Assembly (NCBI RefSeq): GCF_013266755.1
Contig: NZ_JABRWJ010000007.1
Coordinates: 62,001-126,000, forward strand
DNA length: 64,000 nt
Source: Pseudaquabacterium terrae
Lineage (GTDB): Bacteria > Pseudomonadota > Gammaproteobacteria > Burkholderiales > Burkholderiaceae_C
Direction of reading: 5' to 3'
Shown here: positions 1 to 64,000 of the stretch, in pieces
How positions within the stretch are numbered: the first letter of the stretch is position 1
Layout of the letters: each line of letters begins with the position of its first letter
Position numbers and translations under genes: made by a program
Notes under the pieces: model-generated
Told to the model about the DNA's origin: nothing
What the model saw: only the letters and a program-made list of their open reading frames with translations
The model's database searches: none

Positions 1-687
1 GTTGTGCCCGAGATCTGGGTGGCGCTGCCGGCGATGGTCATCGTCGGCATGGCGTGGATCTCGGTGGCCAACTCGCTGACGCTGTCGGCGCAGATGGCGC
101 TGCCGGACTGGATTCGCGCGCGCGGCATGTCGATCTACCAGACCGCGCTGATGGGCGGCTCGGCCGCCGGCGCCTTGTTGTGGGGCCAGGTGGCCGACTG
201 GACCAGCGTGCGCACCAGCGTGATCGCGGCGGCCGTCTTCGGCGTGGTGGCCTTGCTGCTGACGCTGCGGCTGCGCATCGAGAACGGGCCGGAGCTCGAC
301 TTCACGCCGGTGCCCACGCGCACGCTGCCCGAGCCGGCGGTGCCGATCGCGCCGCACGAAGGGCCGGTGATGGTGACGCTGGAGTACGTCATCGATCCGG
401 CGCGCGCGGCCGAATTCGCCCAGGTGATGCAGGCCACGCGGCGCGCGCGGCTGCGCCAGGGCGCGCTGTCGTGGGGCCTGTTCCGCGACTCGGCGGAGGC
501 CGGCCGCTACATCGAGTACTTCGTCGACGAGAACTGGGTCGAGCACCAGCGGCGGCTGGTGCGCTTCAGCGCCTCGGACGCGGCGCTGCGCGCGCAACGG
601 CTCGAATTCCACCTCGGGCCGGAGCCGCCGCTGCTGCGCCGCTACATCGCCGAGACGCTGGACACGCGCACCGAGAGTGCCGATTGA
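1..687 (+). CDS. MFS transporter with C-terminal ferredoxin-like domain (5' partial)
   Basis: This is the C-terminal 228 codons of a major facilitator family exporter; the frame is already open at the window edge. About 100 residues carry the last membrane helices (small-residue-rich helix around VIVGMAWISVANSLTL, then a GGSAAGALLWGQ helix and a VFGVVALLLTLRLRI helix). After that comes a roughly 110-residue soluble domain beginning GPVMVTLEYVIDP, which resembles the dimeric alpha-beta barrel (antibiotic-monooxygenase-like) tail of the 'transmembrane secretion effector' MFS_3 family. The substrate cannot be read from this fragment. It ends 10 bases before the preferred start of the LysR gene on the same strand, so the two may be cotranscribed. 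Confidence 0.75.
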   Translation, partial: VVPEIWVALPAMVIVGMAWISVANSLTLSAQMALPDWIRARGMSIYQTALMGGSAAGALLWGQVADWTSVRTSVIAAAVFGVVALLLTLRLRIENGPELDFTPVPTRTLPEPAVPIAPHEGPVMVTLEYVIDPARAAEFAQVMQATRRARLRQGALSWGLFRDSAEAGRYIEYFVDENWVEHQRRLVRFSASDAALRAQRLEFHLGPEPPLLRRYIAETLDTRTESAD

Positions 688-697
688 GAATCCACGC

Positions 698-1621
698 GTG
701 AACCTCAAGCAGCTCGAATACTTCGTGCACGTGGCCGAGCTCGGCAGCTTCAGCAAGGCCGCGCTGGTGCTGAACATCGCGCAGCCGGCGCTGAGCCGGC
801 AGGTGCGTGCGCTGGAGACCGACCTGCGCGAGACGCTGCTGCTGCGCAACGGCCGCGGCGTCGTGCTGACCGAAGCGGGCCGGCGCCTCTTCGAGCATGG
901 CATCTCGATCCTGCAGGCGGTGGCGCAGGCGCGCGAGGACATGGGCGCGTCGCGCGACGCGCCGGTCGGGCACATCAGCGTCGGCGTGCCGCCCACGATC
1001 GGCCGCCAGCTGACGCTGCCGCTGATCGACGCCTTCAAGCGCAAGCTGCCCGGCGCACGGCTGGCGATCGTCGAAGGGCTGTCGGCGCACATCGTCGAAT
1101 GGATCATCACCGGCCGCGTCGACGTCGGCCTGCTCTACAACCCCGAGGCGCAGCCGTCGCTGGAGATCACGCCGGTGCTCGACGAGCCCCTGTGCCTGGT
1201 GGCGCGCGCCAGCACGGCCGATGCGGTGCGCGGCCCGCTGCCGATGCGCGAGCTGGCCCGGCTGCCGCTGATCATGCCGGAGCGCTCGCACGTGATCCGG
1301 CGGCTGCTCGAGACGCAGGCGGCACTGATCGGGCTGAAGCTGGAGATCGCCTGGGAGGTCTCGAGCATCGCCGCGATCATCGACCTGGTCTGCGCCGGTT
1401 ATGGCCACGCGGTGCTCACCGCCAGTGCCGTCGCTGCCAGCGGGCGCGCTGACGAGCTGGTCGCCCGGCCGCTGAGCGATCCGCCGCTGACCAGCGTGCT
1501 GTGCCTGGCCGTTTCCGCGCACAAGCGGCCGAGCCCGTTGATGCGGCAGACGATCAAGCTGCTGGCCGAGCTCGCGCGCAGCCTGCCGCAGGGTACCGCC
1601 GCGCATTCCCAGCCCGGCTGA
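698..1621 (+). CDS. LysR family transcriptional regulator
   Basis: This is a typical LysR protein of about 307 residues. The N-terminal winged helix-turn-helix begins MNLKQLEYFVHVAELGSFSK and continues through IAQPALSRQVRALE; a periplasmic-binding-like effector domain follows from about residue 90. A GTG at 677 is in frame, but the GTG at 698 gives the canonical LysR N-terminus and avoids overlap with the preceding gene, so it is preferred. The gene lies upstream of the protocatechuate operon on the same strand, which makes it a reasonable candidate regulator of that operon (LigR/PmdR-like role). That role is inference from position only; the effector is not visible in the sequence. Confidence 0.85.
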   Translation: MNLKQLEYFVHVAELGSFSKAALVLNIAQPALSRQVRALETDLRETLLLRNGRGVVLTEAGRRLFEHGISILQAVAQAREDMGASRDAPVGHISVGVPPTIGRQLTLPLIDAFKRKLPGARLAIVEGLSAHIVEWIITGRVDVGLLYNPEAQPSLEITPVLDEPLCLVARASTADAVRGPLPMRELARLPLIMPERSHVIRRLLETQAALIGLKLEIAWEVSSIAAIIDLVCAGYGHAVLTASAVAASGRADELVARPLSDPPLTSVLCLAVSAHKRPSPLMRQTIKLLAELARSLPQGTAAHSQPG

Positions 1622-1731
1622 CTCATTGCATCCTGCGATGGCCTGGCGGCAGCGGCCATGCCGCGCTGCGATAACTGCTATGGGAGCCAACGCCTAGTGC
1701 GGCGGGGGTCCGGCGCCCAGAATCGCGGCCC

Positions 1732-2421
1732 ATGCAAGACCCCCTCCGCGGCATTTCTTCGATGGCCACCCGTCAGGTGCTGGCCGAGCTGACTGCCGCG
1801 TTCGCGCAGCGTGGCGGCGAGCCGGTGGCGATCGAATCGGTCGGTGGCGTGGACGCGGCCAAGCGCGTGCAGGGTGGCGAGCCGTTCGATCTGGTCGTGC
1901 TGGCATCGAACGCCATCGATGCGCTGATCGCTGCCGGCTGCCTCGTCGACGGCAGCAAGGTCGACCTGGTGCATTCGGGCGTCGCGATCGCGGTTCGAGC
2001 CGGTGCGGCGCAGCCCGACGTGACCTCGGAAGACGCCGTGCGGCAGGCCGTGCTCGCGGCGCGCAGCCTCAGCTACTCCACCGGCCCCAGCGGCGTGCAC
2101 CTGGCGCGGCTGTTCGAGCGCTGGGGCATCGCCGACCTGATCCGCGACCGCATCGTCCAGGCGCCGCCCGGCGTGCCCGTCGGCACGCTGGTCGCGAACG
2201 GCGAGGTCGAGCTGGGCTTCCAGCAGCTGAGCGAGCTGATGCACCTCGGCGGCATCACCGTGCTCGGGCCGCTGCCGCCTGAGATCCAGGTCTTGACGAC
2301 GTTCTCCGCCGGCATCGGCGCCAGCTCGCACCGCGCGGATGCCGTGCGGCGCCTGCTTCACTTCATGGCGTCCGCGGATGCCGCAGACACCAAACGCCGC
2401 CACGGCATGGAGCCGGCGTGA
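1732..2421 (+). CDS. Solute-binding-like protein (ModA/SBP type) without signal peptide
   Basis: This 229-residue protein has the fold signature of molybdate-type extracellular solute-binding proteins (SBP_bac_11-like): an N-terminal ISSMATRQVLAEL segment, a central GEPFDLVVLASNAIDALI stretch, and LSYSTGPSGVHLARLFERWGI typical of the second lobe. No signal peptide or lipobox precedes it. The frame upstream of the ATG at 1732 contains no alternative start that would add one, so the protein appears cytoplasmic. It sits 22 bases before ligJ and is probably part of the same transcript. Similar proteins are annotated only as substrate-binding-domain proteins. A role in binding a pathway metabolite, or an enzymatic role in the isomerisation step otherwise missing here, is speculation. 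Confidence 0.7.
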   Translation: MQDPLRGISSMATRQVLAELTAAFAQRGGEPVAIESVGGVDAAKRVQGGEPFDLVVLASNAIDALIAAGCLVDGSKVDLVHSGVAIAVRAGAAQPDVTSEDAVRQAVLAARSLSYSTGPSGVHLARLFERWGIADLIRDRIVQAPPGVPVGTLVANGEVELGFQQLSELMHLGGITVLGPLPPEIQVLTTFSAGIGASSHRADAVRRLLHFMASADAADTKRRHGMEPA

Positions 2422-2443
2422 AGACCCCCAGAGGAGCCATCCG

Positions 2444-3472
2444 ATGATCATCGACGTCCACGGCCACTACACGACGGCGCCCAAGGCGCTCGAAGCCTGG
2501 CGCAACCGGCAGATCGCCGGCATCACCGATCCGGCGCTGAGGCCTTCGGTCGCCGAGCTGAAGATCAGCGACGACGAGCTGCGCGAAACGATCGAGACCA
2601 ACCAGCTCGCGAAGATGCGCGAGCGCGGCAGCGACCTGACGATCTTCAGCCCGCGCGCCAGCTTCATGGCGCACCACATCGGCGACTTCGAGGTGTCGTC
2701 GACCTGGGCGGCGATCTGCAACGAGCTCTGTTACCGCGTCAGCCAGCTGTTCCCCGACCACTTCATCGGCGCTGCGATGCTGCCGCAGTCGCCCGGCGTC
2801 GATCCGAAGACCTGCATCCCCGAGCTCGAGAAATGCGTCAAGGACTACGGCTTCGTCGGCATCAACCTGAACCCCGATCCGTCGGGCGGGCACTGGACCT
2901 CGCCGCCGCTGAGCGACCGCCAGTGGTACCCGATCTACGAAAAGATGGTCGAGCTGGACATCCCCGCGATGATCCACGTCTCGACCAGCTGCAATGCCTG
3001 CTTCCACACCACCGGTGCGCACTACCTGAATGCCGACACGACGGCATTCATGCAGTGCCTGACCTCGGACCTGTTCAAGGACTTCCCGACGCTGAAGTTC
3101 CTGATCCCTCACGGCGGCGGCGCGGTGCCCTACCACTGGGGCCGCTTCCGCGGCCTGGCGCAGGAGCTGAAGAAACCGCTGCTGCAGGAGCACCTGCTGA
3201 AGAACATCTTCTTCGACACCTGCGTCTACCACCAGCCCGGCATCGACCTGCTGACGACGGTGATCCCGGTCGACAACATCCTGTTCGCCAGCGAAATGAT
3301 CGGCGCGGTGCGCGGCATCGACCCCGAGACCGGCCACTACTACGACGACACCAAGCGCTACATCGAGGCCTCGACGATCCTCAGTGCCGAAGACAAGCAC
3401 AAGGTCTACGAAGGCAATGCGCGCCGCGTGTTCCCGCGCCTCGATGCGGCGCTCAAAGCCAAGGGGATCTGA
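2444..3472 (+). CDS. ligJ: 4-oxalomesaconate hydratase (amidohydrolase family)
   Basis: The enzyme hydrates 4-oxalomesaconate to 4-carboxy-4-hydroxy-2-oxoadipate (CHA) in the protocatechuate 4,5-cleavage pathway. The ATG at 2444 follows a good GAGGAG ribosome site and gives 342 residues, the usual LigJ length, with the family's N-terminus [20 protein letters not shown] containing the HxH metal motif. Further family features are the [15 protein letters not shown] segment and the C-terminal [10 protein letters not shown] start at 2339 would only extend into the preceding gene. The stop is separated from the ligK start by a single base, so the two genes that act consecutively are tightly coupled. 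The Comamonas equivalent is pmdE. Confidence 0.92.
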
Positions 3473-3473
3473 G

Positions 3474-4157
3474 ATGTACGAACTGGGTGTCGTGAAGCGC
3501 AACATCGTGCGCGCCGACCGCGCGGCGGCCGACGAGCTGGCCCGCTTCGGCTCGGCCACGGTGCACGAGGCGATGGGCCGCGTCGGCCTGCTCAAGCCCT
3601 ACATGCGGCCGATCTACGCCGGCGCACGCATCTCCGGCACGGCAGTGACGGTGCTGCTGCAGCCGGGCGACAACTGGATGATGCACGTCGCCGCCGAGCA
3701 GATCCGCGACGGCGACATCGTCATCGCCGCGGTCACGGCCGAGTGCTTCGACGGTTATTTCGGCGACCTGCTGGCAACGTCCTTCAAGGCCCAGGGCGCA
3801 CGCGGCCTGGTGATCGACGCCGGCGTGCGCGACGTGCGCGACCTGACCGAGATGGGCTTCCCGGTGTGGAGCCGGGCCATCAGCAGCAAGGGCACGATCA
3901 AGGCGACGCTCGGCTCGGTCAACGTGCCGCTGGTCTGCGCCGGCGCACTGGTGCACCCGGGCGACGTGATCGTCGCCGACGACGATGGCGTCGTGATCGT
4001 GCCGGCGGCGATGGCGATTGCCACCGCCGAGGCTGCCGCCAAGCGCGAGGCGAACGAGGCCGACAAGCGCGCGAAGCTCGCCTCCGGCGTGCTCGGCCTG
4101 GACATGTACAAGATGCGCGAGCCGCTGGAAAAAGCCGGCCTGCGCTACATCGATTGA
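3474..4157 (+). CDS. ligK: 4-carboxy-4-hydroxy-2-oxoadipate aldolase
   Basis: This class II aldolase of the RraA-like fold cleaves CHA to pyruvate and oxaloacetate; family members also decarboxylate oxaloacetate. The 227-residue length matches LigK/PmdF. Visible family features are the N-terminal [16 protein letters not shown], the active-site loop [21 protein letters not shown] containing the conserved GDLLA and the Arg/Asp pair (GVRDVRDL), and [13 protein letters not shown] near the C-terminus. The start at 3474 directly follows the ligJ stop. The terminal step of the pathway is therefore encoded near the start of the operon rather than at its end. Confidence 0.93.
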
Positions 4158-4180
4158 CGACGTCGTTGGAGACAAAACAC

Positions 4181-5161
4181 GTGAAGCTGCTGAAGTCCCT
4201 TGTTGCGTTCGGCCTGACGGCTGCCGCGCTGCTCGCCACCCCGCTCGCGCAGGCGCAGGAGTTCCCGACCAAGCCGGTGCGCATCATCACCCCGTTCCCG
4301 GCCGGTGCCGGCCCCGAGGCTGTTCTGCGCATCCTGGCCGAGAAGCTGCAGAAGGCCTGGGGCAAGCCGGTGATCGTCGAGAACCGCCCCGGTGCCAACG
4401 GCTTCATCGCGATCGACGCCTGGAAGCGCGCGGCGACCGATGGCCACGAGCTGATCCAGCTCGACAACGTGCACCTGTCGGCTTATCCGCACCTGTTCAA
4501 GAAGCTGCCTTACGACCCGGTCAAGGACTTCGATCCGCTGCTGCCGCTGTTCCGCGCCTACTTCTTCGTCGCGGTCGGTGCCGACAGCAAGTACAAGACG
4601 GTCGGCGACATCCTGGCCGAGGCCAAGGCCAAGCCGGGTGCGCTGAACTACGGCTCGTGGTCGGTCGGCAACCCTGTGCACCTGGGCTCGGCGCTGCTCG
4701 AATCGATGACCAATACGCAGATGCAGCACGTGATCTACAAGGAGACGTCGATGCTGTACACCGGCGTGGCCAACGGCGAGCTGAACTTCGCGCTCGGCAC
4801 GATGGCCACCGCCGGGCCGCTGCAGCGCGGCGGCAAGCTGAAGTTCATCGGCGTCACCGCGCCGAAGCGCCATGCGGCGTTCCCGGACGTGCCGACCGTC
4901 GCCGAGTCCGGTGGCCCCGCCGGCTACGAGGTCACCGGCTGGACGACGATCGCCGCGCCCAAGGGCCTGCCGAGGGCGGTCGCCGACAAGATCCAGCGCG
5001 ACATCGAGAAGGCGCTGTCCGAGCCGGACATTAAGGAGCGCTACGCGACCTTCGGCTACGAGACCTTTCCGGCGACGCGCGAGCAGTTCAACACCTTCAT
5101 CCAGAGCGAGTCGGCGCGTTATGCCGACGTGGTCAAGCGGGCCAAGGCCTCGCTCGACTGA
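4181..5161 (+). CDS. Tripartite tricarboxylate transporter receptor (Bug family, TctC-like)
   Basis: This is a periplasmic solute receptor of about 326 residues. It starts at GTG 4181 with a clear signal peptide (MKLLKSLVAFGL, hydrophobic core, cleavage near AQAQEF). The mature part begins FPTKPVRIITPFPAGAG, the hallmark of Bug receptors, followed by VIVENRPGANGFIA and the C-terminal ALSEPDIKERYATFGYE. Bug receptors are very numerous in Burkholderiales and bind carboxylates and aromatic acids. Its location inside the lig operon suggests protocatechuate or a related acid as ligand, which is inference. The membrane subunits TctA and TctB are not in the window. Confidence 0.9.
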   Translation: MKLLKSLVAFGLTAAALLATPLAQAQEFPTKPVRIITPFPAGAGPEAVLRILAEKLQKAWGKPVIVENRPGANGFIAIDAWKRAATDGHELIQLDNVHLSAYPHLFKKLPYDPVKDFDPLLPLFRAYFFVAVGADSKYKTVGDILAEAKAKPGALNYGSWSVGNPVHLGSALLESMTNTQMQHVIYKETSMLYTGVANGELNFALGTMATAGPLQRGGKLKFIGVTAPKRHAAFPDVPTVAESGGPAGYEVTGWTTIAAPKGLPRAVADKIQRDIEKALSEPDIKERYATFGYETFPATREQFNTFIQSESARYADVVKRAKASLD

Positions 5162-5186
5162 CATGCCAACGCCGGGGGACATCGAC

Positions 5187-6101
5187 ATGAGCTTTCAGAA
5201 GACCGCCGGCTGGCTCGACTGGTACGCCGGTCCGGCCAAGCCGACCTTCATCGTGCCGCCGGGCAGCGTCGATGCGCATTGCCACGTCTTCGGCCCGGGC
5301 GCCGAGTTCCCGTTCGCGCCGGAGCGCAAGTACACGCCGTGCGACGCGTCGAAGCAGCAGCTGTTCGCGCTGCGCGATCAGCTCGGCTTTGCACGCAATG
5401 TGATCGTCCAGGCCACCTGCCACGGCGCCGACAACCGCGCGATGGCCGATGCCTGCCGCGCGTCCGAGGGCAAGGCGCGCGGCATTGCCACCGTCAGGCG
5501 CAGCGTCAGCGACGACGAGCTGCAAGCGCTGCACGACGCCGGCGTGCGCGGCGTGCGCTTCAACTTCGTCAAGCGGCTGGTCGACTTCACGCCGAAGGAC
5601 GAGCTGCTGGAGATCGCCGGCCGCATCGCGAAGCTCGGCTGGCACGTCGTTATCTATTTCGAGGCGCAGGACCTGCCCGAGCTGTGGGACTTCTTCACCG
5701 CGCTGCCGACGACGATCGTCGTCGACCACATGGGTCGGCCCGACGTGACCAAGCCCATCGACGGGCCGGAGTTCGAGCTGTTCGTGAAGTTCATGCGCGA
5801 GCATCCGAACGTCTGGAGCAAGGTCAGCTGCCCGGAGCGGCTGTCGGTGGCCGGTCCGCCGGCGCTGAACGGCGAGCAGGCCGCCTACCGCGATGTCGTG
5901 CCCTTCGCGCGCCGCATCGTCGAGACCTTTCCCGACCGCGTGTTGTGGGGCACCGACTGGCCGCATCCGAACCTGAAGGACCACATGCCCGACGACGGCC
6001 TGCTGGTCGACTTCATCCCGCACATCGCGACGACGCCCGAGCTGCAGAAGAAGCTGCTGGTGACGAACCCGATGCGGCTGTACTGGCCCGAGGAGGTCTG
6101 A
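5187..6101 (+). CDS. ligI: 2-pyrone-4,6-dicarboxylate hydrolase
   Basis: This is an amidohydrolase that opens 2-pyrone-4,6-dicarboxylate to 4-carboxy-2-hydroxymuconate/oxalomesaconate. The family signature VDAHCHVFGPGAEFPFAPERKYTP sits near the N-terminus, and VLWGTDWPHPNLKDHMPDDGLL near the C-terminus supplies the conserved Asp. The start at ATG 5187 (304 residues, preceded by a GGGGGA stretch) is preferred over ATG 5163, which lies one base after the previous stop with no ribosome site. Two bases separate its stop from the ligA start. It corresponds to pmdD of Comamonas. Confidence 0.92.
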   Translation: MSFQKTAGWLDWYAGPAKPTFIVPPGSVDAHCHVFGPGAEFPFAPERKYTPCDASKQQLFALRDQLGFARNVIVQATCHGADNRAMADACRASEGKARGIATVRRSVSDDELQALHDAGVRGVRFNFVKRLVDFTPKDELLEIAGRIAKLGWHVVIYFEAQDLPELWDFFTALPTTIVVDHMGRPDVTKPIDGPEFELFVKFMREHPNVWSKVSCPERLSVAGPPALNGEQAAYRDVVPFARRIVETFPDRVLWGTDWPHPNLKDHMPDDGLLVDFIPHIATTPELQKKLLVTNPMRLYWPEEV

Positions 6102-6103
6102 GC

Positions 6104-7364
<1,261 letters not shown>

Positions 7365-7365
<1 letters not shown>

Positions 7366-8330
7366 TGACGACAACGAAGACGATCAAGGTGGCGCTCGCC
7401 GGCGCCGGCGCGTTCGGCATCAAGCACCTCGACGCGATCAAGCTGATCGACGGCGTCGAGGTGGTCTCGCTGGTCAGCCGCGAGCTCGACAAGACGAAGG
7501 AAGTCGCCGCCAAGTACGGCATCGGGCATTGCACCACCGAGCTCGCCGACAGCCTGGCGCTGCCCGAGGTCGATGCGGTGATCCTGTGCACGCCGACGCA
7601 GATGCACGCGGCTCAGGCGATCGCCTGCCTGAAGGCGGGCAAGCACGTTCAGGTGGAGATCCCGCTGGCCGACAGCTGGAAGGATGCGCAGGCGGTCGTC
7701 GAGCTGCAGAAGAAGACCGGGCTGGTGGCGATGTGCGGCCACACGCGGCGCTTCAATCCGAGCCACCAGTGGGTGCACCGGAAGATCGCCGCCGGTGAGC
7801 TCCAGCTGCAGCAGATGGACGTGCAGACCTACTTCTTCCGCCGCACCAACATGAACGCGCTAGGCCAGCCGCGCAGCTGGACCGACCACCTGCTGTGGCA
7901 CCACGCGGCGCACACGGTCGATCTGTTCGCCTACCAGACCGGCGGCACGATCGTGCAGGCCAATGCGGTCCAGGGGCCGATCCATCCCGCGCTCGGCATC
8001 GCGATGGACATGTCGATCCAGCTGAAGAGCTCGACCGGCGCGATCTGCACGCTGTCTTTGAGCTTCAACAACGACGGACCGATCGGCACCTTCTTCCGCT
8101 ACATCGGCGACACCGGCACGTACATTGCGCGTTATGACGATCTGGTCGACGGCAAGGATCAGAAGATCGACGTCTCCAAGGTCGATGTGTCGATGAACGG
8201 CATTGAGTTGCAGGACCGCGAGCTCTTCGCCGCGATCCGCGAGGGGCGCGAGCCGAACGCCAGCGTCGCGCAGGTGCTGCCGTGCTACCAGGTGCTGCAC
8301 CGGCTCGAGGAACAGCTCCAGAGCGCTTGA
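7365..8330 (+). CDS. ligC: 4-carboxy-2-hydroxymuconate-6-semialdehyde dehydrogenase (Gfo/Idh/MocA family)
   Basis: This NADP-dependent oxidoreductase converts the ring-cleavage product (as its hemiacetal) to 2-pyrone-4,6-dicarboxylate, the substrate of LigI. The 321-residue protein opens with a Rossmann segment (KVALAGAGAFGIKHLDAI) and contains the Gfo/Idh/MocA KHVQVEIPLADS motif with the Glu/Pro pattern, then HTRRFNPSHQWVH characteristic of LigC/PmdC. The ATG at 7365 overlaps the ligB stop. It is the last recognisable pathway gene in the operon; the next gene begins 36 bases later. Confidence 0.94.
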
Positions 8331-8344
8331 CCGGCTCATCCATT

Positions 8345-8368
8345 ATGGTGGACACTTTCGTCCATCAT
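8345..8368 (+). promoter_or_regulatory. Inverted repeat overlapping the XRE-cupin start (candidate operator)
   Basis: ATGGTGGAC (8345-8353) and GTCCATCAT (8360-8368) form an inverted repeat with one mismatch and a 6-base spacer; the core is TGGAC-N6-GTCCA. It overlaps the first codon of the regulator gene at 8367, a position suited to autorepression. No binding data are available; the call rests on symmetry and position. Confidence 0.45.
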
Positions 8369-8978
8369 GAAGGATGAATCACCCGACGACCGCGACGTCC
8401 ATCGCCGCATCGCCCGCCGCGTGCGGGACCTGCGCGCCGAGCGTGGCCAATCGCTCGACGCGCTGGCCGCCCATTGCGGCGTCAGCCGCTCGATGATCTC
8501 GCTGATCGAGCGCGGCGAGGCGAGCCCGACTGCGGTGGTGCTCGAGAAGCTGGCGACGGGCCTGGGCGTGATGCTGGCCGACCTGTTCGCCGCGCCGCAC
8601 GGCGAGCCGACGCCGCTGGCGCCGCGCCGCGAGCAGGCCGAGTGGCGCGATCCGCAATCGGGTTACCTGCGTCGCAATCTCTCACCGCCGGCGTTCCCGT
8701 CACCGATCCAACTGGTCGAGGTCGAGTTTCCGGCCGGGGCTCGTGTCGCCTACGAGAGCGGTCCGCGCGACGTCGCCGTTCATCAGCAGATCTGGTTGAT
8801 CGCGGGTTCGCTCGAGATCACGCTCGGCGACGCGGTGCACGCGCTGGCCGTCGGCGACTGCCTGGCGATGCGCCTGGACCGCCCGATCGTCTTCGCCAAT
8901 CCGGGGCGGCAGGCCGCCCGCTACCTCGTTGCCATCACCGCCGAGAACCACGCTCCGGCCACCAGGAGAACAGCATGA
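8367..8978 (+). CDS. XRE family transcriptional regulator with cupin sensor domain
   Basis: This is a 203-residue two-domain regulator. Residues about 15-72 form an XRE helix-turn-helix (RVRDLRAERGQSLDALAAHCGVSRSMISLIERGEASP), and residues about 115-195 form a cupin barrel (AVHQQIWLIAGSLEITLGDAVHALAVGDCLAMR) that would bind a small effector or metal. It starts 36 bases after ligC, and its stop overlaps the following acetyltransferase start by four bases (ATGA). This two-gene arrangement, cupin regulator plus GNAT enzyme, is common, and the pair probably regulates itself. Whether it also affects the lig operon is unknown. Confidence 0.88.
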   Translation: MKDESPDDRDVHRRIARRVRDLRAERGQSLDALAAHCGVSRSMISLIERGEASPTAVVLEKLATGLGVMLADLFAAPHGEPTPLAPRREQAEWRDPQSGYLRRNLSPPAFPSPIQLVEVEFPAGARVAYESGPRDVAVHQQIWLIAGSLEITLGDAVHALAVGDCLAMRLDRPIVFANPGRQAARYLVAITAENHAPATRRTA

Positions 8979-9517
8979 GCCCGCCTTCGATCAGTCGCCT
9001 CGAACCCTCGCCGGACGACACGTCGGCGATCGATCAGCTCAGCGACGTGCTGATCGATTGCGTCGAAGCCGGCGCTTCGGTGTCCTTCATGTGGCCGCTG
9101 CCGCGGGAACGGGCGCGCAGCTTCTGGCAAGGCGTATTGCGCAGCGCGGCGGCGGGCGAGCGCATCGTGCTCGTCGCGCGGGATGCCGACGGCATCATCG
9201 AAGGCACGGTGCAGGTGGTGCTGGCGCAGCCGGACAACCAGCCGCACCGCGGTGACATCGCGAAGATGCTGGTGCATCGCCGCGGGCGCAAGCGCGGGCT
9301 CGGCGCGGCGCTGATGACGGCCGCCGAACGGGCGGCGCGTGATGCAGGAAAGGAGCTGCTGGTGCTCGACACCGTCACCGGCGGCGATGCCGAGCGGCTG
9401 TACGCGCGCCTGGGATGGCAGCGGGTCGGTGAGATTCCCGCCTACGCGTTGTGGCCGCGCGGCGGGTTCTGCGGCACGACGGTGTTCTACAAGGCGCTGG
9501 GGGCGCCGGCCGTCTAG
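8975..9517 (+). CDS. GNAT family N-acetyltransferase
   Basis: This is an acetyl-CoA-dependent acetyltransferase of 180 residues. The acetyl-CoA binding motif A is visible as KMLVHRRGRKRGLGAALM, with the RxxGxG/A-type loop, followed by LVLDTVTGGDAERLYARLGWQ (motif B region). The ATG at 8975 overlaps the stop of the XRE-cupin regulator, so the two are coupled. The substrate is unknown; the pairing suggests that the regulator senses the enzyme's substrate. Confidence 0.85.
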   Translation: MSPPSISRLEPSPDDTSAIDQLSDVLIDCVEAGASVSFMWPLPRERARSFWQGVLRSAAAGERIVLVARDADGIIEGTVQVVLAQPDNQPHRGDIAKMLVHRRGRKRGLGAALMTAAERAARDAGKELLVLDTVTGGDAERLYARLGWQRVGEIPAYALWPRGGFCGTTVFYKALGAPAV

Positions 9518-9519
9518 GT

Positions 9520-9753
9520 TCAGGCCTTGGTGGGGTTGTCAGCTTCCTTGCAGCTGGGTGAGCAGACGAATTGCGCCTTGCCGAGCAAGCGGCGCGACTT
9601 CAATGCGCTGCGCGGACGGTGCTTGCCGCAGAGAAAGCACGACATCGTCGCGGCCCCGAAGGCGCCGGCGGCGGTGAACGGAGAACCCGGGGTCTTGCTG
9701 CGGTAGCGCAGGCCGTCGGCATCGATGGAGGTCTTGGTATCGGCTTTGCTCAT
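9520..9753 (-). CDS. Small Cys-rich (zinc-ribbon-like) hypothetical protein
   Basis: This 77-residue protein has a SCFLCGKHRPRSAL segment and a CSPSCKEA segment, giving two CxxC/CxxxC pairs about 24 residues apart, as expected for a small zinc ribbon. The N-terminal half is polar and rich in Ser/Thr/Lys. It is convergent with the acetyltransferase, with two bases between the stops. I do not recognise a function. The spacing of the cysteines and normal codon use make it likely to be a real gene. Confidence 0.6.
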   Translation of the reverse strand: MSKADTKTSIDADGLRYRSKTPGSPFTAAGAFGAATMSCFLCGKHRPRSALKSRRLLGKAQFVCSPSCKEADNPTKA

Positions 9754-9903
9754 GAGGGTGCGGGGGCTGGGGGCGCGGCATGACTGAAGCGGGGCACTTC
9801 AAAGAAAGCAAGAACCGTCCCGGCCAGCATTGTGCCATGGCAGGCAAAATTTGACATAACGACAACCCCGCGGCCGGCCGGCCAACCGACGCGGCGCGCC
9901 ACG

Positions 9904-12420
9904 TCAAGCGACGTAGGGCAGGTAGGGCAGGCCGGTTTCCGCAAGCCCCGCCAAGTCGATGCGCGCCGCCGCTTCACTTGTTTGCAGCGCCAACAGCGCC
10001 AGGCTGGTTGGGGACCAGTCGCCGCGGTCCAGCGACCCGACAAAGTACTGCAGCGTCGGCTCGTCGGGCGTGCCGCCGATGACGTTGCGCCACAGTTGTC
10101 CGACCAGTTCACGATGACCGCTGCCACCGGCGAGCCCGACGAAGAAGTCAGTGCCGAGCGCGAGCTCGGTGAGCGCCATCATCGACATGCCTTCGTCGAG
10201 AAATGCCAGGCCGATACCCACCAGCCCTGCATCGGCCACGTAGCTCGGCCCGAACAGCGCACCGATCAGCCGGGCGACGTCGCCCGCATGGCCGGCGAGG
10301 TCCAACGCCAGGTGCGTGTCGGCGAACGCCAGGCGCTCGACTTCGGCCACCGTGTCGGTGCCCTCGCCGCCGCTCATCGCCTTGACCTGCCATTGCCCGG
10401 CCTGCAGCGGCACGAGCTGGTAGCTCGTGCGAGCGAGCGCGAACGCCGCCAGATCGATGCCATCGGCGCCGCGCAGCGTGTCGTTGCCGGCGCCGCCGTT
10501 GAGGCGGTCGTCGCCCGCGGCGCCGTCGAGCTTGTCGTTGCCGGCACCGCCGTCGAGGCGATCGTCCCCGGTGCCGCCGCGCAGGTCGAGCGCAGCGACC
10601 GGTGCGGTGGCATTGAACTGCAGCTGCTGGGCCGTGTAGATGGTGTTGCCGGCCAGGTCCTTCACGGTGCCGGCAGCGATCTCGAGCCGATAGCTCGTGC
10701 CGGCGCGCAGGTCGGCCGTCGGATCGATGCTCAAGGTGTCGCCGTCGAAGCGCACACGGCTGCTGAACTTCACGCTGAACTGTTCGACCAGCTGGCCGTC
10801 GGCCGTGCGCAGGTTGATGAAGCCACTGCCGGCCACCACCGGCTCGCTGAAGCGAAGCGTCAGCGGCGCGGCGAGGTCCGACGTGCTGCCGCCATTCCCC
10901 GGCGTGGCACCGAGCAGCGTCGGTGTCGTGAGGTCCGGTGGCGCGCTCGTCGTGAAATTGTGGGTGACCGAGCCGGCGAAGGCATTGCCCGCGAGATCGA
11001 CCACGCTGCCGGCCGGCAGCTCCAGCCGGTAGCCGGTGGAGTAGTCCAGCGGCGCGGTCGGGTCGATGGTCACGGTGTTGCCGAAGAACAGCACGCCCGC
11101 GCCGGCCCCGACGTCGAAGGCCTGCACCAGCGTACCGCTGGCGGTCCTCAGCTCAATGCGGCCGCTGCCGGCCCGCACCGATTCATTGAAGGTGATCTGC
11201 AGGTTGCTGGTGACTGCGATGCCCGTCGCCCCGGTGCTCGGCGTGGCGGCCTGCACGACCGGGGGGATGAGGTCGGGCGGCCCCAGCGTCGTGAAGTCGT
11301 AGCTGCCGATGCCGGCGTAGGCGTTGCCCGCGGTGTCGAGGATGGCGCCGAGCGGCACGTTGAGGCGATAGCCTTCACCGGAGGACAACTGTGAGCTCGG
11401 CGTGATCGTCAACGTCATGCCGGAGTAGCTCAAGGCGCTGCTCGTCGGCGCGAAGCTCTGCACGACCGTACCCTCGTCCGTCGTCAGGACGATCGCGCCG
11501 CTGCCCGCACGGACCGTCTCGTTGAAGCGCAGCACGATGGTCGTGCCGAGCGCGACATTGATCGCGCCGTCGCCTGGCGTCAGCGCCACCAGCTCCGGCG
11601 CTGTGGTGTCCTGCGGCGCTGGTGCGGGTGAGGGCGAAGGCGCGGGCGAAGGGCTGGGGGATGGTGAAGGCGATGGAGATGGCGACGGTGAGGGCGCAGG
11701 CGCCGGCGCCCCCGGCAGGCTAGGGCCCTGCGTGCTGTTGTAGCCGGAGGTGCCGCCGAGCCCGTCGCCGCCATAGATCCAGGCCAGCGCCAGCAGGTCG
11801 TAGGCCTGGAATGCACTCTTGATGGCCCCGACATGGGTGTACGACATCACCGTGTTGCCGGTGTTGTCCTCGGCGGCCGGCAAGGTGGTGGCGCCGGAGA
11901 ACGGGTGGTCGAGGCCGAGCGCATGCCCGATCTCGTGCAGCAGGTATTCGTAGGCCGCATCGCCGGGATCGGGGTCGACGTTGCTCGCCCCCCACTCGAC
12001 GTCGTCGAGGTAGATGTAGGCCTCGGCGCTGTAGGAGGTCAGCGTGGCGCCGCTGCTGCCGTAGCTCCAGGTGCTCTGGCACAGGCCGACGGTCGACGCA
12101 CCGCTCAAGTCTGCGTTCGCGAAGTGGAAGTCGGCTTGCGTCGCATCGGTCGTCTCGACGAACTGGATGCCGGTGACGCCGGCGCAATAGGCCAGGATCG
12201 CGCGCGCGGCGCTCTGCTGGTCGGCGTTGAAGGCCAGCGGCGAGCCGTCCGGCGCATTGCCGCCGATCTGCCCACCGATCGCGAACGTGAAATAGATCGT
12301 GTTCGCTGCCGGCGTGATGTCCGGCGTGAGGTAATTCCAGTTCGCAAACGCGTGCATCAGCGCGTCCGCGCGGTAGTCGCCGGAGTACTGGACGGTGAGG
12401 GCTTCGTTGACGGTGGTCAT
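9904..12420 (-). CDS. Metzincin-type secreted protease with Ig-like (Big_5), RTX-like and DUF4214-like regions
   Basis: This is an 838-residue modular protein. Residues about 1-230 form a matrixin/serralysin-like domain with the full zinc motif HEIGHALGLDH (162-172) and a Met-turn VMSYT (Met192). Residues about 237-267 are a Pro-Ser/Ala linker. Three tandem domains of about 105 residues follow, each starting with a TTAPELVALTPGDG- or PPVVQAATPSTGA-like strand and containing LRFNETVRAGSG (Big_5/SbsC-like). About residues 608-650 hold short RTX-like nonapeptides (GGAGNDKLDGAAGDDRL). The C-terminus resembles DUF4214. There is no classical signal peptide, consistent with type I secretion, but no exporter is in the window. 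It follows the sigma-kinase genes. Confidence 0.82.
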   Translation of the reverse strand: MTTVNEALTVQYSGDYRADALMHAFANWNYLTPDITPAANTIYFTFAIGGQIGGNAPDGSPLAFNADQQSAARAILAYCAGVTGIQFVETTDATQADFHFANADLSGASTVGLCQSTWSYGSSGATLTSYSAEAYIYLDDVEWGASNVDPDPGDAAYEYLLHEIGHALGLDHPFSGATTLPAAEDNTGNTVMSYTHVGAIKSAFQAYDLLALAWIYGGDGLGGTSGYNSTQGPSLPGAPAPAPSPSPSPSPSPSPSPSPAPSPSPAPAPQDTTAPELVALTPGDGAINVALGTTIVLRFNETVRAGSGAIVLTTDEGTVVQSFAPTSSALSYSGMTLTITPSSQLSSGEGYRLNVPLGAILDTAGNAYAGIGSYDFTTLGPPDLIPPVVQAATPSTGATGIAVTSNLQITFNESVRAGSGRIELRTASGTLVQAFDVGAGAGVLFFGNTVTIDPTAPLDYSTGYRLELPAGSVVDLAGNAFAGSVTHNFTTSAPPDLTTPTLLGATPGNGGSTSDLAAPLTLRFSEPVVAGSGFINLRTADGQLVEQFSVKFSSRVRFDGDTLSIDPTADLRAGTSYRLEIAAGTVKDLAGNTIYTAQQLQFNATAPVAALDLRGGTGDDRLDGGAGNDKLDGAAGDDRLNGGAGNDTLRGADGIDLAAFALARTSYQLVPLQAGQWQVKAMSGGEGTDTVAEVERLAFADTHLALDLAGHAGDVARLIGALFGPSYVADAGLVGIGLAFLDEGMSMMALTELALGTDFFVGLAGGSGHRELVGQLWRNVIGGTPDEPTLQYFVGSLDRGDWSPTSLALLALQTSEAAARIDLAGLAETGLPYLPYVA

Positions 12421-12424
12421 GTGC

Positions 12425-12467
12425 GGCGGGGTCGGACGACGGGATTGTTCGTCGTATCGGCCCCGCC
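12425..12467 (-). promoter_or_regulatory. Stem-loop immediately upstream of the protease start codon
   Basis: Arms of 7 bases (GGCGGGG at 12425-12431 and CCCCGCC at 12461-12467) enclose a second 5-base stem (ACGAC at 12436-12440 with GTCGT at 12451-12455). On the transcribed strand the structure ends four bases before the ATG at 12420, where a ribosome site would be expected and is not obvious. It could restrict translation initiation or be a weak terminator for the upstream gene; there is no U-tract. Confidence 0.4.
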
Positions 12468-12519
12468 GTGGCGGACTTGAAGGTCATCGAGCGTCCGCAG
12501 CGTGGCGGACGGCCGCGAC

Positions 12520-12852
12520 TTATGTCTCGTTCTGGATGGTCGGATCCCCGTCGATGCATTCGCCGGTCTCGCAGCGCACGACCGACACGTTGTACGAGTA
12601 GCTGCCGACTTTTCCGTCGAGATCGAGCAAGGTCGCCAGTTGCGGCTTGACGGTCCAGGAGGGGTAAGGGAAGTCGCTGCCTGGGTTGTCGACGGTGATG
12701 GCGTTGCGTTCGGCAAACGCGTAGCCGTCGGTCTTCAGCTTGAATGCGAGCAGGACGTTCGGGCCCTTGACGATGACCGGGTCGGGACTGCAGAGGATCG
12801 TGCCGCTCGAGTCGACGGTGACGGTGACGGGCTGGACAGGAACGCCGGACAT
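12520..12852 (-). CDS. Small conserved hypothetical protein (possible DP-EP family)
   Basis: This 110-residue protein is predicted soluble and rich in beta strand (VQPVTVTVDSSGTILCSPDPVIV, then VLLAFKLKTDGYAF and VGSYSYNVSVVRCETGEC). A single SPDP motif and the overall pattern recall the DP-EP (DUF1888) family, but I hold that assignment loosely. A good AGAGG ribosome site lies 18 bases downstream of the kinase stop, and the gene sits between the kinase and the protease on the same strand. No signal peptide is visible. It may be an accessory or substrate of the kinase, which is inference from order alone. Confidence 0.6.
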   Translation of the reverse strand: MSGVPVQPVTVTVDSSGTILCSPDPVIVKGPNVLLAFKLKTDGYAFAERNAITVDNPGSDFPYPSWTVKPQLATLLDLDGKVGSYSYNVSVVRCETGECIDGDPTIQNET

Positions 12853-12870
12853 GGGACCTCTTTTAAGGGT

Positions 12871-15582
12871 TCACCGGTCCGACGGCACCCCTTTCGCCAG
12901 CCTCTGGCGCAAGTCGATGTAGTCGGGATGCCGGTAGGTTGTTGGTTCCACTCTATCGGCCCAAGTACGCGCATCTTGAGTTGCACCGGTTCGCCACAGC
13001 GCGCGGCCCAGCAGTGCGACCGCCGGCAATTCCCCGCGTGCGGCTCCCGGCTGCAGGCGTTGCGTCGCGGACTGCCACTGCGCGTGTGCGTCATCGCGGC
13101 GTCCTTGACGCGCCAGCAGATCGCCGTAGGCGACGGCCGCGGCGGCAACGATTCGCCGCTGCTCGGCGTCCAGCGTCTTGCCGGCGGCCTCGAAGCGGTG
13201 CAAGTCGGCGAAGTACTCGGCCAGGTCTGCGCTGGCAGCGGCAGTCGCCGCCGCGTTGTCGGCCAGGCCGGCCTGCAGCAGCAGGACACGTCCTCTCAGG
13301 TTGACTTCCCATCGAGCCTTGCGATCCGGCTTGGACAGCAGGCGGATCAAGCCCTGGCGCAGCGGCCCCAGCTGCGCTCGGGCGGCGGCCGGTTGGTCGA
13401 GTGCGAGGCGCGCTTCGGCGACATAGGTGCGCGCCATGCCGAGCTGAGCCAGCCAGTCCAGGTTGTTCGTCTCGGCGGTTACCAGCACCTCGAAGGCGGC
13501 CACCGACTGCTCGGCCGACGCAGCGGCTTCGTCGTTGCGACCAAGGCTCAATTGCAGCCGCCCGATCTCGTTGTGGCCGGTGGCATGCAGATACTGCGCC
13601 GGTCGATCCTTGGCGGCGTCGGTCGAGCGCACGAGCAGCGCCAGCTTGGCCCGCTGGGCGGCGATCGCGCCGGCGTACTCGTGCAGCCCCTCACGCGCCT
13701 TCGCGATCCAGCCCAGGGTATTGGCGAACTGGCTGTTCAGCTCGGGCTGCTGTTCGACCAGGGTCTGCCAGATCGCCTGTGTGCGCTCGAAGGCCTGCAG
13801 CGCTTCGGCCGGGCGCGCGTTCTCGAGCAGCAATACGCCGATGTTCTGCCGCGCATAGGCTTCCTCGACGCGCCAATCGGGCTTCACCGGATCGAGCTTG
13901 ACGAGACGCTGCGCAAGCTCGAGGTAGCGCCCGAAGGCTGCTTCCGCGTCACGCGGCAAGCCGCGTCGACGGGCGATGAAACCGACCCAGTATTCGCTCT
14001 GCGCATGATCGAAGATGCGCTGGGCGTCGTGGGGATAGCGCGTCAACAGCTCGGCCGTCGACTCGGCCGCCTGGCCGAAGCGCCGCGCCGCCTCGTCGAG
14101 CTGGCCGCGCTGCTCGGCGATCTCGCCGATCAGGTGCAGGGCGCGCGCGCGGCGGCCGAGGGAGTCGGCATCCAGCCGCCCGGCGTCTTGCGCCGCGTAA
14201 TGGCCGAGCGCGCGCTCGCCGACTGCGTCGAGCACGTCGAGCCGGCCGACCGGCTGCAGCTTCTTGCGCAGGTCGCCGAGCATGAACTCGATCAGGCCCT
14301 CGGCCTGAACGCGCTGCGCCCGGGCCTGGCGCGCCTCGTTCAGCGCGACCGCCGCGGCGCCGACCAGCGCCAGCGTCGTCGCCGCACCGGCCAGCACCGC
14401 GACGCGGTTGCGGCGCAGGAACTTCACCGCCCGGTAGCGCCAGGCATCCGGCCGCGCGGCGATCGGCTGGTGATCGAGATAACGCTTCAAGTCATCGGCC
14501 AGCTCGCCGGCATTGGCGTAGCGCTCGGCCGGCGCCTTCTTCAGCGCGCGGGCGACGATGGTGTCCAGGTCGCCGCGCAGCTCGCGGGCGCGCCGCACGG
14601 CGGCCGGGCCCGCTTCGCGCAGCACCGCGTCGGACAGCCGCGGCGGCTCGAGCTCGACCAGCGCCTGCAGGCGCTGCAGCGGCGCGTCGGTCTCGTGGCC
14701 GGTCGGGTGGCGGCCGCCGAGCAGCAGGTACAGCAGCACGCCGAGCGCGTAGACGTCGGTGGCGGTCGTCACGTCGCCCGCCTGCAGCTGCTCGGGCGCC
14801 GCGTACTGCGGCGTGAAGGCGTGGCCGCCGTGCTGCGTCAGCTCGCTGGCGCCGGCCGGCTGGTCGGCAGCGTCGAGCAGTTTGGCGATGCCGAAGTCGA
14901 GCAGCTTCACGTCGCCGCCGGCGGTGACGAGGATGTTCGACGGCTTCAGGTCGCGGTGCAGGATCAGCCGGTTGTGCGCATGGCCGACCGCGTCCAGCAC
15001 GTCGAGGAAGAGGCGCAGCCGCGCCGCCAGGTCGAGCGCGTGCTCGTCGCAGTGGCGGTCGATCGGCAGCCCTTCGACGTACTCGAGCACCAGGTAGGGC
15101 TGGCTCGGGCCCGGTGCCGGCAGATCGAGGTGGCCGGCATCGAGCAGGCGCGCGATGTGCGGATGCGCGAGCTTGGCGAGGATGCTGCCCTCGCGCGCGA
15201 AGCGGGCGGCGTCGCCGCGGCCGAACAGCCCGGCCTGCAGGAACTTGATCGCCACCTGGCCTTCGTAGCGGCCATCGGTGCGGCGGGCGAGCCAGACGCT
15301 GCCCATGCCGCCGCGGCCGAGCTCGCGCTCCAGCGTGTAGGCGCCGACGCGCTGGCCGGCCAGGCCTGGCGGGGGCGGCAGCGCCGGTGTTTCGAGGAAG
15401 CCGTCGTGCTCGGTGGCTTCGAGCCGGGCGAGCAGGGTGTCCAGGTCCGCGGCCAGCGCCGGATCGCTGTCGCGCAGCGCGCGCAGGCGCTCGGCCCGCG
15501 CAGTCGTGCCGAGCTCGAGCAGTTCGTCGAGCAGCGGCGACAGCTGCGGCCAGCGCGCCTTGTCGATGTCCTGAAACGCCAT
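12871..15582 (-). CDS. Membrane-anchored serine/threonine protein kinase with TPR-like C-terminus
   Basis: This is a 903-residue Hanks-type kinase. The glycine loop LGRGGMGSVW (88-97), Lys113 (VAIKF), catalytic HRDLKPSN (209-216, Asp211) and DFG (229-231) are intact. A single membrane helix lies at about 393-414 (VAVLAGAATTLALVGAAAVAL), followed by about 490 residues of Ala/Leu/Arg-rich helical repeats resembling TPRs. The ATG at 15582 is five bases beyond the stop of the upstream sigma factor gene; longer frames run antisense through that gene. ECF sigma factors of this type are often encoded next to such kinases. The kinase may tune the sigma factor or phosphorylate downstream proteins; targets are unknown. 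Confidence 0.9.
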   Translation of the reverse strand: MAFQDIDKARWPQLSPLLDELLELGTTARAERLRALRDSDPALAADLDTLLARLEATEHDGFLETPALPPPPGLAGQRVGAYTLERELGRGGMGSVWLARRTDGRYEGQVAIKFLQAGLFGRGDAARFAREGSILAKLAHPHIARLLDAGHLDLPAPGPSQPYLVLEYVEGLPIDRHCDEHALDLAARLRLFLDVLDAVGHAHNRLILHRDLKPSNILVTAGGDVKLLDFGIAKLLDAADQPAGASELTQHGGHAFTPQYAAPEQLQAGDVTTATDVYALGVLLYLLLGGRHPTGHETDAPLQRLQALVELEPPRLSDAVLREAGPAAVRRARELRGDLDTIVARALKKAPAERYANAGELADDLKRYLDHQPIAARPDAWRYRAVKFLRRNRVAVLAGAATTLALVGAAAVALNEARQARAQRVQAEGLIEFMLGDLRKKLQPVGRLDVLDAVGERALGHYAAQDAGRLDADSLGRRARALHLIGEIAEQRGQLDEAARRFGQAAESTAELLTRYPHDAQRIFDHAQSEYWVGFIARRRGLPRDAEAAFGRYLELAQRLVKLDPVKPDWRVEEAYARQNIGVLLLENARPAEALQAFERTQAIWQTLVEQQPELNSQFANTLGWIAKAREGLHEYAGAIAAQRAKLALLVRSTDAAKDRPAQYLHATGHNEIGRLQLSLGRNDEAAASAEQSVAAFEVLVTAETNNLDWLAQLGMARTYVAEARLALDQPAAARAQLGPLRQGLIRLLSKPDRKARWEVNLRGRVLLLQAGLADNAAATAAASADLAEYFADLHRFEAAGKTLDAEQRRIVAAAAVAYGDLLARQGRRDDAHAQWQSATQRLQPGAARGELPAVALLGRALWRTGATQDARTWADRVEPTTYRHPDYIDLRQRLAKGVPSDR

Positions 15583-15587
15583 GCCGG

Positions 15588-16142
15588 CTATTTCAGCGCC
15601 AGTGACAGGAACAGCCGCGCCTTCTGCCAGTCGCGCTGCACGGTGCGGTCGGTGACGCCCAGGCTGGCGGCGATCTCGGTCTCCGACAGGCCGCCGAAGT
15701 AGCGCAGCTCGACCACCTGCGCGAGCCGCGGCTCCATCGCCGCCAGCTCGTCCAGTGCCTCGTGCACGCGCAGCACCTCGCCGTCGTGGCGGCTGGCCGA
15801 CTCGCCGACCGCCGTGTTCAGCGTCACGTGCTCGGCATCGCCGCCGCGCCGCTCGGCATGGCGTGCGCGCACGACGTCGACGACGACGGCGCGCATCACC
15901 TTGGCCGCATAGCCGAGAAAGTGCTCGCGGTTCGGAAAGTCCAGTTCGCCGCCGCCACCTTGGAGGCGCAGGAACGACTCGTGGACCAGCGCGGTGGTGT
16001 CCAGCAGCGTCAGCTCGCTCGAGCGGCGCAGCCGACTGTGCGCCAGCCGCTGCAGGTCGGCGTACAGCAGCGCAAACACGCGGTCGGCGGCCTGGCGGTC
16101 GCCGGCGCTGGCTGCGCGCAGCAAGGTGGTGATCTCGGTCAT
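15588..16142 (-). CDS. ECF RNA polymerase sigma factor (TIGR02999/Sigma70_ECF type)
   Basis: This is a 184-residue extracytoplasmic-function sigma factor. Region 2 is visible as VFALLYADLQRLAHSRLRR through ALVHESFLRLQ and YAAKVMRAVVVDVVRAR; region 4 as MEPRLAQVVELRYFGGLSETEIAASLGVTDRTVQRDWQKAR. The subgroup usually occurs beside a Ser/Thr kinase, as here, and no anti-sigma gene is adjacent. The start at 16142 gives the standard MTEITTLLRAASAGD beginning; an in-frame start at 16280 would add a non-conserved tail. It is divergent from the GGDEF-like gene across about 200 bases. Confidence 0.9.
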   Translation of the reverse strand: MTEITTLLRAASAGDRQAADRVFALLYADLQRLAHSRLRRSSELTLLDTTALVHESFLRLQGGGGELDFPNREHFLGYAAKVMRAVVVDVVRARHAERRGGDAEHVTLNTAVGESASRHDGEVLRVHEALDELAAMEPRLAQVVELRYFGGLSETEIAASLGVTDRTVQRDWQKARLFLSLALK

Positions 16143-16339
16143 GCCGGCATCGGCGTCTTCGGCGCCCCAACGGTGGCTTGTTTTCGAGCGACTGTATCCG
16201 GCCGTGTCGGGTTTCGACCCCGGATTGCGTTTCTGATCAGTGAGGGGGCGGGAGTTTGCGACGACCAAGGGAGGCGCCAAGTCGGCCGCCGCGAGCTTCC
16301 GTCACCCTCACCCGATGCGCTCACGACGGCAGAACTCCG

Positions 16340-16867
16340 ATGCAGCAGTCTCTTGCAAGCACGACAACGACACCGGAATCTGCCGAGGATGACGGGCCAC
16401 CTGGGCCGCGCCGGGCGCTGCGCCACCGCTCGACCGACCAGGCGCTGCAACTCGAAGCCCCGGCGCAGTTCGAGGCCATCGTCGACAGCCATTTGGCGCG
16501 CAGCCGGCGCCAGGGCGCGCCGCTCGTGGTGCTGCGCCTGACGGTGGACAGCGTGCAAGGCCCGGGCGGCTATGCCGCCGGGCACGAGGTGGAGCAGCGC
16601 GTGCTCGCCGAATGCGCGCACCGCCTGTGCAGTCGCGTGCGCTCGGTCGATCAGGTGGTGCGCATCGGCGGACGCGGCTTTGGGGTCGTGCTCGTCGGTG
16701 CCAACGAAGCCGCGGGGCGCGCGGTCAGCCTGCGCCTGGCGCTGGCCGGTGGCGGGCTCTACCGCCTGGGCAATCAGTTGCTCGACCTGCGCCTGCGCGT
16801 CGGCCATGCCGCCTTCCCCGAAGCCGGCGCCGGCGGCGCGGCCCTGGTGCGGGCGGCGACGTTCTGA
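16340..16867 (+). CDS. Degenerate GGDEF-domain protein
   Basis: This 175-residue protein has a GGDEF-like fold from about residue 35: FEAIVDSHLARSRRQGAPLVVLRL, then LAECAHRLCSRVRSVDQVVRIGGRGFGVVLVG. The signature is GGRGF instead of GG(D/E)EF, so the acidic metal-binding residues needed for cyclic di-GMP synthesis are lost; no RxxD inhibitory site is evident. The domain is also shorter than usual (about 140 residues). The ATG at 16340 is preferred over an upstream in-frame ATG at 16256. It is probably a non-catalytic binding or scaffold protein. It is divergent from the ECF sigma gene and convergent with the nucleoside hydrolase gene. Confidence 0.7.
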   Translation: MQQSLASTTTTPESAEDDGPPGPRRALRHRSTDQALQLEAPAQFEAIVDSHLARSRRQGAPLVVLRLTVDSVQGPGGYAAGHEVEQRVLAECAHRLCSRVRSVDQVVRIGGRGFGVVLVGANEAAGRAVSLRLALAGGGLYRLGNQLLDLRLRVGHAAFPEAGAGGAALVRAATF

Positions 16868-16870
16868 GCG

Positions 16871-17812
16871 TCAGGCGCCGAGCCGGCGCAGGGCTTGCGC
16901 CACCGTGTCGAGCAGCGCCGGCGTATTCGCCCGGGTAACGATGCGCGCGATCGCGCTGTCGCCCGCCGCCGCGGCGGCATCGTCGACCAGCAGGCGGCCC
17001 TCGCGCTCGCGGTCGCGCCACTCGACAGCCACGCGGTGTGCGGCGCTGTCGAACAGCTCCGGCGCGAACACCGCGGCCACCGGGCAGACGTCGTGCAGCA
17101 GCGGGTCGACGCCGCTGTACGCACGCAGCATCGCCTGCGCCGCCGCCGCTGCCGGGCCCGGCAGCGCGGCCAGCGAGGCAATCCAGTCATCGCTCATGCG
17201 GGCCTGTTCCGTGACGTCGAGGCCGAACAGCTGCAGCTGCGCGCCGGCGCTCAGCACGATCTGCGCCGCCAGCGGGTCGGCGTAGAAGTTGAACTCCGCA
17301 TGCGGATTGACGTTGCCGGGGCAGAAGGCCGCACCGCCCATCACGTCGATCTGCGCGGCGCGGCGCAGCAGGCCGGGTGAACGCAGCTCGGCGCAGGCCA
17401 GGTTGGTCAGCGGGCCGAGCGCGACGAGGCGCAGCGTGCCGGGTGCGGCCGCCAGCAGCAGCTCGACCAAGACGTCGATCGCGTGGCCCGCGGCGACGGC
17501 GCCCCGCAAGGGCAGCGCGACGCCGCCGAGGCCATCGGCGCCGTGCACCAGGTTGCTGCGCGGCTCGGCCTGGGTGAGTGGTCGTGCGCAGCCGGCATGC
17601 ACCGGCACCGCATCGGCGCCGGCCAGGTCGAGCACGCGGCGCGCATTCAGGCTGGTCTGCTCGACCGGCCGGTTGCCGGCGACGCAGGTCACCGCGCGGA
17701 TGTCCAACGCCGGCGATCCGGCGGCCAGCAGCAGCGCGAGCGCATCGTCGATGCCGGGATCGCAGTCGATCAGCAGGGGAAGAGGTGAGGTACTGGACAT
17801 CGCAGGGGCCAT
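16871..17812 (-). CDS. Nucleoside hydrolase (inosine-uridine preferring type)
   Basis: This enzyme hydrolyses the N-glycosidic bond of ribonucleosides to free base and ribose. The N-terminal calcium-binding motif LLIDCDPGIDDALALLLA (DxDPGxDD) is intact, as are VTCVAGNRPVEQTSLNARRVL, the ENPHAEFNFYADPLAA-like segment (here VNPHAEFNFYADPLAA) and the C-terminal HDVCPVAAVF active-site region. At 313 residues it is full length. An alternative start at 17800 would remove four residues. It is the last gene of the ten-gene operon, three bases after the ribokinase stop, and would supply ribose to the adjacent kinase. Confidence 0.93.
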   Translation of the reverse strand: MAPAMSSTSPLPLLIDCDPGIDDALALLLAAGSPALDIRAVTCVAGNRPVEQTSLNARRVLDLAGADAVPVHAGCARPLTQAEPRSNLVHGADGLGGVALPLRGAVAAGHAIDVLVELLLAAAPGTLRLVALGPLTNLACAELRSPGLLRRAAQIDVMGGAAFCPGNVNPHAEFNFYADPLAAQIVLSAGAQLQLFGLDVTEQARMSDDWIASLAALPGPAAAAAQAMLRAYSGVDPLLHDVCPVAAVFAPELFDSAAHRVAVEWRDREREGRLLVDDAAAAAGDSAIARIVTRANTPALLDTVAQALRRLGA

Positions 17813-17815
17813 CGG

Positions 17816-18736
17816 TCAATGAGTGGAAGAGCGCAGCGCGGCGCGGGTGGCATCGATCTCGCGCCGCAGCGGTTGCGCGGCCTGGGCGCCGCGCGCCGTG
17901 CAGGCGAGGCTGGCCGCGACGACCGCCCATTCGAGCGCAGCGGCGTCGTCGGCGCCCTGGCTGAGCGCCGCGGCGAAGACGCCGGCGCAAGTGTCGCCGG
18001 CGCCGGTGGTGTCGATCACGTCGAGCGCCGGCGCTGCGCGGCGATGGCGCACACCGTCGGCGTCGGCGATCAAGGCGCCGGCGCGGCCCAGCGTCAGCAG
18101 CACGCGCGCGCCGAGCGCCGCGGCGAGGCCGCGCGCCTGCACGGCGGGGTCGCCGTCGCCGAGGCCTTGTTGCAGGCAGGCGGCGCGCAGCTCGCCGGCG
18201 TTGACGATCAGCCAGTCGAACAGCCCATGCGGCAGCGGCGTGCCGGTCCAGGGCGCGGCGTTCAGCACCGTCCGGCAGCCGAGCCGGCGGGCGCGGCGCG
18301 CCAGCGCGAGGCACTCCGCGGCCGGCAGCTCGAGCTGCATCAGCAGGCTGTGGCAAGCCCCGAGCATCTCGTCGTCGACCCAGTCGGCACGCATCAGCGC
18401 ATTGGCGCCGGGCGCGACGACGATGCTGTTCTCGCCGCCGGCGGCGACGTTGATGCTGGCCAGCCCGGTCGTGCACCCAGGCAGCCAGCGCACGGCGCTC
18501 AGGTCGACGCCGGCGAGCTGCAGCCGTTCGAGCGCCGGTGCCGCGAAGCCGTCGTCGCCGACCGCGCCGATCAGCTGCGTCGGCACGCCGAAGCGTTGCG
18601 CCGCATGCGCCTGGTTCGCGCCCTTGCCGCCGGGGGACTGCAGCAGCGCGCCGCCGAGCACCGTCTCGCCGGGCCGCGGCAGCGCCGGGACCGCGATCGA
18701 CAGGTCGAGGTTGATCGAGCCGAAGACGAGCAACAT
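17816..18736 (-). CDS. Ribokinase-like PfkB family kinase
   Basis: This 306-residue sugar kinase has both PfkB signatures: the N-terminal GGKGANQAHAAQRFG (ribokinase-type) with NLDLSIAVPALPRPGETV, and the C-terminal DTTGAGDTCAGVFAAAL with the catalytic Asp and anion hole. The first signature is close to that of RbsK, so phosphorylation of the ribose released by the downstream hydrolase is the most economical role. It is adjacent without a gap to a second, more divergent PfkB kinase and is part of the nucleoside operon. Confidence 0.88.
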   Translation of the reverse strand: MLLVFGSINLDLSIAVPALPRPGETVLGGALLQSPGGKGANQAHAAQRFGVPTQLIGAVGDDGFAAPALERLQLAGVDLSAVRWLPGCTTGLASINVAAGGENSIVVAPGANALMRADWVDDEMLGACHSLLMQLELPAAECLALARRARRLGCRTVLNAAPWTGTPLPHGLFDWLIVNAGELRAACLQQGLGDGDPAVQARGLAAALGARVLLTLGRAGALIADADGVRHRRAAPALDVIDTTGAGDTCAGVFAAALSQGADDAAALEWAVVAASLACTARGAQAAQPLRREIDATRAALRSSTH

Positions 18737-19660
18737 CTAGCGTTCTCCCGCGGCCTCGGCATGGCCGGGTTGCAGCTCGTGCAGTGCGGTGCGGGCACCC
18801 AGGCGCCCGACGATGCGGGCGGCGACACCACTGGCCTGCGCCAGTGCCGCGGGCAGCCCGGCGCCGCGGTCACGCGCGACGAGGAAGCTGGCGTTGAAGC
18901 CATCGCCGGCGCCGGTGGTGTCGACCGGTGTCGCCGCGGCGGCTTCGCAGCGCGCGAAGCCGTCGTCGCGGTCGAAGGCCAGCGCACCGTCGCCGCCGAG
19001 CGTGACGACGACGGTCCGCGCGCGGCCGGTGCGGCACAGCGCCTGCAAGCGCTGCGCGTCCGGCGCCGCCCCGGCAGCGGCCTCGAAGCCGTTGCGGTTG
19101 AAGAAGGCGATGTCGCAGTGCTGCAACCAGGCCTCGGCCGGCTGGCTGCGCGCGCCTTCGGCTTCGAGGTCGACGGCGATGCGCGTGCCGCTCGGGGCCG
19201 CGTCGGCCGCCAGCGTGGCCAGCGCGTCGAGCGCGTAGGGCATCGTGTAGGCCCAGCGGCTGTCGGCCAGCGCGATCGTGCGACGACGCCCGGTGTCCTG
19301 CGCCGGCGCGGCGGCCGGTGGCAGCCACAGCACCGCGCGCTCGCCCTGCGGCGACACCGCGACGATGGCCAGCGACGACGCGGCGCGCACCTCGCGCTGC
19401 AGGTGGTCCGTGTGCACGCCGTGGCGATGCAGGTCCTGCACGATGAAGTCGGCGTAGACGTCGTCGCCGACGCGGCCGAACAGCGCCACGCGCCAGCCGA
19501 GCCGGGCGGCGACGCAGGCCGCGTTGGCCTCGGTGCCGCCGCCGAAGAGGCCGAGCGACTCGCCGCGCGTCTTGTCGTCCCAGCCGGGCAGGCGCTCGGC
19601 GCGCAGCACCAGGTCGGCGCAGGGGTCGCCGATTGCCAACAAATCGTAGGACGCTCTCAT
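18737..19660 (-). CDS. PfkB family carbohydrate/nucleoside kinase
   Basis: This second PfkB kinase (307 residues) has an N-terminus YDLLAIGDPCADLVLRAERLPG and FGGGTEANAACVAARLGW in place of the usual GGKGAN, plus the C-terminal catalytic signature DTTGAGDGFNASFLVA. The divergent first motif suggests a substrate different from ribose, for example a nucleoside, a deoxyribose-type sugar or a modified ribose. It overlaps the ADP-ribosylglycohydrolase gene by four bases. Having two PfkB kinases in one operon implies two phosphorylatable products or two alternative sugars. Confidence 0.85.
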   Translation of the reverse strand: MRASYDLLAIGDPCADLVLRAERLPGWDDKTRGESLGLFGGGTEANAACVAARLGWRVALFGRVGDDVYADFIVQDLHRHGVHTDHLQREVRAASSLAIVAVSPQGERAVLWLPPAAAPAQDTGRRRTIALADSRWAYTMPYALDALATLAADAAPSGTRIAVDLEAEGARSQPAEAWLQHCDIAFFNRNGFEAAAGAAPDAQRLQALCRTGRARTVVVTLGGDGALAFDRDDGFARCEAAAATPVDTTGAGDGFNASFLVARDRGAGLPAALAQASGVAARIVGRLGARTALHELQPGHAEAAGER

Positions 19661-20718
19661 GATGCGTTAGCGCGATCGGCCAAGACGCTCAGCTGCGCTG
19701 CCAGCTCGGTGAGGCGGTACTCCGCCTCGTTGACCGCCAGGAACTCGTCGCACAAGACCGCCGGCAGCGCGCGCGCTCCGCGCAGGCCGCCGCACAGCGC
19801 GCCGGCCATCGCGGCGATCGTGTCGGTGTCGTTGCCCATCGATGCGCCGATGCTCACGGTGCGCAAGGGATCGCCCTTCGCGTAAGCGAGCAGGCCGATC
19901 GCCGCCGCCACCGATTCGCAGGCCAGCACGCCGTTGCCGACCTCGGCCTCGGTGCGGCGCATGAACTCGAGGTCGTCACGCGCCTCCTCGGCGATGCGCA
20001 GCGCCATGTCCAGCCGCGCCGGCAGCCGCGGCCCGGCGACGGCGCGGGCGCGCTCGCGGCCGAGCCGTTCGCCGATCGCCGCGCCTTCGACGCAGGCGCC
20101 GATCACCGCGTCGAGCCGGTCGCTGACCAGCGCCTGCGCCGCGCCGGCGGCGATCGCGCAGGCGGCCGAGATCGCCACGTCGGTTTCGTGCGAGGGCAGG
20201 CAGGTGATGAAGGCCTGCTCGCAGGCGGCGCCGATGTCGCCCGGATGCACCCAGCCGCAGGGCGCGACGCGCATCGCCGCGCCGTTGGTGATGCCGGTCG
20301 TCGTCAGCTTGCGCAGCGAGCGTCCGATCGTGCCGACGCGCGCCAGGTCGCGCCCTTCGCGCAGCGCGGCGACGAAAAGCGCGGTACTCGGACCCATGAA
20401 GGTCGCCTTCGGGCTGTGCTCGGCCCAGTCGAGCAGGCAGCGCAGCCAGCCATCGGCGGCGAGCCGACCGCCGCCGGCGACCAGCGCGCGCGCCAGCCAC
20501 ACCAGCTGGCTGGTGTCGTCGGTGACCTCGCCGCGGCGGCCGCCCAGCGCGCCGGCGAAAGTGTCCTCGGTCGGCGCGACGAAGCGCGTGACGAGGCCGC
20601 CATGGCAGGCGCGGATCTCGTCGATCGTCCATTGTTCGGTCGGCGCGCCGAGCGCGTCGCCGATGCCGGCGAGGCACAGCGCGCCGAGGATGCGGTCATT
20701 CAAGTCGGGGTGGTTCAT
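19657..20718 (-). CDS. ADP-ribosylglycohydrolase family protein
   Basis: This 353-residue protein belongs to the ARH/DraG fold. The two metal-binding motifs are present: GEVTDDTSQLVWLA in the N-terminal half and MGNDTDTIAAMAGALCGG near the C-terminus; ILGALCLAGIGDALGAPTE is the typical N-terminus. Family members remove ADP-ribose from proteins or cleave related N-glycosidic bonds. Located in a nucleoside scavenging operon and coupled by four-base overlaps on both sides, it more likely acts on a small molecule (ADP-ribose derivative or nucleoside) than on a protein. That is inference. Confidence 0.88.
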   Translation of the reverse strand: MNHPDLNDRILGALCLAGIGDALGAPTEQWTIDEIRACHGGLVTRFVAPTEDTFAGALGGRRGEVTDDTSQLVWLARALVAGGGRLAADGWLRCLLDWAEHSPKATFMGPSTALFVAALREGRDLARVGTIGRSLRKLTTTGITNGAAMRVAPCGWVHPGDIGAACEQAFITCLPSHETDVAISAACAIAAGAAQALVSDRLDAVIGACVEGAAIGERLGRERARAVAGPRLPARLDMALRIAEEARDDLEFMRRTEAEVGNGVLACESVAAAIGLLAYAKGDPLRTVSIGASMGNDTDTIAAMAGALCGGLRGARALPAVLCDEFLAVNEAEYRLTELAAQLSVLADRANAS

Positions 20719-21731
20719 CGGGGGACTTCTGCGGAAGGCTCGGCGAGGCTGGATCGCCAACGCTTGAAAGACGCGGCCAGGCGGCGCCGCTCGCGCCGGC
20801 GCTCGTGCAACGCGAACAGCACCAGCGCGGCCAGCGTCGCCAGCGCCGGCAGCATCTGCACCGCCTGCGGCGGCAGCTCGAAGCGGCCGAGCTGCGTCGC
20901 CGCCACCATGCAAGCGCCGAACAGCAGCGCGGCCAGCAGCACGCCCAGCGGCGCGCGGCGACCGAGAAAGACGGCTGCCAGCGCCATGAAGCCGCGGCCC
21001 CCGGTCATGTCGGCCTGGAACAGCGTCAGGTGGCCCATGCCCAGGTACAGGCCGCCGAGGCCGGCGAGCAGGCCGGAGCCGGCCAGCGCGGCGTAGCGCA
21101 TCCCTTCGACGCCGATGCCGGCGGCGCGTGCGGCATCGGGGTGCTCGCCGACCGCGCGCAGCCGCAGGCCGAAGCGGGTGTGCATCAGCAGGCCGTGCAG
21201 CAGCGGCACCGCCAGCAGCGCGGCGATCACCAGCAGGTGGTGGCCGCGCCGGTCGTCGCCGTTGAGCAGCGCATCGAGCAGCGGCCAGACATCGAGCCCG
21301 GGCACGTGCAGCGCCGGCAGCGCCAGGCTGACCAACTGCGCGGTCGAGCCCTTGTCGCCCGTCCACAGCACCATCAGGAAGACGGTCGCGCCGGCGGCGA
21401 GCAGGTTGATGCCGATGCCGGCGACGATCAGGTCGGCGCCGAAGCGCAGGTGGCACACGCCGAGCAGCAGCGCCAGCGCGACCGAGGCCGAGAGCCCGAG
21501 CAGCGCGGCGAAGAGCAGCTGCGTGCCGATCGGCCAGGCCGGGAACCACGCCGGCGCCCAGACCGAGCCCATCACGCCGAAGAAGGCTGCCACGAGCATC
21601 AGGCCTTCGAGGCCGATGTTGATGACGCCGGCGCGCTCGCTCAGCATGCCGGCCAGCGCGGCGAACAGGATCGGCGCCGTCGCCCGCAGCAGCGCGGCGA
21701 AGAGGGCGGCGATGACGAGGCCGTCGATCAC
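20715..21731 (-). CDS. ABC transporter permease (nucleoside/BMP type, NupQ-like)
   Basis: This is an inner-membrane permease of 338 residues from the branched-chain/sugar-type BPD_transp_2 family. It has about nine hydrophobic segments, including PILFAALAGMLSERAGVINIGLEGLMLVAAF, the signature of the smaller permease of BMP-linked nucleoside importers (YufQ/NupQ). EHPDAARAAGIGVEGMRYAAL is the cytoplasmic loop that contacts the ATPase. It overlaps the next permease gene by four bases and the ARH gene by four bases. Confidence 0.92.
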   Translation of the reverse strand: MIDGLVIAALFAALLRATAPILFAALAGMLSERAGVINIGLEGLMLVAAFFGVMGSVWAPAWFPAWPIGTQLLFAALLGLSASVALALLLGVCHLRFGADLIVAGIGINLLAAGATVFLMVLWTGDKGSTAQLVSLALPALHVPGLDVWPLLDALLNGDDRRGHHLLVIAALLAVPLLHGLLMHTRFGLRLRAVGEHPDAARAAGIGVEGMRYAALAGSGLLAGLGGLYLGMGHLTLFQADMTGGRGFMALAAVFLGRRAPLGVLLAALLFGACMVAATQLGRFELPPQAVQMLPALATLAALVLFALHERRRERRRLAASFKRWRSSLAEPSAEVPR

Positions 21732-22804
21732 GGCGCTGCCTTGTGCGTCGCCTTGCGCGCCGGCAGCAGCCGCTCGCAGACCACCAGCAGCACCACCACC
21801 GCCTGCACCACCAGCACCATCTCGCGCGGTACGTCGGACGCACGCTCCATCGCCTGCGCGCCGCCTTCGAGCAGCGCGTAGCCGAAGGCGGCCAGCGGCA
21901 CGCGCTGCGGCTGGTTGCCGGCCAGCAGCGCGATCACCAGGCCCTGGTAGCCGATGCCCGGCGGCAGGTCGGCCGGCAGGCGGCCGAGCAGACCGTGCGA
22001 GACCTGCAGCCCGGCCAGACCCGCGAAGACGCCGCCGAGCGCCATCGACAACACGATCGTGCGAGCGACCGGCAGTCCGGCCTGGGCGGCGAAGGGCGCC
22101 GAATCACCGACGACGCGTATTTCGTAGCCTAGGGTCGTGCGCTGCAGCAGCCAGCCGGCGGCCAGCGGCGCCAGCACGATCAGCAGCAGCAGCACGCTCG
22201 CCTCGCTGCCGGGCAGCCGCGGCGGCAGTGCGGCAACGGCGAGCGCCGGCGTCGCCAGGAAGCCGGCGGCCGGGTCGTTGAAGCCCTGCGTGACGATCCA
22301 GCGGAACAGCTGCAGCGCGACGATGTTCAGCATCAGCGTGGTGACGATCTCGTTGGCGGCGAAGCGCGCCTTCAGCAGCCCCGGCAGCAGGCCCCAGGCG
22401 AAGCCGACCAATGCCGCGGCGGCGGCCGCGACCAGCCACGACAGCCCGCCCAGCGGCGGCAGCCACACGCCGACCGCCAGCGCCGCCAGCGCGGCCAGCA
22501 TCCATTGACCGTCTGCCCCCATCGAGAACTGGCGCGCGCGCAGGCCGATCAGCATCGCGAGGCCCAGCAGCGTCAGCGTCGTCGTCTGCTGCAGCACCGC
22601 ACCGAAGCGGCCGAGCCGGCGCCAGCTCAAGCCGCCATCGGCCGACCAGTGCGGCTCGGGCAGCGCGCCGGTCAGCAGTTGGCGCAGCGCGCTGACCGGC
22701 TCGGCGCTGACCAGGCACAGCAGGCCGAAGGCGAACAGCAGCGCGATGCCGATCGCCGCCAGTGGCCGCGTGGCGCCCGGTGCCGCCGAGGTCGCAAGGC
22801 TCAT
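21728..22804 (-). CDS. ABC transporter permease (nucleoside/BMP type, NupP-like)
   Basis: This is the partner permease of 358 residues. It has an N-terminal helix at about 14-32, then VLQQTTTLTLLGLAMLIGLRARQFSMGADGQW and ARFAANEIVTTLMLNIVALQL, both typical of the larger permease in BMP importers. The ATPase-coupling loop is RVVGDSAPFAAQAGLPVAR. The start at 22804 is preferred because it overlaps the ATPase stop by four bases (ATGA), the pattern seen through the whole operon; longer frames run into the ATPase gene antisense. Confidence 0.92.
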   Translation of the reverse strand: MSLATSAAPGATRPLAAIGIALLFAFGLLCLVSAEPVSALRQLLTGALPEPHWSADGGLSWRRLGRFGAVLQQTTTLTLLGLAMLIGLRARQFSMGADGQWMLAALAALAVGVWLPPLGGLSWLVAAAAAALVGFAWGLLPGLLKARFAANEIVTTLMLNIVALQLFRWIVTQGFNDPAAGFLATPALAVAALPPRLPGSEASVLLLLIVLAPLAAGWLLQRTTLGYEIRVVGDSAPFAAQAGLPVARTIVLSMALGGVFAGLAGLQVSHGLLGRLPADLPPGIGYQGLVIALLAGNQPQRVPLAAFGYALLEGGAQAMERASDVPREMVLVVQAVVVLLVVCERLLPARKATHKAAP

Positions 22805-24438
22805 GCCGGGTTTCCGTGCGGCGGCAAGCCGGGCGTGAACGGCGCACCGAGCCGCGCATTCACCGGTCCGCGCCCCAGCGCGCCGGTCATGCACAGCCCG
22901 AGCGTGCGCGGCGACACGGCATCGGCTGCGAAGTGCGCGACCAGCCGGCCTTCGAACAGCACGACCAGGCGGTCGGACAGCGCCAGCAGCTCGTCGAGGT
23001 CGGCGCTCAGCAGCAGCACCGCGGCGCCGGCATCGCGCAGCGCGAGCAGTGCGCGGTGCAGGCGCTGTGCGGCACCGACGTCGACGCCGCGGGTCGGCTG
23101 GTTGGCGACCAGGCAGCGCGGCTGCGCGGCGAGCTCGCGCGCCAGCACCAGCTTCTGCATGTTGCCGCCGCTCAGGCCATCGATCGGCGACGCGGCGCCC
23201 GGCGCCACGACACCGAAGTCCTGCAGCGTCTCGCGCGCCCGTTGCAACAGGGCGGGGCGGTCGAGCAGGCCACGCCGCGACATCGGCGGCGCACGGTAGT
23301 CGAGCGCCGCGAGGTTGTCGGCGATCGACAGCCCGGGCGCGACGCCGTCGTGCAGCCGGTCCTCGCCGATGCGCCCGAGGCCCTGGCGGCGCACGGCGCG
23401 CGGGTTGCCGGCCGCCAGCGGCGCGCCGTCGAGCATCAGCGCGCCGTGCGAGGGCCGGCGCAGGCCGCCCAGCACGTCGGCCAGCTCGGCCTGGCCATTG
23501 CCCTCGATGCCGGCAATGCCGAGGATCTCGCCGCCCGCGATGTCCAGCGTCACGCGGTCGAGCGCGGGCCGGCCGCTGGCGCGCAGCACGGTCAGCTCGC
23601 GCAGTGCCAGCCGTGCCGGCCGGCCGCGCGCATCGACGCGCGGCGCCTGCAGCGGCTCGATCTCGCGGCCCATCATCAGCGCCGCCAATGCCGGCGCCGA
23701 CATGCCGCGCGATACGCCCTGGCCCGCCACCCGGCCGGCGCGCAGCACGGTGAAGCGATCCGACACGTCGCGCACCTCGGCCATCTTGTGGCTGATCATC
23801 AGGATCGAGAGCCCTTCGCGCACCAGCGAGCGCAGCGAGTTGAACAAGGCCTCGGCCTCGACCGGCGTCAGCAGCGCCGTCGGCTCGTCGAGCAGCAGCA
23901 GCCGGGCGCGGCGGTGCAAGGCCTTGAGGATCGCGACGCGCTGCTGCTCGCCGGCCGACAGCTCGCCGACGCGCGAGCGCACCGGCACGCCCAGCGCATG
24001 GCGCTGCATCGCGTGCTCGGCCACCTGGATCGCCGCCGCGCGGTCGAACAGTGGCCCGCGTTGCGGCTCGGCGCCGAGCACCAGGTTCTCGGCCACCGTC
24101 AGCGACGGGACCAGCTGCAGGTGTTGCGGCACCAGGCCGATGCCGGCCGCCAGCGCCTCGGCCGGCGAGCGGAAGTCGCGCGGCCGCCCTTCGAACAGCA
24201 GGCTGCCGCTGTCGGGCCGCTCGAGGCCATACAGCAGCTTCAACAGCGATGTCTTGCCGGCACCGTTCTCGCCGAGCACCGCGTGGATCTCGCCGCGCTG
24301 CACGCTGATCGAGACGTCGTCGCAGGCCAGCACGCCGTTCGGGTAGCGCTTGCTCAGGCCGCGGGCGTCGAGCAGTGGACGCAGCGGTGCGGCGTCGGGG
24401 CTCGCCGGAGCAGCGGCGTCGGAGAGCGAAACGCTCAT
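22801..24438 (-). CDS. ABC transporter ATP-binding protein, tandem nucleotide-binding domains
   Basis: This 545-residue ATPase has two nucleotide-binding domains in one chain, as in sugar and nucleoside importers. The N-terminal domain has Walker A GENGAGKTSLLKLLYG, signature LSAGEQQRVAILKAL and Walker B LLLLDEPTALLTP. The C-terminal domain has the usual altered Walker A GIEGNGQAELA, signature LSGGNMQKLVLARELA and NQPTRGVDVGAAQ. Only the first site is expected to be fully catalytic, a normal feature of the family. It energises the two permeases encoded immediately downstream. Confidence 0.94.
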   Translation of the reverse strand: MSVSLSDAAAPASPDAAPLRPLLDARGLSKRYPNGVLACDDVSISVQRGEIHAVLGENGAGKTSLLKLLYGLERPDSGSLLFEGRPRDFRSPAEALAAGIGLVPQHLQLVPSLTVAENLVLGAEPQRGPLFDRAAAIQVAEHAMQRHALGVPVRSRVGELSAGEQQRVAILKALHRRARLLLLDEPTALLTPVEAEALFNSLRSLVREGLSILMISHKMAEVRDVSDRFTVLRAGRVAGQGVSRGMSAPALAALMMGREIEPLQAPRVDARGRPARLALRELTVLRASGRPALDRVTLDIAGGEILGIAGIEGNGQAELADVLGGLRRPSHGALMLDGAPLAAGNPRAVRRQGLGRIGEDRLHDGVAPGLSIADNLAALDYRAPPMSRRGLLDRPALLQRARETLQDFGVVAPGAASPIDGLSGGNMQKLVLARELAAQPRCLVANQPTRGVDVGAAQRLHRALLALRDAGAAVLLLSADLDELLALSDRLVVLFEGRLVAHFAADAVSPRTLGLCMTGALGRGPVNARLGAPFTPGLPPHGNPA

Positions 24439-25499
24439 CGGGCATCTCCTGATGCGATCGAAGCGGGATCGGCGGCCAGCCGGCGCGCGAGGGCGGCGAG
24501 CTCGGTAACTTCAGCGGCCGGCAGCTTGCCCCAAGCCGGCGCACTGGTGGCGAGCGAGACGCCGCCTTCGGCGAGCCCGAGCGAGCTGCGTTCGCCGAAG
24601 CGCAAGCGCCCGGCGCGGTGTTCGCGCAGCGCCTTCACGATCGCCACATCGACGTGCTTCATCACCGAGCTCAGGATCCATGCGGCGCGCTGTGGATGGC
24701 TGTCTCGGTACAGCAGGTGCTGGTCGGCATCGACGCCGATGACCCAGCGCCCGGCTTCGGCCGCGGCCTCGATCACGCCCTGGCCCGAGCCGCCGGCGAC
24801 CTGGAAGACGAGGCCGGCGCCCTGGGCGTACATCGCCTTGGCGATGTCCTTGGCGGTGGCCGGATCGCTGAACGAGTCGGCGTACTGGCGCAGCACGCGC
24901 AGGCGCGGCTCGGCGTCGCGGGCACCGGCGATGAAGCCGTCGATGAAATCGTCGACGACCGGGATCGGCAGGCCGCCGATCGCCCCTAACACCGGATCGG
25001 CGCGGCGCTCGCGCACGACGACGCGCGCCGCGAGGTGACCGGCGAGGAAGGCCGCTTCGCGCGGGCGGAAGACGATCGAGTGCACGTTGCCGCAGCGGCA
25101 GGCCAGCGGGTCGACGGCCGCGTCGAAGACGATGAAGCGGGCCTGCGGGAAACGCCCGGCGGTGCGCTGCACCACGCCGACCATCGCGAAGCTGCCGGCG
25201 ATGATCAGGTCGAAGTCACCGCTGTCGGCGAGGTCGGCGAAGGCCGCTTCCCAGCGCGTCGGGTCGCGGCCGCCTTCGACGATGCGCACGCGCAGGCCGA
25301 GCTCGTCGCGCGCCTGGCGCAGGCCGCGCGCGGCACCGTCGAAGAAGCTCTTGTCGCCGAGGGTGCCGTTGACGAACAGCGCGATGCGCGGCGAGTCGCC
25401 GGCGTTCTCCGTTCGATCGATGCGGCCGGTCCACGCGAAGATGAAGAGTGCCGCGACGATCGCCACCGTGATCAGGACCTGGCGCAGCAGCGGCTTCAT
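24435..25499 (-). CDS. BMP family nucleoside-binding protein (solute receptor)
   Basis: This 354-residue receptor belongs to the basic membrane protein (PnrA/BmpA) family, whose characterised members bind purine and pyrimidine nucleosides. IALFVNGTLGDKSFFDGAARGL, FIVFDAAVDPLACRCGNVHSIVFRPREAAFLAGHLAA and VFQVAGGSGQGVIEAAAEAGRWVIGVDADQ are family landmarks. It begins with a hydrophobic segment (VLITVAIVAALFIFAWTG) without a lipobox cysteine, so it is probably tethered by an uncleaved N-terminal helix or released by cleavage. That differs from the lipoprotein form usual in the family. It is encoded directly before its ATPase. Confidence 0.92.
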   Translation of the reverse strand: MKPLLRQVLITVAIVAALFIFAWTGRIDRTENAGDSPRIALFVNGTLGDKSFFDGAARGLRQARDELGLRVRIVEGGRDPTRWEAAFADLADSGDFDLIIAGSFAMVGVVQRTAGRFPQARFIVFDAAVDPLACRCGNVHSIVFRPREAAFLAGHLAARVVVRERRADPVLGAIGGLPIPVVDDFIDGFIAGARDAEPRLRVLRQYADSFSDPATAKDIAKAMYAQGAGLVFQVAGGSGQGVIEAAAEAGRWVIGVDADQHLLYRDSHPQRAAWILSSVMKHVDVAIVKALREHRAGRLRFGERSSLGLAEGGVSLATSAPAWGKLPAAEVTELAALARRLAADPASIASGDAR

Positions 25500-27091
25500 C
25501 GCGTGCCGGCCTCGAAATCGGCGGCGGCCAGCACGCCGCGGCGCTCGAACGCTGCGCGCAGCAGCGCGACATCGGTGCGGCCGGTGTCGACGTAGCCGGG
25601 GTGCCGCCGCAGGTCCGGGTAGCCGTCGCCGCCGGCGGCGACGAAGCTGCTGAGCGCGAGGCGGTAGCGGCGTGCGGGCTCGATCGGCGCGCCGCCGATG
25701 TGCAGCTCGTGCAGCGCCGCGCCGTCGAAGCGGAAGCGCGCACCGCTGAACTGCGGGTAGGCCCCGGAGCCGGGTGTCTTGCGCGCGGCGGCGAGCAGGT
25801 AGTCGGCCAGCTCGCGGCCGTCGAGCGTGACGATCACCAGCCGGTTGCCGAAGGGCAGCACCTGCAGCAGGTCACGCAGCCGCACCTCGCCCTCGCGCAG
25901 CGAGTCGCGGATGCCGCCCGAGCTGACCAGCGCGACGTCGGCCTCGGCGGCTTGCTGCATCAGCTGCGTGATCAAACGGCCGAGGTTGGTCGGGCGATGG
26001 CGCACGCTGGCGCGTTCACCGTCGAAATGGCCGGTGACGCGGCCGATCGGCACGGACAGCGTCGTGCGGCCGCTGTCGGCGAACGGGGTCAGCAGCGCGA
26101 GCATCTGCGGATCTTCCGCCACCGGCGGCGCACCGCGCAGGTTCACCGGCAGCAGCGCGTAGTTCAGCAGCTCGAGCCGGCCGTCGCGCCATTCGAAGTC
26201 GGCGCGGCCGATGAAGCGGCCGCGGTCGCCGGACTGCACGATCCAGGCGCCGTTCTGGCGATCGGGCCGGCAGGCCTCGCCCGGTCGGTGCGGCTCGGCG
26301 CGAGCGCCATCGTCACGCATGCAGACGGCGCTGTGGCTGTGGCCGCCGACGATCAGGTGAATGCCGCTCACTTCGCGCGCCAGCTCGACGTCGCCCGGCG
26401 CGCTGCTGCCGTGGCGGCCGTCCGGATAGTGGCCGAGGTGGCTCAGCACGATGATCACGTCGGCCTCGGACTTCAGCCGCGGCAGCCAGCGTTGCGCGCT
26501 CGCCGCCGGGCGCTCGAACTGCAGGCCCGGATGGCGCGCGCCGAGGTCCATGCGCGCGCTGTCCTCGGTCGTCAGGCCGAGCACCGCGATGCGCAGCGGC
26601 CCGCGCTGGAAGATCCGGTAGGGCTCGAAGGCCGGCTGCCCGCTGCGGCTGACGTTGGCGGCAAGCCAGGGAAAGCTCGACCATTCGCGGCGCTGGCGTT
26701 CGAGCACCGCCTGGGTCTTGTCGAACTCGTGGTTGCCGACCGCCATCGCATCGACGCCGAGTGCCGACATGCCGCGGAAATCCGGCTCGGCATCGAGCAG
26801 ATCGGATTCCGGCGTGCCGGTGTTGACGTCTCCGGCATCGAGCAGCAGCACCGCGCCGCCGTGCGCGGCGAGCTCGGCGCGCACGCCATCGACGATCGTC
26901 TTGCGCGCCGCCAGGCCATGCTCGCCGTCGGCGCTGCGCCAGAAACGGCCGTGGTGGTCGTTGGTGTGCAGGACGGTCAGGCGGACCGGCGGCGGGGCCT
27001 GCAGCGGAGTCTGCAGCGGGGTCTGCAGCGTGTGGCAGCCAGCGCCGAGCAGCGCGGCGACGGTGATCAGGACGAAGCGGCGGCCGATCAT
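25496..27091 (-). CDS. Periplasmic 5'-nucleotidase / metallophosphoesterase (UshA-like)
   Basis: This 531-residue protein has an N-terminal calcineurin-type phosphoesterase domain (LTVLHTNDHHGRFW; GDVNTGTPESDLL; AVGNHEFD; VLSHLGHY; VGGHSHS, all metal-binding motifs present). A C-terminal 5'-nucleotidase domain follows from about residue 335 (LVSSGGIRDSLREGEVRLRDLLQVLPFGNRLVIVTLDGREL). The N-terminus (LLGAGC, Cys19) looks like a lipoprotein signal. It would strip phosphate from nucleotides outside the inner membrane, generating nucleosides for the adjacent importer. It overlaps its neighbours by four bases on both sides. Confidence 0.93.
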   Translation of the reverse strand: MIGRRFVLITVAALLGAGCHTLQTPLQTPLQAPPPVRLTVLHTNDHHGRFWRSADGEHGLAARKTIVDGVRAELAAHGGAVLLLDAGDVNTGTPESDLLDAEPDFRGMSALGVDAMAVGNHEFDKTQAVLERQRREWSSFPWLAANVSRSGQPAFEPYRIFQRGPLRIAVLGLTTEDSARMDLGARHPGLQFERPAASAQRWLPRLKSEADVIIVLSHLGHYPDGRHGSSAPGDVELAREVSGIHLIVGGHSHSAVCMRDDGARAEPHRPGEACRPDRQNGAWIVQSGDRGRFIGRADFEWRDGRLELLNYALLPVNLRGAPPVAEDPQMLALLTPFADSGRTTLSVPIGRVTGHFDGERASVRHRPTNLGRLITQLMQQAAEADVALVSSGGIRDSLREGEVRLRDLLQVLPFGNRLVIVTLDGRELADYLLAAARKTPGSGAYPQFSGARFRFDGAALHELHIGGAPIEPARRYRLALSSFVAAGGDGYPDLRRHPGYVDTGRTDVALLRAAFERRGVLAAADFEAGTR

Positions 27092-28242
27092 CGTTCGCTC
27101 ACCGCGAACCAGCGCAGCATCGTCGGCTGGTGCGGCGCGAAGTTGTCGTCCGACACCAGCAGCAGGGTCGCGCGGCCGTCGGGCAGCCGCGGGCCCCAGG
27201 CAGCGGCCTCGATGTTCTCCGTCGCGCCGAGGTCGAGCAGCAGGCGCTTGCGCAGCGGCGTGAAGCGCGCGCCGGCCAGCGTCTCGAAGCCGCCGACGTC
27301 GTCGGCGCCGGCGAGCTCGGCGATGTAGAGCCGCGCCCGGAATCCGAACCGGCCATCCGCCACCTCGTGGCCGGCTCGCTCGATCACGAGCAAGGTCTTC
27401 GCATCGATCGGCAGCAGCTCGCTGACGCCGTTGTCAGCGCGGCCACCGCCACCGCTGCCGGTGCGCGGCAGCGCGTCGACCGGATAGGCGAACTGCCCCG
27501 CCGGCACGAGCGGCGCATCGGCCCTTGGCCGCTCGAAGCGGGTGAAGCGCAGCATCGCGCCGGCGCCGGTCGTCGGCAGCGGGCCGTCTTCCAGCAGCGG
27601 CGATTCGAGCGCCAGCCAGAGCGTGCGGCCATCGGGCGTGAATCCCAGGCCCTCGAACGAACGATTCGGCCGCGGCCCGCGGCGGCTGCCCGGCGGCGTG
27701 TTCAGGTTCGGCGGCAGCGATAACTCGCCAAGAAAGCGGCCGTCGGGTGCTGCGCGGCGAACGAACGGCGCCGCGCCATGGGCCGGATCACCTTCGCTGG
27801 CCCACAGCAGCTCGCCGCGGCAGGGGTCGAAGCGCAGCGCTTCGCCGTCGGCGCCGAAGCGCGCGAACGGCTGGCCGTCGGGGCGCTTCAGCGTCACGAC
27901 GCCGAGCACCTGCGGCGTGCCGGCGCCGTCGGCGGCAATCGGCAGCCGCAGCTCGTAGGCGCGCACCGGCGCATGCTCGCCGCGGTCGTCGCTCAACAAC
28001 CACCAGCGGCCGCTGGCCGGATCGAAGTCGGCCCCGGAAATGCCGCCCAGGTGCCGCGCGGGGCCATCAGCACTGCGCGGCAGCACCACCGCGCCGAGCG
28101 GCTGCAGCGCCTGGACCGCGCGCGGCCAGTGCGGCTGCGGTGCGCTGCAGGCGAGGGCGGCGGCAGCGCCCGCCAGGCGCAGCGTGACGCCAAAGCGCAC
28201 CAGGCGCGCGATCGCTCGACGGGCAGGGCGCGGGCAGGGCAT
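27088..28242 (-). CDS. Phytase-like esterase (esterase-like activity of phytase family), exported
   Basis: This 384-residue beta-propeller-like protein resembles the phytase-like domain family PF13449: LGGISGADFDPASGRWWLLSDDRGEHAPVRAYELRL, NRSFEGLGFTPDGRTLWLALES, NGVSELLPIDAKTLLVIERAG and ENIEAAAWGPRLPDGRATLLLVSDDNF. A signal-like N-terminus ending near AALACS (Cys32) suggests export, possibly as a lipoprotein. Substrates in this family are poorly known; in this operon a phosphomonoester or phosphodiester of a nucleotide is plausible. It starts 14 bases after the TonB receptor stop. Confidence 0.82.
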   Translation of the reverse strand: MPCPRPARRAIARLVRFGVTLRLAGAAAALACSAPQPHWPRAVQALQPLGAVVLPRSADGPARHLGGISGADFDPASGRWWLLSDDRGEHAPVRAYELRLPIAADGAGTPQVLGVVTLKRPDGQPFARFGADGEALRFDPCRGELLWASEGDPAHGAAPFVRRAAPDGRFLGELSLPPNLNTPPGSRRGPRPNRSFEGLGFTPDGRTLWLALESPLLEDGPLPTTGAGAMLRFTRFERPRADAPLVPAGQFAYPVDALPRTGSGGGGRADNGVSELLPIDAKTLLVIERAGHEVADGRFGFRARLYIAELAGADDVGGFETLAGARFTPLRKRLLLDLGATENIEAAAWGPRLPDGRATLLLVSDDNFAPHQPTMLRWFAVSER

Positions 28243-28256
28243 CTCGGCTCCGGCAT

Positions 28257-30719
28257 TCAGATCTCGGCGCGCAAGGTGACGAAGAAGGTGCGCGGGCCGC
28301 CCAGGAAGTATCGCCCCGAGGTCAGCGGGTTCGAGGTCGTCAGCTCCATGCCGACGCCGCCGAGGTAGCGCTTGTCGGTCAGGTTGTCGACGTTGAACGA
28401 CAGCTCGGCCTGCTTCAGCGGCCCGCTCCAGGCGCGCGGCAGCTTCCACTTCGCCGACAGGCCGACCAGCGTGTAGGCGGGCAGGTACTCACGCGCATAG
28501 GTCACGCCGCCGCTCGAATACTCGTGGTACGTGCCGGCGGCCTTGCCGACGTGCTTGGCGTTCAGCGTCACGCGGGTCGCGTCGCTGGGCTTGAGGGCGA
28601 GCTCGACGAAGGCGTTGTGCCGCGCGGCGCCGAGCACCGGGTCACCCTTGCGGATGCCTTCGAAGGCGGTGTCCTCGACGTAATAGGCGTCGTTGAACGC
28701 GTAGTTGGCGTACAGCGTCCACGGCCCCCATTGCGTGCGGCCGGTGACCTCGAAACCCTTCGAGCGGATGCCGCCCTGGTTCAGGAACGAGGTCGTCGCG
28801 TCGCGCCCGAAGATGTCGCCGTCGGGGTTGCCGTTCTGGATCGAGATGCGATTGCGGTAGTCGATCGAGTAGACCTGGAACGACGCGCCGTGCGGCCCGC
28901 GCGACCAGCGCAGGCCGGCGTCGACGTTGACCGAGGTTTCCGGCTCGACGCCCTTCTTCGAGCCGACCGCCGCGGTGCCTTCGAACACGCTGTCGGGCAG
29001 GGCGCTGAAGTTCTTCGAGGCGCTGGCAAAGACTTCCAGGTCGTCGTTGAAGCGGTACAGCGCGGCGACCTTCGGCAGCACGCCCGAGCTCACCGCCAGC
29101 GCGCGCTGGCCGTTGAACTCGACCGGCGAGCGGTAGGTCTCGCTGAAGCGCTGCGCGGTCAGTCCGAGGTCGAGCTCGGCGGCCTCGTCGAGCAGGCTGA
29201 TCTTGTCCTGCAGGTAGGCCATGGTCGTCGTCGAGGCGTACTGCCGGTCCTGCGTGGTCGAGTACAGCGCCGATGCCTCGAAGTCCGGTCCGGCCTTCGG
29301 GTCGGTTGCCAGGTACCAGTTGCGGCCCTTGGTGCGCTCGATCTTCTCGACCCAGCCGCCGGCGCGCATTGCATGGCGCTCGCCGAGCCGCCATTGCAGC
29401 TCGCCCAAAGCGCCATGGCGCCGCGTGTAGTAGATGCCAAGTCGCGCGGTGGCCTCGCGTGCGCCCCATGACGCCTGCGGATTCATCTGGAAGCGCGCGG
29501 CCGCCGGGCAGCCGGCGGCGGCCAGCGACGCGGCGGTCACGCCGGCCGGGAAGACCACGGCCGAGGTCGGGATCAGCGCGCCGCTGGCCGTGCGCGCGTA
29601 CTGGTTCGCATAACACTCCTGAACGGTGGCCACCGGGCGACCGCCCGGTGGCACCGCGCTGTACAACTGGCCGTCGACCGGCAGTTGCTTGTAGGGCACG
29701 TAGAAATTGCCCTCCCCCTCCTGGCGATGCAAATAGGGCTTCAGCTCGAGCCGCGTCGTGTCGCCGAGCTTGATCGAGGCGTTGAGGTGCGTGAACAGCT
29801 CGCGGCTGGCGATGCCGCGGGTCCGACGGTTGTTCTGGTCGATGGCCGGGTTGCCGGTCCAGGCATCCGTCAGCGCGTCGGTGTTCGGGTTCTTCTCGAA
29901 CACCGCCTTGAAGGTCGACGCGGCGCGCAATGCCAGCGCGTCGTAGTCGTTGTCGGCCATGTTGTTGTAGCTCGCGGTCCAGCGCAGCTTGTGGCCGCCG
30001 GCGAATTCGGTCAGCGTCTTCAGGTCGAAGTGATCACGCCGGCTGCGGCCCGAATGCTCGCCGGGCCAGGTCTCGACGTAGTTGTGCGAGGCGCTGAAGA
30101 AGGCGCGCGTGCCGAAGCCGATGTCGCCGGTGTCGTAGCGCACGAACTGGCGCTGGTAGTCGTAGCTGCCGGCGCTGAGCTCGGCCAGCGCGCCGGCTTG
30201 GCGCGCCGGGTCGCGCGTCTTGAATTCGATGAAGCCGCCGAGCGCCTGGTTGGACGGCGTGCCGATGTCGCCGGCGGTCTGCGAGACCTCGATCCAGAAC
30301 AGGTTCGACGGGTCGAGCAGCCGGTTCGGCATCGTGCCGCCGTTGGACAGCGTCGAGCCGTTCGGGATGCCGTCGATCGAGACGCCGATCTGTTCCTTGT
30401 TCAGCCCGCGCATCGACAGGCGCATCGAGAAGCTGCCGGTCAGTGAATCGCTGGAGCCGACCTGCAGGCCGGGCACGCGGGCGACGAGCTTCAGCGGGTC
30501 GAGGCCGGCGGGTTGGTCCTGGATCGTTTCGATGCTGACGACGCTGTTGGCACGCGCCTCGCCCTTGCCGAGGGCCTTCGCGGTGACGACGATGGTGGAG
30601 GTGGCGGCGTCGGCCGGTGCGTCGCTCGACGTGGCGGGTGGCGCGGCCGGTGCCTGGGCGCGGGCGCCGGCGCAGGCCAGCGAAGCGGCGGTGGCGAGCA
30701 GGCCGAGGGTCATTCGCAT
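28257..30719 (-). CDS. TonB-dependent outer membrane receptor
   Basis: This is an 820-residue receptor. The start at 30719 (MRMTLGLLATAASLACAGARAQA) has a GGAG ribosome site and a clean signal peptide; a frame opening at 30761 adds a non-signal extension. The plug domain spans about residues 40-170 (TIVVTAKALGKGEARANSVVSIETI, then RLSMRGLNKEQIGVSIDGIPNGS), followed by a barrel of many amphipathic strands. The C-terminus is FFVTLRAEI, ending in Ile rather than the usual aromatic. It is the promoter-proximal gene of the nucleoside operon and would import nucleotides or nucleic acid fragments. Substrate is inferred from context. Confidence 0.93.
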   Translation of the reverse strand: MRMTLGLLATAASLACAGARAQAPAAPPATSSDAPADAATSTIVVTAKALGKGEARANSVVSIETIQDQPAGLDPLKLVARVPGLQVGSSDSLTGSFSMRLSMRGLNKEQIGVSIDGIPNGSTLSNGGTMPNRLLDPSNLFWIEVSQTAGDIGTPSNQALGGFIEFKTRDPARQAGALAELSAGSYDYQRQFVRYDTGDIGFGTRAFFSASHNYVETWPGEHSGRSRRDHFDLKTLTEFAGGHKLRWTASYNNMADNDYDALALRAASTFKAVFEKNPNTDALTDAWTGNPAIDQNNRRTRGIASRELFTHLNASIKLGDTTRLELKPYLHRQEGEGNFYVPYKQLPVDGQLYSAVPPGGRPVATVQECYANQYARTASGALIPTSAVVFPAGVTAASLAAAGCPAAARFQMNPQASWGAREATARLGIYYTRRHGALGELQWRLGERHAMRAGGWVEKIERTKGRNWYLATDPKAGPDFEASALYSTTQDRQYASTTTMAYLQDKISLLDEAAELDLGLTAQRFSETYRSPVEFNGQRALAVSSGVLPKVAALYRFNDDLEVFASASKNFSALPDSVFEGTAAVGSKKGVEPETSVNVDAGLRWSRGPHGASFQVYSIDYRNRISIQNGNPDGDIFGRDATTSFLNQGGIRSKGFEVTGRTQWGPWTLYANYAFNDAYYVEDTAFEGIRKGDPVLGAARHNAFVELALKPSDATRVTLNAKHVGKAAGTYHEYSSGGVTYAREYLPAYTLVGLSAKWKLPRAWSGPLKQAELSFNVDNLTDKRYLGGVGMELTTSNPLTSGRYFLGGPRTFFVTLRAEI

Positions 30720-30746
30720 GGGGATCTCCGGTCCGGTGATCGGTTG

Positions 30747-30762
30747 AGTGAAACGTTTCACT
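30747..30762 (+). promoter_or_regulatory. Perfect palindromic operator between TonB receptor and LacI gene
   Basis: AGTGAAACGTTTCACT is a perfect 16-base palindrome with a central CG, the typical form of a LacI-family operator. It lies 28 bases upstream of the TonB receptor start and 60 bases upstream of the divergent lacI-type gene. Related half-sites follow: AGTTTCACT near 30777-30785 and TTTCACTGAAA at 30812-30822, the latter reaching the regulator's start codon. The arrangement suggests repression of the operon with autoregulation. Confidence 0.75.
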
Positions 30763-30821
30763 GAAGTCTAGGCCCAGTTTCACTCCTTGTCGAGCAGAAT
30801 TTCATCTAGACTTTCACTGAA

Positions 30822-31910
30822 ATGTCATCCCGCACTGCGCCGCCCAACGATCCGGCCGACGATGCCAGGCCGGCACGCGTCACGCTGAAACAGGTCGCCG
30901 AGGCGGCCGGCGTCTCGCTGGCCACCGCTTCTTACTCACTGAACAACGGCGGTTCGGTCGGGCAGGAGACCCGCGATCGGGTGATCGCCGTCGCCGAGCA
31001 GCTCGGTTACCGGCCGAACCTGGCGGCCAAGGCCATGCGCACCGGTCGCACCGGCACGCTGGGCTTCGTGCTGCCCGACCTGACGAACCCCTTCTTCCCG
31101 TTGCTCGCGCAGACGGTGATCCATGCCGCGCGCGGGGAGGGCTATGGCGTCTTCCTCACCGACAGCCAGGGTTCGAAGGAAGCCGAGGCCCAATCGATCG
31201 ATGCGCTGGTGCGGCGTGGCGTCGACGGCGTGATCTGGTTCCCGATCGACGACCTGCCGGACCGGCAGCCGAACCTCAACGGCGTGCCGACCGTGGTGCT
31301 CGATCGCAGCCTCGGCGGCTTCGATTGCGTGCTGGCGGATTTCGCCGCCGGCGGGCGGCTCGCCGCCGAATGCCTGCTGGCGGCCGGCCACCGGCGCATC
31401 GGGCTGATCACCGGGCCGCTGGCGGCCTCGAGTGCGCGCGAGCGCGCCGACGGGGCCCGTGAAACGATTCTTGCGCGGGGTGAGCTGGCCTGGGAAGTCG
31501 AAGCGGCGTTCTCGGCCGATCTGGAATCGAGTGTCGTCGGGCTCCTGAATCAACGCAGCGCGACCGCGGTGATTGCCGGCGCCGACCTGATCGCGATCGG
31601 CGTGATCCGTGCACTGCGTTCAGCGGGCCTGCGCGTGCCGCAGGACGTCTCGGTGATCGGCTTCGACAACATCCCGTGGACCGACCTGTGTGCGCCACCG
31701 CTGACGACGATCGAGCTGCCGGTGCCGGAAATGGGCGTCGAGGCGGTGCAGCAGCTGCTGCGCCGGTTGCGCACGCCGGAAGAGCCGCGGCGGCGCATCG
31801 TCTTCGATGTCGGGCTGGTCGAGCGGGCATCCGTCGCGGCGCCGTCGACCGATGCCGACAAGCCGCCCGCGAAGGCGCGGCGCCGGTGGTTCCGCGCCGG
31901 CCAGGGGTGA
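30822..31910 (+). CDS. LacI family transcriptional regulator (nucleoside operon)
   Basis: This 362-residue regulator has a LacI helix-turn-helix after a short polar extension (VTLKQVAEAAGVSLATASYSLNNGGSVGQETRDRVIAVAEQLGYRPN), followed by the hinge NLAAKAMRTGRTGTLGFVLPDL and a periplasmic-binding-like effector domain ending around residue 335. It is divergent from the ten-gene scavenging operon, with a matching palindrome in the shared 102-base gap. The effector is probably a nucleoside or a breakdown product, by analogy with other LacI nucleoside regulators; this is inference. Confidence 0.92.
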   Translation: MSSRTAPPNDPADDARPARVTLKQVAEAAGVSLATASYSLNNGGSVGQETRDRVIAVAEQLGYRPNLAAKAMRTGRTGTLGFVLPDLTNPFFPLLAQTVIHAARGEGYGVFLTDSQGSKEAEAQSIDALVRRGVDGVIWFPIDDLPDRQPNLNGVPTVVLDRSLGGFDCVLADFAAGGRLAAECLLAAGHRRIGLITGPLAASSARERADGARETILARGELAWEVEAAFSADLESSVVGLLNQRSATAVIAGADLIAIGVIRALRSAGLRVPQDVSVIGFDNIPWTDLCAPPLTTIELPVPEMGVEAVQQLLRRLRTPEEPRRRIVFDVGLVERASVAAPSTDADKPPAKARRRWFRAGQG

Positions 31911-31934
31911 TGCGGGCGGGCTCCGGAACCAGAT

Positions 31935-31997
31935 CTAGCGCTTGAGCTGCGTGATGCTCGCGGCCACCGCGCCGAGTTGTACGACATTGATCAGCAT
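31935..31997 (-). other. Very short open frame in an AT-richer gap (uncertain)
   Basis: The gap 31911-32057 holds a 20-codon reading frame (MLINVVQLGAVAASITQLKR) on the minus strand. Immediately upstream of its ATG is an unusually AT-rich patch with the palindrome ACAATCATTGT (32013-32023). It could be a leader peptide, a remnant of a decayed gene, or chance. Nothing else is visible in this gap; no convincing terminator follows the lacI gene. Confidence 0.2.
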
Positions 31998-32057
31998 GTT
32001 TGAGTTTACATAACAATCATTGTCGATCGTCACATCCACCTGCGTGGGGAGAGCGGA

Positions 32058-33278
<1,221 letters not shown>

Positions 33279-33329
33279 CTACACACCCCGGCGTGCGCGG
33301 CCGGGCCGGCCGCGACGCGCTCAGTCAGC

Positions 33330-33566
33330 TCAGTTCAGGCCGTCGCCGACTTCGGGCTCGTCGTCGTCCGCATCGATCGCGTCGTCGAAGTCGGCCAGCG
33401 CACGGCCACGTGACGGTTTGGCGGTCGGGATCATCGGCTTGTCCAGCGGCCGGCAGATGCGGCGCTGCAGGCGATCCAGGCGATCCGAATGCTCGATGCT
33501 GGCAAAGACCTGTTGCGGGTCCAGCAGCAGAGCAAACGGGTTGGCAATCGGTTGCAGCGTCGACAT
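33330..33566 (-). CDS. Small acidic hypothetical protein
   Basis: This 78-residue protein starts MSTLQPIANPFALLLDPQQVF and ends with an acidic tail (ADFDDAIDADDDEPEVGDGLN). A basic middle segment (RLDRLQRRICRPLDKP) may bind nucleic acid or a partner. An AAGGAG ribosome site is well placed before the ATG, which supports this frame over two overlapping ones. I do not recognise a function. It is transcribed alone between the asparaginase and ankyrin genes. Confidence 0.6.
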   Translation of the reverse strand: MSTLQPIANPFALLLDPQQVFASIEHSDRLDRLQRRICRPLDKPMIPTAKPSRGRALADFDDAIDADDDEPEVGDGLN

Positions 33567-33693
33567 GGCGGAGCTCCTTGCTCGGTGTGACCAAACTTTA
33601 GGAGCTGTCGCCCAGAAACGTTAGTGGGCCCCGGCCCATGATCCGTGTCGGATTTCCGCTGACAGCGGCGTCGGCGCCGCCGAATGACTTTCG

Positions 33694-34329
33694 TCAGCGC
33701 GCCGCTTGGGCGAGCTGCGCGGCGAGCCGGTCGCGGCCGGCCAGGCGCGCGAAGTCCGCCGCCGTCAGCTCGCGCTGGTTGCGCAGCTTCGGATCCGCAC
33801 CGCGCTGCAGCAGCATTTGAGCCGACTGCTCGTTGCCGTAGCGCGCGGCCATCATCAGCGGCGTCGTGGCGTTCGGCGACCGGGCATCGATCTGCGCGCC
33901 ACGCTCGAGCAGCCAGGCCACCGCCTTCGGCTCGGGACCGGTCGCCGCGTAATGCAGCGGCGTCCAGCCCTCGCGGTTGATCTGCGCGCCGCGCTCGACC
34001 AGCCGGGGCAGCCAGTCGGTGAGGCCTTTCAGTGCCGCCATCATCAGCGGCGTCTCGCCGGCGGCATTCGCGGCGTCGACCTGCAGCTGCGGTGAGCTCA
34101 GCAGCAGCTCGGCCACCTTCATCGCGTCGTCGCGCAGGCACAGGGTCAGCGCGACCTGGCCTTCTTCGCTGCGCGAGTTCGGATCGAAGCCGCGCTGCAG
34201 CAGCGCCTGCACGCCGGCCGCATTGTCGACCGACACGGCCTTGAAGAAGTCCTCGTACGAGCCGGCCCGTGCCCAGCCACCGGCGCTCAGCGCGGCCAGC
34301 CCGATCAGCAAGGCACGGCGATGTTTCAT
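33694..34329 (-). CDS. Exported ankyrin-repeat protein
   Basis: This 211-residue protein has a signal peptide (RRALLIGLAALSAGGWARAG) followed by about five ankyrin repeats: NAAGVQALLQRGFDPNSR, AGETPLMMAALKGLTDWLPRLVERGAQIN, EGWTPLHYAATGPEPKAVAWLLERGAQIDAR, and NATTPLMMAARYGNEQSAQMLLQRGADP. It probably mediates protein contacts in the periplasm. Its start overlaps the tatD-like gene's stop by four bases, and an ankyrin gene in this position is frequent in Burkholderiales. Confidence 0.88.
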   Translation of the reverse strand: MKHRRALLIGLAALSAGGWARAGSYEDFFKAVSVDNAAGVQALLQRGFDPNSRSEEGQVALTLCLRDDAMKVAELLLSSPQLQVDAANAAGETPLMMAALKGLTDWLPRLVERGAQINREGWTPLHYAATGPEPKAVAWLLERGAQIDARSPNATTPLMMAARYGNEQSAQMLLQRGADPKLRNQRELTAADFARLAGRDRLAAQLAQAAR

Positions 34330-35132
34330 GCAACGGTCTCCAGGCGCGGCAGCCTGAACAGGCGCTCGAAGTTGCGGCTCGTCGCGTCGGCGATGGTCTC
34401 GACGTCGAGGCCCTTGACCGCCGCGACCTGCTTCGCGACATGCGGCACGTAGGCCGGCGAGTTGGTCTTGCCGCGGTACGGCACCGGCGCCAGGTACGGG
34501 CTGTCGGTCTCGATCAGGCAGCGATCGAGCGGCACGAAGCGCGCGACCTCGCGCAGGTCTTCGGCATTGCGGAAGGTCAGGATGCCGGAGAACGAGATGT
34601 GAAAGCCGAGGTCGAGTGCCGCGCGCGCGACCTCGGCCGTTTCGGTGAAGCAGTGGAAGACGCCGCCGGGACCGCCATCGGCCGCACCGCCCTGCTCTTC
34701 GCGCAGGACCGCCAGCGTGTCGGCCGACGCGCTGCGGGTATGGATGATCAGCGGCAGCCCGCTCGTGCGCGCGGCGCGGATGTGCACCCGGAAGCGCTCG
34801 CGCTGCCAGGCCATGTCCTCGATGCTGCGGCCGTTGAGGCGGTAGTAGTCGAGCCCGGTCTCGCCGATCGCGATCACGCGTTCCTTGCGCGCCAGCTCGA
34901 GCAGCCGCTCGAGCGTCGGCTCCTCGATGTCTTCGTTGTCCGGATGCACGCCGGCGGAGGCCCAGAAGTTGTCGTAGCGCAGCGCGAGGCCGTGCACGGT
35001 CGGGAACTCCTCGAGCGTCGTGCAGATGACCAGCGCGCGGTCGACCTGCGCGGCCGCCATGTCGGCACGGATCTGATCGATGCGACCCTGAAGTTCAGGG
35101 AAGCTCAGGTGGCAATGGGAGTCGACGAACAT
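34326..35132 (-). CDS. TatD family metal-dependent hydrolase
   Basis: This 268-residue TIM-barrel deoxyribonuclease-like hydrolase has the N-terminal metal motif VDSHCHL, a central IGETGLDYYR, IIHTRSASADTL and GGVFHCFTETAEVA, and the C-terminal ETDSPYLAPVPYRGKTNSPAYVPHVA that defines the TatD/YcfH group. It may act in DNA repair or nucleic acid turnover. It lies 55 bases downstream of pilZ in the conserved tmk-holB-pilZ-tatD order. Confidence 0.93.
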   Translation of the reverse strand: MFVDSHCHLSFPELQGRIDQIRADMAAAQVDRALVICTTLEEFPTVHGLALRYDNFWASAGVHPDNEDIEEPTLERLLELARKERVIAIGETGLDYYRLNGRSIEDMAWQRERFRVHIRAARTSGLPLIIHTRSASADTLAVLREEQGGAADGGPGGVFHCFTETAEVARAALDLGFHISFSGILTFRNAEDLREVARFVPLDRCLIETDSPYLAPVPYRGKTNSPAYVPHVAKQVAAVKGLDVETIADATSRNFERLFRLPRLETVA

Positions 35133-35187
35133 GCGGGGATCAGAAGGGATGCGCTCGTGGCGGCTGCGCGGGCAGCGGCGGCGCGGA

Positions 35188-35577
35188 TCAGACGGTCTGC
35201 GTCGGCTTCGACGAAGAGATCGAGGTGCCGAGGATCTCTTCGATCTTCAGCTTCAGCAGGCGCGTCTTCTCGTCGGCCGGGAAGCGCACGCCGACGCCCT
35301 GCGTGCGGCCGCCGGAGGCATTCGCCGGCGTGATCCACGCGACCTTGCCGGCGACCGGATAACGCTGCGGATCGTCGGGCAGCGACAGCAGCAGGTAGAT
35401 GTCTTCGCCGAGCCGGTACTCGCGCGTCGTCGGCACGAACAGCCCACCGTCGCTGAGCAGCGGGATGTACGCCGCGTAGAGCGCGCCCTTCTCGCGGAAC
35501 ACCAGCTGGATGACGCTCGGCCGCCCGGCCGCGGCCGCGGTGGGCGGTACGGGAGGACGGCCGGGGGTGATGCTCAT
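35188..35577 (-). CDS. pilZ: PilZ domain protein, type IV pilus assembly
   Basis: This 129-residue protein consists of one PilZ domain of the pilus-biogenesis subgroup: VIQLVFREKGALYAAYIPLL, GLFVPTTREYRLGEDIYLLLSL and GKVAWITPANASGGRTQGVGVRF. The arginine motif for cyclic di-GMP binding (RxxxR plus D/NxSxxG) is not present at the N-terminus, as is normal for PilZ proper, which works through PilB/FimX-type partners. Its start overlaps the holB stop by four bases, a conserved arrangement. Confidence 0.92.
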   Translation of the reverse strand: MSITPGRPPVPPTAAAAGRPSVIQLVFREKGALYAAYIPLLSDGGLFVPTTREYRLGEDIYLLLSLPDDPQRYPVAGKVAWITPANASGGRTQGVGVRFPADEKTRLLKLKIEEILGTSISSSKPTQTV

Positions 35578-36674
35578 CGTGCCGAGTTTAGGGCACGTGT
35601 CGTGCCCGCGGCCGGCCACAGCGCTGCCGCCTGCGTGACCAAGGACTCGACCAGCAGCGCGGCGTTCCACGGATGCTCGTCGTGGCGTGCCGCCTGCAGC
35701 AGCGCCTTCTGCCAGGCCACCAGCGCGGCCATCGACGGCGCGGCCGGCCACTGGCTGTCGACGAAGAAGCGCGGCGCGCCGCCGGCAGCGCGTGCCTGCA
35801 GGTCGTGCGCCAGCTTCAGCAGCAGCTCGATGACGCGCGGCAGCGGGCGACCGGCCAGCGGCGAGACATCACCGGCCGCGACGCGCAGCGGCAGCCCGGA
35901 CAGCAGGCCGGCATCGAAGCCCTCGGCGCCCAGGTCCAGCGCTTCGAGCGGCGTGCCGCCGGCCAGTGCCAGCAGCGTCTGCGGATCGTCGATGCCCTGC
36001 GCCGCGAGCCAGCGCGCCGCCTCGTCCGCGGGCGGCGCCGACAAGCGCACGCGCTGGCAGCGGCTGCGGATCGTCGGCAGCAGGCGTTCCGGATCGGTGC
36101 TCGTCAGCAGGATGCGCAGCCCGGCGGCGGGCTCCTCCAGCGTCTTCAGCAAGGCGTTCGCCGACGGCCCGTTCAGCGCGTCGGCCGGATGCAGCAGCAG
36201 CAGCTTGCCGCGCCCGCGGCCGCTGGTTTGGTGCGTCCAGTCGATCGCCTGCCGTACCTGCTCGATGCGGATGTCCTTGCTCGGCTTGGCGTCGGACTTC
36301 GAACCGGCTTCGTCGTCGCCGAGCCAGCCCAGGCGCACGCGCCAGGCCTCCGGCACGACGGCCAGCAGGTCCGGATGCGCGCGCCGGCGCACGAGATGGC
36401 ACGCGGCGCAGCGGCCACACGGGCCGGACGGACCGGGCGACCCGGATGGCCCGCGCGGCCTTGGGTCTTCGCACAGGTGGGCCTGCGCCAGCAGCCCGGC
36501 GAATTCGAGCTGGCCGACGCCGGCCGGACCGACCAGCAACAGCGCATGCGCGCGTTCGAGCGCCTGCGCCTGCGCCATCGGCCCGGCGAGCCACGGCAGG
36601 GGCCAGGCGCCCTGCTCGTCGGCACCGAGCATCAGCGTTTCCGCGCGCTTGATCGAGGTCGCCACCGGGCTCAC
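35574..36674 (-). CDS. holB: DNA polymerase III delta' subunit
   Basis: This clamp-loader subunit of about 366 residues has the AAA+ region [22 protein letters not shown] with Gln in place of the P-loop Lys; E. coli delta' also lacks a working P-loop. Four zinc cysteines (CEDP, then CGRCAAC) follow, and [25 protein letters not shown] with [19 protein letters not shown] is the family core. The GTG at 36674 overlaps the tmk stop in the same four-base way as its neighbours; an internal ATG at 36632 is the alternative. The start is uncertain, the identity is not. Confidence 0.9.
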
Positions 36675-37291
36675 CACCAGCTGTGCGCGACCAGTGCCGC
36701 TTCGACCTGCTGCCAGACCGCTTCGCGCGGCCGCTCGGCATTGATGCGCACGAAGCGCTGCGGCGCCTGCGCCGCGCGCGCTGCGTAACCGTCGCGTACG
36801 CGCTCGAAAAAGTCCTCGGTCTCGCGCTCCAGCCGATCGGCATCCCGCGCCGCGCCGCGCCGCGCCGCGGCGACCTCGGCGGGCAGGTCGAACCACAGCG
36901 TCAGGTCGGGCTGGCGGCCTTCCTGCACCCAGTGTTCGAGCTGGCTCAGCACCTGCAGCTCGAAGCCCCGGCCGGCGCCCTGGTAGGCGAAGGTGGCGTC
37001 GGTGAAGCGGTCGCAGACGACCACCGCGCCGCGCGCCAGCGCCGGCTCGATGACCTGGCGCAGGTGGTCGCGCCGGCCGGCGAAGACCAGCAGCGCCTCG
37101 GTCAGCGCATCCATGTCGTCGCGGTGCAGGAACAGCTCGCGCACCGATTCGGCGAGCCGCGTGCCACCGGGCTCGCGCGTCAGCACCACCTCGCGCTGCT
37201 GCTGGCGGATCCAGTGCGCCAGCGCCGCGATGTGCGAGGACTTGCCGGCACCGTCGATGCCTTCGATCGTGATGAAGCGGCCGCGTCTCAT
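36671..37291 (-). CDS. tmk: Thymidylate kinase
   Basis: This enzyme phosphorylates dTMP to dTDP. It has 206 residues with Walker [17 protein letters not shown], the DR(Y/F) motif [20 protein letters not shown] and a Lys/Arg-rich lid region ([17 protein letters not shown]). It lies between mltG (gap of four bases) and holB (overlap of four bases), a conserved housekeeping order. Confidence 0.95.
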
Positions 37292-37295
37292 GGGC

Positions 37296-38291
37296 TTATC
37301 GGCTCTTGCGCTGGTACTCGTTCACCGCGCGATTGTGCGCGGCCAGGTCGTCGCTGAAGACGCTGCTGCCGTCGCCGCGGGCGACGAAGTACAGCGCCTT
37401 GCCGCCTTCGGGTTGCACCGTGGCACGCAGTGCGGCGAGGCCGGGCATCGCGATCGGCGTCGGCGGCAGGCCGGCGCGCAAATAGGTGTTGAACGGGTGG
37501 TCGGCCTGCAGGTCGCGCTTGCGCAGGTTGCCGTCGAAGTTGTCGCCGAGGCCGTAGATCACGCTCGGGTCGGTCTGCAGCGGCATGCCGATGCGCAGGC
37601 GGTTGACGAATACGCCGGCGATGCGTGCGCGGTCCTCGCCGCGACCGGTTTCCTTCTCGACGATCGAGGCCAGCACCAGCGCTTCGTCGGCGGTCTTCAG
37701 CGGCAGGCCCGCTGCGCGTTCGGCCCACACCGCGCCGAGGCGCTGCTGCATCGCGCTGAAGGCGCGGCGCAGCACGGTGACATCGCTGACGCCGCGGCTG
37801 TAGATGTAGGTATCCGGAAAGAATCGCCCTTCCGGCGCCACGCCCGGGTGGCCCAGCGCAGCCATCAGTTGCGCGTCGCTCATGCCGGCGCTGGCGGCTT
37901 TCAGGTGCGGGGCCTGCGCCAGCGCGGCGCGGAACTGGCGGAAGGTCCAGCCTTCGATCAGGCGCACGCGTTCGTAGGCCTCGTCGCCCTGCACCATCTT
38001 CGCGAGCAGCTGGCGCGGCGTTGCGCCGGTGCCGACCTGGTAGCTGCCGGCGCGGATGCGGCGCGCATCGCCGGACCAGCGAAACCATTCGTAGAGCAGC
38101 CAGGCGGGTGCCTGCACGCCGGCGGCGACCCAGTCGCGGGCGATCTCGCGCGGCGTGTTGCCGGCTTCGATCGACAGCTCGACCGACGGTGTGGCGAGCG
38201 CCAGCGGACGATTCAGCCACCACGCCGCGGCCGCGCCGGCCGCGACGGCGAGCACGACGAGCAACAGAAGAAGACGGCGCAAGAACTTCAT
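37296..38291 (-). CDS. mltG: Endolytic murein transglycosylase
   Basis: This inner-membrane enzyme cuts nascent peptidoglycan glycan strands. The 331-residue product starts at 38291 with [21 protein letters not shown], a signal-anchor helix. The YceG-like catalytic domain shows [23 protein letters not shown] (catalytic Glu) and [23 protein letters not shown]. An upstream in-frame ATG at 38492 runs into the divergent ygfZ gene and is rejected. Confidence 0.94.
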
Positions 38292-38379
38292 GGGAGCTGC
38301 GCTGTGGCGACTGCGGAAGGCCGCCCCGGGTGAACGGACATGGGGGCGTGGGACATGGGGGCGTGATGATAATCGCCGC

Positions 38380-39312
38380 ATGACCGACATTCCCGCGATC
38401 TCCGGCGCCCTGCGCCTGGCCGACTGGGGCGTGATCCGCGCCCGCGGCGCCGATGCCGCGAAGTTCCTGCACAGCCAATTGACGCAGGACATCGAGGGCC
38501 TGCCACAACACGAGGCCGGCCTCGCCGGCTACTGCACGGCCAAGGGCAGATTGCTGGCCAGCTTCATCGTCTGGCGGCAGCGTCCGGACGAGATCCTGCT
38601 GGCCTGCAGCGCCGACCTGCTGGCGCCGACCTTGAAGCGCCTGTCGATGTTCGTGCTGCGCGCGCAGTGCAAGCTGAGCGATGCCAGCGGCGAGCTGGCG
38701 CTGCACGGCCTGGCGGGTGAAGCGGCCGGTGCGTGGCTCGGCGACGCCGCACCGACGACCGCCTGGGGCGTTGCCGGCCGCGACGGCAGCAGCGTCATTC
38801 GCCTGCCCGAGGCCGAGGCGATTGCACGTTATCTGCTCGTGCAGCCGATCGATGCCGCCGCGCCGGACCTGCCGCCGCTCGACGCGGCGACCTGGAACTG
38901 GCTCGAGGTGCGCAGCGGCATCCCGCGCATCGTCGCCAGCACGGTCGAGCAGTTCGTGCCGCAGATGATCAACCTGGAGCTGGTCGGTGGCGTGAACTTC
39001 CAGAAGGGCTGCTACCCGGGCCAGGAGATCGTCGCGCGCAGCCAGTACCGCGGCACGCTGAAGCGCCGCGCCTGGCTGTTCGACAGCGAAACCGAGCTGC
39101 ATCCCGGCCAGGAGGTGTTCCACAGCGCCGATCCGGGCCAGCCGGCCGGCCACGTGGCGAACGCCGCGCGCGGCCCCGCCGGTTCGAGCAGCGCACTGGT
39201 GGAAGTCAAGCTGGCAGCGCTGGGCGAGGGCAGCTGGCACGCCGGCAGTGCCGACGGCCCGCTGCTGCGGCCGGGCACGCTGCCCTATCCGGTGCCGGCG
39301 CAGGACGCGTGA
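38380..39312 (+). CDS. ygfZ: Folate-binding iron-sulfur maintenance protein YgfZ
   Basis: This GcvT-fold protein of 310 residues takes part in iron-sulfur cluster maintenance and tRNA modification. The YgfZ signature KGCYPGQEIVARSQYRG with its conserved Cys is present at about 208-224, preceded by ELVGGVNFQ. The ATG at 38380 gives the usual start; a frame opening at 38155 is an antisense extension. It is divergent from mltG with 88 bases between, and its stop overlaps the next gene's GTG start (GTGA). Confidence 0.93.
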   Translation: MTDIPAISGALRLADWGVIRARGADAAKFLHSQLTQDIEGLPQHEAGLAGYCTAKGRLLASFIVWRQRPDEILLACSADLLAPTLKRLSMFVLRAQCKLSDASGELALHGLAGEAAGAWLGDAAPTTAWGVAGRDGSSVIRLPEAEAIARYLLVQPIDAAAPDLPPLDAATWNWLEVRSGIPRIVASTVEQFVPQMINLELVGGVNFQKGCYPGQEIVARSQYRGTLKRRAWLFDSETELHPGQEVFHSADPGQPAGHVANAARGPAGSSSALVEVKLAALGEGSWHAGSADGPLLRPGTLPYPVPAQDA

Positions 39313-39602
39313 GCCAGCAGCGGCTGTACGTCTACTACCGCATCGACGCGGCCGATTTCGACGCGGTGTGCAGCGCCGTGCAGGTGATGCAGGCAGAGCT
39401 GCGCCACGCGCATCCCGGCCTCGACGCTGCGCTGCTGCGGCGGCCGGTGTCCGAGCAAGGCCAGCTGACCTTGATGGAAACCTATGCCGCGCCGCAGGGT
39501 GTCGATGCGGCCTTGCAGGCACGCATCGAAGCGGCGGCGAGCGCCCTCTCCCGCTGGCTGCGTGGCGCCCGCCACTCGGAAGTCTTCGAGCCGATCGGCT
39601 GA
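39309..39602 (+). CDS. DUF4936 family protein
   Basis: This 97-residue protein starts at GTG 39309, overlapping the ygfZ stop by four bases. It has the small ferredoxin-like pattern of DUF4936: QRLYVYYRIDAADFDAVCSAVQVMQ, RPVSEQGQLTLMETYA and HSEVFEPI. Such genes commonly follow ygfZ in Burkholderiales. The function is unknown. It is convergent with the thioesterase-GNAT gene. Confidence 0.85.
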   Translation: MSQQRLYVYYRIDAADFDAVCSAVQVMQAELRHAHPGLDAALLRRPVSEQGQLTLMETYAAPQGVDAALQARIEAAASALSRWLRGARHSEVFEPIG

Positions 39603-39605
39603 TCG

Positions 39606-40466
39606 CTACAGCGCCCGCACCATCTCGACGTGCGGGATCCCGGCCTCCTCGAACACCGGCCCGCGCGTCGTGAACCCGGCGCGCAGGTAGAACGGCGCGG
39701 CCGACATCTGCGCATGCAGCAGCGCTTCGCGATCGCCGCGCTCGCGCGCTGCCTGCATCAGCGCATCGAGCACCGCGCGGCCGATGCGGCTGCCCCGCAT
39801 CGACGACAGCACCGCCATGCGGCCGATCTTGGCGACGCCGGGCACGTGCTCGAGCAGCCGGCCGGTCGCCAGCGGCGCACCGAAGCGGTTGCAGGCCACC
39901 GCATGCACGCAGCTGGCGTCGGCGGCGTCCCATTCCATCTCGGCCGGGATCTTCTGCTCCTCGACGAAGACCTGCGCGCGGATCGCGCCGGCCTGCGCGC
40001 CGAGCTCATCCCAGCCGCCGACGCGCACCTCGACCATCGGCTTGCCGGCCTCGAAGTCCTGCAGCACCTCGCGCAGCTGCTGCGGCACCGGCTGGCTGGT
40101 CTGCGTCTGCGGATCGGCGAAGACGTAGACCAGCTCGGCACCGACCAGCGGCTCGTCGCCGCGGAAGACACAGGCCTCCAGCACCATCGACGAGTTGCCG
40201 ATGCGCGCGGTGCGCACACCGATGTCGAGCAGGTCGTCGTAGCGCGCCGACGCGTGATATTCGAGCGTGGACTTGCGCATGTAGAGGTCGCCGCTCAGGT
40301 ACGCCATCGTTGCCTGGTACGGCAGCGCCATCGCGCGCCAGTAGCCGCCCACCGCGGTGTCGAAGTACGTCAGGTAGTGGCCGTTGAAGACGATCTTCTG
40401 CATGTCCACTTCGGCCCAGCGCACGCGCAGGCGCTCGGCGAAGCGGAAATCTTCTCGTTTGCTCAT
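39606..40466 (-). CDS. Acyl-CoA thioesterase (YbgC/FadM type) fused to a GNAT acetyltransferase
   Basis: This 286-residue fusion has two domains. Residues about 1-140 form a hot-dog thioesterase (RVRWAEVDMQKIVFNGHYLTYFD with the catalytic Asp, then YMRKSTLEYHASARYDDLLDIGVR). Residues about 145-286 form a GNAT domain (FVEEQKIPAEMEWDAADAS; KIGRMAVLSSMRGSRIGRAVLDAL with the acetyl-CoA loop; FYLRAGFTTRGPVFEEAGI). Each domain looks complete. The start overlaps the upstream esterase stop by four bases. The two activities may act on a common CoA or acyl donor; substrates are unknown. Confidence 0.88.
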   Translation of the reverse strand: MSKREDFRFAERLRVRWAEVDMQKIVFNGHYLTYFDTAVGGYWRAMALPYQATMAYLSGDLYMRKSTLEYHASARYDDLLDIGVRTARIGNSSMVLEACVFRGDEPLVGAELVYVFADPQTQTSQPVPQQLREVLQDFEAGKPMVEVRVGGWDELGAQAGAIRAQVFVEEQKIPAEMEWDAADASCVHAVACNRFGAPLATGRLLEHVPGVAKIGRMAVLSSMRGSRIGRAVLDALMQAARERGDREALLHAQMSAAPFYLRAGFTTRGPVFEEAGIPHVEMVRAL

Positions 40467-41404
40467 GGGTTCCAGGCTTTCTGCAATGCCGCCCCGGCGA
40501 TGGTCTGCGCCTTGCCGGCTTCCTTCAGTGCGCGACCCATCTTGATGAAGTCGTGCGTCAATCCGCGGTACAGCTCCAGCTCGACCGCGACGCCGGCCGC
40601 GCGCAGCTTGTCGGCATAGGCCAGGCCTTCGTCGACCAGCGGATCGCACTCGGCGAGGATCACGCAGGCCGGCGCGACGCCGTCGACGTCGTCGGCCTCG
40701 AGCGGCGCGAAGCGCCAGTCGCGCCGGTGGTGGCGGTCGATGTAGTGGTCGAAGAACCAGCCGATGTCGGCCGCTTCGAGCAGGAAGCCGTTGGCGAACA
40801 GCTTGTGCGACGCGGTGTCGGCATGCGCCGCGGTGCCGGGCGTGATCAGCAGCTGCAGCGCCAGCGGCAGGCCGATGTCGCGGGCGTGCAGCGCACAGGT
40901 CGCGGCCAAGGTGCCGCCAGCGCTGTCGCCACCAACGGCGATGCGCTTCGGGTCGATGCCCAGCGTGCCGCCCTGCGACGCCAGCCAGCGCATCACCGCC
41001 CAGGCGTCGTCGACGGCGGTCGGGAAGCGGTGCTCGGGCGCGAGGCGGTAGTCGAGCGCGAGCACCGCGCCGCCGGAGCGCAGCGCGAGCTGGCGGCACA
41101 GGCTGTCGTGCGTCTCCAGGCCGCCGATCACGAACCCGCCGCCATGCAGGTACAGCAGCACCGGCGGCGTGCCCGGCGCGTTGCAATAGAGCCGCGCCGC
41201 CAGCGCGTGGCCGTCGGCGCCGCGCACGGTCAGGTCCTCGACCCGCGCCAGCGGCGCGCGCGGCGGTTCCAGCACCTCGGCGCTCACGGCGTACAGTGCG
41301 CGCGCTTCGGCCGGCGGCATCGCGTGGAAGGGCATCCGCTTCGCACGCTGGATGCGCTGCAGCAGGCCGGCCATCTGGGGCGTCAACAGGCGAACGGTGG
41401 ACAT
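40463..41404 (-). CDS. Alpha/beta hydrolase, HSL-type esterase/lipase
   Basis: This 313-residue esterase has the oxyanion motif LHGGGF (86-91), the nucleophile GDSAGG (159-164, Ser161), an Asp in ECDPLVDEG, and a His in YRGLTHDFI, giving a complete HSL/bHSL catalytic set. It carries no signal peptide and is cytoplasmic. The start at 41404 (MSTVRLLTPQMAGLL) is preferred over an upstream ATG at 41467 that would overlap the divergent dehydrogenase gene. It is coupled to the thioesterase-GNAT gene downstream. Confidence 0.92.
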   Translation of the reverse strand: MSTVRLLTPQMAGLLQRIQRAKRMPFHAMPPAEARALYAVSAEVLEPPRAPLARVEDLTVRGADGHALAARLYCNAPGTPPVLLYLHGGGFVIGGLETHDSLCRQLALRSGGAVLALDYRLAPEHRFPTAVDDAWAVMRWLASQGGTLGIDPKRIAVGGDSAGGTLAATCALHARDIGLPLALQLLITPGTAAHADTASHKLFANGFLLEAADIGWFFDHYIDRHHRRDWRFAPLEADDVDGVAPACVILAECDPLVDEGLAYADKLRAAGVAVELELYRGLTHDFIKMGRALKEAGKAQTIAGAALQKAWNP

Positions 41405-41456
41405 CGGTCGCGAAGGATACTGTGCCCCTCCTCCGACCCTTCGAGCCCGCCCCACC

Positions 41457-42605
41457 ATGGCCCGCATCCTCTACCTGACCCAGATCGAGATCGACCACGG
41501 CGCGATAGCGCTGCTGCCGCAGGAATGCGAGCGCATCGGCATGCGCCGCCCGCTGGTGGTGACCGATGCCGGCGTGCGCGCGGCCGGCGTGCTGGCGCAG
41601 GCGCTGGCGCCGCTGGGCGCTCTGCCCCATGCGGTGTTCGACGGCACGCCGAGCAACCCGACCGAGGCGGCGGTGCGCGCGGCGGTCGAGGTCTACCGCG
41701 CCAACGATTGCGACGGGCTGATCGCCGTCGGCGGCGGCTCGAGCATCGACCTGGCGAAAGGCGTCGCGATCCTCGCCACCCATCCCGGCGCGCTGAAGAC
41801 CTACGCGACGATCGAAGGCGGCAGCCCGAAGATCAGCGAGGCGGTGGCGCCGCTGATCGCCGTGCCGACGACCGCCGGCACCGGCAGCGAGGTGGCGCGT
41901 GGCGCGATCGTCATCGTCGACGACGGCCGCAAGCTCGGCTTCCACAGCTGGCACCTGATGCCCAAGGCCGCGATCCTGGATCCCGCGCTGACCGCCGGCC
42001 TGCCGCCGTTTCTGACCGCCGCAACCGGCATGGACGCGATCGCCCATTGCCTGGAGACCTTCATGGCCCCGGCGATCAACCCGCCGGCCGACGGCATCGC
42101 GCTCGACGGCCTGGCGCGCGGCTGGGCGCACATCGAACGTGCGACGCGCGATGGGCAGGACCGCGAAGCGCGCTGGAACATGATGAGCGCGAGCATGCAG
42201 GGCGCGCTGGCCTTCCAGAAGGGGCTGGGCTGCGTGCATTCGCTGAGCCACAGCCTGGGCGGCGTCAATCCGAAGCTGCACCATGGCACGTTGAACGCGG
42301 TGTTCCTGCCGGCGGTGGTCCGCTTCAACGCGGCAGCCGAGTCGATCCAGCGCGAGCGCCGGTTGCAGCGCATCGCGCAGGCCATCGGCTTGGGCCGTTG
42401 CGACGAGCACGGCAGCGAAGTGGCCGACGCGATCCGGGACCTGAACGAGCGCCTCGGCCTGCCCGCCGGACTGGCGGCGATGGGCGTCACGCCCGAGCTC
42501 TTCGAGCGCATCATCGACGGCGCGATGGCCGACCACTGCCACAAGACCAACCCGCGCATCGCCACCCGCGACGACTACCGGCAGATGCTTCAAGCGTCGC
42601 TGTAG
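41457..42605 (+). CDS. Iron-containing alcohol dehydrogenase
   Basis: This 382-residue group III dehydrogenase has the NAD site GLIAVGGGSSIDLAKG, PLIAVPTTAGTGSEV, and the metal ligands Asp/His in ATGMDAIAHCLE, GCVHSLSHSLGGVNPKLHHGTLNAV and the C-terminal ADHCHKTNPR. It is divergent from the esterase, 52 bases apart. The substrate is a small alcohol, aldehyde or hydroxyacid and cannot be fixed from sequence. Confidence 0.92.
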   Translation: MARILYLTQIEIDHGAIALLPQECERIGMRRPLVVTDAGVRAAGVLAQALAPLGALPHAVFDGTPSNPTEAAVRAAVEVYRANDCDGLIAVGGGSSIDLAKGVAILATHPGALKTYATIEGGSPKISEAVAPLIAVPTTAGTGSEVARGAIVIVDDGRKLGFHSWHLMPKAAILDPALTAGLPPFLTAATGMDAIAHCLETFMAPAINPPADGIALDGLARGWAHIERATRDGQDREARWNMMSASMQGALAFQKGLGCVHSLSHSLGGVNPKLHHGTLNAVFLPAVVRFNAAAESIQRERRLQRIAQAIGLGRCDEHGSEVADAIRDLNERLGLPAGLAAMGVTPELFERIIDGAMADHCHKTNPRIATRDDYRQMLQASL

Positions 42606-42705
42606 CGCCGCGGGCTCGACGCATCGATGTAGTCGCCGGCGCAATTCGTCGGCCGGTGCGGCAGTTGGTCGCAGCGGACGCGCCGGGGGCCGGCGGGCTT
42701 GATAT

Positions 42706-42729
42706 GGTGTGCTACATCAGCAACACACC
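42706..42729 (+). promoter_or_regulatory. Candidate YtrA-type operator
   Basis: GGTGTG (42706-42711) and CACACC (42724-42729) form an inverted repeat with a 12-base spacer, in which TGCT and AGCA extend the symmetry. It lies ten bases before the GntR start codon. GTG(T)-N-(A)CAC symmetry is typical of sites bound by short YtrA-type GntR repressors, which usually regulate their own ABC operon. Confidence 0.5.
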
Positions 42730-42739
42730 GGATCCGCCC

Positions 42740-43090
42740 ATGCAGACCTGGGATCACAAGCTGCCGATCTACCAGCAGTTGGCCGACCAGTTGGCCGCGC
42801 AGCTGCTGGACGGCGACCCGGCCGAGGGCCAACCGCTGCCGTCGGTGCGCGCGCTGGCCAGCCGCTACATGATCAATCCGCTGACCGTCAGCCGCGCGCT
42901 GCAGGCGCTGGGCGACGAAGGCCTGGTCGAGACGCGGCGCGGCCTCGGCATCTACGTGCGCCCCGGTGCGCGCGAGCGCCTGCGCAGCGTCGAGCGCGAG
43001 CGTTTCCTGAACGACGAATGGCCTCAGCTGCGTGCCCGCCTGCGCCGTCTGGGCATCACGGCCGAACAACTGAAATGGGGGGACAACTGA
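42740..43090 (+). CDS. GntR family regulator, YtrA subfamily
   Basis: This 116-residue protein is a winged helix-turn-helix (LPIYQQLADQLAAQLLDGDPAEGQPLPSVRALASRYMINPLTVSRALQAL) with only a short helical C-terminal tail, the form typical of YtrA repressors that lie ahead of ABC-2 transporters. Its stop overlaps the ATPase start by one base. It probably represses the three-gene operon and releases it in response to a drug or envelope signal; the inducer is unknown. Confidence 0.9.
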   Translation: MQTWDHKLPIYQQLADQLAAQLLDGDPAEGQPLPSVRALASRYMINPLTVSRALQALGDEGLVETRRGLGIYVRPGARERLRSVERERFLNDEWPQLRARLRRLGITAEQLKWGDN

Positions 43091-43962
43091 TGGAACCGCT
43101 GATCAAGGCCGAAGGCCTGACGCTGCGCTACGGCAAGAAGGTGGCGATCGACGAGCTGAGCTTCGCGATCCCGAAGGGCCGCGTCGTCGGCCTGCTCGGC
43201 CACAACGGCGCCGGCAAGACGACGCTGATGAAGGCGCTGGTGGGGCTGAAGCCGGCCGAGGGCCAGCTCAGCGTGCTGGGCATGAATCCGTCGAAGCAGC
43301 GCGTGGCGCTGCTCGAACGCCTGTCCTACATCCCCGACGTCGCGATCCTGCCGCGCTGGGCGCGCGTCGAGGAGCTGATCACTCTGATGAGCGGCCTGCA
43401 TCCGCGCTTCTCGGCCGAGCGCGCGCGCACGCTGCTCAAGCGCACCAGCGTCGGCCTGAGGGACAAGGTCAAGGCGCTGTCCAAGGGCATGGTGGTGCAG
43501 GTGCACCTGGCGCTGATCGCGTCGATCGACGCGCAGGTGATGATCCTCGACGAGCCGACGCTCGGCCTCGACGTGCTGTCGCGCAAGGCCTTCTACGAGA
43601 TGCTGATCGACGAATGGTGCGACGGCGAGCGCAGCGTGCTGATCTCGACCCACCAGGTCGAGGAGATCGAGACGCTGCTGTCCGACGTGATGATGCTCAA
43701 CGAGGGCAAGCTGGTGCTGTCGATCAGCCTCGAGGAGATGGACCGCCGCTTCGTGGCCTTGAGCCACGACCCGGCGCAGGCCGAGGCGATTGCCGCCGCG
43801 CATCCGTTGCTGCGCTACCGCGTGCAAGGCGGCTCGGCGGCGCTGTTCGACGGGCCACTGCCCGAAGCCGTGCAAGGCCTGGGCCAGCGCGTGCGGCCGA
43901 GCCTGGTCGACCTGTTCGTCGCGCTGACGCGGGCACCCGAGATGAACCGCACCCAGGGCTAG
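43090..43962 (+). CDS. ABC transporter ATP-binding protein
   Basis: This 290-residue ATPase has Walker A LLGHNGAGKTTLMKAL, a Q-loop region (SYIPDVAILPRW), a weak signature in VKALSKGMVVQVHLALI (LSKGM in place of LSGGQ) and Walker B VMILDEPTLGLDV with the switch His in STHQVEE. The altered signature is common in YtrB-like ATPases of YtrA operons. It pairs with the permease encoded 16 bases downstream. Confidence 0.93.
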   Translation: MEPLIKAEGLTLRYGKKVAIDELSFAIPKGRVVGLLGHNGAGKTTLMKALVGLKPAEGQLSVLGMNPSKQRVALLERLSYIPDVAILPRWARVEELITLMSGLHPRFSAERARTLLKRTSVGLRDKVKALSKGMVVQVHLALIASIDAQVMILDEPTLGLDVLSRKAFYEMLIDEWCDGERSVLISTHQVEEIETLLSDVMMLNEGKLVLSISLEEMDRRFVALSHDPAQAEAIAAAHPLLRYRVQGGSAALFDGPLPEAVQGLGQRVRPSLVDLFVALTRAPEMNRTQG

Positions 43963-43978
43963 AGAGGGAGAACATTCG

Positions 43979-44899
43979 ATGAACCGCTTCAACACGCTCT
44001 TGCAGCGCGAATGGATGCAGCACCAGCGCGGCTGGCTGGCGCTGATGCTGGTGCCGGTGGCGCTGATCCTGGTGGCCGCCGTGTTCGGCACGGTGATCTT
44101 CGACGTCGAGTCCGACGGCGACACGATGATCCAGCACGTGCCCGATCCGCTGCTGATCGCCGCCGGCGCCATTGGCGCGGTGGCGATCGGCACGCTGGCG
44201 CTGAGCTGGGCCAGCGCGCTGTTCCTGGCGCCCGGGCTGTCCCGGCGTGATCACCAGGACCGCTCGATCGAGTTCTGGCTGTCGCTGCCGATCGGCCATG
44301 CGCAGAGCCTGGCGACGATGCTGCTCGCGCACCTGGTGCTGGTGCCGGTGCTGGCGCTGGTCGCCGGTGCCGCCGGCGGCTTCCTGGTCGCGCTGGTGCT
44401 GGTGGTCAAGGAATGGGGCCTCGCGGCCTGGATGTCATTGCCGTGGAACGCCTTGCTGAGCGCCGCCGGCGCGATGGCGCTGCGGCTGGGCGCGGGCGTG
44501 GTGCTCGCCACGCTGTGGCTGTCGCCGCTGATCCTGATCGCGATGGCGGCTTCGGCTTGGTTCAAGCGTTGGGGCGTGCCGGCGCTGATTGCCGCGGTCG
44601 TGCTGCTCGGCGTCGTGATGGAGAAGCTGTTCGACAGCGAAGCGGTCACGCAGGTGCTGCGCGGCCTGCTGCGCCGGGCCGGCCAGGCGTTCATCGGCAT
44701 CGATCGCGACAGCCCGATCCAGATCAAGCTGAAGTCCGTCGAGGACGCCCTGCCCCTGATGCAGAACCTGCCGGCGATGGTGCTGGGTGATTTCGGCGCG
44801 GCGCTGCAGGACCTGCTGTCGCCGGCGTTCGTCGCGGCGATGATCGTCGCCGCCGCGGGCTTCGCGCTGCTGGTGCTGCGGCGCGCGCGCGGCGCTTGA
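43979..44899 (+). CDS. ABC-2 type transporter permease
   Basis: This 306-residue membrane protein has about six hydrophobic segments (LALMLVPVALILVAAVFG; LLIAAGAIGAVAIGTLAL; TMLLAHLVLVPVLALVAGAAGGFLVALVLVV split by short loops; VLATLWLSPLILIAMAA; VPALIAAVVLLGVVM; and a last one at the C-terminus). RRDHQDRSIEFWLSLPI is a typical ABC-2 loop. It forms a complete GntR-ATPase-permease module with the two genes upstream. Cargo unknown. Confidence 0.85.
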   Translation: MNRFNTLLQREWMQHQRGWLALMLVPVALILVAAVFGTVIFDVESDGDTMIQHVPDPLLIAAGAIGAVAIGTLALSWASALFLAPGLSRRDHQDRSIEFWLSLPIGHAQSLATMLLAHLVLVPVLALVAGAAGGFLVALVLVVKEWGLAAWMSLPWNALLSAAGAMALRLGAGVVLATLWLSPLILIAMAASAWFKRWGVPALIAAVVLLGVVMEKLFDSEAVTQVLRGLLRRAGQAFIGIDRDSPIQIKLKSVEDALPLMQNLPAMVLGDFGAALQDLLSPAFVAAMIVAAAGFALLVLRRARGA

Positions 44900-44902
44900 G
44901 GC

Positions 44903-46000
44903 TCAGGCCGCCAGGCGCAGGATCAGGCTGCTGAGCTCCTGCACCGAGTGCACGTCGAGGCGGCTGTAGATCTTGCGCACATGATCGGCGACGGTGGTCG
45001 CCGACACACCCAGCAGCGCGGCGATCTCGGCCTGCGAATGGCCGGTGCGCAGCAGCAGGCAGACCTCTTTCTGCGCCGGCGTCAGCGCCAGCCCATCGAG
45101 CGCGCGGCGCAGTGCCACGTCCATCGGCTCGTGATGCTGCACCGTCACGTGCAGCATCGCTCGCGCATCGGGGCCGCGCGCCAGCGATTTCAGCGCGCAG
45201 CTCTCGAACGTGAAACGCCCCCACGCGTTGTCGACCGTCAACATCGGGCCTTGCGGGCTCGAACCCGCCGCACGCTGGTGCTGCTGCCAAAGCGCCGTGA
45301 GCGTCGGAAAGTCCTCGCGCTGCGGCACGCGCGCCGCGCTGTCGGGGGTGACGCCGCCGTGCGCCAGCAGCAGGATCTTCAGGGCCTCGGGTGACAGGTG
45401 CACCAGCGTGCCGGCGTCGTCCAGGCAGACGATGGCGCGGCGGCCGCGCCGCGGTACGTACTCGGCCTGCGCGAACTCGGCGCTCGGCGCCTGCAGGCCG
45501 CGCGCGACATAGGGTGCGATCTGTGCCAGCAGCGCCTCCTCGGCGCGCGTGAACTTGCGCTCGCCCGGTCCGCGGTACAACACCAGCGAGCCCAGCGGCT
45601 CGCCGCGCGCGCCGCGCACGATCGCCTCGGTGCGGGTGTGCAGGCGCTGCGGCCGCCAGATCTCGTTGTACAGCGCGGAGCGAAAGAACTCCGGCCGGTC
45701 CAGCTGATCGGCGCTGTGCACCATCGCGCGGCCCATCACCGCGTCGTGGAAGGCCGGCATGACCTCGGCCTCGCGCGTGTTGTGGAAGTTCTCGAAGTAG
45801 TGCTGGTTGATCTCGTGATCGACCGTGCCTTCGAAGTAGTAGCGGATCAGCTGGCCTTGCGCATCGGTCCAGTCGAACAGGTTGCGATCGGACGGGATGA
45901 TGTCGTGCAGCGCTTCGAGCAGTGCCGGGATGAAGGCCTCGGCGGTCAGCCCCATCGACGCGAGGGTTCTCAGGCGAGCGAGGTCCGCGGCGCGCTTCAT
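44903..46000 (-). CDS. LuxR family transcriptional regulator with sensor-like N-terminus
   Basis: This 365-residue regulator has a C-terminal LuxR-type helix-turn-helix (LALTPAQKEVCLLLRTGHSQAEIAALLGVSATTVADHVRKIYSRL). The N-terminal 290 residues resemble a GAF/PAS-like sensor (SDRNLFDWTDAQGQLIRYYFEG; GEPLGSLVLYRGPGERKFTRAEEALLAQIAPYVARGL). The start at 46000 (MKRAADLARLRTLASMG) is preferred over 46027. It is divergent from another LuxR-type gene at 46126. The ligand is unknown. Confidence 0.87.
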   Translation of the reverse strand: MKRAADLARLRTLASMGLTAEAFIPALLEALHDIIPSDRNLFDWTDAQGQLIRYYFEGTVDHEINQHYFENFHNTREAEVMPAFHDAVMGRAMVHSADQLDRPEFFRSALYNEIWRPQRLHTRTEAIVRGARGEPLGSLVLYRGPGERKFTRAEEALLAQIAPYVARGLQAPSAEFAQAEYVPRRGRRAIVCLDDAGTLVHLSPEALKILLLAHGGVTPDSAARVPQREDFPTLTALWQQHQRAAGSSPQGPMLTVDNAWGRFTFESCALKSLARGPDARAMLHVTVQHHEPMDVALRRALDGLALTPAQKEVCLLLRTGHSQAEIAALLGVSATTVADHVRKIYSRLDVHSVQELSSLILRLAA

Positions 46001-46125
46001 CGGGCTGCATCTTGGCACGCCGCACACCCTTCGTCACCCTCTGCGGGGAGGGCGACACCACGGCCTTCGGTGCCTAGAGTCGCGTCGGCAACCACAAGGA
46101 GGACGCACCGACCCGGGCGGGTACG

Positions 46126-46824
46126 GTGCGGGTTCAGATGACGACGAGCAGCCCCGATCGCGTGGCCGCGCTGCCACGGGCCTTGCCCGACTGGCTGGAC
46201 CCAGCGGCCGACTTCGACCGGCCCCCGCCGATCCTCGACGCGCCGCGCGATGGCCTGGCGCCGGTGCTGGACCAGATCGACTACGGGCTGGTGCTGCTCG
46301 GGGCCGGGCTCGAGGTCTTGCACGCGAACGCAGCGGCCCGCGCGACTTTCGCTGATGGGCATCCGCTGTTGCTACGGCACGAGGTGCTGATCGCCGGCAG
46401 CGACGACACCGTCGTGCTGGCGCAGGCGGTGCGCGACGCCATCCGGCGCGCGAAGCGCAGCTGCCTGGCCTTGCAGCACGAAGGCCGGCGCGCGGTGGTG
46501 GCCATCGTGCCGGTCGAGCTGGCGCGCGGCCGCGCCGCCTTGCTGCTGATGGAGCGCCGCAGCGTCTGTGCGCCGCTGTCGATCCAGTGCTTCTCCAGCG
46601 CTCACGGGCTGACGCCGACCGAGTCGCGCCTGCTGGCGCTGCTGTGTGACGGCAGCACGCCGGCGCAGATGGCGCGCATCCAGGGTGTCGCGGTGTCGAC
46701 GATCCGCACCCAGACCGCCAGCCTGCGCGCCAAGACCGGCGCCACCAGCTTGCGCGACCTGCTGCGCCGCGTCGCGGCGCTGCCGCCCATGCTGCCGCTG
46801 CAGCTGCAGTGGCTGGCGAACTGA
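46126..46824 (+). CDS. LuxR family transcriptional regulator (short PAS-like sensor)
   Basis: This protein of about 232 residues has a C-terminal helix-turn-helix (HGLTPTESRLLALLCDGSTPAQMARIQGVAVSTIRTQTASLRAKTGA) and an N-terminal PAS-like segment (LDQIDYGLVLLGAGLEVLHANAAARATF). The start is uncertain: GTG 46126 or ATG 46138 fit the frame, and the best ribosome-like sequence (AAGGAGG, 46096-46102) is rather far upstream of either. It is divergent from the larger LuxR gene and convergent with aceA. Confidence 0.82.
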   Translation: MRVQMTTSSPDRVAALPRALPDWLDPAADFDRPPPILDAPRDGLAPVLDQIDYGLVLLGAGLEVLHANAAARATFADGHPLLLRHEVLIAGSDDTVVLAQAVRDAIRRAKRSCLALQHEGRRAVVAIVPVELARGRAALLLMERRSVCAPLSIQCFSSAHGLTPTESRLLALLCDGSTPAQMARIQGVAVSTIRTQTASLRAKTGATSLRDLLRRVAALPPMLPLQLQWLAN

Positions 46825-46832
46825 GTCCGGGT

Positions 46833-46858
46833 CGGGCCCGCCTGAGCGGGCGGGCCCG
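46833..46858. terminator. Bidirectional hairpin between LuxR gene and aceA
   Basis: CGGGCCCGCC (46833-46842) pairs perfectly with GGCGGGCCCG (46849-46858) across a six-base loop, between the convergent stops at 46824 and 46865. There is no strong T-run on either side, so termination may need Rho or pausing, but position and stability fit a shared terminator. Confidence 0.65.
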
Positions 46859-46864
46859 CTCGGA

Positions 46865-48163
<1,299 letters not shown>

Positions 48164-48256
48164 GGAAGCTCCTTGCGTTGAGGTGGGGGAATTCGGTGGG
48201 TATCGGGTGCGAACCGGATGGCTAGAGCGTACCCACGCCGCAAGGGCCTGTGCAGA

Positions 48257-48280
48257 CTTATGTCTTATAGAAGACTATAA
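48257..48280 (-). promoter_or_regulatory. Inverted repeat in the aceA upstream region (candidate operator)
   Basis: GTCTT-ATAG-AAGAC (48262-48275) is a perfect inverted repeat, extended by TTAT and ATAA on the flanks (48257-48280). It lies about 95-115 bases upstream of aceA within a sharply AT-rich patch (48255-48420) in an otherwise GC-rich sequence, as expected for the isocitrate lyase promoter. The regulator cannot be named. Confidence 0.5.
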
Positions 48281-48337
48281 ATTTTGTTGTTTGATTTCAA
48301 TGACTTACGATTTTCGTTTCATGATAAGAAATCAGCT

Positions 48338-48378
48338 CCTTCGCAATGAAAAATCTTGCTGCATTGCAGCAGCGAAGG
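48338..48378 (-). promoter_or_regulatory. Nested palindromes upstream of aceA
   Basis: CCTTCGC (48338-48344) and GCGAAGG (48372-48378) flank a second perfect palindrome, TGCTGCA-T-TGCAGCA (48357-48371). The structure lies in the gap between aceA and the amidotransferase gene, after that gene's stop (48418) on its own strand. It could be the amidotransferase terminator or a second regulatory site for aceA. Confidence 0.4.
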
Positions 48379-48417
48379 AATCCACATTGCGAAACGCAGA
48401 TTTCTTGATGTGAAACG

Positions 48418-49140
48418 TCAGGCGCTGCCGGCCAGCCAGTGGCGGTAGAGGTGGTCGGCGAAGCGCTGTTGCGCCGCCAGGCCTGCCGGCGCTTCGTCGT
48501 GCATCGACGCGCGGGCCTGCACGCTGGCCGGATGCAGCTGTCGCGCCTCGACGTAGGCCGGGCCGATCGCCGCCGACCAGGCCGCGAGCTTGCTCGCATC
48601 GAGCTCGACATGGAACTGCAGCGCCAGATGCGGGCCGAGCGCAAAGGCCTGGTGGCGGCACGCCGGGCTGGTCGCCAGCGACACCGCGCCTGCCGGCAGC
48701 GTGAAAGCCTCGTAGTGCCACTGGAAGACCTTCGGCCATGGCGCCGCGCCGAACCAGCTTTCGGCAAGCGCGGCTGCAGGGTCGCCAGCAGGCGGGGCGA
48801 TCGCCTGCCAGCCGATCTCCGGCGCGATCGATGCCTCCACGCGGCCGCCGAGCGCCTTGGCCATCAACTGCCCGCCCAGGCAATGCCCGATCACCGGCAC
48901 CCCCTGCGCCACCGCCTGCCGTATCAGCGCTTCGGCGCGCCGCAGCGAAGGCAATTCGTCGTTGGCGCTCATCGAGCCGCCGAGGATCGCCAGTGCCGAA
49001 TACGCACCCAACTCGGCCGGGAAGGCCTGCCCGGCCTCGCTGCAGCGCAGCTCGATCGGCACACCCTCACGCGCGAGCCATTCGCCCAGGTAGGCGGGAC
49101 CGTCGTCATGCAGGTGTTGCAGCACCAGCACCGGCTTCAT
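48418..49140 (-). CDS. Class I glutamine amidotransferase-like protein
   Basis: This 240-residue stand-alone GATase has the nucleophile elbow VPVIGHCLGGQLMAKALGG (Cys87), and the His/Glu of the triad are probably in LQFHVELD. The domain resembles the GMP-synthase-type amidotransferase that handles gamma-glutamyl compounds (PuuD-like or YfeJ-like). The start at 49140 (MKPVLVLQHLHDDG) is the family N-terminus; a longer frame to 49404 is an antisense extension. It may hydrolyse a gamma-glutamyl amide; the polyamine region nearby is suggestive but not proof. Confidence 0.88.
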   Translation of the reverse strand: MKPVLVLQHLHDDGPAYLGEWLAREGVPIELRCSEAGQAFPAELGAYSALAILGGSMSANDELPSLRRAEALIRQAVAQGVPVIGHCLGGQLMAKALGGRVEASIAPEIGWQAIAPPAGDPAAALAESWFGAAPWPKVFQWHYEAFTLPAGAVSLATSPACRHQAFALGPHLALQFHVELDASKLAAWSAAIGPAYVEARQLHPASVQARASMHDEAPAGLAAQQRFADHLYRHWLAGSA

Positions 49141-49222
49141 GAATGATCCTTCGCTCGACCTATCATCGCCGCGAGTGTGTACCAGGGGTCGCGATGCCGA
49201 GTCTTCCGTTACGGGTGCTTCC

Positions 49223-50872
49223 GTGAGCCTCTCTGCCGCGCCGCCACGCGTGCAGCACCTGCGCCAGGTGCTGCTGTGGCCGCTGCGGCTGATGCCCCCG
49301 CGCGACGGCCAGGCCGAGCGCGCGCCGTGGCTGGTGTTGCAGGACATGGGGGCGGCTTCGCCCTGGCGCGAGGTGATCGACGAGTTCGATGCCGGCGGCG
49401 GCACCTTCCACGAGCGCCACTACAACGAGTTCGTCACCTTCCTGCCGTATGTGCAGCGCTTCCTGTACGGCGAAGGGCGCAAGCAGCGCGACAGCGACAG
49501 CGGCAGCGGCTCGCCGATGCGCGTTTTCCGGCGCAGCGACATCGCCGGCGTGCGCATCGTCGCCCACCCGGGCGACGAGCCGCTGCAGCTCGACATCGTG
49601 CACATCGACCTGTACTTCTTCCTCGATGTCGACATCGTGCTGTTGAACCTCGAGGTGTCGGCATCGAACCTGGCGTTGGGGCAGGCTCAGGAGCTGCTGT
49701 ACCGCTTCGGCCGCGGGTACCCGGCCGGCTGGGATGCGCAGGGCCTGCCGCTGCACAGCCCGGCGCAGGTCGACTGGCTGGCGGCCGACGGCCGCGTGCT
49801 GGCGAGCTCGGACGCGCGCGATCGCGAGACCTTCCTCGCCCACGTCAGCGAGCACCGCGCACCGCGCATCTCGGCGCACTGGGCCTATGTGATGCAGCCG
49901 CTGGTCAGCGACCATTCGGCCGATCCGGGCCTGCTGCGCTTCCGGCAGATCGAGTACTACCGCATGCCGATGATGGCCTACTTGGCGCTCGACGATCCGC
50001 GCGCGCTGTCACGCGCCGATGTCGTGCGGCTCGGGCTGGTCACTGGCGCCGGCGAGGCCGAAGCGGCCCTGCCCTACGGCGAGCAGCACCTGGCCGACTT
50101 CGAGGCTCGCTACTGCTACGACCGCTTCTGGCACACCGCCGGTGCCGCGCCGAATACGCGTTATCTGTGCTGCGGCCATGCGCTGGTGGTGATCGGCCGC
50201 GCCGATTCGGATTTCTTCGCCTGCCGCGACCGCGGCGTGCTGGCGCAGTTCCGCCACCAGCACTTCATGCTGTTCCTGATCGCGCACTTCCAGAAAGCCG
50301 CGCTGCTGATGTTCTCCGACCGCCTGGCCGATGCGCTGCGCCGGCTGGACATCGCGCGACCCGACAGCGTGCGCCAGTTCAAGCGCGCGATCCGCTCGAG
50401 CTTCGAGGTCTTCCTGCGCTTCACGCACCGCTACTGGTTCCACGAGATTTCCGAGCAGGTTCAGGTGCGCGCGCTGTTCCAGATGTGCTCGCGCCACCTC
50501 GGCATCGACCCGCTGTACGACGAGGTCAAGCAGCGCATCGGCGAGATGAACGACTACCTCGACGCCGACTCGCTGCGCCGCCAGGCCAACACCGTCGTGC
50601 GGCTGACGGTGGTGACGATCTTCGGGCTGATCGGCACCGTGACCACCGGCTTCCTCGGCATGAACCTGATCGCCGAGGCCGACGCGCCGCTGTCCAAGCG
50701 CATCGCGATCTTCGCGGTCGTCTTCGTCGCCACCTTCATCCTGACGGCCTACACGATCAACAAATCCAAGGGCTTGTCGGACTTCCTCGATGCGCTGAGC
50801 GACGAGCGCATGTCGTTCTGGACGCGGATGAAGATCTTCGCGGCGATCTGGCGGCCCGGGCCGCGGGATTGA
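49223..50872 (+). CDS. CorA-like membrane protein with large N-terminal domain
   Basis: This protein has about 549 residues if started at GTG 49223 (VSLSAAPPRVQHLRQVL); ATG 49139 would overlap the divergent gene's start codon and leave no promoter. The C-terminus has two membrane helices: VVRLTVVTIFGLIGTVTTGFLGMNLI, carrying the GMN signature of CorA Mg2+ channels, and IAIFAVVFVATFILTAYTI. A long helical region precedes them. The N-terminal 250 residues (FHERHYNEFVTFLPYVQRFLYG; DIVHIDLYFFLDVDIVLLNLEV) match conserved uncharacterised CorA-like proteins. Ion transport is inferred from the GMN motif. Confidence 0.8.
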   Translation: MSLSAAPPRVQHLRQVLLWPLRLMPPRDGQAERAPWLVLQDMGAASPWREVIDEFDAGGGTFHERHYNEFVTFLPYVQRFLYGEGRKQRDSDSGSGSPMRVFRRSDIAGVRIVAHPGDEPLQLDIVHIDLYFFLDVDIVLLNLEVSASNLALGQAQELLYRFGRGYPAGWDAQGLPLHSPAQVDWLAADGRVLASSDARDRETFLAHVSEHRAPRISAHWAYVMQPLVSDHSADPGLLRFRQIEYYRMPMMAYLALDDPRALSRADVVRLGLVTGAGEAEAALPYGEQHLADFEARYCYDRFWHTAGAAPNTRYLCCGHALVVIGRADSDFFACRDRGVLAQFRHQHFMLFLIAHFQKAALLMFSDRLADALRRLDIARPDSVRQFKRAIRSSFEVFLRFTHRYWFHEISEQVQVRALFQMCSRHLGIDPLYDEVKQRIGEMNDYLDADSLRRQANTVVRLTVVTIFGLIGTVTTGFLGMNLIAEADAPLSKRIAIFAVVFVATFILTAYTINKSKGLSDFLDALSDERMSFWTRMKIFAAIWRPGPRD

Positions 50873-50875
50873 GGA

Positions 50876-51355
50876 TCACAACGGCAGCGCCGTCGTCTTC
50901 TTCACCGTCCTGAGCACCAGCATCGAATTCGACCGCTCCACCCCCGGCAGCCGCATCAGCACCTGGGTGTGGAAGCGCTCGAGGTCCTCGGCATCGCGGT
51001 AGCTGAAGCGGATCAGGTAGTCGTTCGAGCCGGCGACGTAGAAGCAGTCGAGGATCTCGGGCTCGTCGCGCACCGCCTGCTCGAAGGACTTCAGCAGCGC
51101 GTCGTTCATCGTCGCCAGGTTGATGATCGTGAAGCAGGTGCCGTGCTGGCCGAGCGCCTTGGCGTTCAGCAGCGCGACGTACTGGGCGATCACGCCGGTG
51201 TCCTCGAGCTGCTTGACGCGCCGCAGGCAGGCCGACGGCGACAGGTGCACCCGCTCGGCGAGCTCGACGTTCGACAAGCGGCCCGCGCCTTGAAGCTCGC
51301 TCAGGATCTGGCGGTCGATCGCATCGAGTTGCGGCTTCGGGCTCTCTGGTCGCAT
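50876..51355 (-). CDS. Lrp/AsnC family transcriptional regulator
   Basis: This 159-residue regulator has an N-terminal helix-turn-helix (LDAIDRQILSELQGAGRLSNVELAERVHLSPSACLRRVKQLEDTGVI) and a C-terminal RAM domain (FYVAGSNDYLIRFSYRDAEDLERFHTQVLMRLPGVERSNSMLVL). The start at 51355 is preferred over the in-frame start at 51433. It is divergent from the beta-alanine-type aminotransferase, with repeated ATTGCG boxes between them, so it likely controls that gene and perhaps the polyamine genes beyond. Confidence 0.92.
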   Translation of the reverse strand: MRPESPKPQLDAIDRQILSELQGAGRLSNVELAERVHLSPSACLRRVKQLEDTGVIAQYVALLNAKALGQHGTCFTIINLATMNDALLKSFEQAVRDEPEILDCFYVAGSNDYLIRFSYRDAEDLERFHTQVLMRLPGVERSNSMLVLRTVKKTTALPL

Positions 51356-51387
51356 GAAATTCTGTCGGAGGCTGTAACGTTCGCATG

Positions 51388-51454
51388 ATATTGCGTCGGC
51401 AAGGGTGGGCCCGGTGCGATTGCGCAAGCACATTGCGCAGCCGCTTGTCTAGAC
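51388..51454. promoter_or_regulatory. Lrp/aminotransferase divergent control region with ATTGCG repeats
   Basis: ATTGCG occurs at 51390, 51419 and 51432. The second copy is inside the perfect palindrome TTGCGCAA (51420-51427), and the third follows 13 bases later. A second palindrome, GTCTAGAC (51447-51454), lies close to the expected aminotransferase promoter. Repeated degenerate boxes fit Lrp-type cooperative binding. Confidence 0.45.
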
Positions 51455-51494
51455 TGGCGGTTGTTGCCGATCGAGCCCAGGAGCTGAAAGCGCC

Positions 51495-52805
51495 ATGAAT
51501 CCGCAAGACCTCGATGCCTACTGGATGCCGTTCACCGCGAACCGCCAGTTCAAGAAAGCCCCCCGCCTGTTCACCAAGGCCTCGGGCATGCACTTCTGGA
51601 CCGACGACGGTCGCCAGGTGCTCGACGGCATAGCAGGCCTCTGGTGCGTGAATGCCGGCCACGCCCGGCCGAAGATCGTGCAGGCGATCCAGCAGCAGGC
51701 GGCGGAACTGGATTACGCGCCACCCTTCCAGATGGCGCACCCCAAGGCTTTCGAGCTCGCCGACAAGGTGTCGAAGCTGACGCCCGCCGGCCTCGACAAG
51801 ATCTTCTTCACCAACTCCGGCAGCGAATCGGTCGACACCGCGCTGAAGATGGCGCTGGCCTACCACCGCGTGCGCGGCGAGGGCCAGCGGACGCGCCTGA
51901 TCGGCCGCGAGCGTGGTTACCACGGCGTCAACTTCGGCGGCATCTCGGTCGGCGGCATGGTCGGCAACCGCAAGATGTTCGGGATGATGCTCAGCGGCGT
52001 CGACCACATCCGCCACACGCACGATGCGGCGCGCAATGCCTTCACGATCGGCCAGCCGGAGCACGGCGCGGAGTTCGCCGCCGACCTGGAGAACCTGGTC
52101 GCGCTGCACGATGCCTCGACCATCGCCGCGGTGATCGTCGAGCCGATCGCCGGCTCCACCGGCGTGCTGATCCCGCCCAAGGGCTACCTGAACAAGCTGC
52201 GCGAGATCTGCGACAAGCACGGCATCCTGCTGATCTTCGACGAGGTCATCACCGGCTTCGGTCGCACCGGCAACGCCTTCGCCGCGCAGACCTTCGGGGT
52301 CACGCCCGACATGATCGTGATGGCCAAGGGCCTGACCAACGGCTCGGCGCCGATGGGTGCGGTCGCCGTCAAGCGCAGCATCCACGACACCTTCATGACC
52401 GGGCCTGAGCACCTGATCGAGTTCTTCCACGGCTACACCTATTCGGCACACCCGCTCGCCTGCGCCGCCGGCCTCGGCACGCTCGCGACCTACGAGGAAG
52501 AAGGCCTGCTGACGCGCGCGCAGCAGCTGCAGGGCTACTTCGCCGAGGCGCTGCACTCGCTGAAGGGCCTGCCGAACGTCATCGACATCCGCAACACCGG
52601 GCTCGTCGGCGGCATCGAGCTGCAAGGGCTGCCGGGCGAGCCGGCCAAGCGCGCGTTCAACATCTTCCTCGACTGCTACGAGAAGGGCGTGCTGATCCGC
52701 ACCACCGGCGACACGATCGCGCTGTCGCCGCCGCTGATCATCGAACGCCAGCAGATCGACCAGATCATCGACACGCTGCGCGGCGCGATCCAGCGCGCGG
52801 CCTGA
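51495..52805 (+). CDS. Omega-amino acid:pyruvate aminotransferase (class III, BauA-like)
   Basis: This 436-residue class III PLP aminotransferase has the N-terminus LDAYWMPFTANRQFKKAPRLF, which matches beta-alanine:pyruvate transaminases. Other features are FFTNSGSESVDTALKMALAYHR, IVEPIAGSTGVLIPP, LIFDEVITGFGRTG and the PLP lysine Lys278 in MAKGLTNG. It would remove the terminal amino group of beta-alanine, 4-aminobutyrate or a related omega-amino acid. It is divergent from an Lrp regulator and opens the polyamine region. Confidence 0.92.
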   Translation: MNPQDLDAYWMPFTANRQFKKAPRLFTKASGMHFWTDDGRQVLDGIAGLWCVNAGHARPKIVQAIQQQAAELDYAPPFQMAHPKAFELADKVSKLTPAGLDKIFFTNSGSESVDTALKMALAYHRVRGEGQRTRLIGRERGYHGVNFGGISVGGMVGNRKMFGMMLSGVDHIRHTHDAARNAFTIGQPEHGAEFAADLENLVALHDASTIAAVIVEPIAGSTGVLIPPKGYLNKLREICDKHGILLIFDEVITGFGRTGNAFAAQTFGVTPDMIVMAKGLTNGSAPMGAVAVKRSIHDTFMTGPEHLIEFFHGYTYSAHPLACAAGLGTLATYEEEGLLTRAQQLQGYFAEALHSLKGLPNVIDIRNTGLVGGIELQGLPGEPAKRAFNIFLDCYEKGVLIRTTGDTIALSPPLIIERQQIDQIIDTLRGAIQRAA

Positions 52806-52840
52806 GAGATGTCAGCTCCCAGCTCACGGCGTTCGCGGCC

Positions 52841-52880
52841 CCTGGGATCCGAAGGATCCCTTGCGGGATCCCTGGGCGCT
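52841..52880. repeat. Clustered GGGATCC palindromes in the intergenic gap
   Basis: The gap 52806-52966 contains GGGATCC-GAA-GGATCCC (52844-52860), a perfect 7-base inverted repeat, followed by GGGATCCC (52865-52872). The outer flanks CCCTGGG-like sequences extend the symmetry. It resembles a small REP-type element or a terminator for the aminotransferase gene; there is no T-run. The rest of the gap shows no gene. Confidence 0.5.
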
Positions 52881-52966
52881 CAGCCGGCTTGGGGACGGCC
52901 CGGCGCCGGCTGATAACGTCCGAAGCACCCGCACGAAACCACCGAGGGCTTGCCTAGCGCATACCG

Positions 52967-54271
52967 ATGAATTTCCTCAGCGCTGATCGTGAACTGACGC
53001 GCCACTCGTACTACGCCGCCACGGCCGTACGGGATGCCCGGTATTCAGCGCTCGAAGGAGAGGCGAGCTGCGACGTCGCGATCGTCGGTGGCGGGCTCGC
53101 CGGGCTGTCGGCGGCGATGGAGTTGGCCGAGCGCGGTTTCTCGGTGCGCGTGCTGGAAGCGCGCGAAGTCGGCTTCGGCGCCAGCGGCCGCAACGGCGGC
53201 CAGGCGATCCACGGCCTGGCCTGCGACATCGAGGTCATCGAGCAGCAGCTCGGTGTGGCGGAGGCGCAGCGCGTGTTCCGCATGTCGATCGAGGCGCTGG
53301 AGCTGATCCGCGCGCGCTGCACGCGCTTCGGCATCGATGCCGATTGGCGCGACGGCTTCCTCGGCGTCGCCACCTCGCCGCGCAAGGCGCGCGAGCTGCT
53401 GGCCGGTGCCGAGCAGCTGGCGACGAATTACGACTATCCGATGCATGCGATCCCGCGCGCCGAGCTGCCGCGCTGGATCGAGAGCCCGCGTTATGTCGCC
53501 GGCGTGCACGACCCGAAGTCCGGCCACTTGCACCCGCTGAAGTACACGCTCGGCCTGGCGCGCGCGGCAGCCGGCCTCGGCGCGACGATCCACGAGCTGA
53601 CGCCGGTCACCGCGCTCGACACCCGCGGCGCGCGGCCGGTGCTGCACACCGAGCGCGGCCGCGTGACGGCCCGCCAGGTGCTGCTGGCCGGCAACGTCTA
53701 CCTGCAGGGCATCGCGCCGCAGATCGAGTCGCGCATCATGCCGGTCGGCACCTACATCATTGCCACGGCGCCGGTCGGCGAAACGCTGGCGCGGCGCCTG
53801 ATCCCCACGCTGTCGGCGGTCTGCGACAACGACTTCATCCTCGACTACTACCGCTTCGCGGCCGATACCAGCATGCTGTTCGGCGGCCGGGTCAGCTACA
53901 GCACGACGACGCCGATGAACCTGGCCGAAAGCATGCGAAAGCGCATGGTCGCCGCGCTGCCGGCGCTGGCCGAAGCGAAGGTCACGCATGCCTGGGGTGG
54001 CTTCGTCGACATCTCGATGAACCGCGCGCCGGACTTCGGCCGGCTGCCCTCCTGCCCCGACGTCTACTACCTGCAGGGCTTCTCGGGGCACGGCCTGGCG
54101 CTGACCGGGATGGCGGGCAAGCTGGTCGCCGAAGCCATCAGCGGCGACGCCGGCCGCTTCGACACCTTTGCCCGCATTCGCCATCGTCCTTTCCCCGGCG
54201 GCAAGTTGCTGCGCACGCCCGCGCTGGTGCTGGGCATGGCGTGGTACCGACTCCGAGACGCGCTCGCATGA
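52967..54271 (+). CDS. puuB: FAD-dependent gamma-glutamylputrescine oxidase-like oxidoreductase
   Basis: This 434-residue DAO-family flavoprotein has a Rossmann FAD site CDVAIVGGGLAGLSAAMELAERGFSV, followed by the ATG motif region FGASGRNGGQAIHGL typical of PuuB. Further landmarks are GRVSYSTTTPMNLAESMRKRM and the C-terminal YLQGFSGHGLALTGMAGKLVAEAI. It would oxidise gamma-glutamylputrescine to the aldehyde with release of ammonia and peroxide. Its stop overlaps the puuD start by four bases. Confidence 0.9.
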   Translation: MNFLSADRELTRHSYYAATAVRDARYSALEGEASCDVAIVGGGLAGLSAAMELAERGFSVRVLEAREVGFGASGRNGGQAIHGLACDIEVIEQQLGVAEAQRVFRMSIEALELIRARCTRFGIDADWRDGFLGVATSPRKARELLAGAEQLATNYDYPMHAIPRAELPRWIESPRYVAGVHDPKSGHLHPLKYTLGLARAAAGLGATIHELTPVTALDTRGARPVLHTERGRVTARQVLLAGNVYLQGIAPQIESRIMPVGTYIIATAPVGETLARRLIPTLSAVCDNDFILDYYRFAADTSMLFGGRVSYSTTTPMNLAESMRKRMVAALPALAEAKVTHAWGGFVDISMNRAPDFGRLPSCPDVYYLQGFSGHGLALTGMAGKLVAEAISGDAGRFDTFARIRHRPFPGGKLLRTPALVLGMAWYRLRDALA

Positions 54272-55050
54272 ACTTCACTCCCAAACCCATGGTGCGCAAA
54301 CCGGTCGTCCTCGTGCCGGCCTGCAACAAGCCGCTCGGCGAACATCCGTTCCACGTCGCCGGCAAGAAGTACGTCGACGCCGTGCGGCTGGCCGGCGCGC
54401 AACCGCTGATCGTGCCGACGGCGTTGCCCGAGGAGCTCGATGCGCTGCTCGACCTGGCCGACGGCGTGCTGCTGACCGGCTCGGCGTCGAACGTGCATCC
54501 GAGCCATTTCGACGAGGCGGTGCACGACCCTGCCCTGCCGCTGGATCCGGACCGGGATGCCTGGACACTGCCGCTGATCCCGAAGGTGCTGGCGCGCGGC
54601 ATGCCGCTGTTCGCGATCTGCCGCGGCACGCAGGAGGCCAACGTCGCGCTCGGCGGCAGCCTGCACCAGGCCGTGCAGGAGGTCGACCCGTACGACGACC
54701 ATCGCGCGCCGAGCGGCGAGCCGGCCGCCGTGCAGTACGGCCCGGCGCACGATGTCGAAGTCGTGCCCGGCGGCCTGCTGGCCGAGGTGCTCGACAGCAA
54801 GCGCTTCGCGGTCAATTCGGTGCACGGCCAGGCGGTGAACAAGCTCGCGCCGGGCCTGCGCGTGGAAGCCCGCGCGCCCGACGGCCTGGTCGAAGCCTTC
54901 TCCGTTGCCGAGGCCAAGGGCTTCAATCTCTGCGTGCAATGGCATCCCGAGTGGCAGGCCTCGAGCAACCCGATCTCGATGCAGCTGCTGCAGGCCTTCG
55001 GCCAGGCCTGTCGCGCATATCGCGACCGGCATCGCACGGCGATTCCCTAG
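54268..55050 (+). CDS. puuD: Gamma-glutamyl-gamma-aminobutyrate hydrolase
   Basis: This 260-residue class I amidotransferase-like hydrolase releases 4-aminobutyrate from its gamma-glutamyl conjugate. The nucleophile is Cys118 in PLFAICRGTQEANVALGGSL; the His and Glu of the triad are in NLCVQWHPEW. GVLLTGSASNVHPSHF is the peptidase C26 signature. The ATG at 54268 overlaps the puuB stop (ATGA). Confidence 0.93.
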   Translation: MNFTPKPMVRKPVVLVPACNKPLGEHPFHVAGKKYVDAVRLAGAQPLIVPTALPEELDALLDLADGVLLTGSASNVHPSHFDEAVHDPALPLDPDRDAWTLPLIPKVLARGMPLFAICRGTQEANVALGGSLHQAVQEVDPYDDHRAPSGEPAAVQYGPAHDVEVVPGGLLAEVLDSKRFAVNSVHGQAVNKLAPGLRVEARAPDGLVEAFSVAEAKGFNLCVQWHPEWQASSNPISMQLLQAFGQACRAYRDRHRTAIP

Positions 55051-55135
55051 CGCCGATCTGTTGCTTCAGAGCGCGGCCTGCCGGATCCACGCATCACAGC
55101 CGCAACCCCTTCCGAATCGAACAACAGGTGTTCCC

Positions 55136-56503
55136 ATGGTGAACCGAGACAACTTCAATTTCAGCGAGCTCGAACAGTGGCTCAACGAGCGCCGCGTGAC
55201 CGAGATCGAGTGCCTGGTGCCCGACCTGACCGGCGTGGCCCGCGGCAAGATCCTGCCGCGCGAGAAATTCACCGAAGACCGCGGCATGCGGCTGCCCGAA
55301 GCGGTGGTCGCGATGGGCGTGACCGGCGAGTTCCCCGAAGAGGGCCCGTACTACGACGTCATCAGCCCGAACGACATGGACATGCACCTGCGCCCCGACC
55401 CGGCGACGGTGCGCATCGTGCCGTGGGCCGTCGACCCCACCGCACAGGTGATCCACGACTGCTACGACAAGGACGGCAAGCTGGTGCCCTTCGCGCCGCG
55501 CTCGGTGCTGCGCCGGGTCTGCGAGCTGTATGCGGCCGAGGGCTGGAAGCCGGTGGTGGCGCCCGAGCTCGAGTTCTACCTGGTCGCGCGCAATACCGAT
55601 CCCGACATGCCGCTGAAGCCGCCGATCGGCCGCAGCGGCCGCGCCGAGACCTCGCGCCAGGCCTATTCGATCGACGCCGTCAACGAGTTCGACCCGCTGT
55701 TCGAGGACGTTTACGACTACTGCGAAAAGATGGGCCTGAACGTCGACACGCTGATCCACGAGGTCGGCGCCGGGCAGATGGAGATCAACTTCTTCCACGA
55801 CCATCCGCTGGGCCTGGCCGACGAGGTGTTCCTGTTCAAGCGCACGGTGCGCGAGGCCGCGTTGCGGCACGACATGTTCGCGACCTTCATGGCCAAGCCG
55901 ATCGCCGGCGAGCCGGGCAGCGCGATGCACGTGCACCAGAGCGTCATCAACGAGGCCACCGGCCGCAACCTGTTCAGCAATCCCGACGGCACGCCGAGCA
56001 AGGAATTCTTCTGGTTCATCGGCGGGCTGCAGAAGTACATCCCCGCGGCGATGGCGCTGTTCGCGCCCTACGTCAACAGCTACCGCCGGCTGGCACGCTT
56101 CACCGCGGCGCCGATCAACATCCAGTGGGGCACCGACAACCGCACCGTCGGCATCCGCTCGCCGCTGGCCAGCGCGCAGGCGCGGCGCATCGAGAACCGG
56201 GTGATCGGCGCCGATGCGAACCCCTACGTCGCGCTGGCCGCGACGATGGCCTGCGGCTACATCGGCATCAAGAAGCAGATCGAGCCGTCACCCGAGTGCA
56301 AGGGCGACGCCTACCTCGGCGACTACCAGCTGCCGCGCAGCCTCGGCGAAGCGCTGACGCTGCTGCGCGAGGACAAGGACCTGCAGGAGGTGCTGGGCTC
56401 GGCCTTCGTCACCGTCTATACCGAGGTCAAGGAGATCGAGTACGCGGAGTTCATGAAGGTCATTTCTCCGTGGGAACGCGAGCACCTGCTGCTGCACGTC
56501 TGA
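55136..56503 (+). CDS. puuA: Gamma-glutamylputrescine synthetase (glutamine synthetase family)
   Basis: This 455-residue ligase attaches glutamate to putrescine using ATP. It belongs to the glutamine synthetase fold but starts MVNRDNFNFSELEQWLNE with TEIECLVPDLTGVARGKILP, typical of PuuA rather than GlnA. The catalytic segments VVAPELEFYLV, EVGAGQMEINFFHDHPL, MHVHQSV and FTAAPINIQWGTDNRTVGIR are present. It lies 85 bases after puuD and 19 bases before the next aminotransferase gene. Confidence 0.94.
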   Translation: MVNRDNFNFSELEQWLNERRVTEIECLVPDLTGVARGKILPREKFTEDRGMRLPEAVVAMGVTGEFPEEGPYYDVISPNDMDMHLRPDPATVRIVPWAVDPTAQVIHDCYDKDGKLVPFAPRSVLRRVCELYAAEGWKPVVAPELEFYLVARNTDPDMPLKPPIGRSGRAETSRQAYSIDAVNEFDPLFEDVYDYCEKMGLNVDTLIHEVGAGQMEINFFHDHPLGLADEVFLFKRTVREAALRHDMFATFMAKPIAGEPGSAMHVHQSVINEATGRNLFSNPDGTPSKEFFWFIGGLQKYIPAAMALFAPYVNSYRRLARFTAAPINIQWGTDNRTVGIRSPLASAQARRIENRVIGADANPYVALAATMACGYIGIKKQIEPSPECKGDAYLGDYQLPRSLGEALTLLREDKDLQEVLGSAFVTVYTEVKEIEYAEFMKVISPWEREHLLLHV

Positions 56504-56522
56504 CACGCGAGGAACCGTCATC

Positions 56523-57992
56523 ATGAACACCGAACTCCGCAGCAAAACCCGCACCACGGCGGACTGGCAGGCCGCCGACGCGGCCCACTTCCTGCACCCC
56601 TTCACCGACTTCCAGTCGCTCGCGAAGAAGGGCTCGCGCATCATCACGAAGGCCGAGAACATCTACCTGACCGACAGCGACGGCCAGCGCATCCTCGATG
56701 CGATGTCGGGGCTGTGGTGCGTCAACGTCGGCTACGGCCAGCAGGCGCTGATCGACGCGGCGACGCGGCAGCTGAAGGAGCTGCCCTTCTACAACGCCTT
56801 CTTCCAGACCGCGACGCCGCCGGCGATCGAGCTGGCCGAGCTGCTGGCCGAGGTGACACCGCCGCAGTTCAAGCACGTCTTCTTCACCGGCTCGGGCTCC
56901 GAGGGCAACGACACGATCGTGCGCATGGTGCGCCGCTACTGGGACATCCAGGGCCAACCCGGGCGCTCGGTCATCATCAGCCGGCGCAACGGTTATCACG
57001 GCTCGACGATGGCCGGCGCCTCGCTCGGCGGCATGAGCGCGATGCATGCGCAAGGTGGGCTGCCGATTCCCGGCATCGAGCACATCGATCAACCGTACTG
57101 GGTCGAGCATGGGCAGCACCGCCCGGCGCCGAGCCGCCTCAAGGCGGGCGACCCCCCTCGGGGGGCGGGCGACGAAGGAGACCTGGGGGCCGGCATCTCT
57201 CGCGAGCAGTTCGGCCTGGTCGCCGCGCGATGGCTCGAAGAGAAGATCCTTGCGGTCGGCGTCGAGCGCGTCGCCGCCTTCATCGGCGAGCCGATCCAGG
57301 GCGCCGGCGGCGTGATCATTCCGCCTGCGACCTACTGGCCCGAGATCCAGCGCATCTGCGACAAGTACGGCATCCTGCTGGTCAGCGACGAGGTCATCAC
57401 CGGCTTCGGCCGCACCGGCCGCTGGTTCGGCTGCGAGACCTTCGGGGCTCGGCCCGACCTGATGACCTTCGCCAAGGGCGTCACGAGCGGCTACATCCCC
57501 TTGGGTGGCGTGATGGTCGGCGAGCGTGTCGCCGAAGCGCTGATCGAGCGCGGCGGCGAGTTCGAGCACGGCTACACCTACTCCGGCCACCCGGTGGCCT
57601 GCGCGGTGGCGCTGGCGAACATCAAGCTGATCCGCGAGCTCGGCCTGGTCGAGCGCGTGCACGACGATGTTGGCCCGTACCTTGCTGAAGGCTTCGAGTC
57701 GCTGAAGGCACATCCGCTGGTCGGCGATGCCGAAAGCTGCGGGCTGATGGGCGCGGTGCTGCTGGTCAAGGACAAGGACGGGCTGAAGCCCTTCGACGAG
57801 AGCGTCGGCATCGGCATGGTCTGCCGCGGCCACTGCTTCCGCGAGGGGCTGATCATGCGGGCGGTCGGCAACCGGATGATCATCGCGCCGCCGCTGGTGA
57901 TCACCCGTGCGCAGATCGACGAGATGATGGCGCTGATCCGCCGCTGCCTCGACCTGACGCTCGCCGACGCGCGCCGCGAAGGCTGGTTGTGA
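56523..57992 (+). CDS. Class III omega-aminotransferase with captured repeat insertion
   Basis: This 489-residue class III PLP aminotransferase is of the putrescine/omega-amino acid:pyruvate type (HFLHPFTDFQSLAKKGSRII; HVFFTGSGSEGNDTIVRMVRRYW; LLVSDEVITGFGRTGRWFGCE; PLP Lys318 in TFAKGVTSG). Close relatives are typically about 25 residues shorter. The excess lies between HIDQPYW and EQFGLVAARWLEEKI at about residues 194-227, which is Pro/Gly/Arg/Asp-rich and encoded by a palindromic GC repeat. The frame stays open, so the enzyme may tolerate the surface loop. It would act on putrescine or 4-aminobutyrate. Confidence 0.92.
   Translation: MNTELRSKTRTTADWQAADAAHFLHPFTDFQSLAKKGSRIITKAENIYLTDSDGQRILDAMSGLWCVNVGYGQQALIDAATRQLKELPFYNAFFQTATPPAIELAELLAEVTPPQFKHVFFTGSGSEGNDTIVRMVRRYWDIQGQPGRSVIISRRNGYHGSTMAGASLGGMSAMHAQGGLPIPGIEHIDQPYWVEHGQHRPAPSRLKAGDPPRGAGDEGDLGAGISREQFGLVAARWLEEKILAVGVERVAAFIGEPIQGAGGVIIPPATYWPEIQRICDKYGILLVSDEVITGFGRTGRWFGCETFGARPDLMTFAKGVTSGYIPLGGVMVGERVAEALIERGGEFEHGYTYSGHPVACAVALANIKLIRELGLVERVHDDVGPYLAEGFESLKAHPLVGDAESCGLMGAVLLVKDKDGLKPFDESVGIGMVCRGHCFREGLIMRAVGNRMIIAPPLVITRAQIDEMMALIRRCLDLTLADARREGWL
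57120..57190. repeat. REP-like palindromic element inserted in frame in the aminotransferase gene
   Basis: Two hairpins lie side by side inside the coding sequence: CCGCCT-CA-AGGCGG (57134-57147) and CCCCCC-TC-GGGGGG (57152-57165). The flanking sequence is also G/C-rich and unlike the surrounding codons. The paired-hairpin layout resembles extragenic palindromes common between genes in Burkholderiales. Exact borders need comparison with a relative lacking the insert. Confidence 0.7.
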
Positions 57993-57999
57993 TTTCCCC

Positions 58000-58019
58000 G
58001 ATGGGCCTAGTGGCCCATC
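58000..58019. promoter_or_regulatory. Perfect inverted repeat between aminotransferase and potF genes
   Basis: GATGGGCC-TAGT-GGCCCATC has 8-base perfect arms and starts eight bases after the aminotransferase stop. It is followed by TTAGACTG rather than a T-run, so an operator for the polyamine uptake genes is as likely as a terminator. The potF start is 73 bases downstream. Confidence 0.5.
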
Positions 58020-58091
58020 TGCTTAGACTGCCTGATGTCGCCAATGAGCGCTGAAGCCTGTCCGATCGAAAACACACTGGAGGTTGATTTC

Positions 58092-59210
58092 ATGAAGTTG
58101 CCGTCGTCGTCCCGCCGATTGATCACTGGGCTGGCCCTGGCCGCTGCGCTGGGCAGCAGCGCGGTGCGGGCCCAGGAGGAGGACAAGGTCCTCAACGTTT
58201 ACAACTGGTCCGACTACATCGGCGAGGAGACGATCCGCGGTTTCGAGAAGGAAACCGGCATCAAGGTCCGCTACGACAACTTCGACAACAACGAGATCGT
58301 GCACGCCAAGCTGGTCGCGGGCAAGAGCGGCTACGACATCGTCGTGCCCTCGTCGAACTGGGCCAAGCTGCAGATCGACGGCGGCCTGCTCGCGAAGATC
58401 GACAAGAGCAAGATCCCGAACTACAAGAACCTCGATCCGGCCGTGCAGGCGCAGCTGGCGCGGCTCGACCCCGGCAACGAGCACATGGTCAACTGGCTGT
58501 GGGGCTTCACCACCGTCGGCATCAATGTCGAGAAGGTCAAGGCCGCGCTCGGCTCGACGCCGATGCCGGCCAATGCCTGGGACCTGGTGTTCAAGCCCGA
58601 GTACATCTCGAAGCTCAAATCCTGCGGCGTCTCGTTCCTCGACTCGGCCTCCGAAGTGATTCCGGCGGCGCTGCACTACCTCGGCAAGCCGCCCTTCAGC
58701 AAGGTGCCGAGCGACTACACCGCCGCCGCGCAGCTGCTGAAGTCGGTGCGCCCGCACGTCACGCTGTTCAGCTCGTCGGGCTACATCAACGACATGGCGA
58801 ACGGCTCGATCTGCGTGGCGCTCGGCTGGTCCGGCGACATCAACATCGCGCGCCAGCGGGCGATCGACGGCAAGACCGGCCAGACCGTGCAGGCGCTGCT
58901 GCCGAGCAACGGCGGCCTGCTCTTCTTCGACGTGATGGTGATTCCCGTCGACGCCGCGCACCCGAACAACGCGCACAAGTTCATCAACTACATCCTGCGC
59001 GGCGACGTGCACGCGAGCCTGACCAACAAGGTCTTCTACGCGAACCCGAACCTGGACTCGAAGAAGCACATCAAGCCCGAGGTGGCCAGCAACCCGACCG
59101 TCTTCCTGCCCGACGCCGAGCTGAGGAAGATGATCCCGCCGGACGCGCTGAACAACGACCTGCGCCGGCTGATGACGCGCACCTACACCAGCTTCAAGAC
59201 CGGGCTGTAA
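58092..59210 (+). CDS. potF: Polyamine (putrescine) ABC transporter substrate-binding protein
   Basis: This 372-residue periplasmic receptor starts at ATG 58092 with a GGAGG ribosome site; an in-frame ATG at 58035 would bury the signal peptide. The signal (LITGLALAAALGSSAVRAQ) is followed by VLNVYNWSDYIGEETIRGFEKETGIKVRYD, the PotD/PotF signature, then LVAGKSGYDIVVPSS and PNNAHKFINYILRG. It would bind putrescine or a related polyamine for import by the following three proteins. Confidence 0.93.
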   Translation: MKLPSSSRRLITGLALAAALGSSAVRAQEEDKVLNVYNWSDYIGEETIRGFEKETGIKVRYDNFDNNEIVHAKLVAGKSGYDIVVPSSNWAKLQIDGGLLAKIDKSKIPNYKNLDPAVQAQLARLDPGNEHMVNWLWGFTTVGINVEKVKAALGSTPMPANAWDLVFKPEYISKLKSCGVSFLDSASEVIPAALHYLGKPPFSKVPSDYTAAAQLLKSVRPHVTLFSSSGYINDMANGSICVALGWSGDINIARQRAIDGKTGQTVQALLPSNGGLLFFDVMVIPVDAAHPNNAHKFINYILRGDVHASLTNKVFYANPNLDSKKHIKPEVASNPTVFLPDAELRKMIPPDALNNDLRRLMTRTYTSFKTGL

Positions 59211-59282
59211 GCGCACCGCTTCGGACCGATAGCACCCGAAAGGGGCGGCCGCGACAGGCCCGCCCCGCGAGGAGGAGTGTTC

Positions 59283-60398
59283 ATGCCCGCGAACGGGAAT
59301 GCCGGCGGCAGCCCGGAGACCGCCTTCCTGCGGATCCAGGACGTCGTCAAGGACTTCGGCGGCCACACGGCGGTCGATCATGTCAGCGTCGACATCGCCC
59401 GCGGCGAGATCTTCGCGCTGCTCGGCTCGTCGGGCTGCGGCAAGACGACGCTGCTGCGCATGCTGGCCGGCTTCGAGACGCCGACGTCCGGCCGCATCGT
59501 GCTGAACGGGCAGGACCTCGCCGGCCTGCTGCCCTGCGAGCGGCCGCTCAACATGATGTTCCAGTCCTACGCGCTGTTTCCGCACCTGACGGTGTGGGAC
59601 AACATCGCGTTCGGGCTGAAGCGCGACGGCCTGCCCAAGGCGCAGATCGCCGAGCGCGTCGAGGCGATGCTCAAGCTGGTGCAGCTCGGCAAGTACGCGA
59701 AGCGCAAGCCGCACCAGCTCTCCGGCGGCCAGCAGCAGCGCGTGGCGCTGGTGCGCAGCCTCGCCAAGCAGCCGCAGCTGCTGCTGCTGGACGAGCCGCT
59801 CGGCGCGCTGGACAAGAAGCTGCGCGAGGAAACGCAGATCGAGCTCGTCAACATCATCGAGCAGGTCGGCGTGACCTGCGTGATGGTCACGCACGACCAG
59901 GAAGAGGCGATGACGATGGCCTCGCGCATCGCGGTGATGAGCGAGGGGCGCTTCCTGCAGGTCGGCGCGCCGGCCGACATCTACGAGACGCCGTCGAGCC
60001 GCTTCGTCGCCGACTTCATCGGCAACGTCAACCTGATGCCGGGCACCGTCGAGGTCGACGAGCCCGACCACGTGGTGATTGCTGCAGCCGACTGCAAGCA
60101 CTACGTCGGCCACGGCATCACCGGCACGCTGGGCATGCCGGTGACCGTCGCGCTGCGGCCGGAAAAGATCCAGGTCTCGCGCGACAAGCCGGCCGATGAC
60201 TTCAACGCCGCGCCGGGCACGATCAAGGACCTGTCGTACTTCGGCAGCTTCACCGTCTACCACGTCGAGCTGGCCAGTGGCCAGCGGCTGAAGGTCTCTC
60301 AGGCCAACGTGGTGCGCCACCAGGACGACCAGCTGACCTGGGGCGATGCGGTGTGGGCGCACTGGTCGCCGATGGCGCACGTGGTGTTGACGCAATGA
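59283..60398 (+). CDS. potG: Polyamine ABC transporter ATP-binding protein
   Basis: This 371-residue ATPase has Walker A LLGSSGCGKTTLLRMLAGF, signature LSGGQQQRVALVRSLA, Walker B LLLLDEPLGALD and switch His VTHDQEEAM, plus a C-terminal TOBE domain (VALRPEKIQVSRD). The ATG at 59283 is six bases after GGAGGA; a GTG at 59277 lies inside that ribosome site. Its stop overlaps the potH start by four bases. Confidence 0.94.
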   Translation: MPANGNAGGSPETAFLRIQDVVKDFGGHTAVDHVSVDIARGEIFALLGSSGCGKTTLLRMLAGFETPTSGRIVLNGQDLAGLLPCERPLNMMFQSYALFPHLTVWDNIAFGLKRDGLPKAQIAERVEAMLKLVQLGKYAKRKPHQLSGGQQQRVALVRSLAKQPQLLLLDEPLGALDKKLREETQIELVNIIEQVGVTCVMVTHDQEEAMTMASRIAVMSEGRFLQVGAPADIYETPSSRFVADFIGNVNLMPGTVEVDEPDHVVIAAADCKHYVGHGITGTLGMPVTVALRPEKIQVSRDKPADDFNAAPGTIKDLSYFGSFTVYHVELASGQRLKVSQANVVRHQDDQLTWGDAVWAHWSPMAHVVLTQ

Positions 60399-61321
60399 GC
60401 GGCGCGGTGGCACGACGCTGGTTCCGCGGCCGCAACGCCGTCATTGGCCTGCCCTATGGCTGGCTGCTGCTGTTCTTCCTGCTGCCCTTCCTGATCCTCG
60501 TGAAGATCAGCGTCTCCGAGATGGAGACCGTCAACTTCAAGGACCTGATCACCTTCAAGGAAGGCCTGCTGCAGCTGACGGTCAAGCTGTCGAACTACGT
60601 CTTCATCACCGAGGACGCGCTGTACATCAAGACCTACATCGCAAGCCTGAAGTACGCGGCCGCGGCGACGGCGGTGTGCCTGGCCATCGGCTACCCGTTC
60701 GCGTACTTCATGGCGCGCGCCCGACCCACCGCCCAGCCGGCGCTGCTGATGCTGGTGATGCTGCCGTTCTGGACCTCGTTCCTGCTGCGCGTCTACGCCT
60801 GGAAAGGCCTGCTGTCGGAGAACGGCTGGGCGTTCGACTTCATCGTCGGCAGCGGGCTCGACCAGCTGCTTCACGCCGCCGACATGATCCCGGCGCCGGG
60901 CAAGCTGATGTACACGCCGTTCTCGCTGGTGCTGGGCATGGCCTACACCTACATGCCCTTCATGATCCTGCCGCTGTACGGCAACCTGGCGAAGCTGGAC
61001 CTGCGCCTGCTGGAAGCGGCGGCCGATCTGGGCGCGACGCCGTGGGTGGCCTTCTGGAAGGTCACCGTGCCGCTGTCGAAGGCCGGCATCATCGCCGGCT
61101 CGATGCTGGTGTTCATTCCCTGCATCGGCGAGCTGGTGATCCCCGAGCTGCTCGGCGGCCCCGAGACGCTGATGATCGGCCGCGTGCTGTGGGACGAGTT
61201 CTTCTCGAACAACGACTGGCCGATGGCGGCGAGCGTCGCGGTGGTGATGATCCTGTTGATCATCGTGCCGCTGGCGATCTTCAACAAATACCAGGCCGAA
61301 ATGCAGGAGGCACGTCGATGA
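60395..61321 (+). CDS. potH: Polyamine ABC transporter permease (PotH-type)
   Basis: This 308-residue permease has about six membrane segments (LPYGWLLLFFLLPFLILVKI; SLKYAAAATAVCLAIGYPFAYFMAR; PALLMLVMLPFWTSFLLRVYAW; LVLGMAYTYMPFMILPLYGNL) and the EAA coupling loop EAAADLGATPWVAFWKVTVPLSKAG. It starts at ATG 60395 overlapping potG and ends overlapping potI, so the transporter is translated as a coupled unit. Confidence 0.94.
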   Translation: MSGAVARRWFRGRNAVIGLPYGWLLLFFLLPFLILVKISVSEMETVNFKDLITFKEGLLQLTVKLSNYVFITEDALYIKTYIASLKYAAAATAVCLAIGYPFAYFMARARPTAQPALLMLVMLPFWTSFLLRVYAWKGLLSENGWAFDFIVGSGLDQLLHAADMIPAPGKLMYTPFSLVLGMAYTYMPFMILPLYGNLAKLDLRLLEAAADLGATPWVAFWKVTVPLSKAGIIAGSMLVFIPCIGELVIPELLGGPETLMIGRVLWDEFFSNNDWPMAASVAVVMILLIIVPLAIFNKYQAEMQEARR

Positions 61322-62175
61322 CCTCCGCGTCCTTCAACCGCTATTTCGCGAAGGGGTGGCTGATTTTCGGCTACGCCTTCCTGTACCTGCCGATCCTTGC
61401 GCTGGTGATCTACTCGTTCAACGATTCGCCGCTGCCGAACGTCTGGCGCGGCTTCACGTTGAAGTGGTACGCCGCGCTGGCGCAGGACACCGAGATCCTG
61501 TCCGGCCTGTGGCTGAGCCTGCGCATCGCCTTCTTCACCGCCTGCGGCGCGGTGGTGCTGGGCACGCTGGCGGCGTTCACGCTGGTCAAGTACCGGCGCT
61601 TTCGCGGTCGCACGGTGTTCTCGGGCATGGTCACGGCGCCGCTGGTGATGCCGGAGGTGGTGGTCGGGCTGTCGCTGCTGTTGATGCTGGTGTCGATCCA
61701 GCGCGCGACACAGTCGGCCTTCGGCTGGGGCTTCCCCGAGCGCGGCATGCTGACGATCTGGCTCGGCCACCTGCTGCTCGGCATGGCCTACGCCACGGTC
61801 GTCGTGCAGGCGCGGCTTCAGGACCTGAACCCGCAGCTCGAGGAAGCCGCGATGGACCTGGGCGCGCGGCCGCTGCAGGTCTTCGTGCTGGTGACGCTGC
61901 CGATGATCGCGCAGTCGCTGGCCTCGGCATGGCTCTTGACCTTCACGATCTCGCTCGACGATGTCGTGCTGTCGGCCTTCCTGTCCGGCCCCGGCTCGAC
62001 GACGATGCCGCTGGTGATCTTCTCGCGCGCGCGGCTCGGGCTGAACCCGAGCGTCAATGCGGTGGCGACGATCATCGTGGCGATCGTCGCCATCGGCGTG
62101 CTGATGGCCAGTTATGCGATCGCCCGCGCCGAGCGCCGGCGCCAGCAGGAGCTCGCTGCTGCGGCTCGCGGCTGA
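61318..62175 (+). CDS. potI: Polyamine ABC transporter permease (PotI-type)
   Basis: This is the second permease, 285 residues, with six predicted helices and the EAA loop EAAMDLGARPLQVFVLVTLPMIAQS. FLYLPILALVIYSFNDSPLPNVWRGFTLKWYAAL is the typical PotI N-terminus. It overlaps potH by four bases and lies 41 bases ahead of the outer-membrane protein gene. Confidence 0.94.
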   Translation: MTSASFNRYFAKGWLIFGYAFLYLPILALVIYSFNDSPLPNVWRGFTLKWYAALAQDTEILSGLWLSLRIAFFTACGAVVLGTLAAFTLVKYRRFRGRTVFSGMVTAPLVMPEVVVGLSLLLMLVSIQRATQSAFGWGFPERGMLTIWLGHLLLGMAYATVVVQARLQDLNPQLEEAAMDLGARPLQVFVLVTLPMIAQSLASAWLLTFTISLDDVVLSAFLSGPGSTTMPLVIFSRARLGLNPSVNAVATIIVAIVAIGVLMASYAIARAERRRQQELAAAARG

Positions 62176-62216
62176 CCCAACCCGAATACCAACGAACAAC
62201 CCCCAGAGGAGTCCCG

Positions 62217-63644
62217 ATGAAGAACCGAATCCCCTTCACTGCCCTCGCCTTGGCGCTGGCCGCGGCCTTCCCGGTCCAGGCCCAGTCGAACGCCGAGATC
62301 CTGAAGGAGCTGCAGGACCTGAAGGCCAAGGTGGCCGATCTCGAAGCCAAGTTGAAGGCGCAGGAAGCCCGGTCGCCGACCTCGCCGCCGACACCGCAGT
62401 GGGGCATGACGCCCGAGCAGGCGCGCGAGCTGAACCGCGTCGCGGTGAAGACCGAGGCGCTGGAAGATGCGGTCGAAGCCCAGGGCCTGAAGATGTTCAA
62501 GATCAACGGCTTCATGGACCCGACGTACCTGTGGAACCAGCGCCAGGACCGCGCCGGCTTCCAGTTCCTGAACCCGGTGGCGCTCGACGGCTACAACTAC
62601 GACAACTCGTACTTCGGCGGCGCCTACCTCGACCTGCAGAAGGAGATGGAAGGCGGCACGAAGTGGCGGCTGACGCTGGTGCCCAACCGCGGCACCGGCA
62701 GCGTGATCGGCGAGCAGTCGATCGTGCAGGAGGCGTCGGTCTCGGTGCCGCTGGGCAGCCTGCAGACGCGGCTGATCGCCGGCCAGGTGCCCGACTGGTC
62801 GGGCTATGAATACCAACAGGCGACGCTGAACAAGCTGATCACGCACAACCTGCTCTACGACTTCACGCTGCCCACGCTCTACACCGGCGCCGGCATGGAA
62901 TACATCCGCGGCAAGTGGTGGAGCCGCTGGATGCTGGCCAACGTCAATACCAGCAAGCGCAATGCGGGCGAGAAGGCGCCGGCCTTCGTCTACCGCGTCG
63001 ATTACTCGCGCGGCGAGTTCCAGGGCTTCGGGTTTGCGGGCCTGCATGGCAAGGCAGCGAACTTTCGCGCCGACGGCGCGAACCCGGTCAGCGGCGAGGA
63101 CTACTCGACCCGCGACACACGCGTGAACCTGTTCGAGTTCGACGCCTACTTCATCCGCGGCGACTGGACCGTGCAGGGCCAGGTGAGCTACGGCACGCAG
63201 AAGCAGGCGGCGATCAACGCCCACCCCGAGACCGGCGAGCTGCGCGACAGCCGGTGGACCGGCGTCTCTGGCCTGGTCGCCTACAAGTTCATCCCGCGCT
63301 GGGAGCTTGTCGGCCGCTTCGACCACGTGCGCAACAACAAGAACGGCGGCGGCCTGCTCGGCTACACGGTCGCCGACGACCGCAACGGCATCGGGCCCTC
63401 ACGTGCACTGCCGACGGCCGATGGCCTGGTCGACTGCACCGCGACCTGGGTCGACGGCTGCGACAAGGGCGCCAACCGCAGCGCGCTGTCGCTGGGCATC
63501 TCGTACCTGTTCAACCTGAACACGACGCTCAAGGCCGAGGCCCGCTACGACCGCGCCAACCTGCCGGTCTTCCTCGACGTCAAGTCCGGCGAATACCGCA
63601 AGAGCAATGCGGTGTTCGGCACCTCGGTGGTCGTCAGCTTCTGA
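62217..63644 (+). CDS. DUF3138 outer-membrane porin-like protein
   Basis: This 475-residue protein has a signal peptide (PFTALALALAAAFPVQAQ), a short coiled coil (EILKELQDLKAKVADLEAKLKAQEA) and then a barrel-like region of alternating polar and aromatic strands ending SNAVFGTSVVVSF, with the terminal Phe expected of an outer-membrane beta barrel. It matches the DUF3138 family, which is uncharacterised. Located between the polyamine importer and puuC, it is a candidate outer-membrane channel for polyamines. That role is inference from context. Confidence 0.85.
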   Translation: MKNRIPFTALALALAAAFPVQAQSNAEILKELQDLKAKVADLEAKLKAQEARSPTSPPTPQWGMTPEQARELNRVAVKTEALEDAVEAQGLKMFKINGFMDPTYLWNQRQDRAGFQFLNPVALDGYNYDNSYFGGAYLDLQKEMEGGTKWRLTLVPNRGTGSVIGEQSIVQEASVSVPLGSLQTRLIAGQVPDWSGYEYQQATLNKLITHNLLYDFTLPTLYTGAGMEYIRGKWWSRWMLANVNTSKRNAGEKAPAFVYRVDYSRGEFQGFGFAGLHGKAANFRADGANPVSGEDYSTRDTRVNLFEFDAYFIRGDWTVQGQVSYGTQKQAAINAHPETGELRDSRWTGVSGLVAYKFIPRWELVGRFDHVRNNKNGGGLLGYTVADDRNGIGPSRALPTADGLVDCTATWVDGCDKGANRSALSLGISYLFNLNTTLKAEARYDRANLPVFLDVKSGEYRKSNAVFGTSVVVSF

Positions 63645-63682
63645 GCGCTGCACACTCGACCGATTCCTCCAGGAGACATCCC

Positions 63683-64000
63683 ATGGCCAACCCGATCGAC
63701 TGGCATGCCCGCGCCCGAGAGCTGCGCATCGACGGCCGCTGCGTGATCGACGGCGAACGCCGCGCCGCGCAGAACGGCGAGACCTTCGCCTGCCTGTCGC
63801 CGATCGACGGCCGCTCGCTCGGCGAGGTGGCGCGCGGGCGCGAGGCCGATGTCGATGCCGCCGTGCGCGCGGCGCGCGCGGCCTTCGACGACGGCCGCTG
63901 GGCCGACAAGGCGCCGGCGCAGCGCAAGCGCATCCTGCAGAAGTTTGCCGAGAAGATCCTGGCGGCCAAGGAGGAGCTGGCGCTGCTGGAGACGCTGGAC
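63683..64000 (+). CDS. puuC: Aldehyde dehydrogenase, gamma-glutamyl-gamma-aminobutyraldehyde type (3' partial)
   Basis: The window ends 106 codons into this gene. The sequence MANPIDWHARARELRIDGRC followed by VIDGERRAAQNGETFACLSPIDGRSLGEVARG is the N-terminal NAD-binding region of PuuC-type dehydrogenases. The catalytic Cys/Glu lie beyond the window. It would oxidise the aldehyde made by PuuB to the gamma-glutamyl-4-aminobutyrate substrate of PuuD, completing the pathway encoded upstream. An AGGAG ribosome site precedes the ATG. Confidence 0.88.
   Translation, partial: MANPIDWHARARELRIDGRCVIDGERRAAQNGETFACLSPIDGRSLGEVARGREADVDAAVRAARAAFDDGRWADKAPAQRKRILQKFAEKILAAKEELALLETLD

What the first reader, a model, noticed from the sequence alone, without database searches (positions are those of the whole stretch)
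16871..31910. Ten-gene two-membrane nucleotide/nucleoside scavenging operon under one LacI regulator
Seen: ten same-strand genes from a TonB receptor (30719) to a nucleoside hydrolase (16871). Seven of the nine junctions are four-base overlaps or direct abutments, and the other two are gaps of 3 and 14 bases. The order TonB receptor, phytase-like esterase, 5'-nucleotidase, BMP receptor, tandem ATPase, two permeases, ADP-ribosylglycohydrolase, two PfkB kinases, nucleoside hydrolase reads as a route from outer membrane to sugar phosphate. Known: BMP importers carry nucleosides, and UshA-like enzymes dephosphorylate nucleotides. Inference: the whole is a dedicated uptake-and-strip machine for a nucleotide or nucleotide conjugate, more complete than typical nucleoside operons, and the specific substrate may be new.
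Basis: partly seen in the sequence, partly recalled or inferred. Interest (0 to 1): 0.72.

Follow-up and report, generated by a model that had tools for sequence, protein, structure and literature searches.

The report
Nucleotide scavenging operon with ribosyl-hydrolase pair
A tightly packed set of eleven bacterial genes looks like a complete route for catching nucleotides outside the cell, stripping and importing them and feeding their ribose into metabolism, and it contains an enzyme pair of unknown purpose whose relatives also occur in Escherichia coli.

Summary
The operon is real but has eleven genes, not ten (16871-30719, minus strand), facing a LacI gene across a perfect 16-base palindrome. 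Families are as read: TonB receptor, phytase-like esterase, UshA-like nucleotidase, BMP receptor, ATPase, two permeases, ADP-ribosylglycohydrolase (ARG), two PfkB kinases, nucleoside hydrolase. The set is conserved: 15 loci of the same order, this one included, share permeases, ARG and nucleoside hydrolase. No other held locus shows the LacI; the 12 whose regulator gene is held have a GntR and the operator TGGTACGTACCA. In relatives that operator also precedes ExbD-TonB-receptor-ExbB units and, in one, a receptor-adenosine deaminase-transaldolase unit, pointing to adenosine nucleotides in and ribose 5-phosphate out. The kinases differ: one groups with ribokinase, the other with ARG-linked kinases of Yersinia and E. 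coli, with moderate support. Best reading: an inducible nucleotide uptake-and-strip operon in which ARG and its partner kinase open a second riboside. That substrate is unknown; an ADP-ribosyl conjugate is possible, not shown. New variant of a known kind.

The parts
30822..31910 (+). LacI-family regulator (RbsR/UriR/PurR-like, below the cut-off of each of the 19 models matched)
   Evidence: no match in the held stretches of the other 14 loci
30747..30762 (.). perfect 16-base palindrome AGTGAAACGTTTCACT, presumed LacI operator
   Evidence: role inferred
30812..30822 (.). short inverted repeat TTTCACTGAAA at the lacI start, possible second operator
   Evidence: inference
28257..30719 (-). TonB-dependent outer-membrane receptor (820 aa)
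   Evidence: 61-64% identical receptors in five relatives
27088..28242 (-). phytase-like esterase, lipoprotein-like signal by eye (384 aa)
   Evidence: PF13449, 252 bits; in 14 of 15 loci of the order plus the Yersinia and E. coli loci
25496..27091 (-). UshA-like 5'-nucleotidase/UDP-sugar hydrolase, lipobox-like LLGAGC by eye (531 aa)
   Evidence: (UshA model 594 bits, cut-off 600)
24435..25499 (-). BMP/PnrA-type substrate-binding protein (354 aa)
22801..24438 (-). tandem ABC ATPase (545 aa)
21728..22804 (-). ABC permease 1
   Evidence: (PF02653), start
20715..21731 (-). ABC permease 2
   Evidence: PF02653
19657..20718 (-). ADP-ribosylglycohydrolase-family hydrolase (ARG, 353 aa), metal-site motifs kept
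   Evidence: only PF03747 match of the genome
18737..19660 (-). PfkB kinase K1, probable partner kinase of ARG
17816..18736 (-). PfkB kinase K2, ribokinase-like
16871..17812 (-). inosine/uridine-type nucleoside hydrolase (313 aa)
   Evidence: only PF01156 match of the genome

Best explanation
An inducible operon for eating nucleotides or nucleotide conjugates. Inferred route: the TonB receptor admits the molecule; the phytase-like esterase and the UshA-like enzyme remove phosphates in the periplasm; the BMP-type ABC importer takes up nucleosides/ribosides. In the cytoplasm two branches meet at ribose 5-phosphate: (i) nucleoside hydrolase plus ribokinase-like K2 for ordinary nucleosides; (ii) ARG plus its partner kinase K1, most likely for a second riboside. 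LacI holds the unit off until an inducer (ribose or a nucleoside-like compound) appears. Shown: gene families, order, conservation, operators in relatives, kinase grouping. Inferred: enzyme activities, order of steps, inducer, substrate. The confidence below is for the general route; the first three rivals divide up what branch ii does within it.
For: Families and packing. Block in 15 loci of the order: both permeases, ARG and nucleoside hydrolase in 15 of 15 (ARG by construction), BMP and ATPase in 13 of 15 (the other two lie on cut contigs), phytase-like in 14 of 15. GntR with at least one exact operator in 12 of 12 loci where the GntR gene is held; operators also precede ExbD-TonB-receptor-ExbB units, a phytase-like gene, and a receptor-adenosine deaminase-transaldolase unit. 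BMP residues at the nucleoside site are kept: F210, D257 and K281 in 13 of 13 loci, F52 in 12 of 13 (mapped by me through the alignment; the paper gives a stacking Phe pair, the roles of F52, D257 and K281 are recalled). K2 groups with E. coli RbsK (support 80/88), K1 with the ARG-linked kinases of Yersinia and E. coli (89/99). The only ARG and only nucleoside hydrolase of the genome lie here.
Against: No activity is shown. Nucleoside hydrolase, ARG, K1, K2 and BMP protein all score below the curated cut-off of each model they match. UshA is seen in only 2 of 15 loci. The TonB receptor is not the same protein in all loci (20-64% identity to this one). K1 is not seen in 2 of 15 loci and K2 in 9 of 15; in G1374 no kinase lies beside ARG (the nearest is 9 kb away) and in G1397 only K2 does, so the two-branch split is not universal. 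Neither kinase grouping is starred in the tree. N44 of the BMP protein, invariant in 13 loci, aligns with Ser in PnrA and Asp in BmpD, so base specificity may differ.
Confidence: 0.7

Rival explanations
1. Plain purine/pyrimidine nucleoside catabolism: ARG and K1 are just a second set of nucleoside hydrolase and ribokinase for ordinary nucleosides, and there is no special conjugate.
For: Nucleoside hydrolase, ribokinase-like K2, BMP importer, and adenosine deaminase in one relative already explain growth on nucleosides.
Against: ARG stays with a kinase where the annotated stretch shows no nucleoside hydrolase or BMP importer (Yersinia, E. coli). Of 19 lower-scoring, YegU-like ARG loci 18 have a PfkB within 1.5 kb, against 0 of 8 loci with weak ARH-type matches (the 19 come from few genera and are not independent). 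K1 is apart from K2 in the tree.
Confidence: 0.35
2. The target is an ADP-ribosyl compound or NAD-like dinucleotide: periplasmic enzymes split the pyrophosphate to adenosine plus ribosyl-X; adenosine goes to the nucleoside hydrolase, ribosyl-X to K1 and ARG.
For: A profile of ARG and relatives aligns over most of its length with ADP-ribosylhydrolase ARH3, with the Glu, TDD and DTD motifs kept. Adenosine deaminase and a PRAI-like protein sit at the same operator in one relative. UshA-type enzymes open pyrophosphates (established knowledge).
Against: UshA is not seen in the held stretches of 13 of 15 loci (2 of them cut contigs; among these 13 only the G266 genome was searched whole, with no match), and no other pyrophosphatase was recognised. 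The residues before the shared NG motif differ from ARH3 (that they touch adenine is recalled). The Lactiplantibacillus ARG locus near NAD-salvage genes is a distant relative (31-32%). Nothing measures ADP-ribose.
Confidence: 0.2
3. ARG plus K1 salvage a phosphoribosyl-amine type compound (aminoimidazole riboside-like), phosphorylated first and split afterwards.
For: A Salmonella kinase (STM4066) in an operon with an ARG (STM4067) has aminoimidazole riboside kinase activity (PMC3161100, passages). A related layout on a plasmid carries that annotation. A PRAI-like gene lies inside the operon of one locus and beside operators in two more; SIS-domain proteins lie between ARG and kinase in Yersinia and E. 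coli.
Against: The plasmid kinase annotated as aminoimidazole riboside kinase is not in the K1 group, though it is a long branch of unsure place. The three PRAI-like proteins have Thr where, by recall, TrpF has its catalytic Cys. PRAI-like genes are seen in 3 of 15 loci and SIS genes in 0 of 15.
Confidence: 0.25
4. A chance neighbourhood or two adjacent operons without a common function.
For: In Methylibium the receptor-esterase-UshA unit and the importer-enzyme unit are separate, divergent units.
Against: Two copies of one operator lie in the region those two units share and the set recurs in 15 loci.
Confidence: 0.03

Closest known systems
E. coli yegTUV with regulator YegW/GgaR
   Same: ARG next to a PfkB-type kinase, a nucleoside-symporter-family transporter and a single-target GntR repressor (PMC10819704, passages)
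   Different: No outer-membrane receptor, periplasmic phosphatase, BMP importer or nucleoside hydrolase annotated beside it; ARG 34% identical; linked by its authors to ADP-glucose and glycogen
Salmonella STM4065-4066-4067 operon (aminoimidazole riboside kinase plus ARG)
   Same: kinase plus ARG; the kinase acts on a riboside (PMC3161100, passages)
   Different: the related plasmid kinase falls outside the K1 group (long branch); no receptor, BMP importer or nucleoside hydrolase annotated in the 10.9 kb seen
E. coli ygiN-parE and Yersinia frederiksenii plasmid clusters (GPH symporter, GntR, ARG, SIS, PfkB, phytase-like, KdgM porin; UshA in Yersinia)
   Same: closest ARG I found outside the order (46-48%), kinase grouped with K1, same phytase-like family
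   Different: porin instead of TonB receptor, symporter instead of ABC importer, SIS protein, no nucleoside hydrolase annotated; function not found in print in my searches
BMP/PnrA-type nucleoside ABC importers (TmpC/PnrA, BmpD)
   Same: substrate-binding protein family, tandem ATPase, two permeases (PMC7093131, passages)
   Different: embedded in an operon with outer-membrane receptor and catabolic enzymes; altered loop
Bacteroides ribose utilization systems (rus operons, Glowacki 2020)
   Same: two ribokinase-type genes, nucleoside hydrolase, TonB-linked receptor (recalled; paper not held)
   Different: SusCD-type receptor and different phylum; comparison rests on recall only

Membership tests
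BMP/PnrA nucleoside ABC importer | PF02608 receptor with two PF02653 permeases and tandem ATPase | tested here: met
   all over the curated cut-offs
BMP/PnrA nucleoside ABC importer | nucleoside-stacking Phe pair and ribose-holding Asp/Lys | tested here: met
   F52 (12 of 13), F210, D257, K281 (13 of 13); mapping by my own counting, roles of F52, D257 and K281 recalled
BMP/PnrA nucleoside ABC importer | measured nucleoside binding | not testable with these tools
   needs protein
UshA (NCBIfam equivalog NF007109) | score over the curated cut-off of 600 bits | tested here: not met
   594 bits; it may work like a UshA by its domains but stays just under the cut-off
ADP-ribosylglycohydrolase family PF03747 | curated cut-off and metal-site motifs | tested here: met
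   166.8 bits vs 26.2; E28, T66-D67-D68, D297-T298-D299 present in the window protein (role as metal ligands recalled)
ADP-ribosylhydrolase (DraG, Tri1 equivalogs) | score over the curated cut-off | tested here: not met
   DraG model 33.2 of 337.05 bits, Tri1 20.3 of 490
ADP-ribosylhydrolase by function | activity on ADP-ribosyl groups | not testable with these tools
   needs protein
YegU-YegV type ARG-PfkB pair | ARG with a PfkB kinase in the same gene run | tested here: met
   but the kinase falls outside the YegV group and ARG is only 34% identical to YegU (no ARG tree was built)
Ribokinase (TIGR02152 equivalog) | score over 299.65 bits | tested here: not met
   K2 214.8, K1 113.9; K2 still groups with RbsK in the tree, support 80/88, not starred
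Nucleoside hydrolase IUNH family PF01156 | curated cut-off | tested here: met
   263.8 bits vs 34.2; the cut-offs of all four NCBIfam models matched are missed
Bacteroides ribose utilization system | SusC/SusD receptor pair (recalled) | tested here: not met
   receptor matches no SusC model at E 0.001 and none of the eleven proteins matches a SusD family

The most novel reading that the evidence does not exclude
The operon is a scavenging system for ADP-ribosyl or other dinucleotide ribose conjugates, in which an ADP-ribosylhydrolase-fold enzyme has become a catabolic riboside hydrolase working with its own kinase on a phosphorylated riboside. The unexplained pairs of the same kind in E. coli (yegUV and the ygiN-parE island) would then be members of one widespread riboside-salvage pathway.
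Probability: 0.2. Interest if true: 0.75.

Novelty: new variant of a known kind. Interest (0 to 1): 0.5.

Why it matters
The ARG-PfkB pair is unexplained even in E. coli K-12 (PMC10819704, passages). Here it sits in a conserved gene set whose other members are recognisable nucleotide-uptake and ribose-handling functions, with adenosine deaminase and transaldolase added in one relative. That narrows the pair's job towards opening a riboside and makes a direct enzyme test possible. The system would also be a TonB-driven nucleotide importer with what looks like its own energiser in six relatives.

Tried and rejected
Structure prediction of ARG from three sequences gave mean pLDDT 44.6 and was not used; no fold search was run. 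The genome-contig scan with ARG found two named loci; it used only two peptide patterns. ARG searches: order 3 of 399 genomes at 1e-20, of which two (own and G266) are close and G208 is distant; class 1 of 369, the window's own; phylum 21 of 398 at 1e-40, the other 20 scoring at most 201 bits against 615 for the window. I call those YegU-like by score and by their kinase neighbour, not by a tree. Only 5-6 candidates per genome were scored, so misses are possible. Of the 10 genomes with a match, 8 score at most 27.9 bits and were treated as other ARH proteins. The kinase tree took 6 of the 18 kinases found. The phytase-like protein has no PDB relative by sequence at E 0.01. All ten literature searches gave no description of this operon or of a TGGTACGTACCA regulon in their listings; the operator itself was not a search term, and only open-licence PubMed Central papers are held. 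Of the papers named I saw passages only (PMC10819704, PMC3161100, PMC7093131, PMC4052901, which names LacI regulators of nucleoside use such as UriR); Glowacki 2020 is recalled, not seen. Lateral acquisition was considered: close ARG is patchy (2 of 149 genomes, own included; 3 of 319 in the family, own included). The GC of the operon is 0.732 against 0.697 for the window; no genome-wide comparison was made, so this decides nothing.
Full report
Check of the observation. The cluster is present as described, with one correction: eleven genes and ten junctions, not ten and nine. Junctions are seven four-base overlaps, one abutment, and gaps of 14 and 3 bases. The LacI gene (30822-31910) is divergent, and between it and the receptor lies AGTGAAACGTTTCACT (30747-30762). 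The 12-base core of this palindrome has one site in 8.04 Mb with at most one mismatch, against 3 for the reversed control, so the regulator looks local, though the count alone proves nothing.

What the parts say. The substrate-binding protein is a PnrA/BmpD relative. Across 13 loci F210, D257 and K281 are invariant and F52 is kept in 12. PMC7093131 (passages) describes a stacking pair of Phe in PnrA and BmpD; I mapped the positions by counting along the alignment, and the roles of F52, D257 and K281 are recalled. N44 is invariant in the 13 loci and aligns with Ser in PnrA and Asp in BmpD, so the base preference may differ. UshA scores 594 bits, just under its cut-off of 600. ARG keeps motifs that in ARH proteins hold the metal (recalled) but scores far below the DraG and Tri1 equivalogs. 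ARG and the nucleoside hydrolase are the only matches of their families in the genome; the genome has ten PfkB matches, one of them weak, and five BMP matches.

Conservation. In the 149 genomes, own included, only one other (G085, 66% identity) has a strong ARG match; one search names a contig of the same length and match as Methylibium rhizosphaerae. Its locus has all eleven genes as two divergent units with a GntR-UTRA regulator in place of LacI. Searching the families of the window and of G266 gave 3 of 319 and 12 of 343 genomes with close ARG, own and G266 included. I mapped 15 loci of the same order (Burkholderiales by the names), the window among them; one, G1242, has a contig of the same length as L025 and the identical PRAI-like gene. 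Two, G1242 and G1468, lie on cut contigs. Found in the held stretches: both permeases, ARG and nucleoside hydrolase 15 of 15 (ARG by construction); BMP and ATPase 13 of 15, the two without being the cut contigs; phytase-like 14 of 15; K1 13 of 15; K2 6 of 15; UshA 2 of 15; LacI 1 of 15; GntR 12 of 15, the window and the two cut contigs being without. K1 and K2 are told apart by best match. In G1374 no kinase lies beside ARG (the nearest is 9 kb away), and in G1397 only K2 does. A receptor 61-64% identical to the window's is present in five other loci; seven have a distant one, of which G085's is 30% identical. The G266 genome has no UshA match at all. The block is therefore conserved, patchy, and modular at the outer membrane and in regulation.

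Operators and the substrate. The exact 12-mer TGGTACGTACCA occurs at least once in all 12 loci that hold the GntR gene, and not in the window even with one mismatch. In Methylibium two copies lie in the region shared by the two divergent units. In G266 one precedes ExbD, TonB, receptor and ExbB, a set found in 6 of 15 loci by similarity; five of the six have an exact site ahead of ExbD and the sixth (G1474) only sites with one mismatch. In G1353 one lies between a PRAI-like gene and a unit of receptor, adenosine deaminase (548 bits, cut-off 419) and transaldolase (418.5, cut-off 396.2). In G1731 one precedes the phytase-like gene. Adenosine deaminase and transaldolase point to adenosine coming in and ribose 5-phosphate going on to the pentose phosphate pathway; this is inference from 1 of 15 loci.

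Two kinases, two branches. In a tree of 24 kinases K2 groups with E. coli RbsK (80/88) and K1 with the kinases beside ARG in Yersinia and E. coli (89/99), away from the YegV group. Neither group is starred, some branches are long, eight forks are open, and only 6 of the 18 kinases were put in, so this is moderate evidence. Separately, 18 of 19 YegU-like loci have a PfkB gene within 1.5 kb, against 0 of 8 loci with weak ARH-type matches; the 19 loci come from few genera and are not independent. The 19th (G208) has a kinase behind a transporter gene.

Relatives outside the order. A Yersinia frederiksenii plasmid has GPH symporter, KdgM porin, GntR, ARG (48%), SIS protein, PfkB, phytase-like and UshA. 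A similar chromosomal cluster without UshA lies between ygiN and parE in E. coli M8, and its ARG gene is in 404 of 5426 complete E. coli genomes. In the loci held, many of them short, the phytase-like family was found only beside close ARG genes. More distant ARG-kinase pairs include yegTUV, a Salmonella plasmid, Mesorhizobium, Paracoccus and Lactiplantibacillus. The symporter of the Salmonella plasmid is 61% identical to that of Yersinia, which links the two kinds of ARG operon. Of the papers I saw, one gives an activity for a kinase beside an ARG, on aminoimidazole riboside (PMC3161100, passages), and another calls the yegTUV functions unknown (PMC10819704, passages).

Mechanism. The best-supported model is uptake by the TonB receptor, dephosphorylation in the periplasm, import by the BMP system, and two cytoplasmic riboside-opening branches that end in ribose 5-phosphate. 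The general model is likely (0.7). What the second branch opens is undecided: ordinary nucleosides, an aminoimidazole-like riboside and an ADP-ribosyl or dinucleotide conjugate all remain. The PRAI-like and SIS proteins would fit a phosphoribosyl-amine intermediate, but the PRAI-like proteins lack the expected Cys (the role of that Cys is recalled), and PRAI-like genes are seen in 3 of 15 loci and SIS genes in none of the 15.

Verdict. A real, conserved arrangement built from known kinds of parts; no description of it turned up in my searches. It is more interesting for what it says about the ARG-kinase pair than for nucleotide uptake itself.

Noticed in passing
L039:4593-11954 (E. coli M8), also L033:4736-13792: E. 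coli island between ygiN and parE: GPH-type symporter, GntR, ARG, SIS, PfkB, phytase-like, KdgM porin; its ARG is in 404 of 5426 complete E. coli genomes. Function not found in print.
   Followed up: partly
L025:2451-3206; G1353 (L098) and G1374 (L102) loci: Divergent PRAI (TrpF)-like gene inside or beside the gene set in 3 of 15 loci, with Thr at the position where TrpF has its Cys by recall.
   Followed up: partly
G000:C53:79000-98700 (L020, L073): A second BMP system in the same genome near a cytidine-deaminase-like ORF and two further nucleotidase genes, one 54% identical to the window's UshA-like gene.
   Followed up: partly
L029:5125-9659: ExbD, TonB, receptor and ExbB behind the GntR operator: an energiser that looks dedicated to this uptake system.
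   Followed up: partly
window 12871-16170, minus strand: Serine/threonine protein kinase with TPR repeats downstream of the operon, about 700 bases away, with an ORF without Pfam match (16139-16807) between; no link seen.
   Followed up: no
window 32058-33137, minus strand: Asparaginase gene next to the LacI gene.
   Followed up: no
L097:4993-10100 (G1353): A further TonB receptor, a GPH-type symporter and a GH43 glycosidase follow the operon in this relative.
   Followed up: no
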